Part shown: one piece after another, positions 1-40,071 of the stretch
Layout: each line of letters begins with the position of its first letter
How positions within the stretch are numbered: position 1 is the first letter of the stretch
DNA from: Lentilactobacillus sunkii DSM 19904
GTDB taxonomy: Bacteria > Bacillota > Bacilli > Lactobacillales > Lactobacillaceae
Assembly: GCF_001435575.1 (NCBI RefSeq)
Contig: NZ_AZEA01000021.1
Coordinates: 1-40,071, forward strand
Length of the DNA stretch: 40,071 nt
Direction of reading: 5' to 3'
Notes under the pieces: generated by a model
The model's input: the letters and a program-made list of their open reading frames with translations, nothing else
The model's database searches: none
Told to the model about the DNA's origin: nothing
Translations under genes and position numbers: made by a program

Positions 1-20
1 GACATTGGTCACTTCATAAC

Positions 21-144
21 AGTGTGACGAGGGCTGGTTGACACGGTTTCTAAGGGTACTTTGACTGAAACCCCGGGTTTGGGTTTTAGTTAAAGTGCAC
101 TTAGAAGTTAGTGTCAGGCCCGTCGGAACACGTTTCGGCTATGT
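21..144 (+). repeat. Structured intergenic element, copy A
   Basis: First of five related elements in the window. It opens with AGTGTGACGAG (21-31) and closes with AACACGTTTCGGCTATGT (127-144). Nested stems are visible: TGACAC with GTGTCA, then TCTAAG with CTTAGA, then a 15-bp inner stem with two G-T wobbles around a CGGGTTT loop. A further hairpin (141-180, ATGTTGCCT with AGGTAACAT) overlaps the 3' box, so alternative folds are possible. TGTGAC (23-28) can also pair with GTCACA (190-195). It lies upstream of arcB, probably between arcB and the preceding gene. A TAA at 17-19 or the TGA at 25-27 inside the first box may be that gene's stop. It does not end in a T-tract. Confidence 0.7.
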
Positions 145-266
145 TGCCTAGATAGGGTCAATACCCAACAAAGGTAACATAGAAAAGCTGTCACATACCA
201 TTCAACTCTACAACCCCAGCCCAAGCACCGTTACCCAAATCAATATTCATCAAGGAGAATTCGATT

Positions 267-1298
267 ATGACAAAAGATTTCAGACAAAACGTATTTCAAG
301 GACGTAGTGTTTTAGCCGAAAAAGATTTCACTGCTGCCGAACTCGAATATTTGATCGACTTTGGTTTACATCTTAAGGCTTTGAAAAAAGCTGGTATTCC
401 TCATCGTTACCTCGAAGGCAAAAACATTGCCCTTCTCTTCGAAAAGTCATCAACTCGTACCCGTTCAGCATTTACAACGGCTTCAATCGATCTTGGTGCT
501 CATCCAGAGTACCTTGGCCAAAACGATATTCAATTAGGTAAGAAGGAATCAACTTCAGACACTGCCAAAGTTCTTGGCAGCATGTTCGATGGAATTGAAT
601 TCCGTGGATTCAAGCAGAGCGATGCTGAAATCCTTGCCCGAGACAGTGGTGTTCCTGTATGGAACGGCTTAACCGACGAATGGCACCCAACTCAAATGTT
701 GGCTGACTTCATGACTGTTAAGGAAAACTTTGGCAAGCTCCAAGGATTGACTTTGACATTCATGGGTGACGGCCGTAACAACGTTGCCAACTCATTGCTT
801 GTTACCGGTGCAATTCTGGGTGTTAACATTCACATTGTTTCACCTAAAGAATTGTTCCCAACTGACGAAATCCAAAACATTGCCAAAGGCTTCGCTGAGA
901 AGTCAGGCGCAAAGCTTGTGATTACCGATGACCTTGATGAAGGTATGAAGGGTTCAAACGTTGTTTATACCGATGTATGGGTATCAATGGGTGAAAGCAA
1001 CTGGGAAGAACGCGTTAAGTTGTTAACGCCATATCAAGTAAATATGGAAGCTTTGAAGAAGACCGGCACACCAGACGATCAATTAATCTTCATGCACTGC
1101 CTGCCAGCATTCCACAATACCGAAACCGAATACGGCAAGGATATTGAGAAGAAGTATGGCATTACTGAAATGGAAGTTACTGATGAAGTGTTCACCAGCA
1201 AGTATGCTCGTCAATTTGAGGAAGCAGAAAACAGAATGCATTCAATCAAGGCTATGATGGCTGCTACTCTGGGTAATCTCTTTATCCCTAGAGTGTAA
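267..1298 (+). CDS. arcB: Catabolic ornithine carbamoyltransferase
   Basis: Second enzyme of the arginine deiminase pathway: citrulline plus phosphate gives ornithine and carbamoyl phosphate, in the cytosol. The 343-residue protein has the usual length. It shows the carbamoyl-phosphate loop STRTR (62-66), HPTQ (140-143) and the ornithine-side motif HCLPAFH (277-283). AAGGAG (252-257) precedes the ATG. No convincing promoter is visible just upstream, so it is probably co-transcribed with a gene to the left (arcA is expected but not in the window). It is followed by a terminator-like hairpin and then arcC. The catabolic rather than anabolic role rests on the neighbouring arcC, arcD and arcT. 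The identification is secure. Confidence 0.97.
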
Positions 1299-1356
1299 CG
1301 AAAGCCCAAACCACATTTCAGCCTAGTACCCACCTTGAAAAATAGCTTAACAATAC

Positions 1357-1405
1357 AAGGGACTGGCAACAAAACATTTGTTTTGTCCCAGTCCCTTATT
1401 ATTTT
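1357..1405 (+). terminator. Terminator/attenuator between arcB and arcC
   Basis: Stem GGGACTGG with CCAGTCCC encloses a second stem ACAAAAC/GTTTTGT, and ends in TTATTATTTT. It sits 60 nt after the arcB stop and only ~20 nt before the arcC start. It is probably partly read through, lowering arcC and arcD relative to arcB, or it is an RNA-stabilising hairpin. Confidence 0.7.
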
Positions 1406-1426
1406 CAAAGACGGAGGAGAATTATT

Positions 1427-2389
1427 ATGGGACGTAAAGTCGTAGTAGCCCTAGGTGGTAACGCCATCCTGTCAAAGGATGCATCTGCAGCCGCACAGCA
1501 GCAAGCATTGCGAGATACTGCGGAGCACCTGGTTAAATTTATTGAAAATGGTGACCAGCTGATCATTTCTCATGGAAATGGCCCTCAAGTTGGAAACCTG
1601 TTATTACAGCAGGCATCAGGAAGTACCAGTGATAACCCTGAAATGCCTCTTGATTCTTGTGTGGCCATGACCCAGGGAAGTATTGGTTACTGGATGCAAA
1701 ACGCGATGGATCAGGTAATCAGTGAAAAGGGACTGGATAAGACGGTTGCGACCGTTGTTACCCAGGTTGAAGTGAGTGCCGATGATCCGGCATTTGCCAA
1801 CCCAACTAAGCCAATCGGTCCGTTCATGAGTAAAGAAGACGCTGATTTGGCCAAGAAACAGAATCCGAGTTTCAGCTTTGTTGAAGATGCCGGCCGTGGC
1901 TATCGCCGGGTTGTTCCTTCACCAAAACCGATTGGTGTTGTTGAAACCAAGGCGGTTAATGCGTTGGTTGAAGCCGGAATCGTGCCAATCTCTGTTGGTG
2001 GCGGTGGTGTGCCGGTTGTTACGGAAGGCCACCGACTTTCCGGCAAAGAAGCCGTTATCGATAAAGACTTCGCCAGTGAGAAGTTAGCGGAATTAGTTGG
2101 TGCAGATGCTTTGATTATTCTGACGGCTGTTCCAAATATCTTTGTGAACTTCAACAAGCCTGATCAAAAGAAGCTTGAGAAAGTTTCAGTTGCCGACCTC
2201 CATCAATACATTGGTGAGAAGCAATTTGCACCAGGAAGCATGCTGCCGAAAGTTGAAGCGGCAATTGATTTTGTAGAAGCAACCGGCAACGAAGCTGTGG
2301 TTACAGCTTTGGACAATATTGAGGGATTTATCAATGATGGATCGGGAACGATTATCGTTCCAAATAAGAATCGATCCACCATCGCCTGA
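1427..2389 (+). CDS. arcC: Carbamate kinase
   Basis: Final, energy-yielding step of the arginine deiminase pathway: carbamoyl phosphate plus ADP gives ATP, CO2 and ammonia. At 320 residues it has the family length. Seen motifs are the N-terminal nucleotide loop GGNA (10-13), SHGNGPQVGN (48-57), a glycine-rich GGGGVPV near 190, and an IDKDF segment near 213 typical of the amino-acid-kinase fold. The ribosome binding site GGAGGAG (1413-1419) is strong. It sits between arcB and arcD in the same direction. The upstream hairpin may tune its level. Confidence 0.97.
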   Translation: MGRKVVVALGGNAILSKDASAAAQQQALRDTAEHLVKFIENGDQLIISHGNGPQVGNLLLQQASGSTSDNPEMPLDSCVAMTQGSIGYWMQNAMDQVISEKGLDKTVATVVTQVEVSADDPAFANPTKPIGPFMSKEDADLAKKQNPSFSFVEDAGRGYRRVVPSPKPIGVVETKAVNALVEAGIVPISVGGGGVPVVTEGHRLSGKEAVIDKDFASEKLAELVGADALIILTAVPNIFVNFNKPDQKKLEKVSVADLHQYIGEKQFAPGSMLPKVEAAIDFVEATGNEAVVTALDNIEGFINDGSGTIIVPNKNRSTIA

Positions 2390-2453
2390 TTTATGTTAGA
2401 TTCTGCAATGAATTTATACGTATTAAATATTCTTATTCGAGGGAGTGAGCTAA

Positions 2454-3881
2454 ATGAAAGAGCGCGATGGTAAATTAGGGCTGCTCGAACTGGTCGGTTT
2501 GGTTGTTGGATCAATCGTCGGTGGTGGGGTATTTAACCTCATGCACGATATGGCCGTTGGGGCCGGAGCCGGAGCCATTATCATTGGCTGGGTAATTACA
2601 GCTGTTGGGATGGTCATGTTGGCTTTGACATTCCAGAACTTAACGATGAAGCGTCCGGATCTGGATGCCGGTGTTTACAGTTATGCCGAAGCTGGTTTTG
2701 GTAAATACATGGGCTTTAACTCCGCATGGGGTTACTGGCTGTCCGCATGGCTTGGAAACGTTGGGTATGCGACACTGTTAATGAGTGCCGTTGCCTACTT
2801 CCTGCCGGTCTTCGGTGATGGCCAAAACATTTGGTCAATCATTGCTGCATCGTTTATTTTATGGGCCTGCCATTTTATGATTTTACGAGGGATTGAATCA
2901 GCTTCATTTGTGAATACCATTATTACAATTGCAAAATTGATTCCAATCTTCCTGTTCATTGTTATTGTCTTATTCGCATTCAAGATGAATATGTTCACCA
3001 GTGATTTCTGGTACACACCAAGCGGCAAGTTCGAATTTGGCAGTGTCATGGCACAAGCCAAGAGTACGATGCTGGTAACCGTTTGGGTATTTATCGGAAT
3101 CGAAGGAGCCGTTGTCTTTTCCGGACGGGCACGCAAGCGTTCAGATGTTGGTAAAGCAACTGTTCTTGGAATTATTACCGTTATTTTGATTTATATGTTG
3201 ATCACACTGTTGTCATTTGGTGTTATGAGCCGAGCTGGCCTTTCACACTTGACTCAACCAGCGATGGCTGAATTGCTTCAAAGCTTGGTTGGTAAGTGGG
3301 GCGCCATGGTTGTTAACGGCGGGTTGATTATCTCCGTTGTTGGTGCCTGGTTGTCATGGACCATGTTTGCCGGTCAATTGCCATATGAGGCTGCAAAGGA
3401 AGGATCGTTCCCTAAGATCTTTGCCAAGGAGAACAAAAATGGCGCACCGATTACCTCATTGACTGTAACCAACATCTGTGTTGAAATCTTCATGTTCTCA
3501 TACTTGATTACAGCTTCTGCCTATAACTTCTTCTACTCGATTGCCAGTGCTGCGATTTTAATTCCATATGCATTTTCTGCATTCTATCAATTGAAATACT
3601 CAGTAAACGACGATCACGGTAAGGGGAGAATGGGAAACATTATTGTTGGGGTTATCTCCAGTATTTATGCATGCTGGCTGTTGTTCGCAGCCGGTACCAA
3701 CTTCCTGCTCTTGATGTCATTATTGTTTGCTGCAGGAATTCCGGTATTCTGGATACTTCAGAAGAAGGATAACCACGCCAAGAAAGTCTTTGGACCAATT
3801 GAAATGACTTTGGCAATCTTCATTGTCATTGCCGCCATTTACACGATTTACGGTCTGATTGTAGGCAAAGTGACATTCTAA
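2454..3881 (+). CDS. arcD: Arginine/ornithine antiporter, APC superfamily
   Basis: Membrane antiporter of the basic amino acid/polyamine (APA) branch of the APC superfamily. It imports arginine and exports ornithine, feeding the pathway encoded beside it. At 475 residues it has about 12-13 hydrophobic segments. The first, ELVGLVVGSIVGGGVF, carries the glycine-rich substrate-binding loop of APC carriers. GAGGGAG (2439-2445) lies 8 nt before the ATG. The gap after arcC is 64 nt with no terminator, so the two genes are probably one transcript. A strong terminator follows the gene. Substrate specificity is inferred mainly from context. Confidence 0.93.
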   Translation: MKERDGKLGLLELVGLVVGSIVGGGVFNLMHDMAVGAGAGAIIIGWVITAVGMVMLALTFQNLTMKRPDLDAGVYSYAEAGFGKYMGFNSAWGYWLSAWLGNVGYATLLMSAVAYFLPVFGDGQNIWSIIAASFILWACHFMILRGIESASFVNTIITIAKLIPIFLFIVIVLFAFKMNMFTSDFWYTPSGKFEFGSVMAQAKSTMLVTVWVFIGIEGAVVFSGRARKRSDVGKATVLGIITVILIYMLITLLSFGVMSRAGLSHLTQPAMAELLQSLVGKWGAMVVNGGLIISVVGAWLSWTMFAGQLPYEAAKEGSFPKIFAKENKNGAPITSLTVTNICVEIFMFSYLITASAYNFFYSIASAAILIPYAFSAFYQLKYSVNDDHGKGRMGNIIVGVISSIYACWLLFAAGTNFLLLMSLLFAAGIPVFWILQKKDNHAKKVFGPIEMTLAIFIVIAAIYTIYGLIVGKVTF

Positions 3882-3901
3882 AACTTGATTTCAAATATGA
3901 A

Positions 3902-3947
3902 AATCACCTAAAGCAAAAGTAACAATTTTGCTTTGGGTGATTTTTTT
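3902..3947 (+). terminator. Rho-independent terminator after arcD
   Basis: Stem AATCACC...AAGCAAA pairs with TTTGCTT...GGGTGATT, followed by seven Ts. It closes the arcB-arcC-arcD transcript. Confidence 0.9.
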
Positions 3948-4006
3948 GATCAACCGCAAAACTTGCGTTTATCACTGGTATCACCCACAGAATGGCCGAT
4001 AACCGT

Positions 4007-4012
4007 TATAAT
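4007..4012 (+). promoter_or_regulatory. -10 box upstream of arcT
   Basis: TATAAT lies 56 nt before the arcT start and after the arcD terminator, so arcT probably has its own promoter. No good -35 hexamer is seen at 16-18 nt, which is compatible with activator dependence but does not prove it. Confidence 0.45.
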
Positions 4013-4067
4013 GATTCCATGAAGCTCAACCGGAATTATCTTAGTTTAGCGAAAGGCGGTAAAAGTG

Positions 4068-5186
4068 ATGAAGATTGCAGGATTTGGGGTTGAAGAATGG
4101 CTAAATGTTTGGGAGAAAAAAGCGACGTATGATATTGCACAAAGTACCATTTCTTCTATGACGATGCAGGAAGTTCTTGATTTGGATGGCGAAAGTGGCC
4201 AGACCTTTTATGACTTATTGAATAAACAAAAAATGAATTATGGCTGGATTGAAGGCTCACCTGAGTTTAAAAGCGAGGTTTCAAAACTCTATCAAAATAT
4301 CAGTCCGGACAACATTTTACAAACTAATGGGGCCACTGGTGCTAATCACTTGGCCTTATACTCATTGGTGGAACCGGGAGATCATGTCATCTCCGAGTAT
4401 CCATCCTATCAACAGTTATACGATATTCCCAAGTCACTGGGTGCCGATGTTGATTACTGGCACATTTATGAAGAAGATGGCTGGTATCCGGATATTGAAG
4501 AATTAAAGCAATTAATCCGGCCAGACACGAAACTCATTTGCCTGAATAATGCCAACAATCCAACAGGGACCATTCTTGATCACGACTTCCTGCAACAAGT
4601 TGTGGATTTGGCGAAATCTGTTGGTGCGTATGTATTGGTTGATGAAGTATATTTGCCGCTGGACGACCCATCCAAATTCACTTCGATTGTTGACCTCTAT
4701 GATAAAGGGATTGCGACAAATTCTTTATCCAAAACCTATTCAGTTCCTGGAATCCGGGTTGGCTGGACGGCAACGAACAGTGAATTGGCTGATCTGTTTA
4801 GAAAGTATCGGGATTACACTATGATCTGCTGTGGCGTATTCAACGATATGTTGGCAACTTACGTTCTTCGAAACAGGGACAAAGTTTTGCAAAGAAATCG
4901 AAAATTGGTTCTAAATAATTTGAAAATCTACAGTGACTGGATTGACTCTGAACCCCGTGCCAGCGTAATCATGCCCCAAGCAGTTTCAACATCATTTCCC
5001 AAACTAGACGTTCCTGAAGACATCGAAGAATTTTGCATCCGTCTGTTGAAAGAAGAAGGTGTATTGCTGGTCCCAGGCAATCGATTTGATATGCCCGGAC
5101 ACGTAAGACTCGGATACTGTGCTCAAGAAGATACTTTGAGAAAGGGGCTTAAGAGGCTGTCCAAGTTTATGCGGCAATATGACTAA
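4068..5186 (+). CDS. arcT: PLP-dependent aminotransferase ArcT
   Basis: Fold-type I (class I/II) aminotransferase. A member usually called ArcT accompanies arc genes in lactobacilli and streptococci; its substrate there is not well established. Seen motifs are NNANNPTGT near 159, LVDEVY near 188-193, and SLSKTYSVPGIRVGW with the PLP-binding lysine at about residue 222. The ATG at 4068 is preferred over the GTG at 4065 because AAAGGCGG (4052-4059) then sits 8 nt upstream. With 372 residues it is full length. It is separated from arcD by a terminator and has its own -10 box. arcR follows after ~107 nt. Confidence 0.9.
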   Translation: MKIAGFGVEEWLNVWEKKATYDIAQSTISSMTMQEVLDLDGESGQTFYDLLNKQKMNYGWIEGSPEFKSEVSKLYQNISPDNILQTNGATGANHLALYSLVEPGDHVISEYPSYQQLYDIPKSLGADVDYWHIYEEDGWYPDIEELKQLIRPDTKLICLNNANNPTGTILDHDFLQQVVDLAKSVGAYVLVDEVYLPLDDPSKFTSIVDLYDKGIATNSLSKTYSVPGIRVGWTATNSELADLFRKYRDYTMICCGVFNDMLATYVLRNRDKVLQRNRKLVLNNLKIYSDWIDSEPRASVIMPQAVSTSFPKLDVPEDIEEFCIRLLKEEGVLLVPGNRFDMPGHVRLGYCAQEDTLRKGLKRLSKFMRQYD

Positions 5187-5223
5187 CATCTGCGTTGGTT
5201 CATTCCGTCTCAGATTGGTTTAA

Positions 5224-5249
5224 TGTACAATTGTCTAATTTGAGGTACA
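5224..5249 (+). promoter_or_regulatory. Possible operator in the arcR promoter region
   Basis: TGTAC (5224-5228) and its reverse complement GTACA (5245-5249) lie 21 bp apart, two helical turns, around a possible -35 (TTGTCT, 5231-5236). The spacing suits a dimeric regulator, possibly ArcR itself. The half-sites are short, so this is only a candidate. Confidence 0.3.
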
Positions 5250-5268
5250 CTTTTAATGGAGATTAATT

Positions 5269-5282
5269 TGTAACCGCTTTTG
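5269..5282 (+). promoter_or_regulatory. Degenerate cre-like site before arcR
   Basis: TGTAACCGCTTTTG matches most of the CcpA operator consensus (TGWAANCGNTNNCW) but lacks its final C. It overlaps the ribosome binding site region of arcR. Carbon repression of arc genes is known in lactic acid bacteria; whether this site acts is inference. Confidence 0.3.
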
Positions 5283-5293
5283 GGAGTGTACTA

Positions 5294-5995
5294 ATGATTA
5301 TAAAAAATAAAAGTGACTATGATGACTATGCTAAGCTAATGCGTCGGCATCCGGAATTTAGTCCATTAGATGATAAATATATTCGGCAGCTGCTTGATGA
5401 AATGAAAGTCAAGCAGTATCACCGCGGCCAAATCTTGTTCGATCAAGGAGATACCCGTGATAAATTCTATTTTCTGATAGAAGGGGTCGCCAAATCGTTT
5501 CATTGGGATAAGAACGGTGATGAACAGCTGTATCTATACATTCGCCCAAACAAGGGATTCCCATACATTGGATTATTTGAAGATGATAGATATGCGTATA
5601 CTGTGCAAACCATGACCGATGTGAAGATTGCTGAATTTTCAATGCCGATTTATGAACAGGTATTGCGTGAAAACCCTGAACTGATGGTGAATGCTGTCAA
5701 AGAGATGAGCCAAATTATCAATACTTCTGAAACTCAGCTCCAGCGCATGGTGACAACGAGCGCAAGGTGCCGGGTTGCCAACGCAATCTTATTTATTGGC
5801 CAACAGATTGGTGACCTGCAGGAAGACGATACCATTTTGATTCCGTATCCGATTACGATTGTCGAACTTTCAAAAGTCAGTGGTACGACACGGGAAACCA
5901 CGAGTCAAATGGTTCAAAAACTGGTGTCTGAGAATAAAATTCAGTACAATCGAAAATATTTTAAAATTTTAGAATTGGATGAAGATTCATATTGA
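5294..5995 (+). CDS. arcR: Crp/Fnr-family regulator, probable ArcR
   Basis: A 233-residue transcription factor with an N-terminal cyclic-nucleotide-binding-like beta-barrel (about residues 30-140; RGQILFDQGD and FYFLIEGVAKSF are typical strands). A C-terminal Crp-type helix-turn-helix (about 175-225) contains the recognition-helix segment SGTTRETTSQMVQKL. ArcR proteins of this family activate arc operons in related bacteria, and its place directly after arcT supports that role. GGGAGTG (5282-5288) precedes the ATG. I see no cysteine cluster for an Fnr-type iron-sulfur centre. It is followed by a hairpin shared with the convergent permease gene. Confidence 0.88.
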   Translation: MIIKNKSDYDDYAKLMRRHPEFSPLDDKYIRQLLDEMKVKQYHRGQILFDQGDTRDKFYFLIEGVAKSFHWDKNGDEQLYLYIRPNKGFPYIGLFEDDRYAYTVQTMTDVKIAEFSMPIYEQVLRENPELMVNAVKEMSQIINTSETQLQRMVTTSARCRVANAILFIGQQIGDLQEDDTILIPYPITIVELSKVSGTTRETTSQMVQKLVSENKIQYNRKYFKILELDEDSY

Positions 5996-6013
5996 TATCC
6001 ATTTTTAGAAACG

Positions 6014-6049
6014 AAGAAGGCACGGCTCTGATTGGAGTCGTGCCTTCTT
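6014..6049. terminator. Shared terminator hairpin, arcR / permease
   Basis: Perfect 11-bp stem AAGAAGGCACG with CGTGCCTTCTT between two convergent genes. The T-run is weak on both sides, so termination efficiency is uncertain. Confidence 0.6.
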
Positions 6050-6060
6050 AATACATATTG

Positions 6061-6840
6061 TTAAAAATAAGCTGTTACAAACAAATATGCGGCCAATCCA
6101 AACGCCGCTAACGAAATCAAAATTCGCAGCAGATGGATGTTTGAATGGCGAACAATGATGGGGCCGGTGTAGCCACCAATCAGCAGGCCAAACCCAAGTG
6201 GGATAACCAAAATCCAGTCAATGTGTGACTTGAAGATGAAAATCACCGTTGCAATCAGGTTACCGGCAAAGGCAATCACATTCTTCATTGCGTTGACCAC
6301 AGTGAATTGATCATCTGTAATGACCGATAAGATTGCCAAGAAAATGACCCCACCGGCTGCGCCGAAATAACCGGTGTAGGCGCCGACCAAAACGATTCCG
6401 GTTAAGCTGATCAGCGAAACCCAGAAATGTTTTGAAGGAGTTTCGTGCGCCTGCTTGAGTTTGGAAGTGGACACGTCCTTTTTTCGGCCGGACATGAAAA
6501 GCAAAATGCCGGCAAACAGGATGAAGAAGGGCACGACTTTTTCAAACGAAGAAGCAGGAGCTATCAGCAACAGGACACTACCACCGATACTTCCAATTAG
6601 TGACAAAACAACATATAGTGTTAACTTTTTCCAATGGCCGCGAAGCTCTTTCATCGAAGAAGCAGTTGCACCGATTCCGGAAAAGATGAGGGCGGTGGTG
6701 TTGGTCACATTTGCGATAACCGGTGGCAGTCCGACCGCCAGCAGGGCTGGATATGACACAAGGGAAGCCAGTCCGGCCACAGAGGCGAGTAACCCTGCCG
6801 CAAAGCCAGCTATTATTAAGAAGATAAATGTCAGAAGCAT
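6061..6840 (-). CDS. TauE/SafE (TSUP) family membrane permease
   Basis: A 259-residue membrane protein with about eight hydrophobic segments in two halves. The start of the first half (GFAAGLLASVAGLASLVSYPALL) and the matching loop in the second (GYFGAAGGVIFLAIL) are the repeated signature of the TauE/SafE sulfite-exporter-like family. Members move small sulfur-containing or organic anions across the membrane; the substrate here cannot be told from sequence. GAGGT lies 11 nt upstream of the ATG. It is a monocistronic gene convergent with arcR and divergent from the HAD phosphatase gene. Confidence 0.85.
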   Translation of the reverse strand: MLLTFIFLIIAGFAAGLLASVAGLASLVSYPALLAVGLPPVIANVTNTTALIFSGIGATASSMKELRGHWKKLTLYVVLSLIGSIGGSVLLLIAPASSFEKVVPFFILFAGILLFMSGRKKDVSTSKLKQAHETPSKHFWVSLISLTGIVLVGAYTGYFGAAGGVIFLAILSVITDDQFTVVNAMKNVIAFAGNLIATVIFIFKSHIDWILVIPLGFGLLIGGYTGPIIVRHSNIHLLRILISLAAFGLAAYLFVTAYF

Positions 6841-6999
6841 GAGCCAAGCTGACCTCTTTTCAATTTTTGATACTTCTAATATACTACATTTTTCAGTAAA
6901 AAAAACGCCCCCATCAACTCCCGTTTCAAAAGACTTGATTTATCCCCTCGCACCCTTGATAATAGTTAATTATTAATGCGAAACGAAAGCAGGTAACCC

Positions 7000-7656
7000 A
7001 TGACACATTTATTCTTTGACTTTGACGGTACCATTGCCGATTCAGAAGAAGGAATCGTTCGATCTCTTAAATACGCAGTGGCTAAAATGAAGCTTCCCGA
7101 GCTGACCCATGACCAGTATCTCAAGTTTATCGGTCCCGCACTGATTAATAGTTTGGAAAAATTCTATCCCCAGTTATCACAGGGCGATCGAATGACAACT
7201 TTAAAATATTATCACGACTATTACAAACGGGAAGGGATGTTCCAGCTTGACTTATATCCCGGCATTGTAAGTGAATTACAGCTTCTCAATGATCAGGGCT
7301 ATGATGTCAATATTGCGTCGGCCAAACCGGAAGATCTCATTCATGACATTACTGACCAATTCCAAATTACTCAGTATTTTAATGGCAGATACGGTGCCAG
7401 CAGCGACGAGGGCACCCGGCATACCAAGACTGCGGTACTGAAGTATGCTCTGGAAGAAGCAAAAGCTGATCATGCCGACAGTATCATGATTGGTGACCGG
7501 GACAACGATATGCTTGGAGGCTACAATAACCACGTCAAGACTCTAGGTGTGACTTACGGATTTGGTGATGTGCCGGAATTGTTGGGTGCTCATGCGAATG
7601 TGTTGGTTGATAAGCCTGATGAGATTCAGGACGGGGTTCGGAAGATAATTGGGTAA
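7000..7656 (+). CDS. HAD hydrolase, phosphoglycolate-phosphatase-like
   Basis: A 218-residue HAD-superfamily phosphatase with a helical cap inserted after motif I (subclass I). Motif I is DFDGT (7-11) with nucleophile Asp7, motif II falls near NIASAKP (about 105), and motif IV is IGDRDND near 165. The layout fits the Gph/PGP group, which dephosphorylates phosphoglycolate or other small phosphates; the true substrate is unknown. The ribosome binding site (AGCAGG, 6988-6993) is weak. Element copy C starts 8 nt after the stop and a terminator follows. Confidence 0.88.
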   Translation: MTHLFFDFDGTIADSEEGIVRSLKYAVAKMKLPELTHDQYLKFIGPALINSLEKFYPQLSQGDRMTTLKYYHDYYKREGMFQLDLYPGIVSELQLLNDQGYDVNIASAKPEDLIHDITDQFQITQYFNGRYGASSDEGTRHTKTAVLKYALEEAKADHADSIMIGDRDNDMLGGYNNHVKTLGVTYGFGDVPELLGAHANVLVDKPDEIQDGVRKIIG

Positions 7657-7664
7657 TGGAAAAA

Positions 7665-7791
7665 GAGTGGGACGAGAGGCAATTTGACCTCTGAATTTAA
7701 GAGAATCAAGCGATTATTCCTGGCCTTGGAAGGATTGCTTGGCTTTCTTAAATTAATAGGGTCAGCCGATTGTTCCACGTTTTAACTTGGT
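7665..7791 (+). repeat. Structured intergenic element, copy C
   Basis: Opens with AGAGTGGGACGAG and ends with TTCCACGTTTTAACTTGGT, the most diverged 3' box of the five. Nested stems are TGACC with GGTCA, then AATTTAAGA with TCTTAAATT (9 bp, perfect), then a long wobble-rich hairpin. It starts 8 nt after the stop of the HAD gene, on the same strand. Confidence 0.65.
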
Positions 7792-7813
7792 ATTAGTGGT
7801 GAATTAACGTAAC

Positions 7814-7855
7814 GGATCGAGACAGAAGTTTTGCTTTTGTCTTGGTCCGTTTTTT
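7814..7855 (+). terminator. Rho-independent terminator after the HAD gene
   Basis: GGATCGAGACAGAAG pairs with CTTTTGTCTTGGTCC (mostly Watson-Crick with wobbles) around a short loop and runs into GTTTTTTG. It lies beyond element C, so C is transcribed as 3' untranslated RNA. Confidence 0.85.
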
Positions 7856-7890
7856 GTTGGTGGTTGATTATTTTTTTGCCTTTTTCTTTT

Positions 7891-8019
7891 ACATAGTGGA
7901 AACGTGCTCGCCAAGCCAGCTTTCTCCGCTTAGTCCAATAACGGACTTCAACGCAAGACCAGCGTTAAAGTCCGTTATTAAACTAATGCTCAAAAGCTAA
8001 ACGGCTTGGCTCGCACTCT
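7891..8019 (-). repeat. Structured intergenic element, copy D
   Basis: Read on the minus strand it begins AGAGTGCGAGCCAAGCC and ends GAGCACGTTTCCACTATGT. Stems, outside in, are GCCAAGCC/GGCTTGGC, AGCTT/AAGCT, TTAGT/ACTAA and an inner hairpin AATAACGGACTT...AACGC pairing with GCGTT...AAGTCCGTTATT. The first box overlaps the stop codon TAG (8020-8018) of the DsrE gene. Compared with copy E the stems carry compensatory changes. Confidence 0.75.
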
Positions 8020-8356
8020 ATGCCTTTACATACGCAAATCCCTGCTCCTGCAGTGACACCAAGTCCGCCACTCCTGCCGACACAATTTCGACGTTTTCCG
8101 GCAGTTGGGTTTCCTTGATTTGGTGGCTGTACATTGAATTGTTGCAGGCGTGAAATCTGACGCCCTCTCTGCTGAACTGTTCCACCGCGTTTCTCAAGCG
8201 TTCGTCCAAATATCCGGTAATTGCATCACCATTTACCAACACGACAATATGATATTCTTCCTTATTTGTACGTCCGTAATCCAACAGATTGGTGACGTTA
8301 CTCAACGTGTGATCCCATTTCTCCGGTTCATCAATGTGAAAAACAACCTTGTGCAT
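8018..8356 (-). CDS. DsrE/DsrF-like family protein
   Basis: A 112-residue cytosolic protein of the DsrE-like fold: beta strand VVFHIDEP, a helix, strand IVVLVNGDAI near 45, and a conserved FHACNNSMY segment with the family's single cysteine near residue 80. DsrE-type proteins carry sulfur or act as small redox adaptors; no function is assigned here. GGAGGAATAACG precedes the ATG, and the start is 2 nt after the stop of the DUF2252 gene, so the two are translationally coupled. The stop codon is embedded in element D. Confidence 0.82.
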   Translation of the reverse strand: MHKVVFHIDEPEKWDHTLSNVTNLLDYGRTNKEEYHIVVLVNGDAITGYLDERLRNAVEQFSREGVRFHACNNSMYSHQIKETQLPENVEIVSAGVADLVSLQEQGFAYVKA

Positions 8357-8358
8357 CG

Positions 8359-9777
8359 TTATTCCTCCGTTTCGTCCGAATCTAAAGAGTCTGTGAATTC
8401 CTTGTAATCTTTATGAACCTGTTTGGCATATTCGTTCGCCCAATTCATCAAAGCCAACACCAGCTTCTTCTTGGTGCCAACATAACCATGGACAACTGCA
8501 GCGGTTGGACTTTGAGCATGTCCCCGCGCCAACAATAGGCCACAGATCTTGGCGTAGGTTTGAAAATCATCTTCGTCAAGCTTGTCCAAATTAATCGATT
8601 CTTTCATATCCCAGAATTGACGGACGTAGTAGCTCCGTCCACTTTTGTTGTTATGGTAGAAACCAAGCAGCGGGTCTGATGCCCGTTGTAGAATTTGCTG
8701 GCAGGTAACGATTCGTTCCCCGTTATCCGGCTTGCTTTGGCTGAATGGGGTGGTAACGTCGAAACCTCTGAATCGCCGGGTCTGCAAAGCTTCCTTTATT
8801 TGAAGAACCAGGTGGCTGCCGTCTATGGCAGTTAACAAGACCAGATAACACCGAGTCCCAAAGCTTCCGACACCAACGCTGTGACGGACAATGTCGCTGA
8901 TGTGAAATTGTGATAACAACACAGTCACGTCTGGACTGACCGATCTTGTATAGTTTTTCAAATGTTCACTAATTTCGTTGAATCGACTTTCACTGACGTG
9001 GACAGTTCGTGGGGCGTTTTCTTTGAAAACCAAGTGACCGCGAGCATCCAAGGTTGTGAATTTTTTGACAACTTTATCGGAATTCCGTTCTTCAGCGCTG
9101 TCACGAATTTTCCGCCAAACCTTTGGCAGGCTGCTTCCTGAATCTTCCGACTGCAGGAATGACTCAACCTCTGTGGAGAAGTAATACCGCTCCATGGCCG
9201 AATGCTCCTCAAAACACTCACTCAAGATTTGCTGATAGGTTTCAACCGCGCTTTTCATGATGGAATCGATTTGATCTTCATCCAATCCGAGCTGTTCACC
9301 TTGTAAAACGATACTGACCAAAAGCCTGCGAATATCCCAATCCCAAGAACCGATTGCGGATTCATCGAAATCGTTAAGGTCGAATAATAGCTTTCGTTCA
9401 GGGGATGCATAGAAGCCGAAGTTACCCAAATGCGCATCGCCGGAAATGACAACCGGGATGTTGGTTGAAGTTTGTTTGGAGAGATCAAACGCCATCAGTT
9501 CATCTGTTCCACGGAAGAAGGAAAAGGCGGATGCCGCCAGACGTTTATGACGTAATGGCATCAAATCCGAAATCATCTTTTGTTCGACGTGGGAAATCCC
9601 TTGGACAACGTTTCGTTTGACCGGGATGAATGTTCCTAATTTTTCAAAGGGAACAGTATCACGAACCTTTTTCCCTGCATCAATTAACTCATGAACTGAT
9701 TTATTAATATTAATTTTGCTTAAGTCATAGTGTAAGCTTGTTGCCGCTTGGGTGTCAGCCCTGTTGGTGTCTGTCAT
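8359..9777 (-). CDS. DUF2252 family protein
   Basis: A 472-residue protein recognisable by GDAHLGNFGFY followed by LLFDLNDFDESAIGSWDWD. These are the hallmark blocks of DUF2252 (COG4320) and recall the catalytic and metal-binding loops of aminoglycoside-phosphotransferase-like kinases. Its function is not established. The open frame extends 27 codons further upstream, but GGAGGAG (9792-9786) sits 8 nt before the ATG at 9777, which fixes the start. There is no signal peptide. It forms a tight two-gene operon with the downstream DsrE-like gene. Confidence 0.85.
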   Translation of the reverse strand: MTDTNRADTQAATSLHYDLSKININKSVHELIDAGKKVRDTVPFEKLGTFIPVKRNVVQGISHVEQKMISDLMPLRHKRLAASAFSFFRGTDELMAFDLSKQTSTNIPVVISGDAHLGNFGFYASPERKLLFDLNDFDESAIGSWDWDIRRLLVSIVLQGEQLGLDEDQIDSIMKSAVETYQQILSECFEEHSAMERYYFSTEVESFLQSEDSGSSLPKVWRKIRDSAEERNSDKVVKKFTTLDARGHLVFKENAPRTVHVSESRFNEISEHLKNYTRSVSPDVTVLLSQFHISDIVRHSVGVGSFGTRCYLVLLTAIDGSHLVLQIKEALQTRRFRGFDVTTPFSQSKPDNGERIVTCQQILQRASDPLLGFYHNNKSGRSYYVRQFWDMKESINLDKLDEDDFQTYAKICGLLLARGHAQSPTAAVVHGYVGTKKKLVLALMNWANEYAKQVHKDYKEFTDSLDSDETEE

Positions 9778-9922
9778 TTTAATGACTCCTCCATTATTTA
9801 CAATGTATAACATCATTGTGGCAATTTGCGCTCTGTGAGTCAAGCAATGCAAACTCACATATCAGACCAATATGTTACAATATTCCCATTGGGAAACTCG
9901 AATATGATGGAGACTTGGATTA

Positions 9923-10498
9923 ATGAAAAAATTGTTTTGGGAAAGTATCGAAGTGAATAATCAAAAATTTTTCTTCACAGTGACTCAAAAGGGCCTGAAT
10001 TTTGTTTCCAGCCCTGGGAAGTACCTGTCTGAACTTTTTGATTTTTACCCTGATCGCTACGACTTTCAATTCATGTACGATGAAGCAGTCACTGACGACT
10101 ATTTGAACGAATTGACTGACTATTTTGATAAAAAGCGTAAGACATTTGATGTTCCGCTGGACTTGGATGGCGTCGGCACCGAATTGCAGCACCAGGTTTG
10201 GGCTGAAATTCAAAAGATTCCGTACGGCCAAACAGTCACGTATAAGCAGCTTGCTGAAAATGTCGGTAAGCCTAAATCCATTCGGCCGGTTGCCCATGCG
10301 GTGGCCGTCAATCCCGACTTAATTGTGGTTCCATGCCATCGGGTGATTCGTGCCAATGGCGACCTCGGCGACTATCGTGGCGGCAAAGAAACAAAAAAGG
10401 CTCTTCTCGAGTTTGAGAAGAAGCCGATTGAAAAGCACGCTTTAATCAGTAAATTACCTTTGCCTAAGCTTAGTCAACTAGGTAAATCTGATCTTTAA
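9923..10498 (+). CDS. ogt: Methylated-DNA-protein-cysteine methyltransferase
   Basis: Suicidal DNA repair protein that takes methyl groups from O6-methylguanine onto its own cysteine. The PCHR motif carries the acceptor Cys138. A helix-turn-helix-like segment (TYKQLAENVGKP, about 110) and the GDYRGG loop after the active site are as in Ogt/MGMT. At 191 residues it is somewhat longer than the common ~170 because of a basic C-terminal tail. GGAGA (9909-9913) precedes the ATG. Its last 29 bases overlap the 3' end of the convergent methyltransferase gene. Confidence 0.92.
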   Translation: MKKLFWESIEVNNQKFFFTVTQKGLNFVSSPGKYLSELFDFYPDRYDFQFMYDEAVTDDYLNELTDYFDKKRKTFDVPLDLDGVGTELQHQVWAEIQKIPYGQTVTYKQLAENVGKPKSIRPVAHAVAVNPDLIVVPCHRVIRANGDLGDYRGGKETKKALLEFEKKPIEKHALISKLPLPKLSQLGKSDL

Positions 10499-11321
10499 TT
10501 AAATCAAACGGCTGGTGATGTCGGTTCAGCTGTTTGGTAACATCTGGTTTGATGAAATGGGCTTGCTGCCAGAACTCTTTAGAGTCGGTAGCGCCATTTT
10601 TTTCGCCGATGACGATTAATTCCAAATCGTTGTCGGCTTTTCTAATTGCGTTCAAAACGTCGACGTCAATCGTCTGTTTGTCAGGTGACCAGCTCATGAT
10701 GACGTACTTCACCTGACCCATATATTTGTCGATTGCAGCCAGGGCATCCAGCTTCTCAACGTTAATCAGCTGGTGCTTTCCGGTCTGATTTTCTTTTGCC
10801 CACGCTAAACTATCAGTGGGGTAGACTTTGACGCCCAAGTCAGTCAGCCCCTTTGAAATATAACCGTTACCCGCCATAATTTCCAAGGCAGTGTCATCGC
10901 CGATATAATTTGCCAAATCTTTGGCAAATGGCGCAGAAATATACGCCCACATGCCGTACTGGCTTTCCAAATAATCTCGAAATGACCGCAGCTGTTTGTC
11001 CAACTTGGGTAAAGCGTCGGACAGTTCGTTCCAAAGTTTGTCTCCTTCTGGATCTCCTGGCTTGAATTTCTGATTAATGTCTTTGAAAATCTGGTCTTGA
11101 ATATCGTCGGGTAAGATTAATTCCGGCAGATCCTGAGGTAACAATCCCTGCTTAATCAGGTGGTCACTTTCAATGACGTTGTTGATCAGAAATTTAACTT
11201 GGGGATAAGCGTTGAATTGCTCCCGATATTTGAGCATTTGGGTGATGTAGGTGGATTCTGATGGGGTGGCTTGTGCGTGTTTTTTCTTTAGTAGTTTTTT
11301 CTTTTGTTTGTTGGTTAGCAT
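10470..11321 (-). CDS. SAM-dependent methyltransferase-like protein
   Basis: A 283-residue protein with a lysine-rich N-terminus, a helical region (about 20-130) and a Rossmann-like methyltransferase core. The core shows ALEIMAGNGYISKGL, the SAM-binding glycine loop, then VKVYPTDSLAW, an acidic end of strand 2, and VIMSWSPD, the motif IV region. The substrate is unknown. AAGGAG lies just upstream of the ATG. On the minus strand it follows the XRE gene and element copy E. Its 3' end overlaps ogt tail-to-tail by 29 bp. Confidence 0.75.
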   Translation of the reverse strand: MLTNKQKKKLLKKKHAQATPSESTYITQMLKYREQFNAYPQVKFLINNVIESDHLIKQGLLPQDLPELILPDDIQDQIFKDINQKFKPGDPEGDKLWNELSDALPKLDKQLRSFRDYLESQYGMWAYISAPFAKDLANYIGDDTALEIMAGNGYISKGLTDLGVKVYPTDSLAWAKENQTGKHQLINVEKLDALAAIDKYMGQVKYVIMSWSPDKQTIDVDVLNAIRKADNDLELIVIGEKNGATDSKEFWQQAHFIKPDVTKQLNRHHQPFDLIKDQIYLVD

Positions 11322-11387
11322 AGGGGCTCCTTGTGGGTTTGGTTTTATGTGGTGGTGTGGGTTTTACTTTGTGGTCGGTTGGCTGTT

Positions 11388-11516
11388 ATATAGTCGAAAC
11401 GTGTTCTCCAAGCCAGCTTCTTCCGCTTTATCCAATAACGAGGCTCGATGCAAAACACGCATCAAACCTCGTTATTAAATAAATGCTCGGAAGCTAACCG
11501 GCTTGGCTCACACTCT
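11388..11516 (-). repeat. Structured intergenic element, copy E
   Basis: Read on the minus strand it begins AGAGTGTGAGCCAAGCCGG and ends GAACACGTTTCGACTATAT. Stems are CCAAGCC/GGCTTGG, AGCTT/AAGCT, TTTAT/ATAAA and AATAACGAGG...GATGC with GCATC...CCTCGTTATT. It starts 5 nt after the XRE gene stop on the same strand and precedes the methyltransferase gene. It is the closest relative of copy D. Confidence 0.75.
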
Positions 11517-11521
11517 GTTCT

Positions 11522-11929
11522 TTAAATATCCAACTTCCCTTGCTCCGTCCTCGGTCCCTCATCATGCGGGGCATTTGTTCTTCCGTGGACGTAGCCTGAT
11601 ATTAATTGGTAGATTTCATATCGGTCTGCTGAGCTAAGATTTTGACCGTTGAATTGCAGCGTTTTGTCCGAGATGAACAGTCTTGCGATATCGTAGGTAC
11701 TGTTTTCTGTCAGACCCGTCAAGTAATCCATTGTGACGTCAAAGAACTTGGCCAGCCGTTGAATTTCAATATAACTTGGTGTTCGAATCCCACGTTCCCA
11801 GTTTCCGATCTGGGAACCGGTACTCTCGTGCGCTTTGTCTGTTGGAGAGTCTTTGTTGATTGCGTTGGCTAATTGTTCCAAAGTTAGATGTTCGCCTTTT
11901 CTTAATGCTCGTAATCTTTCTGGAAACAT
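11522..11929 (-). CDS. XRE-family transcriptional regulator
   Basis: A 135-residue DNA-binding protein. Residues 1-70 form an XRE/Cro helix-turn-helix (LRALRKGEHLTLEQLANAI, then SQIGNWERGIRTPS as the recognition helix, then LAKFFDVTMDYLTG). The C-terminal half (about 75-135) is polar and unassigned. A GGTGATC Shine-Dalgarno is weak but well placed. It is divergent from the alpha/beta hydrolase gene. Its promoter region contains a CGCC-7-GGCG palindrome that could be its operator. The target genes are unknown. Confidence 0.88.
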   Translation of the reverse strand: MFPERLRALRKGEHLTLEQLANAINKDSPTDKAHESTGSQIGNWERGIRTPSYIEIQRLAKFFDVTMDYLTGLTENSTYDIARLFISDKTLQFNGQNLSSADRYEIYQLISGYVHGRTNAPHDEGPRTEQGKLDI

Positions 11930-11956
11930 GTGATCACCGTCCTGTTCGTTACTTAT

Positions 11957-11984
11957 ATTATACGACTTTTTTGCGTTTCGCCAA
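11957..11984 (-). promoter_or_regulatory. Promoter of the XRE gene
   Basis: On the minus strand: TTGGCG (-35, 11984-11979), 16 nt, TATAAT (-10, 11962-11957). The -35 overlaps the dyad CGCC...GGCG (11979-11993), suggesting autoregulation. Confidence 0.6.
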
Positions 11985-12051
11985 ATTTCGGCGGCAAAAT
12001 GATTAATGTGGTATATTTATCACGAGAAAATTTGAATTGGTGGGATTGAAA

Positions 12052-12996
12052 ATGAAGCGAAAAACGAAAGTCTTAATTGGTCTGGCTTCGGCTGCTGTGT
12101 TGGTTTGCGGCGGCTTGTTTGGTGCCGGACTATACTTCTACAAAGTGGCTGTTGTCCCGGCACCCAAGTCTTTTTTAAGCAAAACCAAGCCGATTAAAAA
12201 GGGCGATCCATTGTACCCGGCACATAAGTGGTATCAGGATGTTAATAAGCAGCACTGGTATGAAATGTCGGCAACTCGGCACCTGAAGCTGGACGCCAAC
12301 TACATAGCTGCCAAACAGCCGACCAACAAGACGATTATTGTCGCTCACGGTTTTATGTCCGATAAGGATAAAATGTTCAATTATGCCTACATGTTTCATA
12401 ATCTGGGATACAATGTTCTACTCCCCGATTCACGTGGTCTCGGCGACAGCCAGGGCGATTATATCGGATATGGCTGGCCGGACCGGCTGGATTACGTTAA
12501 ATGGATTAAGAAGGTTATCAATCGAAATGGCGAAGATTCCAAAATTGCCGTCTTTGGTACCAGCATGGGTGGTGCCACTACGATGATGGTCAGTGGGGTA
12601 AAGGGGCTGCCTCACCAGGTCAAGGCATTTATTGAGGATTGCGGCTATACCGATGTGTACACTGAAGTCGCCTACCAGGCAAAAGAACTTTATCATCTGC
12701 CGAAGTTTCCGCTGGTCGATATTGTGAGTGGCATTAATCATGTGAAGAATGGCTATTCATTCAAAGAGGCCAGTGCCCTCAAGCAAGTCCGCAAAAACAA
12801 ACGGCCAATGCTGTTTATTCATGGCGCGCATGATCATTTTGTCCCCACCAAAATGGTTTATCCTTTGTACAAAGCTGATCGGGGACCCAAGCAGCTATTG
12901 ATTGTTCCGGGGCCGGGGCATTCCCGCTCGATTGAGAATCGACCGACCTTGTATCGGGATACGGTGAAAAAGTTCCTTGATAAATATATGGACTAA
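12052..12996 (+). CDS. Membrane-anchored alpha/beta hydrolase
   Basis: A 314-residue serine hydrolase. A basic N-terminus and one hydrophobic helix (about 7-32) without a clear cleavage site suggest a membrane anchor with the domain outside. AHGFMSDKDK is the oxyanion-hole strand, FGTSMGG holds nucleophile Ser171, HGAHDHFVP carries the acid and GPGHSRS the histidine. The ATG at 12052 is chosen over an upstream in-frame TTG because GGTGGGA (12039-12045) precedes it. The substrate is unknown; close relatives are annotated as acyl esterases or peptidases without proof. Confidence 0.85.
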   Translation: MKRKTKVLIGLASAAVLVCGGLFGAGLYFYKVAVVPAPKSFLSKTKPIKKGDPLYPAHKWYQDVNKQHWYEMSATRHLKLDANYIAAKQPTNKTIIVAHGFMSDKDKMFNYAYMFHNLGYNVLLPDSRGLGDSQGDYIGYGWPDRLDYVKWIKKVINRNGEDSKIAVFGTSMGGATTMMVSGVKGLPHQVKAFIEDCGYTDVYTEVAYQAKELYHLPKFPLVDIVSGINHVKNGYSFKEASALKQVRKNKRPMLFIHGAHDHFVPTKMVYPLYKADRGPKQLLIVPGPGHSRSIENRPTLYRDTVKKFLDKYMD

Positions 12997-13082
12997 TCCT
13001 TGTCGCCCATATGTTTTTAGACGCTCACAAACGGATTATGTTACACTATTATCAGGACTGTTTTACGAAAGGAGGTCCGCAC

Positions 13083-14681
13083 TTGTTATATATCATTATT
13101 CTCGGGATTGTTGCAGCAATTGTTGGTGCTGTCTGTGGAACACAGCTGCAGAAACGCCATTTCCAGCAGGAGATCCAACAGGCAAAAGCTGCTGCTGATC
13201 AACTTCAACAAAAAGCCGAAGAAGATGCCAAAGAAAAATCAATTAAGATTTTGTCTGACGGCAAGCAACAAACTGAAGATTACAAAGAATCAATCGAAGA
13301 GGAACTTGAAAGCTACAAAGCCGATAACGTGACCCGTCAAAGCCGAATTGACCAGCGTCAAACCGGTTTGAAGCAGACTGAAGAACGACTGGATCAACTG
13401 CATCAAAAACTGGCTGGGGAAAGCCACGAAATTAACGAACAAAAAGATGGCATTGAAAAGCTCCATCAGACTGCAGATGATTTAACCAAGAAGCGGATGC
13501 AAACCCTTCAGGAACGTGGCTCAATTAGCCTTGATGAAGCTAAGCAACAGATTCTTGATCAACTGGCAACCGATCTGAAACGTGAAAAAGATATTGAATT
13601 GAAGTATCAAGACGATGAAGCCCAAGTCAGTGCACCGAAAGTTGCCAAAATTTTGGCTGATGATGCGATTCAACGCGGACCGGTTGATATGCCTCGTGAA
13701 CACATTGAACATTCTGTTCAAATTAATGACAATAACACCAAGCAAAAGTTGATTGGTCGTGAAGCTTCCAATATTCGTTACATTGAAACTTTGACAGGAA
13801 CTGATCTGGTATTTGATCCAGACGATCCCCATCTACTTCACGTGGTCACTCAAGATCCACTGCGAAGAGAGGTTGCCAAGACGGTCATCACCAATCTGGT
13901 GGTTACCAAGCAGATTAATGCCCAATCAATTGAACGTCAGGTTGAAACAGCTCGTCTTGATTTGATGAATGAATTGCGTCGGACAGGTGAAAAGGTTGTC
14001 GGCTCACTTCACATTGGCTGGATGCATCCGGACCTGCTGAAGATTGTCGGTCGATTGAAGTATCGGACCAGTTATGGTCAAAACGTTTTGAATCACTCGA
14101 TTGAAGTTGCTGATATTTCAGGAATGCTGGCTGCTGAACTTGGTCTAAACGTCAAGATTGCCAAGCGAGCCGGCTTACTCCATGATATTGGGAAAGCGAT
14201 TGATCGTGAAGTTGATGGGACCCACGTTGAGTTGGGGGTTAAGATTGCTGAAACCTATGATGAAGATCCACAGGTTATTAATTCAATCGCCTCTCACCAT
14301 GGGGATGTGGATGTTACAACTCCAATTGCTCATCTGGTTGCTGCAGGAGATTCAATTTCCGGTGGTCGCCCAGGTGCCCGAAGCGAATCCGTTGAGGAAT
14401 ACGTTAACCGGCTTAAGAGTCTGGAACGCATTGCCAGCTCGAAGCAGGGTGTTAAAGAAAGTTATGCCATCCAAGCCGGCAGAGAAATCCGGATTGTGGT
14501 TGATCCTAAGAAGCTTGATGACGAGCAGAACCAAAAGCTCGCCAATGAAGTCAAAGATGAAATTGAGAATGAATTGACTTATCCAGGTAAAATTAAGGTG
14601 ACGTCAATTCGTGACTTTAAAGCAGTGGCGTATGTTGGTGCTGAGAAGAAAAAGAATCATAAGCGACTTAAGAAAGCATAG
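13083..14681 (+). CDS. rny: Ribonuclease Y
   Basis: Membrane-tethered endoribonuclease that starts mRNA turnover in Firmicutes. The 532-residue protein has an N-terminal transmembrane helix (2-21), a long charged coiled coil (about 25-190), a KH domain with a GREASNIR loop (about 220-285), and an HD domain with His367-Asp368 in LLHDIGKAIDRE. The start is TTG: a near-perfect AAAGGAGG (13068-13075) lies 7 nt before it, and the frame further upstream has no such signal. It ends in a strong terminator and is monocistronic. Confidence 0.95.
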   Translation: MLYIIILGIVAAIVGAVCGTQLQKRHFQQEIQQAKAAADQLQQKAEEDAKEKSIKILSDGKQQTEDYKESIEEELESYKADNVTRQSRIDQRQTGLKQTEERLDQLHQKLAGESHEINEQKDGIEKLHQTADDLTKKRMQTLQERGSISLDEAKQQILDQLATDLKREKDIELKYQDDEAQVSAPKVAKILADDAIQRGPVDMPREHIEHSVQINDNNTKQKLIGREASNIRYIETLTGTDLVFDPDDPHLLHVVTQDPLRREVAKTVITNLVVTKQINAQSIERQVETARLDLMNELRRTGEKVVGSLHIGWMHPDLLKIVGRLKYRTSYGQNVLNHSIEVADISGMLAAELGLNVKIAKRAGLLHDIGKAIDREVDGTHVELGVKIAETYDEDPQVINSIASHHGDVDVTTPIAHLVAAGDSISGGRPGARSESVEEYVNRLKSLERIASSKQGVKESYAIQAGREIRIVVDPKKLDDEQNQKLANEVKDEIENELTYPGKIKVTSIRDFKAVAYVGAEKKKNHKRLKKA

Positions 14682-14683
14682 TA

Positions 14684-14713
14684 AAAAGCCAATCCAGAAA
14701 TGGATTGGCTTTT
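14684..14713 (+). terminator. Terminator after rny
   Basis: AAAAGCCAATCC and GGATTGGCTTTT form a perfect 12-bp stem with a 6-nt loop. Confidence 0.85.
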
Positions 14714-14739
14714 GTGTCGTTAAAGTTGATTGTCTAAAT

Positions 14740-14985
14740 TTAGTTCATCATGTGTGTTATCAACACATAAGCAAAGAAAATTAATACAGCGATAATGCTG
14801 AAATTTCGAACCAAGCGTGGAACCTTATAAGCAGGCGTCTTAACATAGGGTGGCATTATTTCACTGGCCCACATGTAAAGCCCAACTAATGCGAGCAGGC
14901 AAAAAGAAATCTGATATGTAAGACCTAACCACAAATAAAACATCGGCATAAGAATGAATATCAAACAGCAAAATATAAAATACAA
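14740..14985 (-). CDS. Small membrane protein, start uncertain or 5'-truncated
   Basis: An 81-residue reading from a TTG, with about three hydrophobic segments (2-18, 25-42, 60-78) separated by a short KTPAYKVPRLVRN loop. I do not recognise the family. The TTG has no ribosome binding site. The frame stays open upstream to a stop at 15060-15058 without any ATG, GTG or other TTG, and the extra residues (FEHNLQKGLVIINKS) look protein-like. The gene may therefore have lost its 5' end, or use a rare start. It begins directly beyond the terminator of the phosphoesterase gene. Confidence 0.45.
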   Translation of the reverse strand: MYFIFCCLIFILMPMFYLWLGLTYQISFCLLALVGLYMWASEIMPPYVKTPAYKVPRLVRNFSIIAVLIFFAYVLITHMMN

Positions 14986-15061
14986 GGTAATTTGAACTTT
15001 AAATGATTTATTAATAATAACAAGACCTTTCTGGAGATTATGTTCGAAGGAGGATGCTTAG

Positions 15062-15091
15062 AAAAATGGCAAGACCGTTTTGTGTCTTGCC
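15062..15091 (-). terminator. Terminator after the phosphoesterase gene
   Basis: On the minus strand GGCAAGAC pairs with GTCTTGCC around an 8-nt loop, followed by ATTTTTC. Confidence 0.8.
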
Positions 15092-15100
15092 AAGAATAAA

Positions 15101-16669
15101 TTAATTGCTTTTTTCAGAATCAGAAATAATTTCAAAATTATTATTCACAGTGGCTTCAACCACCGGATGTTTCTGCAGATATTCCATAATCACGTGACTG
15201 ATGGTCATGTCACTCGATTTGACGATCTTATCGCTGGTATACATGGGATAGTGACCGCCGCCACTTGCCCGATAACGGTTCAAAGCGATGGTTAAGACTT
15301 GATCGTCTTGGACATCTTTGCCGTGATATTTCAATCGCGTCACTCGATGGCCGACTGGTTTGGAAATATTTAAGGTGTAGTCGATGCCTTCGTACATATC
15401 GTAGTTATAGAAGCGTTCCTTAGGAAAGACAAACTTTTCGTTGACCACCACGTCGTCGTGACGAACCGTGAAGTACTGAGCGGTGACTTCCAAAGCGCCA
15501 CGCAAATCGGCGCCGGTAATCTTGGACGCAACTAAGGTGTTTGGATAAACATAATTAGTGATGATGTTGCGCATGGTAATTGGATCTTCAAAGCCATGTG
15601 CTTCGTTATTATATAGGGCAGTGGCGGAAAGATCAGTGCCCATCTTGTCCATTTGGATTTTTTGAATCAATTCGATAAATGCGGATTCATGAATGCGGGC
15701 TTTAAACGGATCATCGAAAGTTAAGCTGCCTTTAATTCGTGAAAGGGGCTTGTCCAGCCACGCTTCCAAATGCATTGATAAATCAGTGACGGTTTCTTTG
15801 ATGTTTTGATCGGGCTCGCTGTCCTTAACGTTCAGCAGCTCCGCGTCGGTTCTGGCGATTGATTTGTCTTTATTGGAAGTTTCAATTGAGATTTTTGCGA
15901 CATATTGGCCGCGGGAACCCGGCTGCACAATTGGCACGTTAAACAGGCGGCTGGCAATCTTGCGGTGCTGATGACCGGAAATTAAAGCATCAATTCCTGG
16001 AATGTTCTTCAAAATATCGTAACCGCGGTTTTCACCAGGATTAATATCGTTCCAGTTGCCGGTATGGTCGCGTTCAAAGCCGCCATGGTAGACGACAACG
16101 ACAACGTCGGCCTTTTTTCTCATTTCTGGGATGTAGCGTTTGCACGCATCCAACTCGGAAATCAGATTGAAGTCATTTAAATCATTAACGTTCTTCCATT
16201 TTTTAGTGGAAGTTGTCGTTAATCCCAAAAAGCCGATTTTGACACCTGCAACATCCATAATTGTGTATGGATCTGCCAACAATGGTTCGTTATTGTTATC
16301 AACAATATTAGCGCACACAAAATGCCGGTCTGAATGTTTCATCATGTAATTCAGATAATCCAGTCCGTAATCAAATTCATGGTTGCCGATGGTTCCCAGT
16401 TGATAACCAACTTCATTGTATGCCGAAAAGAAGGCTTCCTGATCCTGCTTATCCGCTCGTTTGGCCACATAATATGCCATTGGCGATCCCTCAAGGAAAT
16501 CGCCGTTGTCTAAGAGAATAATATGTTCATCAGGATGGGCCTTTTGATAATTTTTGATCGTCGTGCACGCCTTCTCGATACCGAAGGGCTTATCAAGACC
16601 TGAATCAACGTAGTTAGTAGGTTCGATAAACCCATGCGTGTCGCTGGTCGCTAGTAGCGTAATTTTCAT
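15101..16669 (-). CDS. Bifunctional metallophosphatase/5'-nucleotidase family protein
   Basis: A 522-residue two-domain phosphoesterase. The N-terminal metallophosphoesterase domain has SDTHGF (10-15), NGDFLEGSP (about 55), GNHEFDYG and SGHQHR, which supply the two-metal ligands. The C-terminal 5'-nucleotidase domain includes ALNRYRASGGG near 480. There is no signal peptide, unlike UshA or surface nucleotidases, so it is probably cytosolic like YunD-type proteins. The ATG at 16669 is preferred over a GTG four codons upstream because GGGTGA then falls at a usable distance. The substrate (nucleotide or cyclic dinucleotide) is not determined. Confidence 0.88.
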   Translation of the reverse strand: MKITLLATSDTHGFIEPTNYVDSGLDKPFGIEKACTTIKNYQKAHPDEHIILLDNGDFLEGSPMAYYVAKRADKQDQEAFFSAYNEVGYQLGTIGNHEFDYGLDYLNYMMKHSDRHFVCANIVDNNNEPLLADPYTIMDVAGVKIGFLGLTTTSTKKWKNVNDLNDFNLISELDACKRYIPEMRKKADVVVVVYHGGFERDHTGNWNDINPGENRGYDILKNIPGIDALISGHQHRKIASRLFNVPIVQPGSRGQYVAKISIETSNKDKSIARTDAELLNVKDSEPDQNIKETVTDLSMHLEAWLDKPLSRIKGSLTFDDPFKARIHESAFIELIQKIQMDKMGTDLSATALYNNEAHGFEDPITMRNIITNYVYPNTLVASKITGADLRGALEVTAQYFTVRHDDVVVNEKFVFPKERFYNYDMYEGIDYTLNISKPVGHRVTRLKYHGKDVQDDQVLTIALNRYRASGGGHYPMYTSDKIVKSSDMTISHVIMEYLQKHPVVEATVNNNFEIISDSEKSN

Positions 16670-16750
16670 ATTTTCACCCACACAAAATCAAGTATATCGT
16701 CAAGTATAGTCAATTATTCCTTGATTGTAAATTGCTGTTGGCTAAAGTAG

Positions 16751-18742
16751 TTAAGCTAATAATAAATCACTGCCGGTACCCTGTTCCATATAGGCCATTT
16801 GATCGGTCGAAATGCTTTGGCTGAGCTGATCTGAGAGGCTTCGGGAAATTTTTCCGGATTTGAATGCATCGGCCACGTATGTGTATTCGGATTGAAATGA
16901 CTGGATTAAAAGGGTATTTCTGAGACTATCGGTTTCTGAGTCGACAGTGGAGCTGCCTTGTCTGAAACTATAAGAACTGCGGACAAAGTTAACGGAATTT
17001 CGATTCTCCTCGGTTTCAATTTGATCCAAATAGTGATTTGCACTTTGAAACATGGCGTTTTTGATCAACTGATTGATTTTGTGTCGCTCATCGTGGATCT
17101 CTTGGCGGCTTTTTGATGGAACGGTTTGAGTCGCTTCTCCTTTGAGTCGGGCGGCTTTCTTCCTGGTTTTGAATCTTTTAATCTGAAATTTAAAAATATA
17201 TCGCATCCGGGTCATAAACCCAATCCGTCGATTAGGCATTGTCACCATTCTTCTGGAAAATCGGTTGGCAATTTTTTGGTCAATTTTGCCCTCGTTTGCC
17301 AGGTCAATGACCGCTTGAACGCTGGCCTGCTGGGCCTTGGACATGATTTCCTGAACTGCTTTACGGTCAATTTCTGTATTGCTCTTTTGACTATTCAGCA
17401 TATCGATCACGTAGTTGCGGTCTAATGTTGATATGGTCGGGTCTTGCTTGACTTGGGTGATCGCGTAATTGACCATCTCGGTTCGGTAGTTGTTGAAAGC
17501 CTGCTGATCCTGGACCACTTTTTTATGACACAGGAACGGCAGGACAATTGTTGGAACAATCAAGCTTAACAAAATGACGATCGTTGCGATATAAATCAGC
17601 TGGTCTCTAAAAGGAAACGGTTGGCCGAGAGAAGTCAACGGAATTGAAAGTGCCATGGCTAACGTAATGGTTCCGTGAACCCCACCGATTGCCGCAATAA
17701 TTGACTCCTTTGTGGTCGCACTTTCCTTTTGAACATGGAACACATTCAGCCGTATCCAAATAAACCGGATCAACAACATGACCACATAAATGGCTAACGA
17801 GTCCAACACTAATTTGATGATCGCCGTGGTTGAGTAGGGCAGCATCCGCCTGATCACCTTTGGCAGCGTGACCCCCAGGAGAACAAAAACAACGCCGTTT
17901 AAGAGGCTGGAGATGATTCCCCATGTTGAGTTGGTCACCAGTCGAACATTGGTCGAGGTGAGCTTTAAACGGCTCTGATTGATCCCGTAGATAATTCCGG
18001 CGGCGACTACTGCCAGAATGCCGGATATACCCAATTCTTCTGCGAACAGGTAAATGGCAATCGGCGTCATGATACTGAATGGCACGATCACACTGGCTGT
18101 GTCCATTGATTTATTGACCAAGACTGTTTGAATTTTGACAAATACCAGACCTGCCAAGGCACCAATAATTAGACCACCAAAGAAGCTGATCAAAAAGCGG
18201 GTAAGTCCCTCTGAAAAAGAAAAGTCACCACTAATAAATGAAGCCAGAGCTAAATTGAAAATGACGATTCCGGATGCGTCGTTAAAAAGGGATTCATTTT
18301 CCAAAGCACTGGAAACGTTGGTGGGCAGTTCAATGTCTTTGGTAATTGACTTGAGGGCGACCGAATCGGTTGGCGTGACAATTGCTGCTATCGCGAAGCA
18401 AAGTGCCAAAGGGACCAGTGGAAGTAGGGCGTGGGCAACCAATCCAATGATCACAGCCGTCGTAATCGCCAAAATTGCGGCTAAATTAAATATTTGCCGA
18501 AAGGAGCGACGGAAATGATCACCACTGGTATTCTGACCGTCATTAAACATCAACGGTGCGATCACCATCAGCATAAAAATTTCCGGTTCCAGTGAATAAT
18601 TTTGAAAAAAGGGCAGCAGAGATAAGACCAGTCCACAGCCGATTTGATAAAAAGTTAATGGGATCTTGGGAAATATCGTATAAATAATGTTGGCGATGAT
18701 TGTCGCCACAACGAGTAGGGTAAGGGAATAAAAGACTAACAA
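16751..18742 (-). CDS. CPA1-type Na+(K+)/H+ antiporter
   Basis: A 663-residue cation/proton exchanger. Residues 1-415 hold about 12 membrane segments with the CPA1 signatures PLMFNDGQNTS (about 63) and TPTDSVALKS (about 127), the latter carrying the ion-binding Asp. FNDASGIV near 152 is also typical. The 240-residue C-terminal tail is charged and helical, probably regulatory. The start is TTG with AAGGAG (18755-18750) exactly 7 nt upstream. It is divergent from spx, and their -35 boxes overlap. It serves in pH and sodium homeostasis. Confidence 0.9.
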   Translation of the reverse strand: MLVFYSLTLLVVATIIANIIYTIFPKIPLTFYQIGCGLVLSLLPFFQNYSLEPEIFMLMVIAPLMFNDGQNTSGDHFRRSFRQIFNLAAILAITTAVIIGLVAHALLPLVPLALCFAIAAIVTPTDSVALKSITKDIELPTNVSSALENESLFNDASGIVIFNLALASFISGDFSFSEGLTRFLISFFGGLIIGALAGLVFVKIQTVLVNKSMDTASVIVPFSIMTPIAIYLFAEELGISGILAVVAAGIIYGINQSRLKLTSTNVRLVTNSTWGIISSLLNGVVFVLLGVTLPKVIRRMLPYSTTAIIKLVLDSLAIYVVMLLIRFIWIRLNVFHVQKESATTKESIIAAIGGVHGTITLAMALSIPLTSLGQPFPFRDQLIYIATIVILLSLIVPTIVLPFLCHKKVVQDQQAFNNYRTEMVNYAITQVKQDPTISTLDRNYVIDMLNSQKSNTEIDRKAVQEIMSKAQQASVQAVIDLANEGKIDQKIANRFSRRMVTMPNRRIGFMTRMRYIFKFQIKRFKTRKKAARLKGEATQTVPSKSRQEIHDERHKINQLIKNAMFQSANHYLDQIETEENRNSVNFVRSSYSFRQGSSTVDSETDSLRNTLLIQSFQSEYTYVADAFKSGKISRSLSDQLSQSISTDQMAYMEQGTGSDLLLA

Positions 18743-18764
18743 AATTTTTCTCCTTTTAGAAGTT

Positions 18765-18792
18765 TTATTACCAATATTATAGTTGATAACAA
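18765..18792 (-). promoter_or_regulatory. Promoter of the antiporter gene
   Basis: On the minus strand: TTGTTA (-35, 18792-18787), 16 nt, TAATAA (-10, 18770-18765). The -35 overlaps that of the distal spx promoter on the other strand, so the two may compete. Confidence 0.45.
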
Positions 18793-18810
18793 AAATAAGT
18801 GGTGTATAAT
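18783..18810 (+). promoter_or_regulatory. Distal spx promoter P1
   Basis: TTGATA (18783-18788), 16 nt, TATAAT (18805-18810). It is a near-consensus sigma-A promoter reading toward spx. Confidence 0.6.
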
Positions 18811-18825
18811 TAATTTCACAAGTAA

Positions 18826-18844
18826 GTTACTATAAGTAAGTAAC
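18826..18844 (+). promoter_or_regulatory. Palindromic operator candidate upstream of spx P2
   Basis: GTTACT-7 nt-AGTAAC lies between the -10 of P1 and the -35 of P2. The half-sites also appear as direct repeats (AGTAAGTTAC, AGTAAGTAAC). A bound regulator could act on either promoter. Confidence 0.4.
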
Positions 18845-18848
18845 CGTA

Positions 18849-18876
18849 TTGACAAAAGTTGCTAATATGATAATAT
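18849..18876 (+). promoter_or_regulatory. Proximal spx promoter P2
   Basis: A perfect -35 TTGACA (18849-18854), 16 nt, TAATAT (18871-18876), about 60 nt before the start codon. Confidence 0.75.
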
Positions 18877-18936
18877 AGTAATTGAAGGATGTTGTTTCTC
18901 GTTTGTACTTTTGTTACTGAGCAGGGGGGAATTGTA

Positions 18937-19332
18937 ATGCTGAATTTATATGTAGCACAAAGCAGCGCATCAAGTCGGAAGGCTCGTGCATGGTTGAAGA
19001 GCCATCACATTGATTTCAAGGAAAGAAATATCAATTCCAACCCTCTTAACGCTGATGAGGTAAAACAAATTCTACGTTTAACCGAAAACGGCAGTGAAGA
19101 CATTATTTCTACAAGGTCTAATATCTATAAGAAGTTGAACTTGGACCTCGACAACCTGACTGTTTCACAGTTGGTTGACCTTGTCGTTAAGTATCCTGAT
19201 TTGATTAAACGTCCAATTATATTTGACGATCATCGTCTAGAGGTTGGATTCAACGAAGAAGAAATCAGAAGATTTCTTCCACGAAGTGTTCGTGAAGCAG
19301 AACTTCGTGAACTGGAATCACAAATCAGCTAA
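18937..19332 (+). CDS. spx: Spx/ArsC-family regulator lacking the CXXC switch
   Basis: A 131-residue protein with the exact length and layout of Spx, which binds the alpha C-terminal domain of RNA polymerase and redirects transcription under disulfide stress. Family blocks are SSRKARAWL (12-20), INSNPLNADE and RPIIFDDHRLEVGF near 90-105. The classic redox pair Cys10-X-X-Cys13 reads Ser10-Ala-Ser-Ser13, so it cannot form the activating disulfide. AGGGGGGA (18923-18930) fixes the ATG at 18937 over an upstream in-frame start. Two promoters and a dyad precede it. It may be a paralogue with redox-independent control; a canonical Spx probably exists elsewhere in the genome. Confidence 0.88.
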   Translation: MLNLYVAQSSASSRKARAWLKSHHIDFKERNINSNPLNADEVKQILRLTENGSEDIISTRSNIYKKLNLDLDNLTVSQLVDLVVKYPDLIKRPIIFDDHRLEVGFNEEEIRRFLPRSVREAELRELESQIS

Positions 19333-19341
19333 CACATTAAA

Positions 19342-19357
19342 ATAACCAATTGGTTAT
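19342..19357. other. Perfect 16-bp palindrome in the spx 3' region
   Basis: ATAACCAATTGGTTAT, 10 nt after the spx stop and 14 nt before its terminator. It is a perfect dyad with no loop, better suited to a protein-binding site than to an RNA hairpin. Confidence 0.45.
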
Positions 19358-19370
19358 ACGGATCAATTAA

Positions 19371-19406
19371 GGAACTTGGATGAACAGTCGTCCAAGTTCC
19401 TTTTTT
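19371..19406 (+). terminator. Terminator after spx
   Basis: GGAACTTGGA and TCCAAGTTCC form a perfect 10-bp stem with a 10-nt loop followed by six Ts. Confidence 0.92.
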
Positions 19407-19624
19407 AGTTTGTGAAATCGGGCCAAACCCATACTCTCGCAAGCGGATAAAATTATCGATAACTTGGGGAGATTTTTTATTTGTACGAATAACATTAAAA
19501 ACTGTTAAACCAATGCTTATTATTATCACAGAATGTAATTAAGCGCAGAAATTCCTGGTATTGTTTTTCACGAGCCAGTTGCTTAAACTTTAGTCATGTA
19601 AGACAAACAAAGGAGACGGACAAC

Positions 19625-20428
19625 TTGATTAAAATGGTCGCACTTGATTTAGATGGTACCCTGTTAACCAGTGACAAAACAATTTCAAAAGGCAACGAAC
19701 AGGCCTTAAAAGCAATCCACGATGATGGTGTTAAGGTCGTTTTGTGTACAGGCCGACCGATTAATGCAATCTGGCGGTTCATCCAACAGCTTGGATTAAC
19801 AGAAGACCTAGATTATACAATTACTTTTAACGGCGCGCTAGTCGTTCACAATAACGATAAGGCCGAACTGGCCAAGAGCGGGATTGAGAAAGCTGATTTG
19901 GTGCCGCTTCATAATTTTGTTAAAGCACAAAATGCCCCCTTGGATATCTTGGACTTCCAACAGGTTTATCCAATGACTGATTTGAAGCATTCAATGTATC
20001 AACAGCAGTTCAAAGGCAATATCGATTTTGTTCCCAGAGCATTTTCTGATTTGAGCACCTCAGATGAATACTCTAAGGCCATCGTCAGTGATCAGCCTGA
20101 ACTGTTGGATCGATATCAAAGTGCCATGGATGATACACTCCGCAGTCAGTATCATATTGTTCGATCCCAGCCGCAGATTATGGAATTCCTCGCCCCAGGA
20201 ATGGATAAAGTGGTTGGTCTGAAGGCGTTGTTGGATCACTTCGATATGGACTTTAACAATCTGATGGCGTTTGGCGATGCCGAAAATGACTTGGGCATGA
20301 TTAAAAATGCTGAGATCGGCGTTGTCATGGAAAATGGCCAACTGCCTGTTAAAGAGGCCGGAGATGTGATCACAGGGAACAACGATGATGATGGCGTCGC
20401 TCAATTCGTTAATAAATATTTTGGCTGA
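19625..20428 (+). CDS. Cof-type HAD-IIB phosphatase
   Basis: A 267-residue HAD hydrolase of the Cof/YidA group, acting on small sugar or cofactor phosphates. Motif I is DLDGTLL (8-14; nucleophile Asp8), motif II lies in VVLCTGRP (about 40), a large C2B cap covers about 85-190, and motif IV is AFGDAENDLGM near 218. The TTG start (19625) has AAGGAG (19610-19615) 9 nt upstream; the internal ATG at 19634 would be 18 nt away. It is a single gene. The substrate is unknown. Confidence 0.9.
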   Translation: MIKMVALDLDGTLLTSDKTISKGNEQALKAIHDDGVKVVLCTGRPINAIWRFIQQLGLTEDLDYTITFNGALVVHNNDKAELAKSGIEKADLVPLHNFVKAQNAPLDILDFQQVYPMTDLKHSMYQQQFKGNIDFVPRAFSDLSTSDEYSKAIVSDQPELLDRYQSAMDDTLRSQYHIVRSQPQIMEFLAPGMDKVVGLKALLDHFDMDFNNLMAFGDAENDLGMIKNAEIGVVMENGQLPVKEAGDVITGNNDDDGVAQFVNKYFG

Positions 20429-20545
20429 TTTACGTGCCATTCATATTAAATGTTAAGATTCAAGATTCCCTCCGTAAGTACTTTTATATAGTACGTTCAT
20501 GTATTATTATGGACCTATTAATATTAATCAATCGGGGGAATGATT

Positions 20546-21784
20546 ATGAAACAAAGACATGGCATCATAACAGTCATTTTAGCAATGATGTTTTCTATCG
20601 GTTTTCTTGCCAATTTTAATGCACCAGAGAATGTTGAAGCTAAACAAACAGTTAAAGTCGTTAAAGTCCAAAAGGTCGCATCGAAACCATATCGAGCTTC
20701 CAAGGGCTATATGTACAATTCGGCTAAGCTGACTAAGAAGATTCATAATTTAAAGAACTACAAAAAGACCACTTTCTATTCCAAAAAGCGGGTTACTGTA
20801 CGGACTTCCAGCAATAAGAAATCGACTTATATGTATGTCGCCAATAAGAACGGCAAGATTAAAGGCTATGTTTACGCCAAGTATCTGAAACTTTATCAGC
20901 CAACGACAATTAATATTGTGGGGACGCCCACTAATTCAGGCAATACGCAAACTGAGACAACGACTCCCAATTTGATTTCAAAAGCTAATCTGGAGTCGAT
21001 GATCGCCACTTCGCCGGATTTGGATCCGACTGGTCAGCTGCTCAGTTTGACCACCGGTGATTACGCCACCTACAAATCAGTTTTCGATAAAAACTTCAAT
21101 GTTGGCGATTACGCTGATAACGGGGTTTTCAATAATGATCAGGCATCGATTTACGTTGAATCATCTCAGCTTGTTCCCTATGTTCAAAAGGCAATTGACA
21201 AATGGAACAATGCGCTTGGTAGTATCGTGTTCACATTGGGGACTCGTCAAAGCCACAGTATGACGTTGGATTTTGGTAACGGCCAAATAGCTGGTTGGGA
21301 TGGCGTCTTCTTTGGTAATGGAATTGATGTTGATTACACATCTTTCCACGACAGCACGTATCCATATGGGTATCTCCCAATGTCATCAAACCAGCCAGTC
21401 ACCATTCATCTTTCAACTGACGATACCAGTGGTGTTGGCGATGGGATGGCAGCTCATGCAGCTAACAATTTCCATTATGACCGTACCAATCATTACCTGA
21501 CGACGACCATCACTGGTGTTCCCCGTGAGCTTTTGGAAACGTATTGGGTTGGTGTAATTACTCATGAGCTAGGTCATTCACTTGGCCTGGACCACACCCC
21601 ATATTTCCAAGACATCATGGCGGCTCAGACAGGTGTTGAAGATGGTCAGAGCCAAGAAAATATGAAATACAACTGGACCGACTACAAAGACGCTGACAAT
21701 ACGCAGGGCGGAACAATGACCGCGACGCTTACCCAGCGTGATATTGATCGGGCCAAGCTGACTAAACTACTTGGTTACTGGTAA
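20546..21784 (+). CDS. Secreted M10-like zinc metalloprotease
   Basis: A 412-residue secreted protein. The signal peptide spans about 1-31 (hydrophobic ITVILAMMFSIGFLA, cleavage likely after NVEA). A basic, tyrosine/lysine-rich domain of about 75 residues, ending GYVYAKYLKLY, resembles lactobacillar SLAP/SH3-like wall-binding modules. A threonine-rich linker follows, then a matrixin-type catalytic domain. Zinc ligands are His340, His344 and His350 in HELGHSLGLDH, and DIMAA downstream supplies the Met-turn. ATG 20546 is chosen because GGGGG (20534-20538) lies 7 nt upstream. The target is unknown; cell-wall attachment is likely. Confidence 0.88.
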   Translation: MKQRHGIITVILAMMFSIGFLANFNAPENVEAKQTVKVVKVQKVASKPYRASKGYMYNSAKLTKKIHNLKNYKKTTFYSKKRVTVRTSSNKKSTYMYVANKNGKIKGYVYAKYLKLYQPTTINIVGTPTNSGNTQTETTTPNLISKANLESMIATSPDLDPTGQLLSLTTGDYATYKSVFDKNFNVGDYADNGVFNNDQASIYVESSQLVPYVQKAIDKWNNALGSIVFTLGTRQSHSMTLDFGNGQIAGWDGVFFGNGIDVDYTSFHDSTYPYGYLPMSSNQPVTIHLSTDDTSGVGDGMAAHAANNFHYDRTNHYLTTTITGVPRELLETYWVGVITHELGHSLGLDHTPYFQDIMAAQTGVEDGQSQENMKYNWTDYKDADNTQGGTMTATLTQRDIDRAKLTKLLGYW

Positions 21785-21809
21785 AATACAAACTTAAATC
21801 AATTAAATT

Positions 21810-21838
21810 CCAATGATGATCTCATCATTGGTTTTTTT
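21810..21838 (+). terminator. Terminator after the metalloprotease gene
   Basis: CCAATGATGA and TCATCATTGG, a 10-bp perfect stem with a 2-nt loop, followed by seven Ts. Confidence 0.93.
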
Positions 21839-21842
21839 ATAC

Positions 21843-21867
21843 CGCTGTGTCCCGGTCCATCGGCTCC
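21843..21867 (+). repeat. Exact 25-bp inverted repeat, left arm
   Basis: Identical to the reverse complement of 22314-22338. It duplicates the first 25 bases of structured copy 2 and stands alone, 20 nt before copy 1, like a leftover element end. Confidence 0.9.
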
Positions 21868-21887
21868 AAAAAATTCAATTAGTGATT

Positions 21888-22031
21888 TGATTTTACTGGT
21901 TTGGCTCCGCCTGCCATAGTGGCTTTGATTTCAAGCCTGTAGTCTTGAAATACAAAGGTATCGTAATTGCCGATTTCATCGGCTTCAACGATACTTTCAC
22001 TATGGCTGGCAATGCCAAACCAGTAAAATCA
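21888..22031 (+). repeat. Structured element of second family, copy 1
   Basis: A 144-base imperfect palindrome folding as a cloverleaf. The closing stem is 17 perfect pairs (21888-21904 with 22015-22031). Next is GCCATAGTG with CACTATGGC. Two arms branch inside. Arm a is ATTTCAAG/CTTGAAAT with loop CCTGTAGT. Arm b is GTATCGT/ACGATAC, then GCCGAT/ATCGGC capped by TTC. It is related to copy 2 through conserved loops and covarying stems. Its strand is assigned by the GGCTCCGCCTGC box. It is not coding in any convincing way. Confidence 0.7.
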
Positions 22032-22186
22032 GGCAGCAGGGGTGATGTTCGGGTTGGTTTTAATAATGGGGATTACTAACAGAAGAAACTAGTGTCGACA
22101 TTTCCATACTGCTAGATAGTTAAATTGCTTACCAAAGCTACAGGAAAGTCAGATGTCATATCGGATTCTAATCCTTTATCCAAGTA

Positions 22187-22338
22187 GCTGTGTTCCGGTT
22201 CACCGGCATTGCCAGCAGTAGTGAGAATGCTGTTGAAACGGCTGAAAGCCGTGATTACAGCATCTTGATATTTCGAGACTACAGGCTCGAAATACCAAGC
22301 CACTACAGCAGGCGGAGCCGATGGACCGGGACACAGCG
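22187..22338 (-). repeat. Structured element of second family, copy 2
   Basis: Inverse orientation relative to copy 1. The closing stem is 22187-22206 with 22318-22337 (17 of 20 pairs Watson-Crick). Arm a is an 11-bp stem around TTTCGAG/CTCGAAA with the same CCTGTAGT loop (minus strand). Arm b is ATGCTGT/ACAGCAT, then ACGGCT with AGCCGT. All of arm b differs from copy 1 yet pairs perfectly. The outermost 25 bases recur at 21843-21867. Confidence 0.7.
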
Positions 22339-22364
22339 ATAGTCGTTTTCAATCAGAAACTTGC

Positions 22365-22403
22365 AAAAAAGCCTCCAAACCAATTTACATGGCTTAGAGG
22401 CTA
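22365..22403 (-). terminator. Terminator after the nucleoside hydrolase gene
   Basis: On the minus strand AGCCTC...CC pairs with GG...GAGGCT, followed by TTTTTT. Confidence 0.85.
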
Positions 22404-22419
22404 AAGCGAGATTTAAAGA

Positions 22420-23376
22420 TTAATGTTTACTGAACAGACCTGTCAGATTGCTCATGAATGCTTTCAGATAGGCATCAACGTCGGCATTAACCGCAACTTT
22501 AACGTTGGTATGTGGATCGTCCAAACGGGCAGGGTCACCGGTAGTTCGACCATAGTATTTCTCGTCGGTGGTGACATACATATTCAAGCCGATTGTTTGA
22601 ACAAAGTCGGGGTTGATGGCAACACCAACTGCAAATGGATCATGAAGGGCACAGCCGTGAAGATCGGGGCTGGTAACTTCATATGCTTTAATGTAATAGT
22701 CAACGATGTCGGCAAATGCTTCACCTGATTTGGTGTGAAGATCACGCCATTGTTGGGTCTCTTTGTAAGTTAACAACGTTCTCAACGTAACGTCCAAGCC
22801 AACTTGAGTCAGTGGGGCTTTTCTAAAGACGTGGTCAGCAGCGGTTGCATCCTGTTGAATGTTGGCTTCTGCGACGTTGGTCACGTTACCTGGAACGGTT
22901 ACAGCACCACCCATGATAGTGATGTTGCCGATTTCTTTGGTGATTTCCGGAGCTTTCTTGATGGCTGCATCCAAGTTGGTTAATGGACCAGTTGGAACCA
23001 AGATTAAATCTTTGCCGTATTTCTTAACCGCATCAATGAAGAAGTCGATGGCGTCGCCTTTTTCTGGTTGACGTTTTGGATCTGGCAGCTCAACATCACC
23101 AATTCCGTTTTCACCGTGAATTTGCGCACTAATCGGCATTCTGTCGAAGTGGTCTGATTCGGACGAGTGTGACAATCCTTGATATACAGGGACGTCTGTT
23201 GCACCCAAGAGTTCAAGAATCTTCAGTGAATTTTGAACACCATCTTCAACGTAAACATTACCGTATGAACCGATAATACCAATTAAATCAACAGCGGGAT
23301 CGGCGACAGCATAGGCGATTGCCATTGCGTCATCAATACCGGTGTCCAGGTCAAGAATCATTTTTTTCTGAGCCAT
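22420..23376 (-). CDS. iunH: Inosine/uridine-preferring nucleoside hydrolase
   Basis: A 318-residue N-ribosidase that splits ribonucleosides to base and ribose for salvage, in the cytosol. The calcium-binding N-terminal motif LDLDTGIDDA (8-17; Asp11, Asp15, Asp16) is complete. PTGPLTNLDAAI near 128 and HDPFAVGVAI near 245 are the other family blocks; the latter His-Asp pair is catalytic or metal-binding. GGAGGT precedes the ATG. It has its own promoter and terminator. The exact base preference cannot be read from sequence. Confidence 0.92.
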   Translation of the reverse strand: MAQKKMILDLDTGIDDAMAIAYAVADPAVDLIGIIGSYGNVYVEDGVQNSLKILELLGATDVPVYQGLSHSSESDHFDRMPISAQIHGENGIGDVELPDPKRQPEKGDAIDFFIDAVKKYGKDLILVPTGPLTNLDAAIKKAPEITKEIGNITIMGGAVTVPGNVTNVAEANIQQDATAADHVFRKAPLTQVGLDVTLRTLLTYKETQQWRDLHTKSGEAFADIVDYYIKAYEVTSPDLHGCALHDPFAVGVAINPDFVQTIGLNMYVTTDEKYYGRTTGDPARLDDPHTNVKVAVNADVDAYLKAFMSNLTGLFSKH

Positions 23377-23426
23377 TAAGAACTACCTCCGTTTGTGTAT
23401 TATCAAGGATGAAAACCCTTTACCTA

Positions 23427-23455
23427 ATCATAACCGAATTTTTCTTGAAACTCAA
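23427..23455 (-). promoter_or_regulatory. Promoter of the nucleoside hydrolase gene
   Basis: On the minus strand: TTGAGT (-35, 23455-23450), 17 nt, TATGAT (-10, 23432-23427). Confidence 0.6.
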
Positions 23456-23524
23456 TTCTGCGGTAACCTTGAAACCAATTAATTTGTAAGTTACGCTTAA
23501 TGGTATCAACCATAGGAGTGAATT

Positions 23525-24607
23525 ATGAAATCTAGTGCTAAAAATTTAGGAAGTAAATTTTTCTCCCTGGTGTGGACCGGTGTCCGTCGAAATTATGATA
23601 ATTTAGATGATAATATCGCCAAACACTTGGGAGAAACCGAGCCGGACAGCCCGGTTGAAATTCATTTGTCACGAATGTTTTCTCAAGTCTTTAAGCGGCA
23701 CACCCGTGAGGAGGCTGACCGGTTATTTATCGTTGGGACCAAAACCACCACACCAAGTCTGCGCAAGGTATCCAGCCGACCAGTTACGCCATGGTTCTTT
23801 ACGCGGGTCTTTTTACTGCTTGCAATTAGTTTTGTGATGCTGATGGCACTTCTGTTTGTCTTCAAGAGCAATAAGGTCATTCCCGGGATCATCTTTATCG
23901 GTTCTTTGGCCGTTCCGTTTTCCCTGCTGATGATGTTCTTTGAAATCAACGTGTATCAAAATATTTCGGTCCGGCAGACGATGGTCATCTTTTTGGTGGG
24001 CGGAATTCTATCGCTGATTGTGACGATGACCTTTTATTTAATCTTGCCAATTCGAACCGAAGTCAGCATTGAATCGGCATTAATTGTCGGGATTGTGGAG
24101 GAACTGGCCAAGTGTGTGGTCATTATCCTGTTCATCAATACGTACAAAGCGAATTATATTTTTAACGGCGTCTTGATCGGGGCTGCGATTGGTGCCGGGT
24201 TCTCGGTGTTTGAAAGTTCCGGTTATGTGAGTGAATATGGCCTGGCAACGATTTTTACCCGAAGCTTTCAAGCCATCGGCACCCACGCAATCTGGGCAGC
24301 CATTATTGGTGGGGCGGTGATCCTTGGCAAAACCCGGAAAAAGCAGTTTACGGTCAAAGACTTTTTCACGAAGCCAAAATTTTACGTCTTTTTCTTAATC
24401 GTCATTTGCCTTCACACATTTTGGGACTGGGATATCCCAAACACTGGAATCGGTGTATCATTATTGCAGGAATTTATTGATATTATCGTTGGCTGGTTCT
24501 TAATTTTCATCATGATTGATGCCGGATTGCGGGAAGTTAAGACGCTTCAGGGCCAACAAATTATCATTCATCGAAGTAAACAGAAAAAATTAGTAAATAA
24601 ACGCTAG
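23525..24607 (+). CDS. PrsW-like intramembrane protease
   Basis: A 360-residue membrane protein. The first ~95 residues are soluble; about eight hydrophobic segments follow. EELAK (about 194-198) matches the EExxK signature of the PrsW/CPBP-related glutamic/metallo-peptidase group. GVLIGAAIGAGFSVFESSGY, GTHAIWAAIIGG and HTFWDWD supply the other conserved polar residues in membrane helices. PrsW in Bacillus cuts an anti-sigma factor; no sigma/anti-sigma pair is seen here, so the substrate is open. AGGAGTG precedes the ATG. The stop TAG overlaps the Shine-Dalgarno of the next gene, so the pair is co-transcribed. Confidence 0.85.
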   Translation: MKSSAKNLGSKFFSLVWTGVRRNYDNLDDNIAKHLGETEPDSPVEIHLSRMFSQVFKRHTREEADRLFIVGTKTTTPSLRKVSSRPVTPWFFTRVFLLLAISFVMLMALLFVFKSNKVIPGIIFIGSLAVPFSLLMMFFEINVYQNISVRQTMVIFLVGGILSLIVTMTFYLILPIRTEVSIESALIVGIVEELAKCVVIILFINTYKANYIFNGVLIGAAIGAGFSVFESSGYVSEYGLATIFTRSFQAIGTHAIWAAIIGGAVILGKTRKKQFTVKDFFTKPKFYVFFLIVICLHTFWDWDIPNTGIGVSLLQEFIDIIVGWFLIFIMIDAGLREVKTLQGQQIIIHRSKQKKLVNKR

Positions 24608-24617
24608 GAGGACCATG

Positions 24618-25613
24618 ATGGCAGAAGTTGATTCATTCTACGACATTACAATTATCGGTGGCGGACCGGCAGGGATGTTTGCCGGATTTTACGCGGGATT
24701 GAGAAACGCCAAAACACAAATTATTGAAAGCCTCTCTGAAATGGGTGGCCAAGTTACCGCACTATACCCTGAAAAGACCATATTAGACGTTGGCGGCTAT
24801 CCCAACATCAAAGCCAGAACATTAGTCGATGAACTGGAAAAGCAGCTCAGCGGCTCTGATACGGCTGTTAAATTAAATCAAACAGTGATTGATGTCGAAC
24901 AGATCGACGGTGGTTACCAAATTACGACCAATCAGGAAACAACCAAAACCAAAGCAATCATCATTGCCAGCGGCGTGGGGGCATTTAACCCCCGTAAGCT
25001 CGCCGTTGACAACAGTGAAGATTTTGAAGGCAAAAGTTTATTTTACAGTGTTAAGCACTTGGAACAATTTCGTGATCAAACGGTGCTGGTGGCTGGTGGT
25101 GGTGATTCAGCCATTGATGAAGCATTGCTTTTGCATGGAGTTGCCAAAAAAGTTTATCTACTGCACAGAAGAGACAAGTTCAGGGCGTTGGAGCACAACG
25201 TGGAACGGTTGATTCAATCAACTATTGAACCAGTTACCCCTTATTTGATCAAAGGGTTAACTCAATTGGATAACGGTCAGGTTGAAGTCGAAGCCAAGAA
25301 AATGAAGACCGATGAAATCAAGAAGCTGGCCGTTGATAAGATTGTCGTGAACTATGGGTTCATTGCCCAAGACGATGCTTTGAACAAATGGCATGCCCAT
25401 CCGGAAATCAACCGTGGTACCATCGAAGTTCAACCAAGTGGTAAGACCAACTTGGCCAATGTCTTCGCAATCGGGGATGTTTCCAATTATGACGGTAAAC
25501 AGCCGTTGATTGCGACAGCCTTTGGCGAAGCGCCAATTGCCGTTAATTCAATTATGAAGAGTTTGTATCCGGATCGCAGAGGTCCGATTCACAGTACGTC
25601 AATTAAAAAATGA
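24618..25613 (+). CDS. Ferredoxin/flavodoxin-NADP+ reductase, thioredoxin-reductase-like
   Basis: A 331-residue FAD enzyme of the YumC type, which looks like thioredoxin reductase but lacks its CXXC active site; none is seen here between the domains. The FAD-binding GGGPAG (about 12-17) is followed by MGGQVTALYPEK; the NADPH-binding GGGDSAIDEALLL lies near 155; AIGDVSNYDGKQPLIA near 288 closes the FAD site. The second of two adjacent ATGs (24618) is 6 nt from AGGAGG, the first only 3 nt. The gene is coupled to the PrsW-like gene and ends in a shared terminator. Confidence 0.92.
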   Translation: MAEVDSFYDITIIGGGPAGMFAGFYAGLRNAKTQIIESLSEMGGQVTALYPEKTILDVGGYPNIKARTLVDELEKQLSGSDTAVKLNQTVIDVEQIDGGYQITTNQETTKTKAIIIASGVGAFNPRKLAVDNSEDFEGKSLFYSVKHLEQFRDQTVLVAGGGDSAIDEALLLHGVAKKVYLLHRRDKFRALEHNVERLIQSTIEPVTPYLIKGLTQLDNGQVEVEAKKMKTDEIKKLAVDKIVVNYGFIAQDDALNKWHAHPEINRGTIEVQPSGKTNLANVFAIGDVSNYDGKQPLIATAFGEAPIAVNSIMKSLYPDRRGPIHSTSIKK

Positions 25614-25621
25614 GACTAACC

Positions 25622-25661
25622 AAAAAAGTTATCCACGATCAATTTCGCGGATAACTTTTTT
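25622..25661. terminator. Bidirectional terminator
   Basis: AAAAAAGTTATCC and GGATAACTTTTTT, a 13-bp perfect stem with A/T tails on both sides. It serves the reductase gene (+) and the short uvrA gene (-), whose stop codon lies at its edge. Confidence 0.93.
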
Positions 25662-27921
25662 ATTGTCTATCTAAATTATATTGCTTCAAAGCCTGACCAG
25701 TTCGAGATTTGGGTTCCTTCTGAGAATCTTTTGGCAGACCGGAGAACAAAATCCGACCACCGTAAATTCCGGCATCCGGGCCGACATCAATCAGCCAATC
25801 AGCCTTACTGATGACTTCCAGGTTGTGCTCGACGATGATCAGGGTGTTGCCGGCAGCCACCAGTTCATCAAATAACTTGATGAGCTTAGCAACGTCTTTC
25901 ATGTGCAGGCCGGCGGTTGGTTCGTCCAACAGATAAATCGTTCCGGTTTTGTTTAATTGGACCGCTAACTTTAAGCGCTGCAGTTCCCCGCCAGATAAAG
26001 TGGTTAATGGTTGACCCAGAGTGAGGTAGTCCAAACCAACTTTTTGCATGTTGATCAATTTATCATACACTTTTGAGGTATCTTTGAAGAAATCAATGGC
26101 CGATTCAATCGGCATGTTGAGGACTTCACTGATATTCTTTCCGTGGTACAGGTAGCTGAGGGCTTCGTCATTGTACCGTTTGCCGTCACACATTTCACAT
26201 TTTTGAACGACTGGGTCCATGAAGGCCATGTTGGTGATGGTCACACCTTTTCCTTTACAGCGGGGACAAGCGCCCTTGCCGTTGTAACTGAACAGGCTGG
26301 TCGAAGCGCCGGATGTTTTGGCAAAAATCTTTCGAATATCATCCAAGATATCAAGGTAGGTGACAGGCGTCGATCGGATATTGGTTCCAATTGCGCCTTG
26401 GGCCAAATCGATGTAGGGTTCATGGAGCTTTGGCCGTAATGCATCAACCAAAGAACTCTTTCCTGAGCCGGCCACTCCTGAGATGACAGTTTCTACTCCC
26501 AGTGGAATGGTCACGCTGACATCTTTTAAATTGTGAGTGTTGATATGGGTTAGAGAAATTGTTTCGTCAAATTGCCGTGGCTCGCGATACGTCAACGGCT
26601 GCTTCAGATATTTTCCGGTCATGGTGTTGGCACTCAATAACTGATCATATGTGCCGGTAAAGGTTATCCGACCACCACTGCGACCGGCTTTAGGACCAAT
26701 TTCAACGACATAGTCGGCGATTGGGATCAATTCTGGATTATGTTCAACAACCATGATTGTGTTGCCCTTGTTTTTCAAATTAATCAGGGCGTTTTTAATT
26801 AATTGAATATCGTGGGGATGCAGACCAACGCTGGGTTCATCCAAAATGTAGACCATATCGACAAGTGAACTGGTCAAAAATTTAGCGATCTTAATCCGTT
26901 GAGTTTCTCCGCCAGACAGGGTTTCGGTACTTCTATCCAAGGTGAGGTAGCCAAGGCCGATATCAATCAGCGACTGAATTTTGGTAGCGACTTCACGGAT
27001 AACATCGGTGACCAGCGGGACGTTGATTTCATGCAGGAACTTCAATGCATGAACCAGGTCCATCGACAGAACATCTGCAATATTTTTGTCATTGATTTTG
27101 CAAGTGAGGACTTCAGGACGAAGGCGAGTCCCATGACAGTCTGGACAAGGCCTTCTGGTGACAATTTTAGCCAGGGCTTCTTTGTGGTGCTGGGCCTCAC
27201 GTTTGCCGATGATGGAGCGGCGAATTCTGGGAACCAGGCCTTCATAAAGAGCAGTCCGGTGCCATGCCGATGGGGCATCTTTCAACGTTTGTTGGGGTGC
27301 ATACAACAATGTATCCATTTCTTCTTTGGTGTAGTCTTTCAGAGGCTTGTCGTTGTCAAATAAGCCACTGTCGGTGTATCGCCGCCACCGCCAAGTGTTG
27401 GGTCCAAAGCTGACGAAGGTGATTGCGCCTTGGTTCAACGACTTTTCAGGGTCAATTAACGTATTGGCATCAATATCATCAACGTAGCCTAATCCCTGGC
27501 ACTCTTGGCACATACCTTGAGGCAGGTTAAACGAGAAGGTGTCTGAATAGCCGACAAAGGGCTTTCCAGCTCTTGAGAACAACAACCTCAATAATGAATA
27601 GATTCCGGTATAAGTTGAAAGTGTCGAACGGGCATTCTTACCAATTCGCTTTTGTTCGATCACAATGGCAACTGGCAGATGTTCAATGCTTTTAACGTGG
27701 GGCTGACCATATTTTGGCAGATACTGTTGGGTGAAGCTGGGAAAGGTTTCGTTAAGCTCTCGTCTGGACGTTGCGGCGATTGTGTCGAACACCAGCGATG
27801 ACTTTCCGGATCCTGACAATCCGGCAAATACCGTGATCGCGTATTTGGGAATTTTCAAATCAATATGCTTCAAATTATTTTGATATGCATCATGAACGTC
27901 AATTGTGCCTTTTTCAAACAT
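25660..27921 (-). CDS. Short UvrA-like ABC ATPase (class II UvrA)
   Basis: A 753-residue UvrA homologue with both ABC modules. Walker A loops are GLSGSGKSS (about 34-42) and GVAGSGKSS (about 480). Signatures are LSGGETQR and LSGGELQR. Zinc-finger cysteines occur at CQECQG, CPDCHG, CPRCKG and CEMCDG. It is about 190 residues shorter than housekeeping UvrA (~940); the shortfall lies in the first insertion domain, where UvrB binds. Such UvrA2/DrrC-like paralogues are linked to drug tolerance, not proven here. AGGAGG lies 11 nt from the ATG. It is last in an operon with the K+ channel and LtaS-type genes. Confidence 0.88.
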   Translation of the reverse strand: MFEKGTIDVHDAYQNNLKHIDLKIPKYAITVFAGLSGSGKSSLVFDTIAATSRRELNETFPSFTQQYLPKYGQPHVKSIEHLPVAIVIEQKRIGKNARSTLSTYTGIYSLLRLLFSRAGKPFVGYSDTFSFNLPQGMCQECQGLGYVDDIDANTLIDPEKSLNQGAITFVSFGPNTWRWRRYTDSGLFDNDKPLKDYTKEEMDTLLYAPQQTLKDAPSAWHRTALYEGLVPRIRRSIIGKREAQHHKEALAKIVTRRPCPDCHGTRLRPEVLTCKINDKNIADVLSMDLVHALKFLHEINVPLVTDVIREVATKIQSLIDIGLGYLTLDRSTETLSGGETQRIKIAKFLTSSLVDMVYILDEPSVGLHPHDIQLIKNALINLKNKGNTIMVVEHNPELIPIADYVVEIGPKAGRSGGRITFTGTYDQLLSANTMTGKYLKQPLTYREPRQFDETISLTHINTHNLKDVSVTIPLGVETVISGVAGSGKSSLVDALRPKLHEPYIDLAQGAIGTNIRSTPVTYLDILDDIRKIFAKTSGASTSLFSYNGKGACPRCKGKGVTITNMAFMDPVVQKCEMCDGKRYNDEALSYLYHGKNISEVLNMPIESAIDFFKDTSKVYDKLINMQKVGLDYLTLGQPLTTLSGGELQRLKLAVQLNKTGTIYLLDEPTAGLHMKDVAKLIKLFDELVAAGNTLIIVEHNLEVISKADWLIDVGPDAGIYGGRILFSGLPKDSQKEPKSRTGQALKQYNLDRQ

Positions 27922-27936
27922 CTAAATAGAAGCCTC

Positions 27937-28716
27937 CTATTTCTTTTTATGTTCCCTGACAGGAGCCGACCTTTTGTGACCTGCTTCTTTTTTGAGTTCT
28001 TTTTGCATTTGATTAACTTGTCGTGAGAGATGAGTCACCTGCTTGGTTAATTCCTTGAGGGCATCTGTTTGGTCAACGTGCTTGTCTTGAGATGTGAAGA
28101 AATCGGTAATTGTTGAGGTTAACAAACCAATAAAACCGATTCCACCGAGCATTAGGATGGCTGAGATGATTTTGCCACCATCGGTCTTTGGCGTGATATC
28201 CCCATAACCAACGGTTGTCGCTGTCGAAATGGCCCACCAGAGTGAATTCTGCAGGGAATCATGTTCAAATGACGCGAAGATCAAGGAACTGAAAATCAGA
28301 ATAACCAAGGAAATTGATAACAAGTAAATAAAACCCGTGTCGTAAAGAAACTTGTGGAGCGCATTGGTCCATTTGCCTGAAATACCGAACCGCCACAACA
28401 AGTTGTAGTAACGGACAATTGAATAGATTCGCGCGATCCGAAAGAAGATAAAAATCGGATGCGATGGAATCAATGCGATTAGATCAAACAAATTGGAGAT
28501 CAGAAAGTCTTTCTTTGACTTGGCCAGTTTAAATCTGACTAAATAATCGATCAGAAAAAAGAGCCATATGAGTCCGAATACAATTCGGTATGGCCCTTGT
28601 CTGAGGGTTATTTTGGCAGCGAGTGCCAGAAATGCCAGAGCAAAGGAAATCAAAGCCAATGAAACAACCAGGATATTATAAAGCAGAATGCCTTGTCGTT
28701 TTGTGTCTTGTTTTAT
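27937..28716 (-). CDS. Voltage-gated-type K+ channel with possible AUA start
   Basis: A tetrameric-type potassium channel with six membrane segments. S1-S4 cover about 15-160 and S5-pore-S6 follows with selectivity filter TVGYGD (SLWWAISTATTVGYGDITP). The C-terminal tail is charged and helical. No ATG, GTG or TTG lies at a sensible place. AGGGGGA (28730-28724) sits 7 nt before ATA (28716-28714), giving 259 residues with a complete S1. The first standard start, TTG at 28659, has no Shine-Dalgarno and would cut S1. Fifteen bases separate its stop from the uvrA-like gene; it follows the LtaS-type gene by 12 nt. Confidence 0.8.
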   Translation of the reverse strand: MKQDTKRQGILLYNILVVSLALISFALAFLALAAKITLRQGPYRIVFGLIWLFFLIDYLVRFKLAKSKKDFLISNLFDLIALIPSHPIFIFFRIARIYSIVRYYNLLWRFGISGKWTNALHKFLYDTGFIYLLSISLVILIFSSLIFASFEHDSLQNSLWWAISTATTVGYGDITPKTDGGKIISAILMLGGIGFIGLLTSTITDFFTSQDKHVDQTDALKELTKQVTHLSRQVNQMQKELKKEAGHKRSAPVREHKKK

Positions 28717-28728
28717 CTCAGATTCCCC

Positions 28729-30873
28729 CTAACGACTGCTATCGTTATTATTTGCATCTGGATTGGTGATCTTGATTCGGTTACTGTCAGTGGTCTTATG
28801 GTGAATTTCGGGTGCGTCGGTGAAGTATTCCTTCCAAGTGGATTTATCACCATTCTTGGAGTAAATACTGGTTGACTTCTTGCCAAGCCGTTCTTCAATT
28901 CGTCGTTCTTTTTGGTATAAGTCGGCGTAGTTATACTTCCGAGGGTCGATGGATTTGAAGCCCTTTGGATGGTAGAAACGCAGAAGGTTCTTCTCATTGA
29001 GTGAATCCGAGAGTGACAATTCGGTGTCGACTCTTTCCCGATCCTTCTTGACTTGAGCCTGCTGACGCTTGGTCAACTTCAGCAGTTGGCCAGTCTTATT
29101 GGAATAGATATCGCCGCTAATGGACGTGAACGATGGGCTGACCCAATCCTGGTTTCTGAATGCGACAACTTGATCGTGTTGTTTCGATAGCAGATCGGTC
29201 CCAAATTGTACGTAGCGCTTGCTGCTGACACCTAACAAGTGCATCAGAGTCGGCAGAACGTCAATTTCACCACCGTATTTTTTGGAAACAAAGCCGTTCT
29301 TTTCTCCAGGGATGTTGATAATTAACGGAACCCGCTGGAGCTGAGCGTTGTCAAAGTCATCCCAATCATCTGGATTCTTGCCCAGAGCTTTTGCTAAATT
29401 GGTGTTTTCAGAGTTCGAGATACCATAATGATCTCCATAAAGCAGGATAACTGAGTGTTTAAGCAGGCCGGTTTTGCGCATATAATTATAAAATTCATGA
29501 ACGGCCTGGTCCAGATAATGAGCAGTCAGGAAGTAGTTATCAACGACGTTATCGCCGGTATCGGTTGTTTTAAAGTTGGTATCTTCTTTGTCCAAATCGT
29601 ATGGAAAATGGTTGGTAACCGTAATGTACTTAACATAGAAGGGTTGTTGGAGATTCTGAAGGTATTTGACAGAGTCCCTGAACAACAGCTTATCTTTCAA
29701 TCCATAGCCCAATGACCGGTCACCAGTGGTGTTGTAATAACTGGCATCAAAGAAGTATTGATATCCCATGTTCTTATAAACATTGTTCCGATTCCAGAAA
29801 CTGGCAATGTTTCCGTGGAAGACGGCACTGGTATAGCCGCGGCGTTGGTTGAGAATTGCCGGAGCGGCTTGGAAAGTATTATCGCTGCCGAGCTGGGCAA
29901 ATAAGGATCCCTGCGGTAGGCCATAGGTACTGGTTTCAAGCATGTTTTCAGCATCGGAAGTTTTCCCCTGACCGACTTGGTGGAAGAAGTTCTTGAATGC
30001 GTATGAAGACTTGCTGCCATAGAGCTTGTTCAGGAATGGCGTGACTTCTTGACCGTTGATTTTCTTGTTAATTAGGAATTGTTGGAAACTTTCCAAATGG
30101 ATAATGATGACATTTTTACCCTTGGCAATCCCATAGTATTTCTTATTTGGCTTGGCGTAGTGCTTGCGGGTGAATTTTAGAACATCATTTAGCTCTGATT
30201 TAGTAGCTGTAGCCCGCAAATCGTTATTATGCTGGGACTTTAGCCCATCGTAAACGGTAAAGGCGTCTAATCCCAAGTATTTAACTATGTAAGCTCGATC
30301 AAAGGTCCGCGTCAAAAGCTGAGGCCGATCCATTTCGGCTAATGACAGATTAACCGCGAAAAAGAGAACTGAAAATGAGGTCACTGCAAGGCCAATTCGG
30401 CGGTTAAGCGGACGGGGGTCGATCTTGATTTTCTTAAATACCAGCAGGCCAATGATAACGATTAAATCGATCCAATAAAAAATATCATGAAAGTTGGTTA
30501 GGGCAAGTGAACTGCCACTGAGCCCCTGATTGACCTTGGAGTAGCCGGTCATGGTGCTGACCGTCATGAAATCTGTGAATTCCCGGAAGTAGATGACGTT
30601 CAAGTAAAGTAAAACGGTATTCAGAATTGAGATTAGAAGTGCAATTGGATAGAAGAATCGGCTCTTTTTAAAGTAAAGGGCGATGCTGAGCAGTAGCGTC
30701 GTGGTTGCCAATGGATTAATGAGAACAATGAAGAATTGAAAGGGATTGGTGATTCCCAATCCAAGGTCAACAAAATAGGCCAACATGGTTTTGGCCCAGA
30801 AGCAGACGATTAATAGAACGATAAACCCCTTCCGTGTGCTGCATTTTTCCAGGGTCCAATTAATATATTTCAA
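28729..30873 (-). CDS. ltaS: LtaS-type lipoteichoic acid synthase / sulfatase-fold transferase
   Basis: A membrane enzyme that polymerises glycerol phosphate from phosphatidylglycerol on the cell surface. About five N-terminal membrane segments (to ~210) precede an extracellular sulfatase-fold domain. The catalytic threonine lies in GQGKTSDAEN near residue 300; VILLYGDHYG (metal site) comes later. I place the start at TTG 30873, since AAGGAG (30889-30884) is 10 nt upstream. The ATG at 30909 has no Shine-Dalgarno and would fall at or before the likely transcript start. It is first in the operon with the K+ channel and short UvrA. Paralogues (LtaP-like) cannot be excluded. Confidence 0.85.
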   Translation of the reverse strand: MKYINWTLEKCSTRKGFIVLLIVCFWAKTMLAYFVDLGLGITNPFQFFIVLINPLATTTLLLSIALYFKKSRFFYPIALLISILNTVLLYLNVIYFREFTDFMTVSTMTGYSKVNQGLSGSSLALTNFHDIFYWIDLIVIIGLLVFKKIKIDPRPLNRRIGLAVTSFSVLFFAVNLSLAEMDRPQLLTRTFDRAYIVKYLGLDAFTVYDGLKSQHNNDLRATATKSELNDVLKFTRKHYAKPNKKYYGIAKGKNVIIIHLESFQQFLINKKINGQEVTPFLNKLYGSKSSYAFKNFFHQVGQGKTSDAENMLETSTYGLPQGSLFAQLGSDNTFQAAPAILNQRRGYTSAVFHGNIASFWNRNNVYKNMGYQYFFDASYYNTTGDRSLGYGLKDKLLFRDSVKYLQNLQQPFYVKYITVTNHFPYDLDKEDTNFKTTDTGDNVVDNYFLTAHYLDQAVHEFYNYMRKTGLLKHSVILLYGDHYGISNSENTNLAKALGKNPDDWDDFDNAQLQRVPLIINIPGEKNGFVSKKYGGEIDVLPTLMHLLGVSSKRYVQFGTDLLSKQHDQVVAFRNQDWVSPSFTSISGDIYSNKTGQLLKLTKRQQAQVKKDRERVDTELSLSDSLNEKNLLRFYHPKGFKSIDPRKYNYADLYQKERRIEERLGKKSTSIYSKNGDKSTWKEYFTDAPEIHHKTTDSNRIKITNPDANNNDSSR

Positions 30874-31001
30874 AACGAATTTGCTCCTTAAAATAATTAC
30901 TTGCTTCATCTTATCAAAAAATCATGACAAAATATCAAAAATCAAGCGATTTTCTGGAAATCTTAAATTGATTTGACCTGCGCGCGGTCGGAAAAACTTG
31001 G

Positions 31002-31007
31002 TATACT
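31002..31007 (+). promoter_or_regulatory. Extended -10 promoter of the histidine phosphatase gene
   Basis: TGGTATACT: TATACT with an upstream TG one base away. No -35 at standard spacing (TTGACC is 23 nt upstream). Confidence 0.5.
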
Positions 31008-31037
31008 TTAGATATTAAGGGTAAAGGAAGTGTCATC

Positions 31038-31697
31038 ATGAGTAAATTTACTTTGTACATGGTTCGTCACGGACAGACCTACTTTAACATTTATAACAAG
31101 CTGCAGGGATGGAGTAATTCACCACTGACAGATAAAGGAATTCAAAATGCGGTTGATACCGGAGAAAAGCTCAAGAACACCAAATTCGCTGCAGCTTACT
31201 GCAGTGATACGACGCGAGCAGAACAAACCGCCCAGACCATTTTGGATAAAAATGATGCTTCAGATATTGATGCGCCAATTACATCAATGTTCTTTCGAGA
31301 AGAGTTCTATGGCTATTTTGAAGGAAACGATATGGATCAAGCCTGGTATCTGGCAGGCGCACCTCATGGGCTGCCGACTTTTAGAGATATTGTTGATAAA
31401 TACTCAATTGGTAAAGCCAAGGACTATTTGAAAGATGCCGATCCATTCCATCAGGCTGAAAATAATGAAGAATATTGGAAGCGACTGGATCAGGGATTTG
31501 ATTTAATCAAGAGCAATAAGGATATTAAAGACGGCGACAACGTATTGTTGATCAGCCATGGCAATACACTTTTGAGCATCGTTGAGCGATATGGTAATGG
31601 TAAATACGATGTGACCGAACGGCCGGCTAATGGCAGCTTGACAAAGCTGGAAGTTGACGGCGACAACATTAAGGTCCTTTCATTCAACGAACAATAA
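31038..31697 (+). CDS. Histidine phosphatase (phosphoglycerate-mutase superfamily)
   Basis: A 219-residue enzyme of the histidine phosphatase superfamily. The phosphorylated histidine is in VRHGQT (9-14); NKLQGWSNSPLTDKG follows, then CSDTTRAEQTA (about 55) with a substrate arginine, EEFYGYFEG with the catalytic acid, and LLISHGNTL with the second histidine near 173. It is more likely a broad phosphatase (PhoE/GpmB-like) than the glycolytic mutase, judging by length and by the altered EEFYGYFEG. AAGGAAG precedes the ATG. A GNAT gene follows after 27 nt. Confidence 0.9.
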   Translation: MSKFTLYMVRHGQTYFNIYNKLQGWSNSPLTDKGIQNAVDTGEKLKNTKFAAAYCSDTTRAEQTAQTILDKNDASDIDAPITSMFFREEFYGYFEGNDMDQAWYLAGAPHGLPTFRDIVDKYSIGKAKDYLKDADPFHQAENNEEYWKRLDQGFDLIKSNKDIKDGDNVLLISHGNTLLSIVERYGNGKYDVTERPANGSLTKLEVDGDNIKVLSFNEQ

Positions 31698-31724
31698 ATT
31701 TGATAAATATAGGTAGGTAGCAAT

Positions 31725-32156
31725 GTGGAAATTAAGGTAACAGATCAATTAGATGATATTTATCAAGATGCTCGCGCGATTCGTCGTCACGTGTTCGTGG
31801 AAGAACAGGGCATCAATGAAGCCGATGAGTTTGATGGTACAGATTCCGATGCATTTCACTTTGTTGCCTATGAAGACAGCGAACCGGTGGCGACTGCCCG
31901 AACTACGGTAACTGAAGATGGCGTTCATATTCAACGGGTGGCTACCGAAAAGGCTGCTCGTCATCAGGGATATGCCAAACAATTGATGGAAGCAATTCTT
32001 GATTCAACAATGTTTCAAGATGCACCCAGATTTTACTTGGGTGCTCAGGCGACCGCAATCGGCTTCTATGAAACGCTGGGATTTAAGCAGTATGGTGATC
32101 CCTTTATGGAAGTCGGGATTAAGCACGTGAATATGGAAAAATTGATTAATAAATAA
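31725..32156 (+). CDS. GNAT-family N-acetyltransferase
   Basis: A 143-residue acyl-CoA-dependent acetyltransferase. Motif A, with the acetyl-CoA pyrophosphate loop, is VATEKAARHQGYAKQLM (about 67-83); YLGAQATAIGFYETLGF near 105-121 is motif B. RHVFVEEQGINEADEFD near 20 matches the ElaA/YjcF-like subgroup. The start is GTG at 31725; the ATG two bases upstream is out of frame. AGGTAGG (31711-31717) serves as ribosome binding site. It is probably co-transcribed with the histidine phosphatase gene. The substrate is unknown. Confidence 0.88.
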   Translation: MEIKVTDQLDDIYQDARAIRRHVFVEEQGINEADEFDGTDSDAFHFVAYEDSEPVATARTTVTEDGVHIQRVATEKAARHQGYAKQLMEAILDSTMFQDAPRFYLGAQATAIGFYETLGFKQYGDPFMEVGIKHVNMEKLINK

Positions 32157-32189
32157 AGGACCGGGAAGTTTCCCGATCCTTTATTTTTT
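32152..32189. terminator. Bidirectional terminator, GNAT / acyltransferase
   Basis: AATAAAGGA-C-CGGGAA pairs with TTCCCG-A-TCCTTTATT around a 2-nt loop, with T/A tails on both sides. Both flanking stop codons lie inside it. Confidence 0.92.
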
Positions 32190-33278
32190 GTGTCTTGAGC
32201 GGAGCCATTTCCATACATGATGGATGCTAATTGCCGAGGCAAACGACAAAATCCAGGTACCAATATAGACTGTTATAATCCCGATTACCGGATGGCTGCT
32301 TGTCAGATTTCGCCCAAACGATAACCATAGTAATTGATCCCAAAAGACATTTGATAAAAAGGCGGGGTAGGCGTAATTGGCCATGATATGGACAGTTTCA
32401 GTAATTTGCCGTTTATGTCCAAGCTGGTAGACTGCCAACGCTGCAATCAGCATGATTATCACCAGATCATAAATTGCCATTGAAGGTTTGTAGTAGGGAG
32501 CGTTGGCCAATTGGACAGGCAGTCTGTATTGGAAGAGCTCCAGGTTAACCCAAATAAGTGAACCCAAAGCAACCAACAAAATCAGTGGCCACCATTTGCG
32601 GAGAAATTGGCTTGTAAATCGGCGATATTGCCACGCTAGAACGCCAATGACACCATAGATGAGAAAACTAATAAATAACCGGTCCAATAAATACCAATCG
32701 TGCATGTGAGGGCCGTGGAAGACCTGAGCATCATAGAAAGTCAACCACCCAAAATATATCACGACAGTTGTTGATAGAGCGATGAGTCCCCTGGAAGAAC
32801 GGCTTTTGCACCACGCAGCCAGCCACCAAAAGAATGGCATTAAAAAGATGAACTGAAGCATCATCGAATTATACCAAAGGTGAGGGGCAGCATTACCATT
32901 GACAAATTGCCAGGCAAACTGAGCAAGGGTGTGGTAGTGACTCACTTGCTGAACCCAAGGCATGAGTACCAGATAAATGGTTGTCCAGAGAATTGTCGGT
33001 AAGAACAGTGTGTGCCACATCTGCCCCAAGTATGCACGATAGCCTAGATCAGTTTCACCAGTGACACGAATGGTCGTATATAGAATGCCGGTGATAAAAG
33101 CCGGTGCAGTGAATTTGATTAAGTTGTATGTAATCCCGATACCCATTTGAATTGTCGAGCTGGGATGAGTTGTTAAAGCGAGTCCGAGGATAGTCTGCAG
33201 CATGACCGTTGTACAGGCAATTATTTTTAGATAATCACCAATATCCGGGGTGGTAGGTGACTTAGCTTCGTAGTCCAT
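32181..33278 (-). CDS. Acyltransferase 3 family membrane protein
   Basis: A 365-residue integral membrane protein with about ten hydrophobic segments. The N-terminal block (DYLKIIACTTVMLQTILGLA) resembles the first helix of the acyltransferase-3 family (OatA/WecH-like), where the usual conserved His is replaced by other residues (KIIACTTVM). It probably transfers acetyl or other acyl groups to envelope sugars, but the missing His makes activity uncertain. The C-terminus has no extracytoplasmic SGNH domain, unlike OatA. A GGAGT-like site precedes the ATG. It is monocistronic with terminators on both sides. Confidence 0.8.
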   Translation of the reverse strand: MDYEAKSPTTPDIGDYLKIIACTTVMLQTILGLALTTHPSSTIQMGIGITYNLIKFTAPAFITGILYTTIRVTGETDLGYRAYLGQMWHTLFLPTILWTTIYLVLMPWVQQVSHYHTLAQFAWQFVNGNAAPHLWYNSMMLQFIFLMPFFWWLAAWCKSRSSRGLIALSTTVVIYFGWLTFYDAQVFHGPHMHDWYLLDRLFISFLIYGVIGVLAWQYRRFTSQFLRKWWPLILLVALGSLIWVNLELFQYRLPVQLANAPYYKPSMAIYDLVIIMLIAALAVYQLGHKRQITETVHIMANYAYPAFLSNVFWDQLLWLSFGRNLTSSHPVIGIITVYIGTWILSFASAISIHHVWKWLRSRHKK

Positions 33279-33342
33279 TTTTTGGATACTCCTTCAATCA
33301 AATCTTATACTCTAAATATACCAACGAATCACGAGAATGCAA

Positions 33343-33380
33343 AAACAGGCTGGAAACAAATGAATGTTTCCAGCCTGTTT
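33343..33380 (-). terminator. Terminator after the NlpC/P60 gene
   Basis: AAACAGGCTGGAAAC and GTTTCCAGCCTGTTT, a 15-bp perfect stem with an 8-nt loop, followed by TTG and more Ts on the minus strand. Confidence 0.9.
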
Positions 33381-33423
33381 AGGATAGATGATTGAATTGT
33401 TAATTGATATTATGTGTTATAGA

Positions 33424-33915
33424 TTAATCGTCTGTATCGTTGTCAGCATCGAAGTTGGCTACGTGAGCAGATCCAACATAGTTCCACCATGGTGCTTTAA
33501 CAGATTCAGTAATGACTCCGCGGTTTTGAGCATCGATCATCTTACCTTTACCGATGTACATCCCAACGTGAGAAATTGATGATGCGCTCCAACCGAAGAA
33601 TACCAGGTCACCCTTTTGGATGTTACTGTATGATACCTTTTGGCCGGCGTTATATTGTGCTTGGGCGGTACGAGGAAGTGATACGCTCGCAGCCTTCTTG
33701 AAAACATAGCTGGTAAATCCTGAACAATCAAATGCTGATGGGCCAGTGGCACCATAAACATATGGCTTGCCGAGGTTTTGCTTAGCTACTTTGTATACAG
33801 CTGCATATGATGCATCTGTATCGTCAGCTTTTGATGCTTGAGCATCTTGGAAACCGGCGAATGACAATGTGAACAATGCTACTAAAGTTAATAATATTTT
33901 TGTATGTAATTTCAT
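33424..33915 (-). CDS. Secreted NlpC/P60 peptidoglycan endopeptidase
   Basis: A 163-residue cell-wall hydrolase that cuts peptide stems. The signal peptide is 1-27 (cleavage DAQA/SKA). The NlpC/P60 domain spans about 36-150: catalytic Cys64 in FDCSGF, His116 in SHVGMYIG, and a third polar position in IDAQN (128-131), where Gln or Asn takes the usual His role. The protein is a lone catalytic domain without LysM or other wall-binding repeats, with a short acidic tail. AGGGAG precedes the ATG. A leader of almost 200 nt separates it from the MMPL-gene terminator. Confidence 0.9.
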   Translation of the reverse strand: MKLHTKILLTLVALFTLSFAGFQDAQASKADDTDASYAAVYKVAKQNLGKPYVYGATGPSAFDCSGFTSYVFKKAASVSLPRTAQAQYNAGQKVSYSNIQKGDLVFFGWSASSISHVGMYIGKGKMIDAQNRGVITESVKAPWWNYVGSAHVANFDADNDTDD

Positions 33916-34095
33916 TTTTTATCAACAACTCCCTATCAAATCTACAAGTACCAGAATACCAATGAATTGTTGCAGGAGTGTAACAAACTATTTGCAATGC
34001 AGTTAAATGTCATATGACGTTTGCAACAAAAGTCACTCAGCTTGTGAATATCCGCTTACATGCCCATGCAAAGGAGCATTTGTAAGTGAGCAAAC
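33916..34095 (-). promoter_or_regulatory. Long leader upstream of the NlpC/P60 gene
   Basis: About 180 bases. It contains a perfect palindrome GTCATATGAC (34009-34018), two copies of TTTGCAA flanking it (33991 and 34020) and a hairpin CTTACA/TGTAAG (34055-34086). A possible promoter ends in TGATAG about 30 nt before the gene. I do not recognise a known riboswitch. Confidence 0.4.
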
Positions 34096-34131
34096 AAAAA
34101 AGACATTCAAACCGAATTGAATGTCTTTTTT
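34096..34131 (-). terminator. Terminator after the MMPL gene
   Basis: AAAAAAGACATTCAA and TTGAATGTCTTTTTT, a 15-bp perfect stem with a 6-nt loop; T-run on both strands. It lies ~75 nt past the MMPL stop. Confidence 0.9.
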
Positions 34132-34206
34132 GACGATTTTGGGTAATATGTCAGTTGACTTTTATTAGGTGATGACGTAACAGGAATATAAAAATTAATA
34201 AATTAT

Positions 34207-36918
34207 TTATTTGTTCTTTAAAATATTCTTTTTATTTGGCAAAGTAACTGCTAGTTTACCCATCGAAGTGACGATCATTGGCAGAATCAGGTAGTAAACA
34301 CAAACTGTGTAGATGACAATTAATGCCGTTTCAACCATTGCAAACGATGCACCGAACGTTAATCCAATGGCTAACGCGATGACGACTAACAGAATGTAAC
34401 GAACGATCTTACCATAACTTGCCATCGTTGGTCGAATCCATTCCAGAAGTGACAATTCCGTGTACCTGAACGACAATCCCAGGGCAATGATCTGCCAAGC
34501 AGCGACGGCGGTTAAGATGCTGACCGCCAGTATTGGAACCTGCCAGTCAAATTGATTGGTGCCGGTTGCGTAATGCATTGTCAAATACGTTAATTGGAAA
34601 CCGGTGACTGCAGACATGACAAATGCAATCGTCCAGTACAGCGGCTGAAGAATTGATCGGCTGACAATGAACACCGTTACCAAGATTCCAATGATGACAA
34701 TTGCCAGTAAGGTGATGAAATGATGATTCATCTTGGATTGATTCATTGATTGCGTAACTGGTTCACCGGTAAAGGCAATTTGATCAGAAGAAAGTGGTGT
34801 CCCTCTTAATTGAAGGTGAACCTGTTGTTCCAACGTTTTGACCTGTTTTATATTGGTCTTGCTGGATGGGGCATTCTTCATCACAACTTGAATCGTTGTA
34901 ATCTTTTTATCCTGACTGGTGTAGTTCAACATGGTTTGGAGAAAATCGGTATCCGCCAATTGTGCTTTGGTAATGTAATAAACGTTGGCGGCACCAGACT
35001 TTTGGAGGCCATTCAAATAATCGTAAATGTTATTCAACTGATCGGTTGAGGAGTTAACCTGGCTGCCGACCTGCTTCAATTGCTTTTGAACCTGGCTGAT
35101 TTGCTGGCTGTAACTCTGAAGGTTATTGGCACTGTTTTGACCATAATTTTGAATGACTGATCCTTCAGCGTTTAACTGACTGATACCGGCTGAAACAGCC
35201 TGCAAAGATTGATTCAATTCGTTAATCCGCTTCTGATATGCCCGAACTCTTGCAGAAGCCCCTTGTTGAACGGTAACACTGGAGTTGGCGGCAACGCTGT
35301 TAACCTGTGATGCGAGACTGGAACTGTCTTGCACGATCTTGTTGCTTTGCTTAACCAGTTCCTGCATTTCTTTAACCTGTTGTTTCAGGCCGGATAAGTT
35401 CAGATTGCTGCCGCTGCTGTCTATTCCATTGGAGGCTTGGGACAGCTGGCCGGTTGCCTGCTTGGCATTCAATCCGATTGATTCCAACTGATTGGAAACG
35501 TAATACTTCTCAATTGGCATACCGCTTGGCTGAGTTAATGAATAAGCCGCGCTGACACCCTTGGTATGCTGCAGCTTAGTTGTCAGTTGATCCAAATGCT
35601 GGAGGTATTTTTCGTTATCCAGTGGTTGATCGTTTTTCAAGTAAATGGTAATTGGGGTTGCTTTTCCTTGTGAGAAATGAGCTTGAAGGACGTGGGCCCC
35701 TTTAACAGCTTGGTTGGTTTTGGCCAAATTGGTCATTGGTGAATAATTTAAACTTGTGTGATAGAAATAAATAAATGGCAGAGTTAAGTACAAAACGACC
35801 AAAAATGCGGCGATTGGCTGCCAGAGCGAGAAATCGGTGGCCCGGTTCCAGAAGTGTGATTTCATAGCAGTCAACGGGGCGTTGGATGGCCAGAAGAGGC
35901 TTTCGCCAAGAGCAGCCATGAAGACGGCGTTTAATGTCAACACGGCCAGCATCAAGACGACATAAGTGATGCCAAGTACCCATAATGACTGGAGTTGATC
36001 ATAGTTGATGAAGCCACAGCAGGCAAAAATGACTGCCAAGGCGCTGCCAACAATGATGATTGGGAACCGCAGGGCAGAAATGGTTTGCTGAGTAGCATAG
36101 CGGGCTTCCCGCTGCATTGATAGGACACTGCGTAGCTTACGATAAATGTAAATATTCCAAATCGTTCCCAGAACCACGGTCGCAATCCCGATTTCAAGCG
36201 GTGCATATTGGGTAAAAGCAAAGTTAAAGTGTTTTGCCAAGGCAACCGAACCGCTGAAAGAAGTCACAAAGGCTGCAAATAAAGTAATGAATGAAATGAT
36301 TGGTGCAAAGATCGATCGGAAGTAAATCCCGACAATCAGCATCGAAACCACAAATAGGGTAATCAAAATGATATTTGTAACTTGAGCGGTCTTTTCGTTA
36401 TTGACGTCGCGGACAATTTCTGGACTGGTAATATAGGATTTCAGTCCGGAAACTTTGACCTCATTGACCAATTCATTGGTTAATACCCGTAAAGTATTAT
36501 TTTGGGCATCAATATCCAGACTGGCAATTTGAGTTGATCCGTCTTTAGACAGAAGTTGCTGCTTGCCGGCAACGTTGGTGTTAAGCGTCACAATCTTTTT
36601 GATACTGTAAAATGATTGATGCTGTTTGAGTTTATTTAAGGCCGTGTCAATCTTAGTCTGCTGCTTAGGGGTAATCTTGCCCTTTGGATTGGTGTACACA
36701 ACGTTGATGGTTGAGGCTTTTCCAAGGTTATATCCCCAATCTTTGCGCATACTTTGCGCTTTGGCAGGCTGAGAATTTTGGCTGAATGTCGGCTGACTGT
36801 ATGACTGCAGCGTGTCAGTCACGTTGGGAGCGGTTATAATTGCAATAAATGCAATAATCAGCCATACTAACAGCGTGAATAAGCGATTTTTGTGTAATTT
36901 TGCGATAGTTTCCTTCAT
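34207..36918 (-). CDS. MMPL/RND-superfamily transporter
   Basis: A 903-residue membrane transporter with the twofold RND layout. One membrane segment (11-30) leads into an extracellular domain, then helices about 180-370. A second large extracellular loop (about 395-720) is rich in Gln/Ser and coiled-coil-like between about 490 and 640. A second helix group ends the protein at about 890. Actinobacterial and firmicute MMPL proteins export lipids or peptides; the cargo here is unknown. AGGGGA precedes the ATG. It is divergent from the Ntn hydrolase gene. No TetR gene is adjacent. Confidence 0.88.
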   Translation of the reverse strand: MKETIAKLHKNRLFTLLVWLIIAFIAIITAPNVTDTLQSYSQPTFSQNSQPAKAQSMRKDWGYNLGKASTINVVYTNPKGKITPKQQTKIDTALNKLKQHQSFYSIKKIVTLNTNVAGKQQLLSKDGSTQIASLDIDAQNNTLRVLTNELVNEVKVSGLKSYITSPEIVRDVNNEKTAQVTNIILITLFVVSMLIVGIYFRSIFAPIISFITLFAAFVTSFSGSVALAKHFNFAFTQYAPLEIGIATVVLGTIWNIYIYRKLRSVLSMQREARYATQQTISALRFPIIIVGSALAVIFACCGFINYDQLQSLWVLGITYVVLMLAVLTLNAVFMAALGESLFWPSNAPLTAMKSHFWNRATDFSLWQPIAAFLVVLYLTLPFIYFYHTSLNYSPMTNLAKTNQAVKGAHVLQAHFSQGKATPITIYLKNDQPLDNEKYLQHLDQLTTKLQHTKGVSAAYSLTQPSGMPIEKYYVSNQLESIGLNAKQATGQLSQASNGIDSSGSNLNLSGLKQQVKEMQELVKQSNKIVQDSSSLASQVNSVAANSSVTVQQGASARVRAYQKRINELNQSLQAVSAGISQLNAEGSVIQNYGQNSANNLQSYSQQISQVQKQLKQVGSQVNSSTDQLNNIYDYLNGLQKSGAANVYYITKAQLADTDFLQTMLNYTSQDKKITTIQVVMKNAPSSKTNIKQVKTLEQQVHLQLRGTPLSSDQIAFTGEPVTQSMNQSKMNHHFITLLAIVIIGILVTVFIVSRSILQPLYWTIAFVMSAVTGFQLTYLTMHYATGTNQFDWQVPILAVSILTAVAAWQIIALGLSFRYTELSLLEWIRPTMASYGKIVRYILLVVIALAIGLTFGASFAMVETALIVIYTVCVYYLILPMIVTSMGKLAVTLPNKKNILKNK

Positions 36919-37074
36919 TAATTCGTCCCCTAAATATGTATGTATGAAAAAGGCTCATATATTAAGAGTTTACCATTTTATAAGGCGCAGTGCGATACGT
37001 TTTGGGCGTTTTAGTGTATATTGGAAGAATTGTTGTAAAATTTATTCGACTCATTCTGATGGGAGGTTCTTAAA

Positions 37075-38055
37075 TTGTGTACAAGTATCTTTCAAATTGG
37101 CCAAGAAGATGGTGCCCACGTTCTGTCGCGGACGATGGACTGGCCACAGCTGGGAGCGCATCCCGTTTTCGTTCCACGTAACTTTGCCTGGCATTCAGTC
37201 TATGACGATAAAAAGTATGTCACCAAATACGCAACGCTGGGTTCGGGCCATCAGCACGCCAAACGAATTGATATGTCCGATGGCGTTAACGAGTTTGGTC
37301 TGGCTGTTCAAAAACTGACATTCACAAATGGCAGTGAGTTGGTAGAAGAACCGGGTGAAGATAAAATCCACCTGGCACCATTTGAATTGTCATTCTTTTT
37401 GTTGTCCAACTATAAATCAGTTGCCGATATTGAAGATCATATTGAAGAAATTGAATTGATGGCTGATAAACACAGCTTAATGAAATACGGGCACAGTGAG
37501 CTGCATTTTGCTGCTGCTGATCCAACCGGCAGAATTGTTGTCATCGAACCGGTAACGACGCCAATTGAAATTATTGAAAATCCGCTAGGGGTTCTCACCA
37601 ACAGTAATCATTTCGACAGACAAATTGATAAGCTGAACAAATATTTGGACTTCACGCCAGACTTTATCAACGGGACTGTCCCATTAAACACACCGCGGGT
37701 AACAACCGGAAATGTGTCGGGAAAGTCCATTCCACCTGGTTCGTATTCACCAGGATCCAGATTTGTACGAGCTTCATATTTAAAAGAACGAATCGATATC
37801 CCCCAAAATGAAAATGAAGCATTTGATAATTGCTGGCATATTTTGGACTCGGTTAACGTACCTAAGAGTAGTGAGCATCAACCAACGTATTCGGTTTATC
37901 GGGCAGCGGTGTGCTGTGAAAGTCGGAACTACTATTATCAGCCTTACCATGCCAAGTCTGTCGCTAAAATTCAGTTAACCGATGAGTTGATTCACTCTAA
38001 TGAAGTAAAATTTTTCAAAGTTGATGATAAAATCACCTTCAATGAGTTAAACTAA
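37075..38055 (+). CDS. Choloylglycine hydrolase / penicillin V acylase family Ntn hydrolase
   Basis: A 326-residue linear-amide C-N hydrolase. The start codon is TTG, followed at once by TGT, so Met removal exposes Cys2, the N-terminal nucleophile. GGGAGG (37061-37066) sits 8 nt upstream. Other family residues are Arg19 and Asp22 in SRTMDW, DGVNEFGLAVQ (about 66) and VLTNSNHFD (about 175). It cuts bile-salt amides, penicillin V or acyl-homoserine lactones; which of these cannot be told. There is no signal peptide, so it is cytosolic. It is divergent from the MMPL gene; GH73 follows after 32 nt in the same direction. Confidence 0.9.
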   Translation: MCTSIFQIGQEDGAHVLSRTMDWPQLGAHPVFVPRNFAWHSVYDDKKYVTKYATLGSGHQHAKRIDMSDGVNEFGLAVQKLTFTNGSELVEEPGEDKIHLAPFELSFFLLSNYKSVADIEDHIEEIELMADKHSLMKYGHSELHFAAADPTGRIVVIEPVTTPIEIIENPLGVLTNSNHFDRQIDKLNKYLDFTPDFINGTVPLNTPRVTTGNVSGKSIPPGSYSPGSRFVRASYLKERIDIPQNENEAFDNCWHILDSVNVPKSSEHQPTYSVYRAAVCCESRNYYYQPYHAKSVAKIQLTDELIHSNEVKFFKVDDKITFNELN

Positions 38056-38087
38056 TATATTGGAGATATTTCTGGGGAGAGTTCAAG

Positions 38088-38708
38088 TTGCGAAAACAAA
38101 GTTGGCGGGTTATCTTATTATTACTAATAACTTCTGTGGTTTTAGTGGCCGGGGTTACAATGCGCAGTCAGTTAAGTCACCGGCAGCCAGCTCAATCAGC
38201 GCCGACGTTGGTTCAAAAAAAGCCGAATCACTTTTCGGAACGCCAGAAGAAGACCTTTATCAGTCAAGTTGGTCGTCCGGCTGTGAAACTTTATTTGAAG
38301 AACCGCCAAGTCTTGCCGAGCGTTGTTATCGCTCAAGCAATTCTGGAATCGCAATTCGGAACTTCCGAGTTATCAACTTCGGCCAACAATTTGTTTGGTA
38401 TCAAGGGCAGTTATCGCGGCCAGTCTGTTCAGTTCTACACCGGAGAAGTTGAAAATGGAAAATCGATCAAAGTTTTGGCTCAGTTCAGAAAGTATCCGAA
38501 CCTGGCCGCATCGATCGCTGATCACAATCAACTGGTGAGCTCCAAGTTCATTAAGTCGAAGAACATATTGAGCTATCGCAAGTCAACGCGCCTGCTGCAG
38601 GAAAACGGCTATGCAACAGATCCCCACTATGCATCCAAGTTGAATCATATTATTGTTAAATATGATTTGAGTCGGTATGATCTGAGGGCGCTGAATGAGA
38701 GAGTGTAG
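38088..38708 (+). CDS. Membrane-anchored GH73 N-acetylglucosaminidase
   Basis: A 206-residue wall hydrolase. A hydrophobic helix (about 7-24) anchors it or is cleaved. Residues 60-200 form the GH73 domain: catalytic Glu87 in AQAILESQFGTS, ANNLFGIKG near 103, and ENGYATDPHYASKL near 180. These are usual in Auto/FlgJ-like muramidases. It lacks wall-binding repeats. The TTG start has GGGGAGAG (38074-38081) upstream. It is probably co-transcribed with the Ntn hydrolase. Element copy B begins 3 nt after its stop codon. Confidence 0.9.
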   Translation: MRKQSWRVILLLLITSVVLVAGVTMRSQLSHRQPAQSAPTLVQKKPNHFSERQKKTFISQVGRPAVKLYLKNRQVLPSVVIAQAILESQFGTSELSTSANNLFGIKGSYRGQSVQFYTGEVENGKSIKVLAQFRKYPNLAASIADHNQLVSSKFIKSKNILSYRKSTRLLQENGYATDPHYASKLNHIIVKYDLSRYDLRALNERV

Positions 38709-38711
38709 GGC

Positions 38712-38844
38712 AGAGTGTGACGAGACCCGGGTTGACCCCGGAGTGTAAGACCGAAATTGTAATGATAAACGATCTTTGTTTATCGTTACAATTTTGGCCT
38801 TACACAGTAGGGGTCAGGGTCGTCGAAACACGTTTAGTCTATGT
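38712..38844 (+). repeat. Structured intergenic element, copy B
   Basis: Opens AGAGTGTGACGAG, closes GAAACACGTTTAGTCTATGT. Stems outside in are GACCC/GGGTC, TGACCCC/GGGGTCA, TGTAAG/CTTACA and a long AAATTGTAA...GATAAAC with GTTTATC...TTACAATTT around GATCTTT. It starts 3 nt past the GH73 stop on the same strand, and ends ~100 nt before terC. No T-tract follows. Confidence 0.78.
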
Positions 38845-38958
38845 AAAAGTTGAGCTGCCACAAAGTAAGATACACAGCTTTCAGCCCACCATCAAACCAC
38901 AGAACCACATCTAAGAAAAAAACATTAAGTCAAATAATTTGTTGAGGTGAATGCGACA

Positions 38959-39720
38959 TTGTTGAATTGGGTTTCTGATTTATATGGTCCATTTTTTGAT
39001 CCCCATAACTGGGGAACGGTTATTACCAGTGGGAGTGACTGGCTGATTATTTTGTCATTGGTCACCATTGAATGTTTGCTTTCAGTTGATAATGCCGTTG
39101 TCCTGGCAGCCCAGACCCAAGCGCTGCCAACCAAAGTTCAGCGGGAAAAGTCCCTGTTCTATGGGCTGTGGGGGGCTTATCTCTTCCGCTTCCTGGTTAT
39201 TGGAGTTGGGACATACCTGATTCACTTTTGGGAAATCAAAGTAGTTGGTTCACTTTATTTGTTTTATCTGGTTTACCAGTTCTTCAGGAAAACCAAGATT
39301 GTTCGAACTAAAAAGCTTGCAAAAGGTAAGAAACACGGCCTTTCATTGTTTTGGTCGGTTGTCGCCCAAATTGAATTTATGGACGTGGTTTTCTCAATCG
39401 ATTCTGTGTTGGCATCACTGGCAATTTCTTCAAATCCGGTGATTGTCCTCATGGGTGGGATGATTGGTATCCTGGCAATGCGGGGTGTCGCTGAAGTGAT
39501 CATGAAGCTGATGGCCGTCATTCCCGAACTTCAGCCAATGGCGTATGTGTTAATTGCCATTATTGCATTGAAGTTATTCTTGTCGATTCCGGCTATTGAT
39601 ATTGAAATTCCGGCAGCTGCATTCGGTGTGATTGTGATAGCCGCGGTTATTATTACCTTAATTATTCATTATGTACGAAAAAATCGGAGGACTGACAATG
39701 AGCACGGAGATAACGCGTGA
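38959..39720 (+). CDS. TerC-family membrane protein
   Basis: A 253-residue protein with about seven membrane segments. ECLLSVDNAVVLA (about 32-44) and DVVFSIDSVLASLA (about 138-151) are the paired acidic motifs of the TerC family. Members include manganese exporters that load secreted enzymes and tellurite-resistance proteins. The start is probably TTG 38959, with AGGTGA (38945-38950) 8 nt upstream; the in-frame GTG at 38947 overlaps that site. No yybP-ykoY manganese riboswitch is visible upstream. The stop overlaps the thioredoxin start region by 23 nt, which implies coupling. Confidence 0.88.
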   Translation: MLNWVSDLYGPFFDPHNWGTVITSGSDWLIILSLVTIECLLSVDNAVVLAAQTQALPTKVQREKSLFYGLWGAYLFRFLVIGVGTYLIHFWEIKVVGSLYLFYLVYQFFRKTKIVRTKKLAKGKKHGLSLFWSVVAQIEFMDVVFSIDSVLASLAISSNPVIVLMGGMIGILAMRGVAEVIMKLMAVIPELQPMAYVLIAIIALKLFLSIPAIDIEIPAAAFGVIVIAAVIITLIIHYVRKNRRTDNEHGDNA

Positions 39721-40021
39721 TAATTTAACCAAAGAAACTGATAATAAAATCACCATTATCGATTTCTGGGCGCCATGGTGTGGTCCTTGTAAAATCTTGG
39801 ACCCCATTTTGGAAGACTTGGAAAAAGATTATGGTGATCAAATCCATTTTGGTCGCATGAATGTCGATGGCAATCAGGAAATTGCTGAAAAATACCATGT
39901 CTTGAGTGTTCCCAGTCTAGTTGTTTTCAAAAACGGCAAAGCCGCTGAAAAAGTTTCCGGGATTTACCCAAAAGATAAGTTACGAAAATATTTCGATCAA
40001 AAAATTGCAGAAGTTCAATAA
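39698..40021 (+). CDS. trxA: Thioredoxin
   Basis: A 107-residue thioredoxin, the general protein disulfide reductase of the cytosol. The active site FWAPWCGPCK has Cys28 and Cys31. SVPSLVVFKNGK (about 70) contains the conserved cis-proline. The length is standard. CGGAGG (39685-39690) gives a 7-nt spacing to ATG 39698 and rejects an upstream in-frame ATG at 39671. It overlaps the end of the TerC gene by 23 nt. The 50 bases after it reach the window edge without a clear terminator. Confidence 0.93.
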   Translation: MSTEITRDNLTKETDNKITIIDFWAPWCGPCKILDPILEDLEKDYGDQIHFGRMNVDGNQEIAEKYHVLSVPSLVVFKNGKAAEKVSGIYPKDKLRKYFDQKIAEVQ

Positions 40022-40071
40022 AGTTTGAAAGGCATTTTACCGGCTCTTCGTCAACTGTTGTTGGTGAATCC

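Follow-up and report, generated by a model that had tools for sequence, protein, structure and literature searches.

Short structured repeats at gene 3' ends of Lentilactobacillus sunkii DSM 19904 belong to a large family of lactic acid bacteria and appear to keep their fold on the sense strand

The analyzed window, the whole stretch of 40,071 nucleotides of contig NZ_AZEA01000021.1 of Lentilactobacillus sunkii DSM 19904, contained five structured elements lying beside protein-coding genes (Table 1). Their places, proposed in a first-pass annotation, were reproduced with borders correct within 2 nt by a covariance model, R1, constructed on 25 copies from the same genome, the five window copies included. 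The 5' end of element A adjoins a sequence common to five contig ends, while the first two bases of element D, AG, finish the TAG stop codon of the DsrE-like gene. The short stretch at the far end of the ornithine carbamoyltransferase gene, which gave no match to R1, is probably the remnant of a sixth element; the kefiri and otakiensis genomes carry complete elements at this gene end.

Table 1. Elements of the repeat family in the window
Feature	Position	Strand	Place	Support
Element A, 126 nt	19..144	+	ahead of ornithine carbamoyltransferase gene 267-1298	R1, 121.2 bits
Probable remnant of a sixth element, AGAGTGTAACGAAAGCCC	1290..1307	+	far 3' end of ornithine carbamoyltransferase gene	orthologous gene ends
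Element C, 128 nt	7664..7791	+	7 nt past stop of HAD-hydrolase gene 7000-7656	R1, 89.4 bits
Element D, 129 nt	7891..8019	-	behind DsrE-like gene 8018-8356	R1, 110 bits
Element E, 129 nt	11388..11516	-	5 nt past TAA stop of HTH gene 11522-11929	R1, 111.5 bits
Element B, 133 nt	38712..38844	+	3 nt past TAG stop of glucosaminidase gene 38088-38708	R1, 103.7 bits

Each window copy formed a single hairpin of 126–133 nt; the element ends are AGAGTG and CTAKRT. The fold energies of the five stretches were −56 to −75 kcal/mol, and none of 200 shuffles was as stable for any copy (z-scores of −8.6 for A, −6.1 for C, −9.95 for D, −10.1 for E, and −8.8 for B). The paired changes listed in the first-pass annotation were seen in these folds. 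Its description of interiors that differ almost completely overstated the case of D and E, whose identity is 79%, against 56–67% for the other window pairs; the 5' box needed correction as well, A carrying ACAGTGTGA instead of AGAGTGTGA and the box of C being AGAGTGGGA.

The unit of the family runs from AGAGTGnGA to GAACACGTTT over about 115–124 nt and is followed by a conserved tail, approximately CGGCTAKGTAACAGTAAAACC; the consensus ends are AGAGTGnGA and GTTTCGGCTA. It forms a single extended hairpin that has CGG as a conserved 5' bulge and includes an inner UUAA/UUA pair, and the unpaired bases of the bulge and tail are conserved too. The element ends can pair as ACATAG/CTATGT in some copies. 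GTTT past the hairpin foot was nearly invariant in both element sets compared, one of which comprised 50 elements, mainly from other genera but including 5 of the same genus and 2 from another family. Units occurring in arrays are joined CACGTTT to AGAGTG, exactly so in 9 of 21 junctions. A sarcin–ricin-like internal loop, considered from the sequence, was dropped, as it varies between subfamilies.

What had been taken for a family of five copies occupies no fewer than 117 sites of this genome (139 matches at E ≤ 0.1, 22 of them repeating a listed site on its other strand), a lower bound with 150 of 721 candidates scored. More copies were found in other genomes: elements were present in 110 of the 201 Lactobacillaceae genomes sampled and, in divergent form, in 18 of 58 genomes of Enterococcaceae. 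The class-wide search yielded at least 5 of 398 genomes, which is a lower bound because 8 candidates were scored per genome. The elements belong to an extensive family of short, structured repeats found in many lactic acid bacteria. Comparison of the window copies with Rfam gave no match at the gathering score; at E ≤ 1 there was one, CsrC over element C (16.5 bits against a threshold of 61 bits, E of 0.66). We recognized no account of these repeats in lactobacilli in the open-access literature searched, where the one paper containing any of six box strings was unrelated. Carriage by phages was rejected: none of 14 exact 15-mer matches in viral contigs was an element by eye, and element E had no match in a phage search. 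An enterococcal copy matched 62 phage records, of which the 15 listed were unannotated and 2–38 kb in length, and we suspect that these are host DNA. Plasmid searches with element D and with another copy from Enterococcaceae gave no match.

The covariation expected from the first-pass annotation was far above shuffled and slid controls, both in this genome and in other genera. Among the 25 copies of this genome, two-sided changes were found in 36 of 42 pairs, and the covariation score was 0.635 against 0.218 in shuffles, none of 500 being as high. For copies from other genera of Lactobacillaceae (35 of 43, the structure being taken from folds of the same sequences), the score was 0.797 against 0.212, again with none of 500 shuffles as high, and two-sided changes occurred in 39 of 44 pairs, a count reached by 3 of 500 shuffles.

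Isolated mismatches were strongly asymmetric. In the 67 of 76 elements of this genome that scored at least 45 bits, there were 100 G.T against 9 A.C mismatches; the 25 copies chosen by box, without a structure model, gave 35 against 5. The same held for 21 copies of Enterococcaceae, with 23 against 4, and for relatives whose elements came from loci picked as best matches: 36 against 3 in 32 copies of the same genus and 35 against 9 in 43 copies of other genera of Lactobacillaceae. Compared with near copies (57 elements of at least 60 bits), G.T arose from A>G 50 times and from C>T 41 times, A.C from G>A 12 times and from T>C 4 times; since both A>G and C>T contribute, a one-directional mutation bias does not account for the excess of G.T. 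Judged from these sequence patterns, the fold appears to be kept on one strand, the sense strand, and the hairpin to be maintained in RNA form on the messenger strand. These data support the earlier proposal of a structure under selection or of a class of elements that the fold defines. The same bias (18 G.T against 2 A.C) was found in 11 copies of this genome judged not to lie in sense orientation behind a gene, the comparison set being 58 elements that were not all at gene ends; selection may therefore work on how the element itself spreads and not on the individual host mRNAs.

The position of the elements is tied to stop codons. The count, which took in 73 of the 76 elements of this genome (at least 36 bits), showed that 36 of 58 first-of-array elements begin between −5 and +9 nt from a stop codon on the same strand, and their first bases often supply or complete that codon. 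Starts within −10 to +9 nt were found for 15 of 19 and 39 of 63 elements of relatives, again from best-matching loci, and for 8 of 21 elements of Enterococcaceae (frames of at least 60 codons). The same interval on the mirror-image side held 1 of 58 elements in this genome and 0 of 19 and 1 of 60 in relatives. The remaining 22 of the 58 were not at a stop by the measure used, and some of them end short frames under the cut-off.

Canonical terminators, called by a simple purpose-written script, were found behind 10 of 34 element-ended genes of this genome against 96 of 151 in the comparison. In relatives, the corresponding numbers were 2 of 14 and 51 of 86; here, the depletion was confined to co-directional gene pairs (0 of 11 against 17 of 43) and was not seen for convergent pairs (2 of 3 against 34 of 43). 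A normal terminator is still present downstream at element C and at the ornithine carbamoyltransferase site.

At orthologous gene ends, elements were present, absent, or replaced between species. The gene end of element C has no element in kefiri, parakefiri, and genome G009 and an element of another type in G006. The best empty site, where the ornithine carbamoyltransferase gene ends in parakefiri and G006, revealed no target duplication and, by eye, no stem-loop at the insertion point, with the terminator still there; nor could a clean target duplication be defined from the sequences flanking the elements. The nearest-copy identity of the 67 copies had a median of 0.80 and a maximum of 0.944, so that no current mobility was seen, as very similar copies at different loci were missing. 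Spread by a RAYT/IS200 system was rejected: the Y1_Tnp domain (PF01797) had no match in this genome, and its distribution did not track that of the elements (7 of 24 genomes of the genus, 6 of the 16 with at least 30 elements, and also the element-free G023). Spread by a reverse transcriptase was likewise rejected, RVT_1 having no match here and matches in 8 of 24 genomes of the genus but in only 5 of the 16 element-rich ones. We also rejected the idea that the elements compensate for the loss of Rho. The Rho RNA-binding domain had no match in any of 24 Lentilactobacillus genomes, but element carriers were commoner among Rho-positive Lactobacillaceae genomes (31 of 38, against 79 of 163 Rho-negative ones, compared by eye).

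Regarding known repeats, the closest resemblance was to Efa-1/EFAR. R1 found copies in Enterococcaceae that share the hairpin plan and the bulge and have a similar 3' box, and it located two copies within 90 kb of sequence from an E. faecalis record. These two consist of the family hairpin and a second hairpin, about 170 nt in all, and match Efa-1 by description; EFAR is reportedly about 170 bp in length and inserts at stem-loops, with loss of most of the target. The window copies differ from Efa-1/EFAR in having one hairpin instead of two stem-loops. Efa-1/EFAR are described as enterococcal repeats of palindromic form (De Gregorio et al. 2009, FEMS Microbiol Lett 292:7), Efa-1 as intergenic, multi-copy, and strongly folding, with 163 nt and two adjacent stem-loops (PMC2267715), and EFAR has been classed as a MITE (PMC3733652). 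The elements are likely related to Efa-1/EFAR and hence not wholly without known relatives, and the enterococcal repeats and those studied here may, as the comparison suggests, form one Lactobacillales superfamily. The earlier statement that no named family was recognized holds, with no Rfam match at threshold; this likely kinship had been overlooked together with stop-codon coupling, arrays, and family-wide spread.

Other families were set beside the elements by description. ERIC of enterobacteria, another phylum, measures 127 bp and, like the elements, folds as one long stem-loop of some 125 nt; its copies in Yersinia regulate neighboring genes as RNA hairpins (PMC2267715). REP/BIME are palindromic like the elements, lie for the most part behind coding regions, are plausibly transcribed, and occur in clusters; REPs are 20–40 bp in length with GTAG or CGTC tags, the GTAG type being tied to RAYT transposases (PMC3733652). 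The elements, at 124–133 nt, are longer and lack this tagged form, and their genome lacks a Y1 transposase match. BOX, RUP, and SPRITE of Streptococcus pneumoniae are small, intergenic, and clustered, insert into one another, and, in the case of SPRITE, resemble terminators (PMC10969869); their lengths and modules, as described in PMC2267715, differ from those of the elements.

The fold with its covariation, the one-strand bias, the position at gene ends, the arrays, the species-to-species turnover, and the terminator depletion, all read from sequence, are with moderate confidence best explained by a mobile repeat related to EFAR that acts as a hairpin at the mRNA 3' end. The units would once have spread as small mobile elements, presumably by transposition, and come to rest, sense-oriented, at the 3' ends of genes. 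Because the stop codon is often supplied or completed by the element itself, the hairpin, if transcribed, would be the first part of the mRNA after the coding region. As RNA, it could define or protect the mRNA 3' region, possibly as a barrier to 3'-to-5' decay or as an RNase III site, and it would often act where a canonical terminator is missing.

Among the alternatives, we give some weight to the doubtful view that the elements are selfish DNA only, miniature transposable elements with a one-strand hairpin that a transposase or recombinase requires in the form of single-stranded DNA, gene ends being simply the places that tolerate insertion. Dispersal, tandem arrangement, and turnover between species fit it, as do the MITE classification of EFAR (PMC3733652) and the strand bias of copies not behind genes. 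However, tight sense-oriented docking at stops exceeds what tolerance predicts, recent copies are missing, and the Y1 domain has no match here and scattered matches in the genus. Single-stranded DNA likewise tolerates G.T pairs, which agrees with the selfish-DNA view. A bolder reading, a family-wide RNA device docking at stops, would be a mobile unit that folds on the sense strand (as RNA or single-stranded DNA), brings its own stops, joins precisely, and took over mRNA 3'-end formation in many genes of lactobacilli and enterococci; we consider it unlikely. Somewhat less likely again are host-useful terminators, in which the hairpin and the short conserved UUU would end transcription. The very stable folds, the nearly invariant GTTT, and the missing normal terminators favor them, but the hairpin foot is followed by GUUUCGG and then CU, with three U and no U-tract of an intrinsic terminator, and a normal terminator is kept at two sites; the depletion, confined in relatives to co-directional pairs, could reflect operon-internal positions or genes that never had a terminator.

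Two further explanations are very improbable, to about the same degree. Long near-perfect palindromes are prone to template switching, and covariation could be an artefact of such repair, copying arm onto arm with no selection on structure. Template switching is strand-blind, however, whereas G.T exceeded A.C by 11:1 through both A>G and C>T, and unpaired bases are conserved too; copying or palindrome repair alone would not yield a fold held on the sense strand. The other is a site-specific recombination module akin to integron attC sites, which have the boxes RYYYAAC and GTTRRRY and a hairpin behind the stop that is active on one strand and occurs in arrays. The location behind stops, the conserved ends with a variable interior, the conserved bulge, and the exact array junctions recall attC, but by eye these boxes are not at the element ends, and the surroundings of the compared gene ends are ordinary and syntenic, unlike cassette arrays.

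New here are the one-strand fold, the starts at stop codons, the exact array joins, and the terminator depletion. The one-strand wobble signature offers a simple test of whether other palindromic repeats, such as ERIC, REP, and BOX, are kept as RNA. By extrapolation, this unannotated hairpin may close many genes in lactobacilli of food and the gut; should it determine where mRNAs end or how long they last, it would constitute a widespread layer of gene regulation that has no Rfam entry.

Five elements that the first-pass annotation had placed in the window (copies A to E) proved to be real and correctly positioned, each being matched there by R1, a covariance model built from copies of the L. 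sunkii genome. The common fold proposed for them was likewise found: each window copy folds as a single long hairpin interrupted by small internal loops and is more stable than its dinucleotide shuffles (z −6.1 to −10.1). The annotation had recognized no named family, and zero Rfam matches at threshold were obtained for the window elements; at E ≤ 1, there was a single match (E 0.66), with a score far under that family's threshold. Window positions 1–18 belong to a set of five contig ends, the others being in C21, C27, C49, and C5 of the same genome, that all stop just 5′ of an element; their flanks agree over the visible length (at most GACATTGGTCACTTCATAAC preceding AGTGTGACGAG). A multi-copy sequence seems to lie at these ends, perhaps an insertion sequence targeting the element's 5′ end.

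Coordinates of the window elements and of related features at other loci
Feature	Position	Strand	Context
Element A	window 19–144	+	5′ flank with no readable gene end
Element C	window 7664–7791	+	7 nt after stop of its gene
Element D	window 7891–8019	−	completes TAG of DsrE-like gene
Element E	window 11388–11516	−	5 nt after stop of its gene
Element B	window 38712–38844	+	3 nt after stop of its gene
Nested hairpin modules	L144 9881–10396; L145 7551–8431; L139 11405–11800; L149 6672–6942		in element's internal loop or near 3′ foot
Distant-type array	L138 2547–2942		after a gene stop
Element at TPP aptamer	L142 2245–2369 and 2357–2446	−	element starts where aptamer ends, then terminator-like hairpin
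Plasmid element	L167 3984–4100 (NZ_CP031202.1)		end of ABC transporter gene

A search with just the 3′ box, allowing 3 mismatches at most, located 33 places in the 2.69-Mb genome of L. sunkii, against 3 with the reversed pattern. R1 was aligned from 24 full copies, taken from 30 of these 33 loci, plus window copy C (25 copies); L021, L022, L023, L026, L028, and L029 were left out as composite, overlapping, or containing no element. A search of the genome with R1 gave 139 rows at E ≤ 0.1, 22 of which repeated a listed site on its opposite strand, leaving at least 117 sites with 150 of 721 candidates scored. In 410 kb, comprising the window and 20 stretches picked for holding elements, 100 R1 matches corresponded to 76 elements after removal of 24 opposite-strand matches. 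Judged by identity, the copies are not fresh, since the nearest copy at another locus shares a median of only 80% and a maximum of 94.4% (67 own copies).

The element is conserved at its 5′ AGAGTGnGA, in a 5′-arm bulge that starts with CGG, in an inner UUAA/UUA pair, and at the foot GAACACGTTT, behind which lies a conserved tail of about CGGCTAKGTAACAGTAAAACC. The 45 nt downstream of elements are rich in A (0.42) and poor in T (0.18); behind element-free genes, the corresponding frequencies are 0.31 and 0.33. The arms between the conserved parts are strongly divergent and covary: two-sided changes occurred at 36 of 42 pairs among the 25 copies of the L. sunkii genome and at 39 of 44 pairs among 35 copies of other genera of the family, the latter count being reached by 3 of 500 shuffles. 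The covariation score of these 35 copies was 0.797 versus 0.212 for shuffled alignments, none of the 500 being as high. Within arrays, CACGTTT was joined directly to AGAGTG at 9 of 21 junctions (three pooled sets); the remaining junctions held a few extra bases, mostly resembling the start of the tail. Several copies contain a nested small hairpin module of ~31–35 nt (CCAAGTAGGCTAGGC..GCCGTCG or a variant of it), which has a variable loop of its own, and hairpins of a more distant type (GGGAGATCCTGAG..GGATCTGG..CCGTCCTC) are arrayed at locus L138.

Elements often start at or near stop codons. Among 58 first-of-array elements of the L. sunkii genome, 36 start at −5 to +9 nt from a same-strand stop (frames of at least 80 codons), while the mirrored measurement from the 3′ side placed 1 of 58 within −10 to +9. 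Twelve own elements start at −2, where the stop consists of T and the element's AG. In relatives, 15/19 and 39/63 elements start within −10 to +9 of a stop (mirror image 0/19 and 1/60), and in Enterococcaceae 8/21 lie within this range. The 21 own exceptions listed include some following short frames below the cut-off (by eye), two following TPP riboswitch aptamers (one Rfam call, one by eye), one that, by eye, follows a T-box-like leader, and several lying antisense to the 5′ end of a neighboring gene. The element at the L142 aptamer may alter the working of the switch. In beer-spoilage plasmids, the gene of an ABC transporter, unnamed in the records and taken here to be the hop-resistance protein HorA (horA), ends inside an element encoding its last residues and stop, as read in L167 only; 16 more plasmid records have a similar match.

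A simple finder located canonical terminators between element and next gene for 10/34 own genes whose stop is joined by an element versus 96/151 lacking one (p 0.0004), and for 2/14 versus 51/86 in relatives (p 0.003). Both convergent (6/17 versus 30/44) and co-directional pairs (4/17 versus 66/107) were depleted in the own genome, whereas depletion in relatives was confined to co-directional pairs (0/11 versus 17/43; convergent 2/3 versus 34/43). Cruder counts pointed in the same direction (23/60 versus 82/126; 11/35 versus 98/151). The absence of terminators behind elements may have more than one cause. The Rho RNA-binding domain had no matches in any of 24 Lentilactobacillus genomes and was matched in 38 of 201 sampled Lactobacillaceae genomes.

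G.T and A.C mismatches are each other's complements, and equal frequencies are expected if only double-stranded DNA mattered. Isolated mismatches flanked by Watson–Crick pairs were counted on the sense strand in folds that disallowed G-U pairs, a setting that favors neither strand. Numbers of G.T, A.C, and other mismatches were 100, 9, and 34 in 67 own copies; 35, 5, and 16 in 25 copies picked without a structure model; 36, 3, and 32 in 32 same-genus copies; 35, 9, and 34 in 43 copies of other genera; and 23, 4, and 14 in 21 Enterococcaceae copies. In comparison with near copies, A>G (50) and C>T (41) changes accounted for the G.T pairs, whereas the A.C pairs came from G>A (12) or T>C (4); a one-directional mutation bias as the cause of the G.T excess is ruled out, both A>G and C>T contributing. 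Because G.T exceeds A.C through both changes, the fold is, from the sequence comparison, maintained on one strand, with good support for selection acting on a single folded strand. Where an element follows a gene, the strand concerned is that of the mRNA, and the simplest reading of the bias is that the elements are kept as RNA. Their maintenance as folded single-stranded DNA would agree with the like bias (G.T 18 versus A.C 2) of 11 copies that, by our assessment, do not follow a gene in sense orientation.

Gene ends were compared with five relatives (otakiensis, kefiri, parakefiri, G006, and G009). At an orthologous gene end, genomes may lack an element, carry a full one from a different subfamily, hold a tandem pair, or retain a deleted remnant. 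The clearest case is the end of the ornithine carbamoyltransferase gene, where kefiri and otakiensis have full elements, G009 has an internally deleted one, and the window keeps a remnant; the site is empty in parakefiri and G006.

R1 matched 31 of 60 relatives' genomes, 110 of 201 Lactobacillaceae genomes (24 of 40 genera), and, in a second family, 18 of 58 genomes. This family is taken as Enterococcaceae because one of its copies has matches in 66 plasmid records, of which 55 are from Enterococcus. One genome of family f2 had a single weak match. In a class-wide sample at E ≤ 1e-5, at least 5 of 398 genomes matched (8 candidates scored per genome): that of L. sunkii, two of the second family, and two with single matches in family f17, one showing the same hairpin plan by eye. 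Unannotated records (OR846xxx-OR849xxx, PQ520xxx) labelled as Listeria or Enterococcus phage carry enterococcal-type elements; they look like bacterial host DNA.

The closest known system is the Efa-1/EFAR palindromic repeats of Enterococcus; EFAR, like Efa-1, is laid out as a pair of adjacent stem-loops. An E. faecalis record contained two R1 copies in 90 kb, each a 125-nt hairpin followed by a second hairpin, a layout matching Efa-1, which PMC2267715 gives as 163 nt with a pair of adjacent stem-loops; EFAR is counted among MITEs in PMC3733652. Since the window copies lack the second hairpin of Efa-1/EFAR, the window elements are filed as relatives, not members. Most likely, the elements would function as RNA hairpins in the 3′ regions of mRNAs, a role following a putative earlier phase of spread as small mobile elements.
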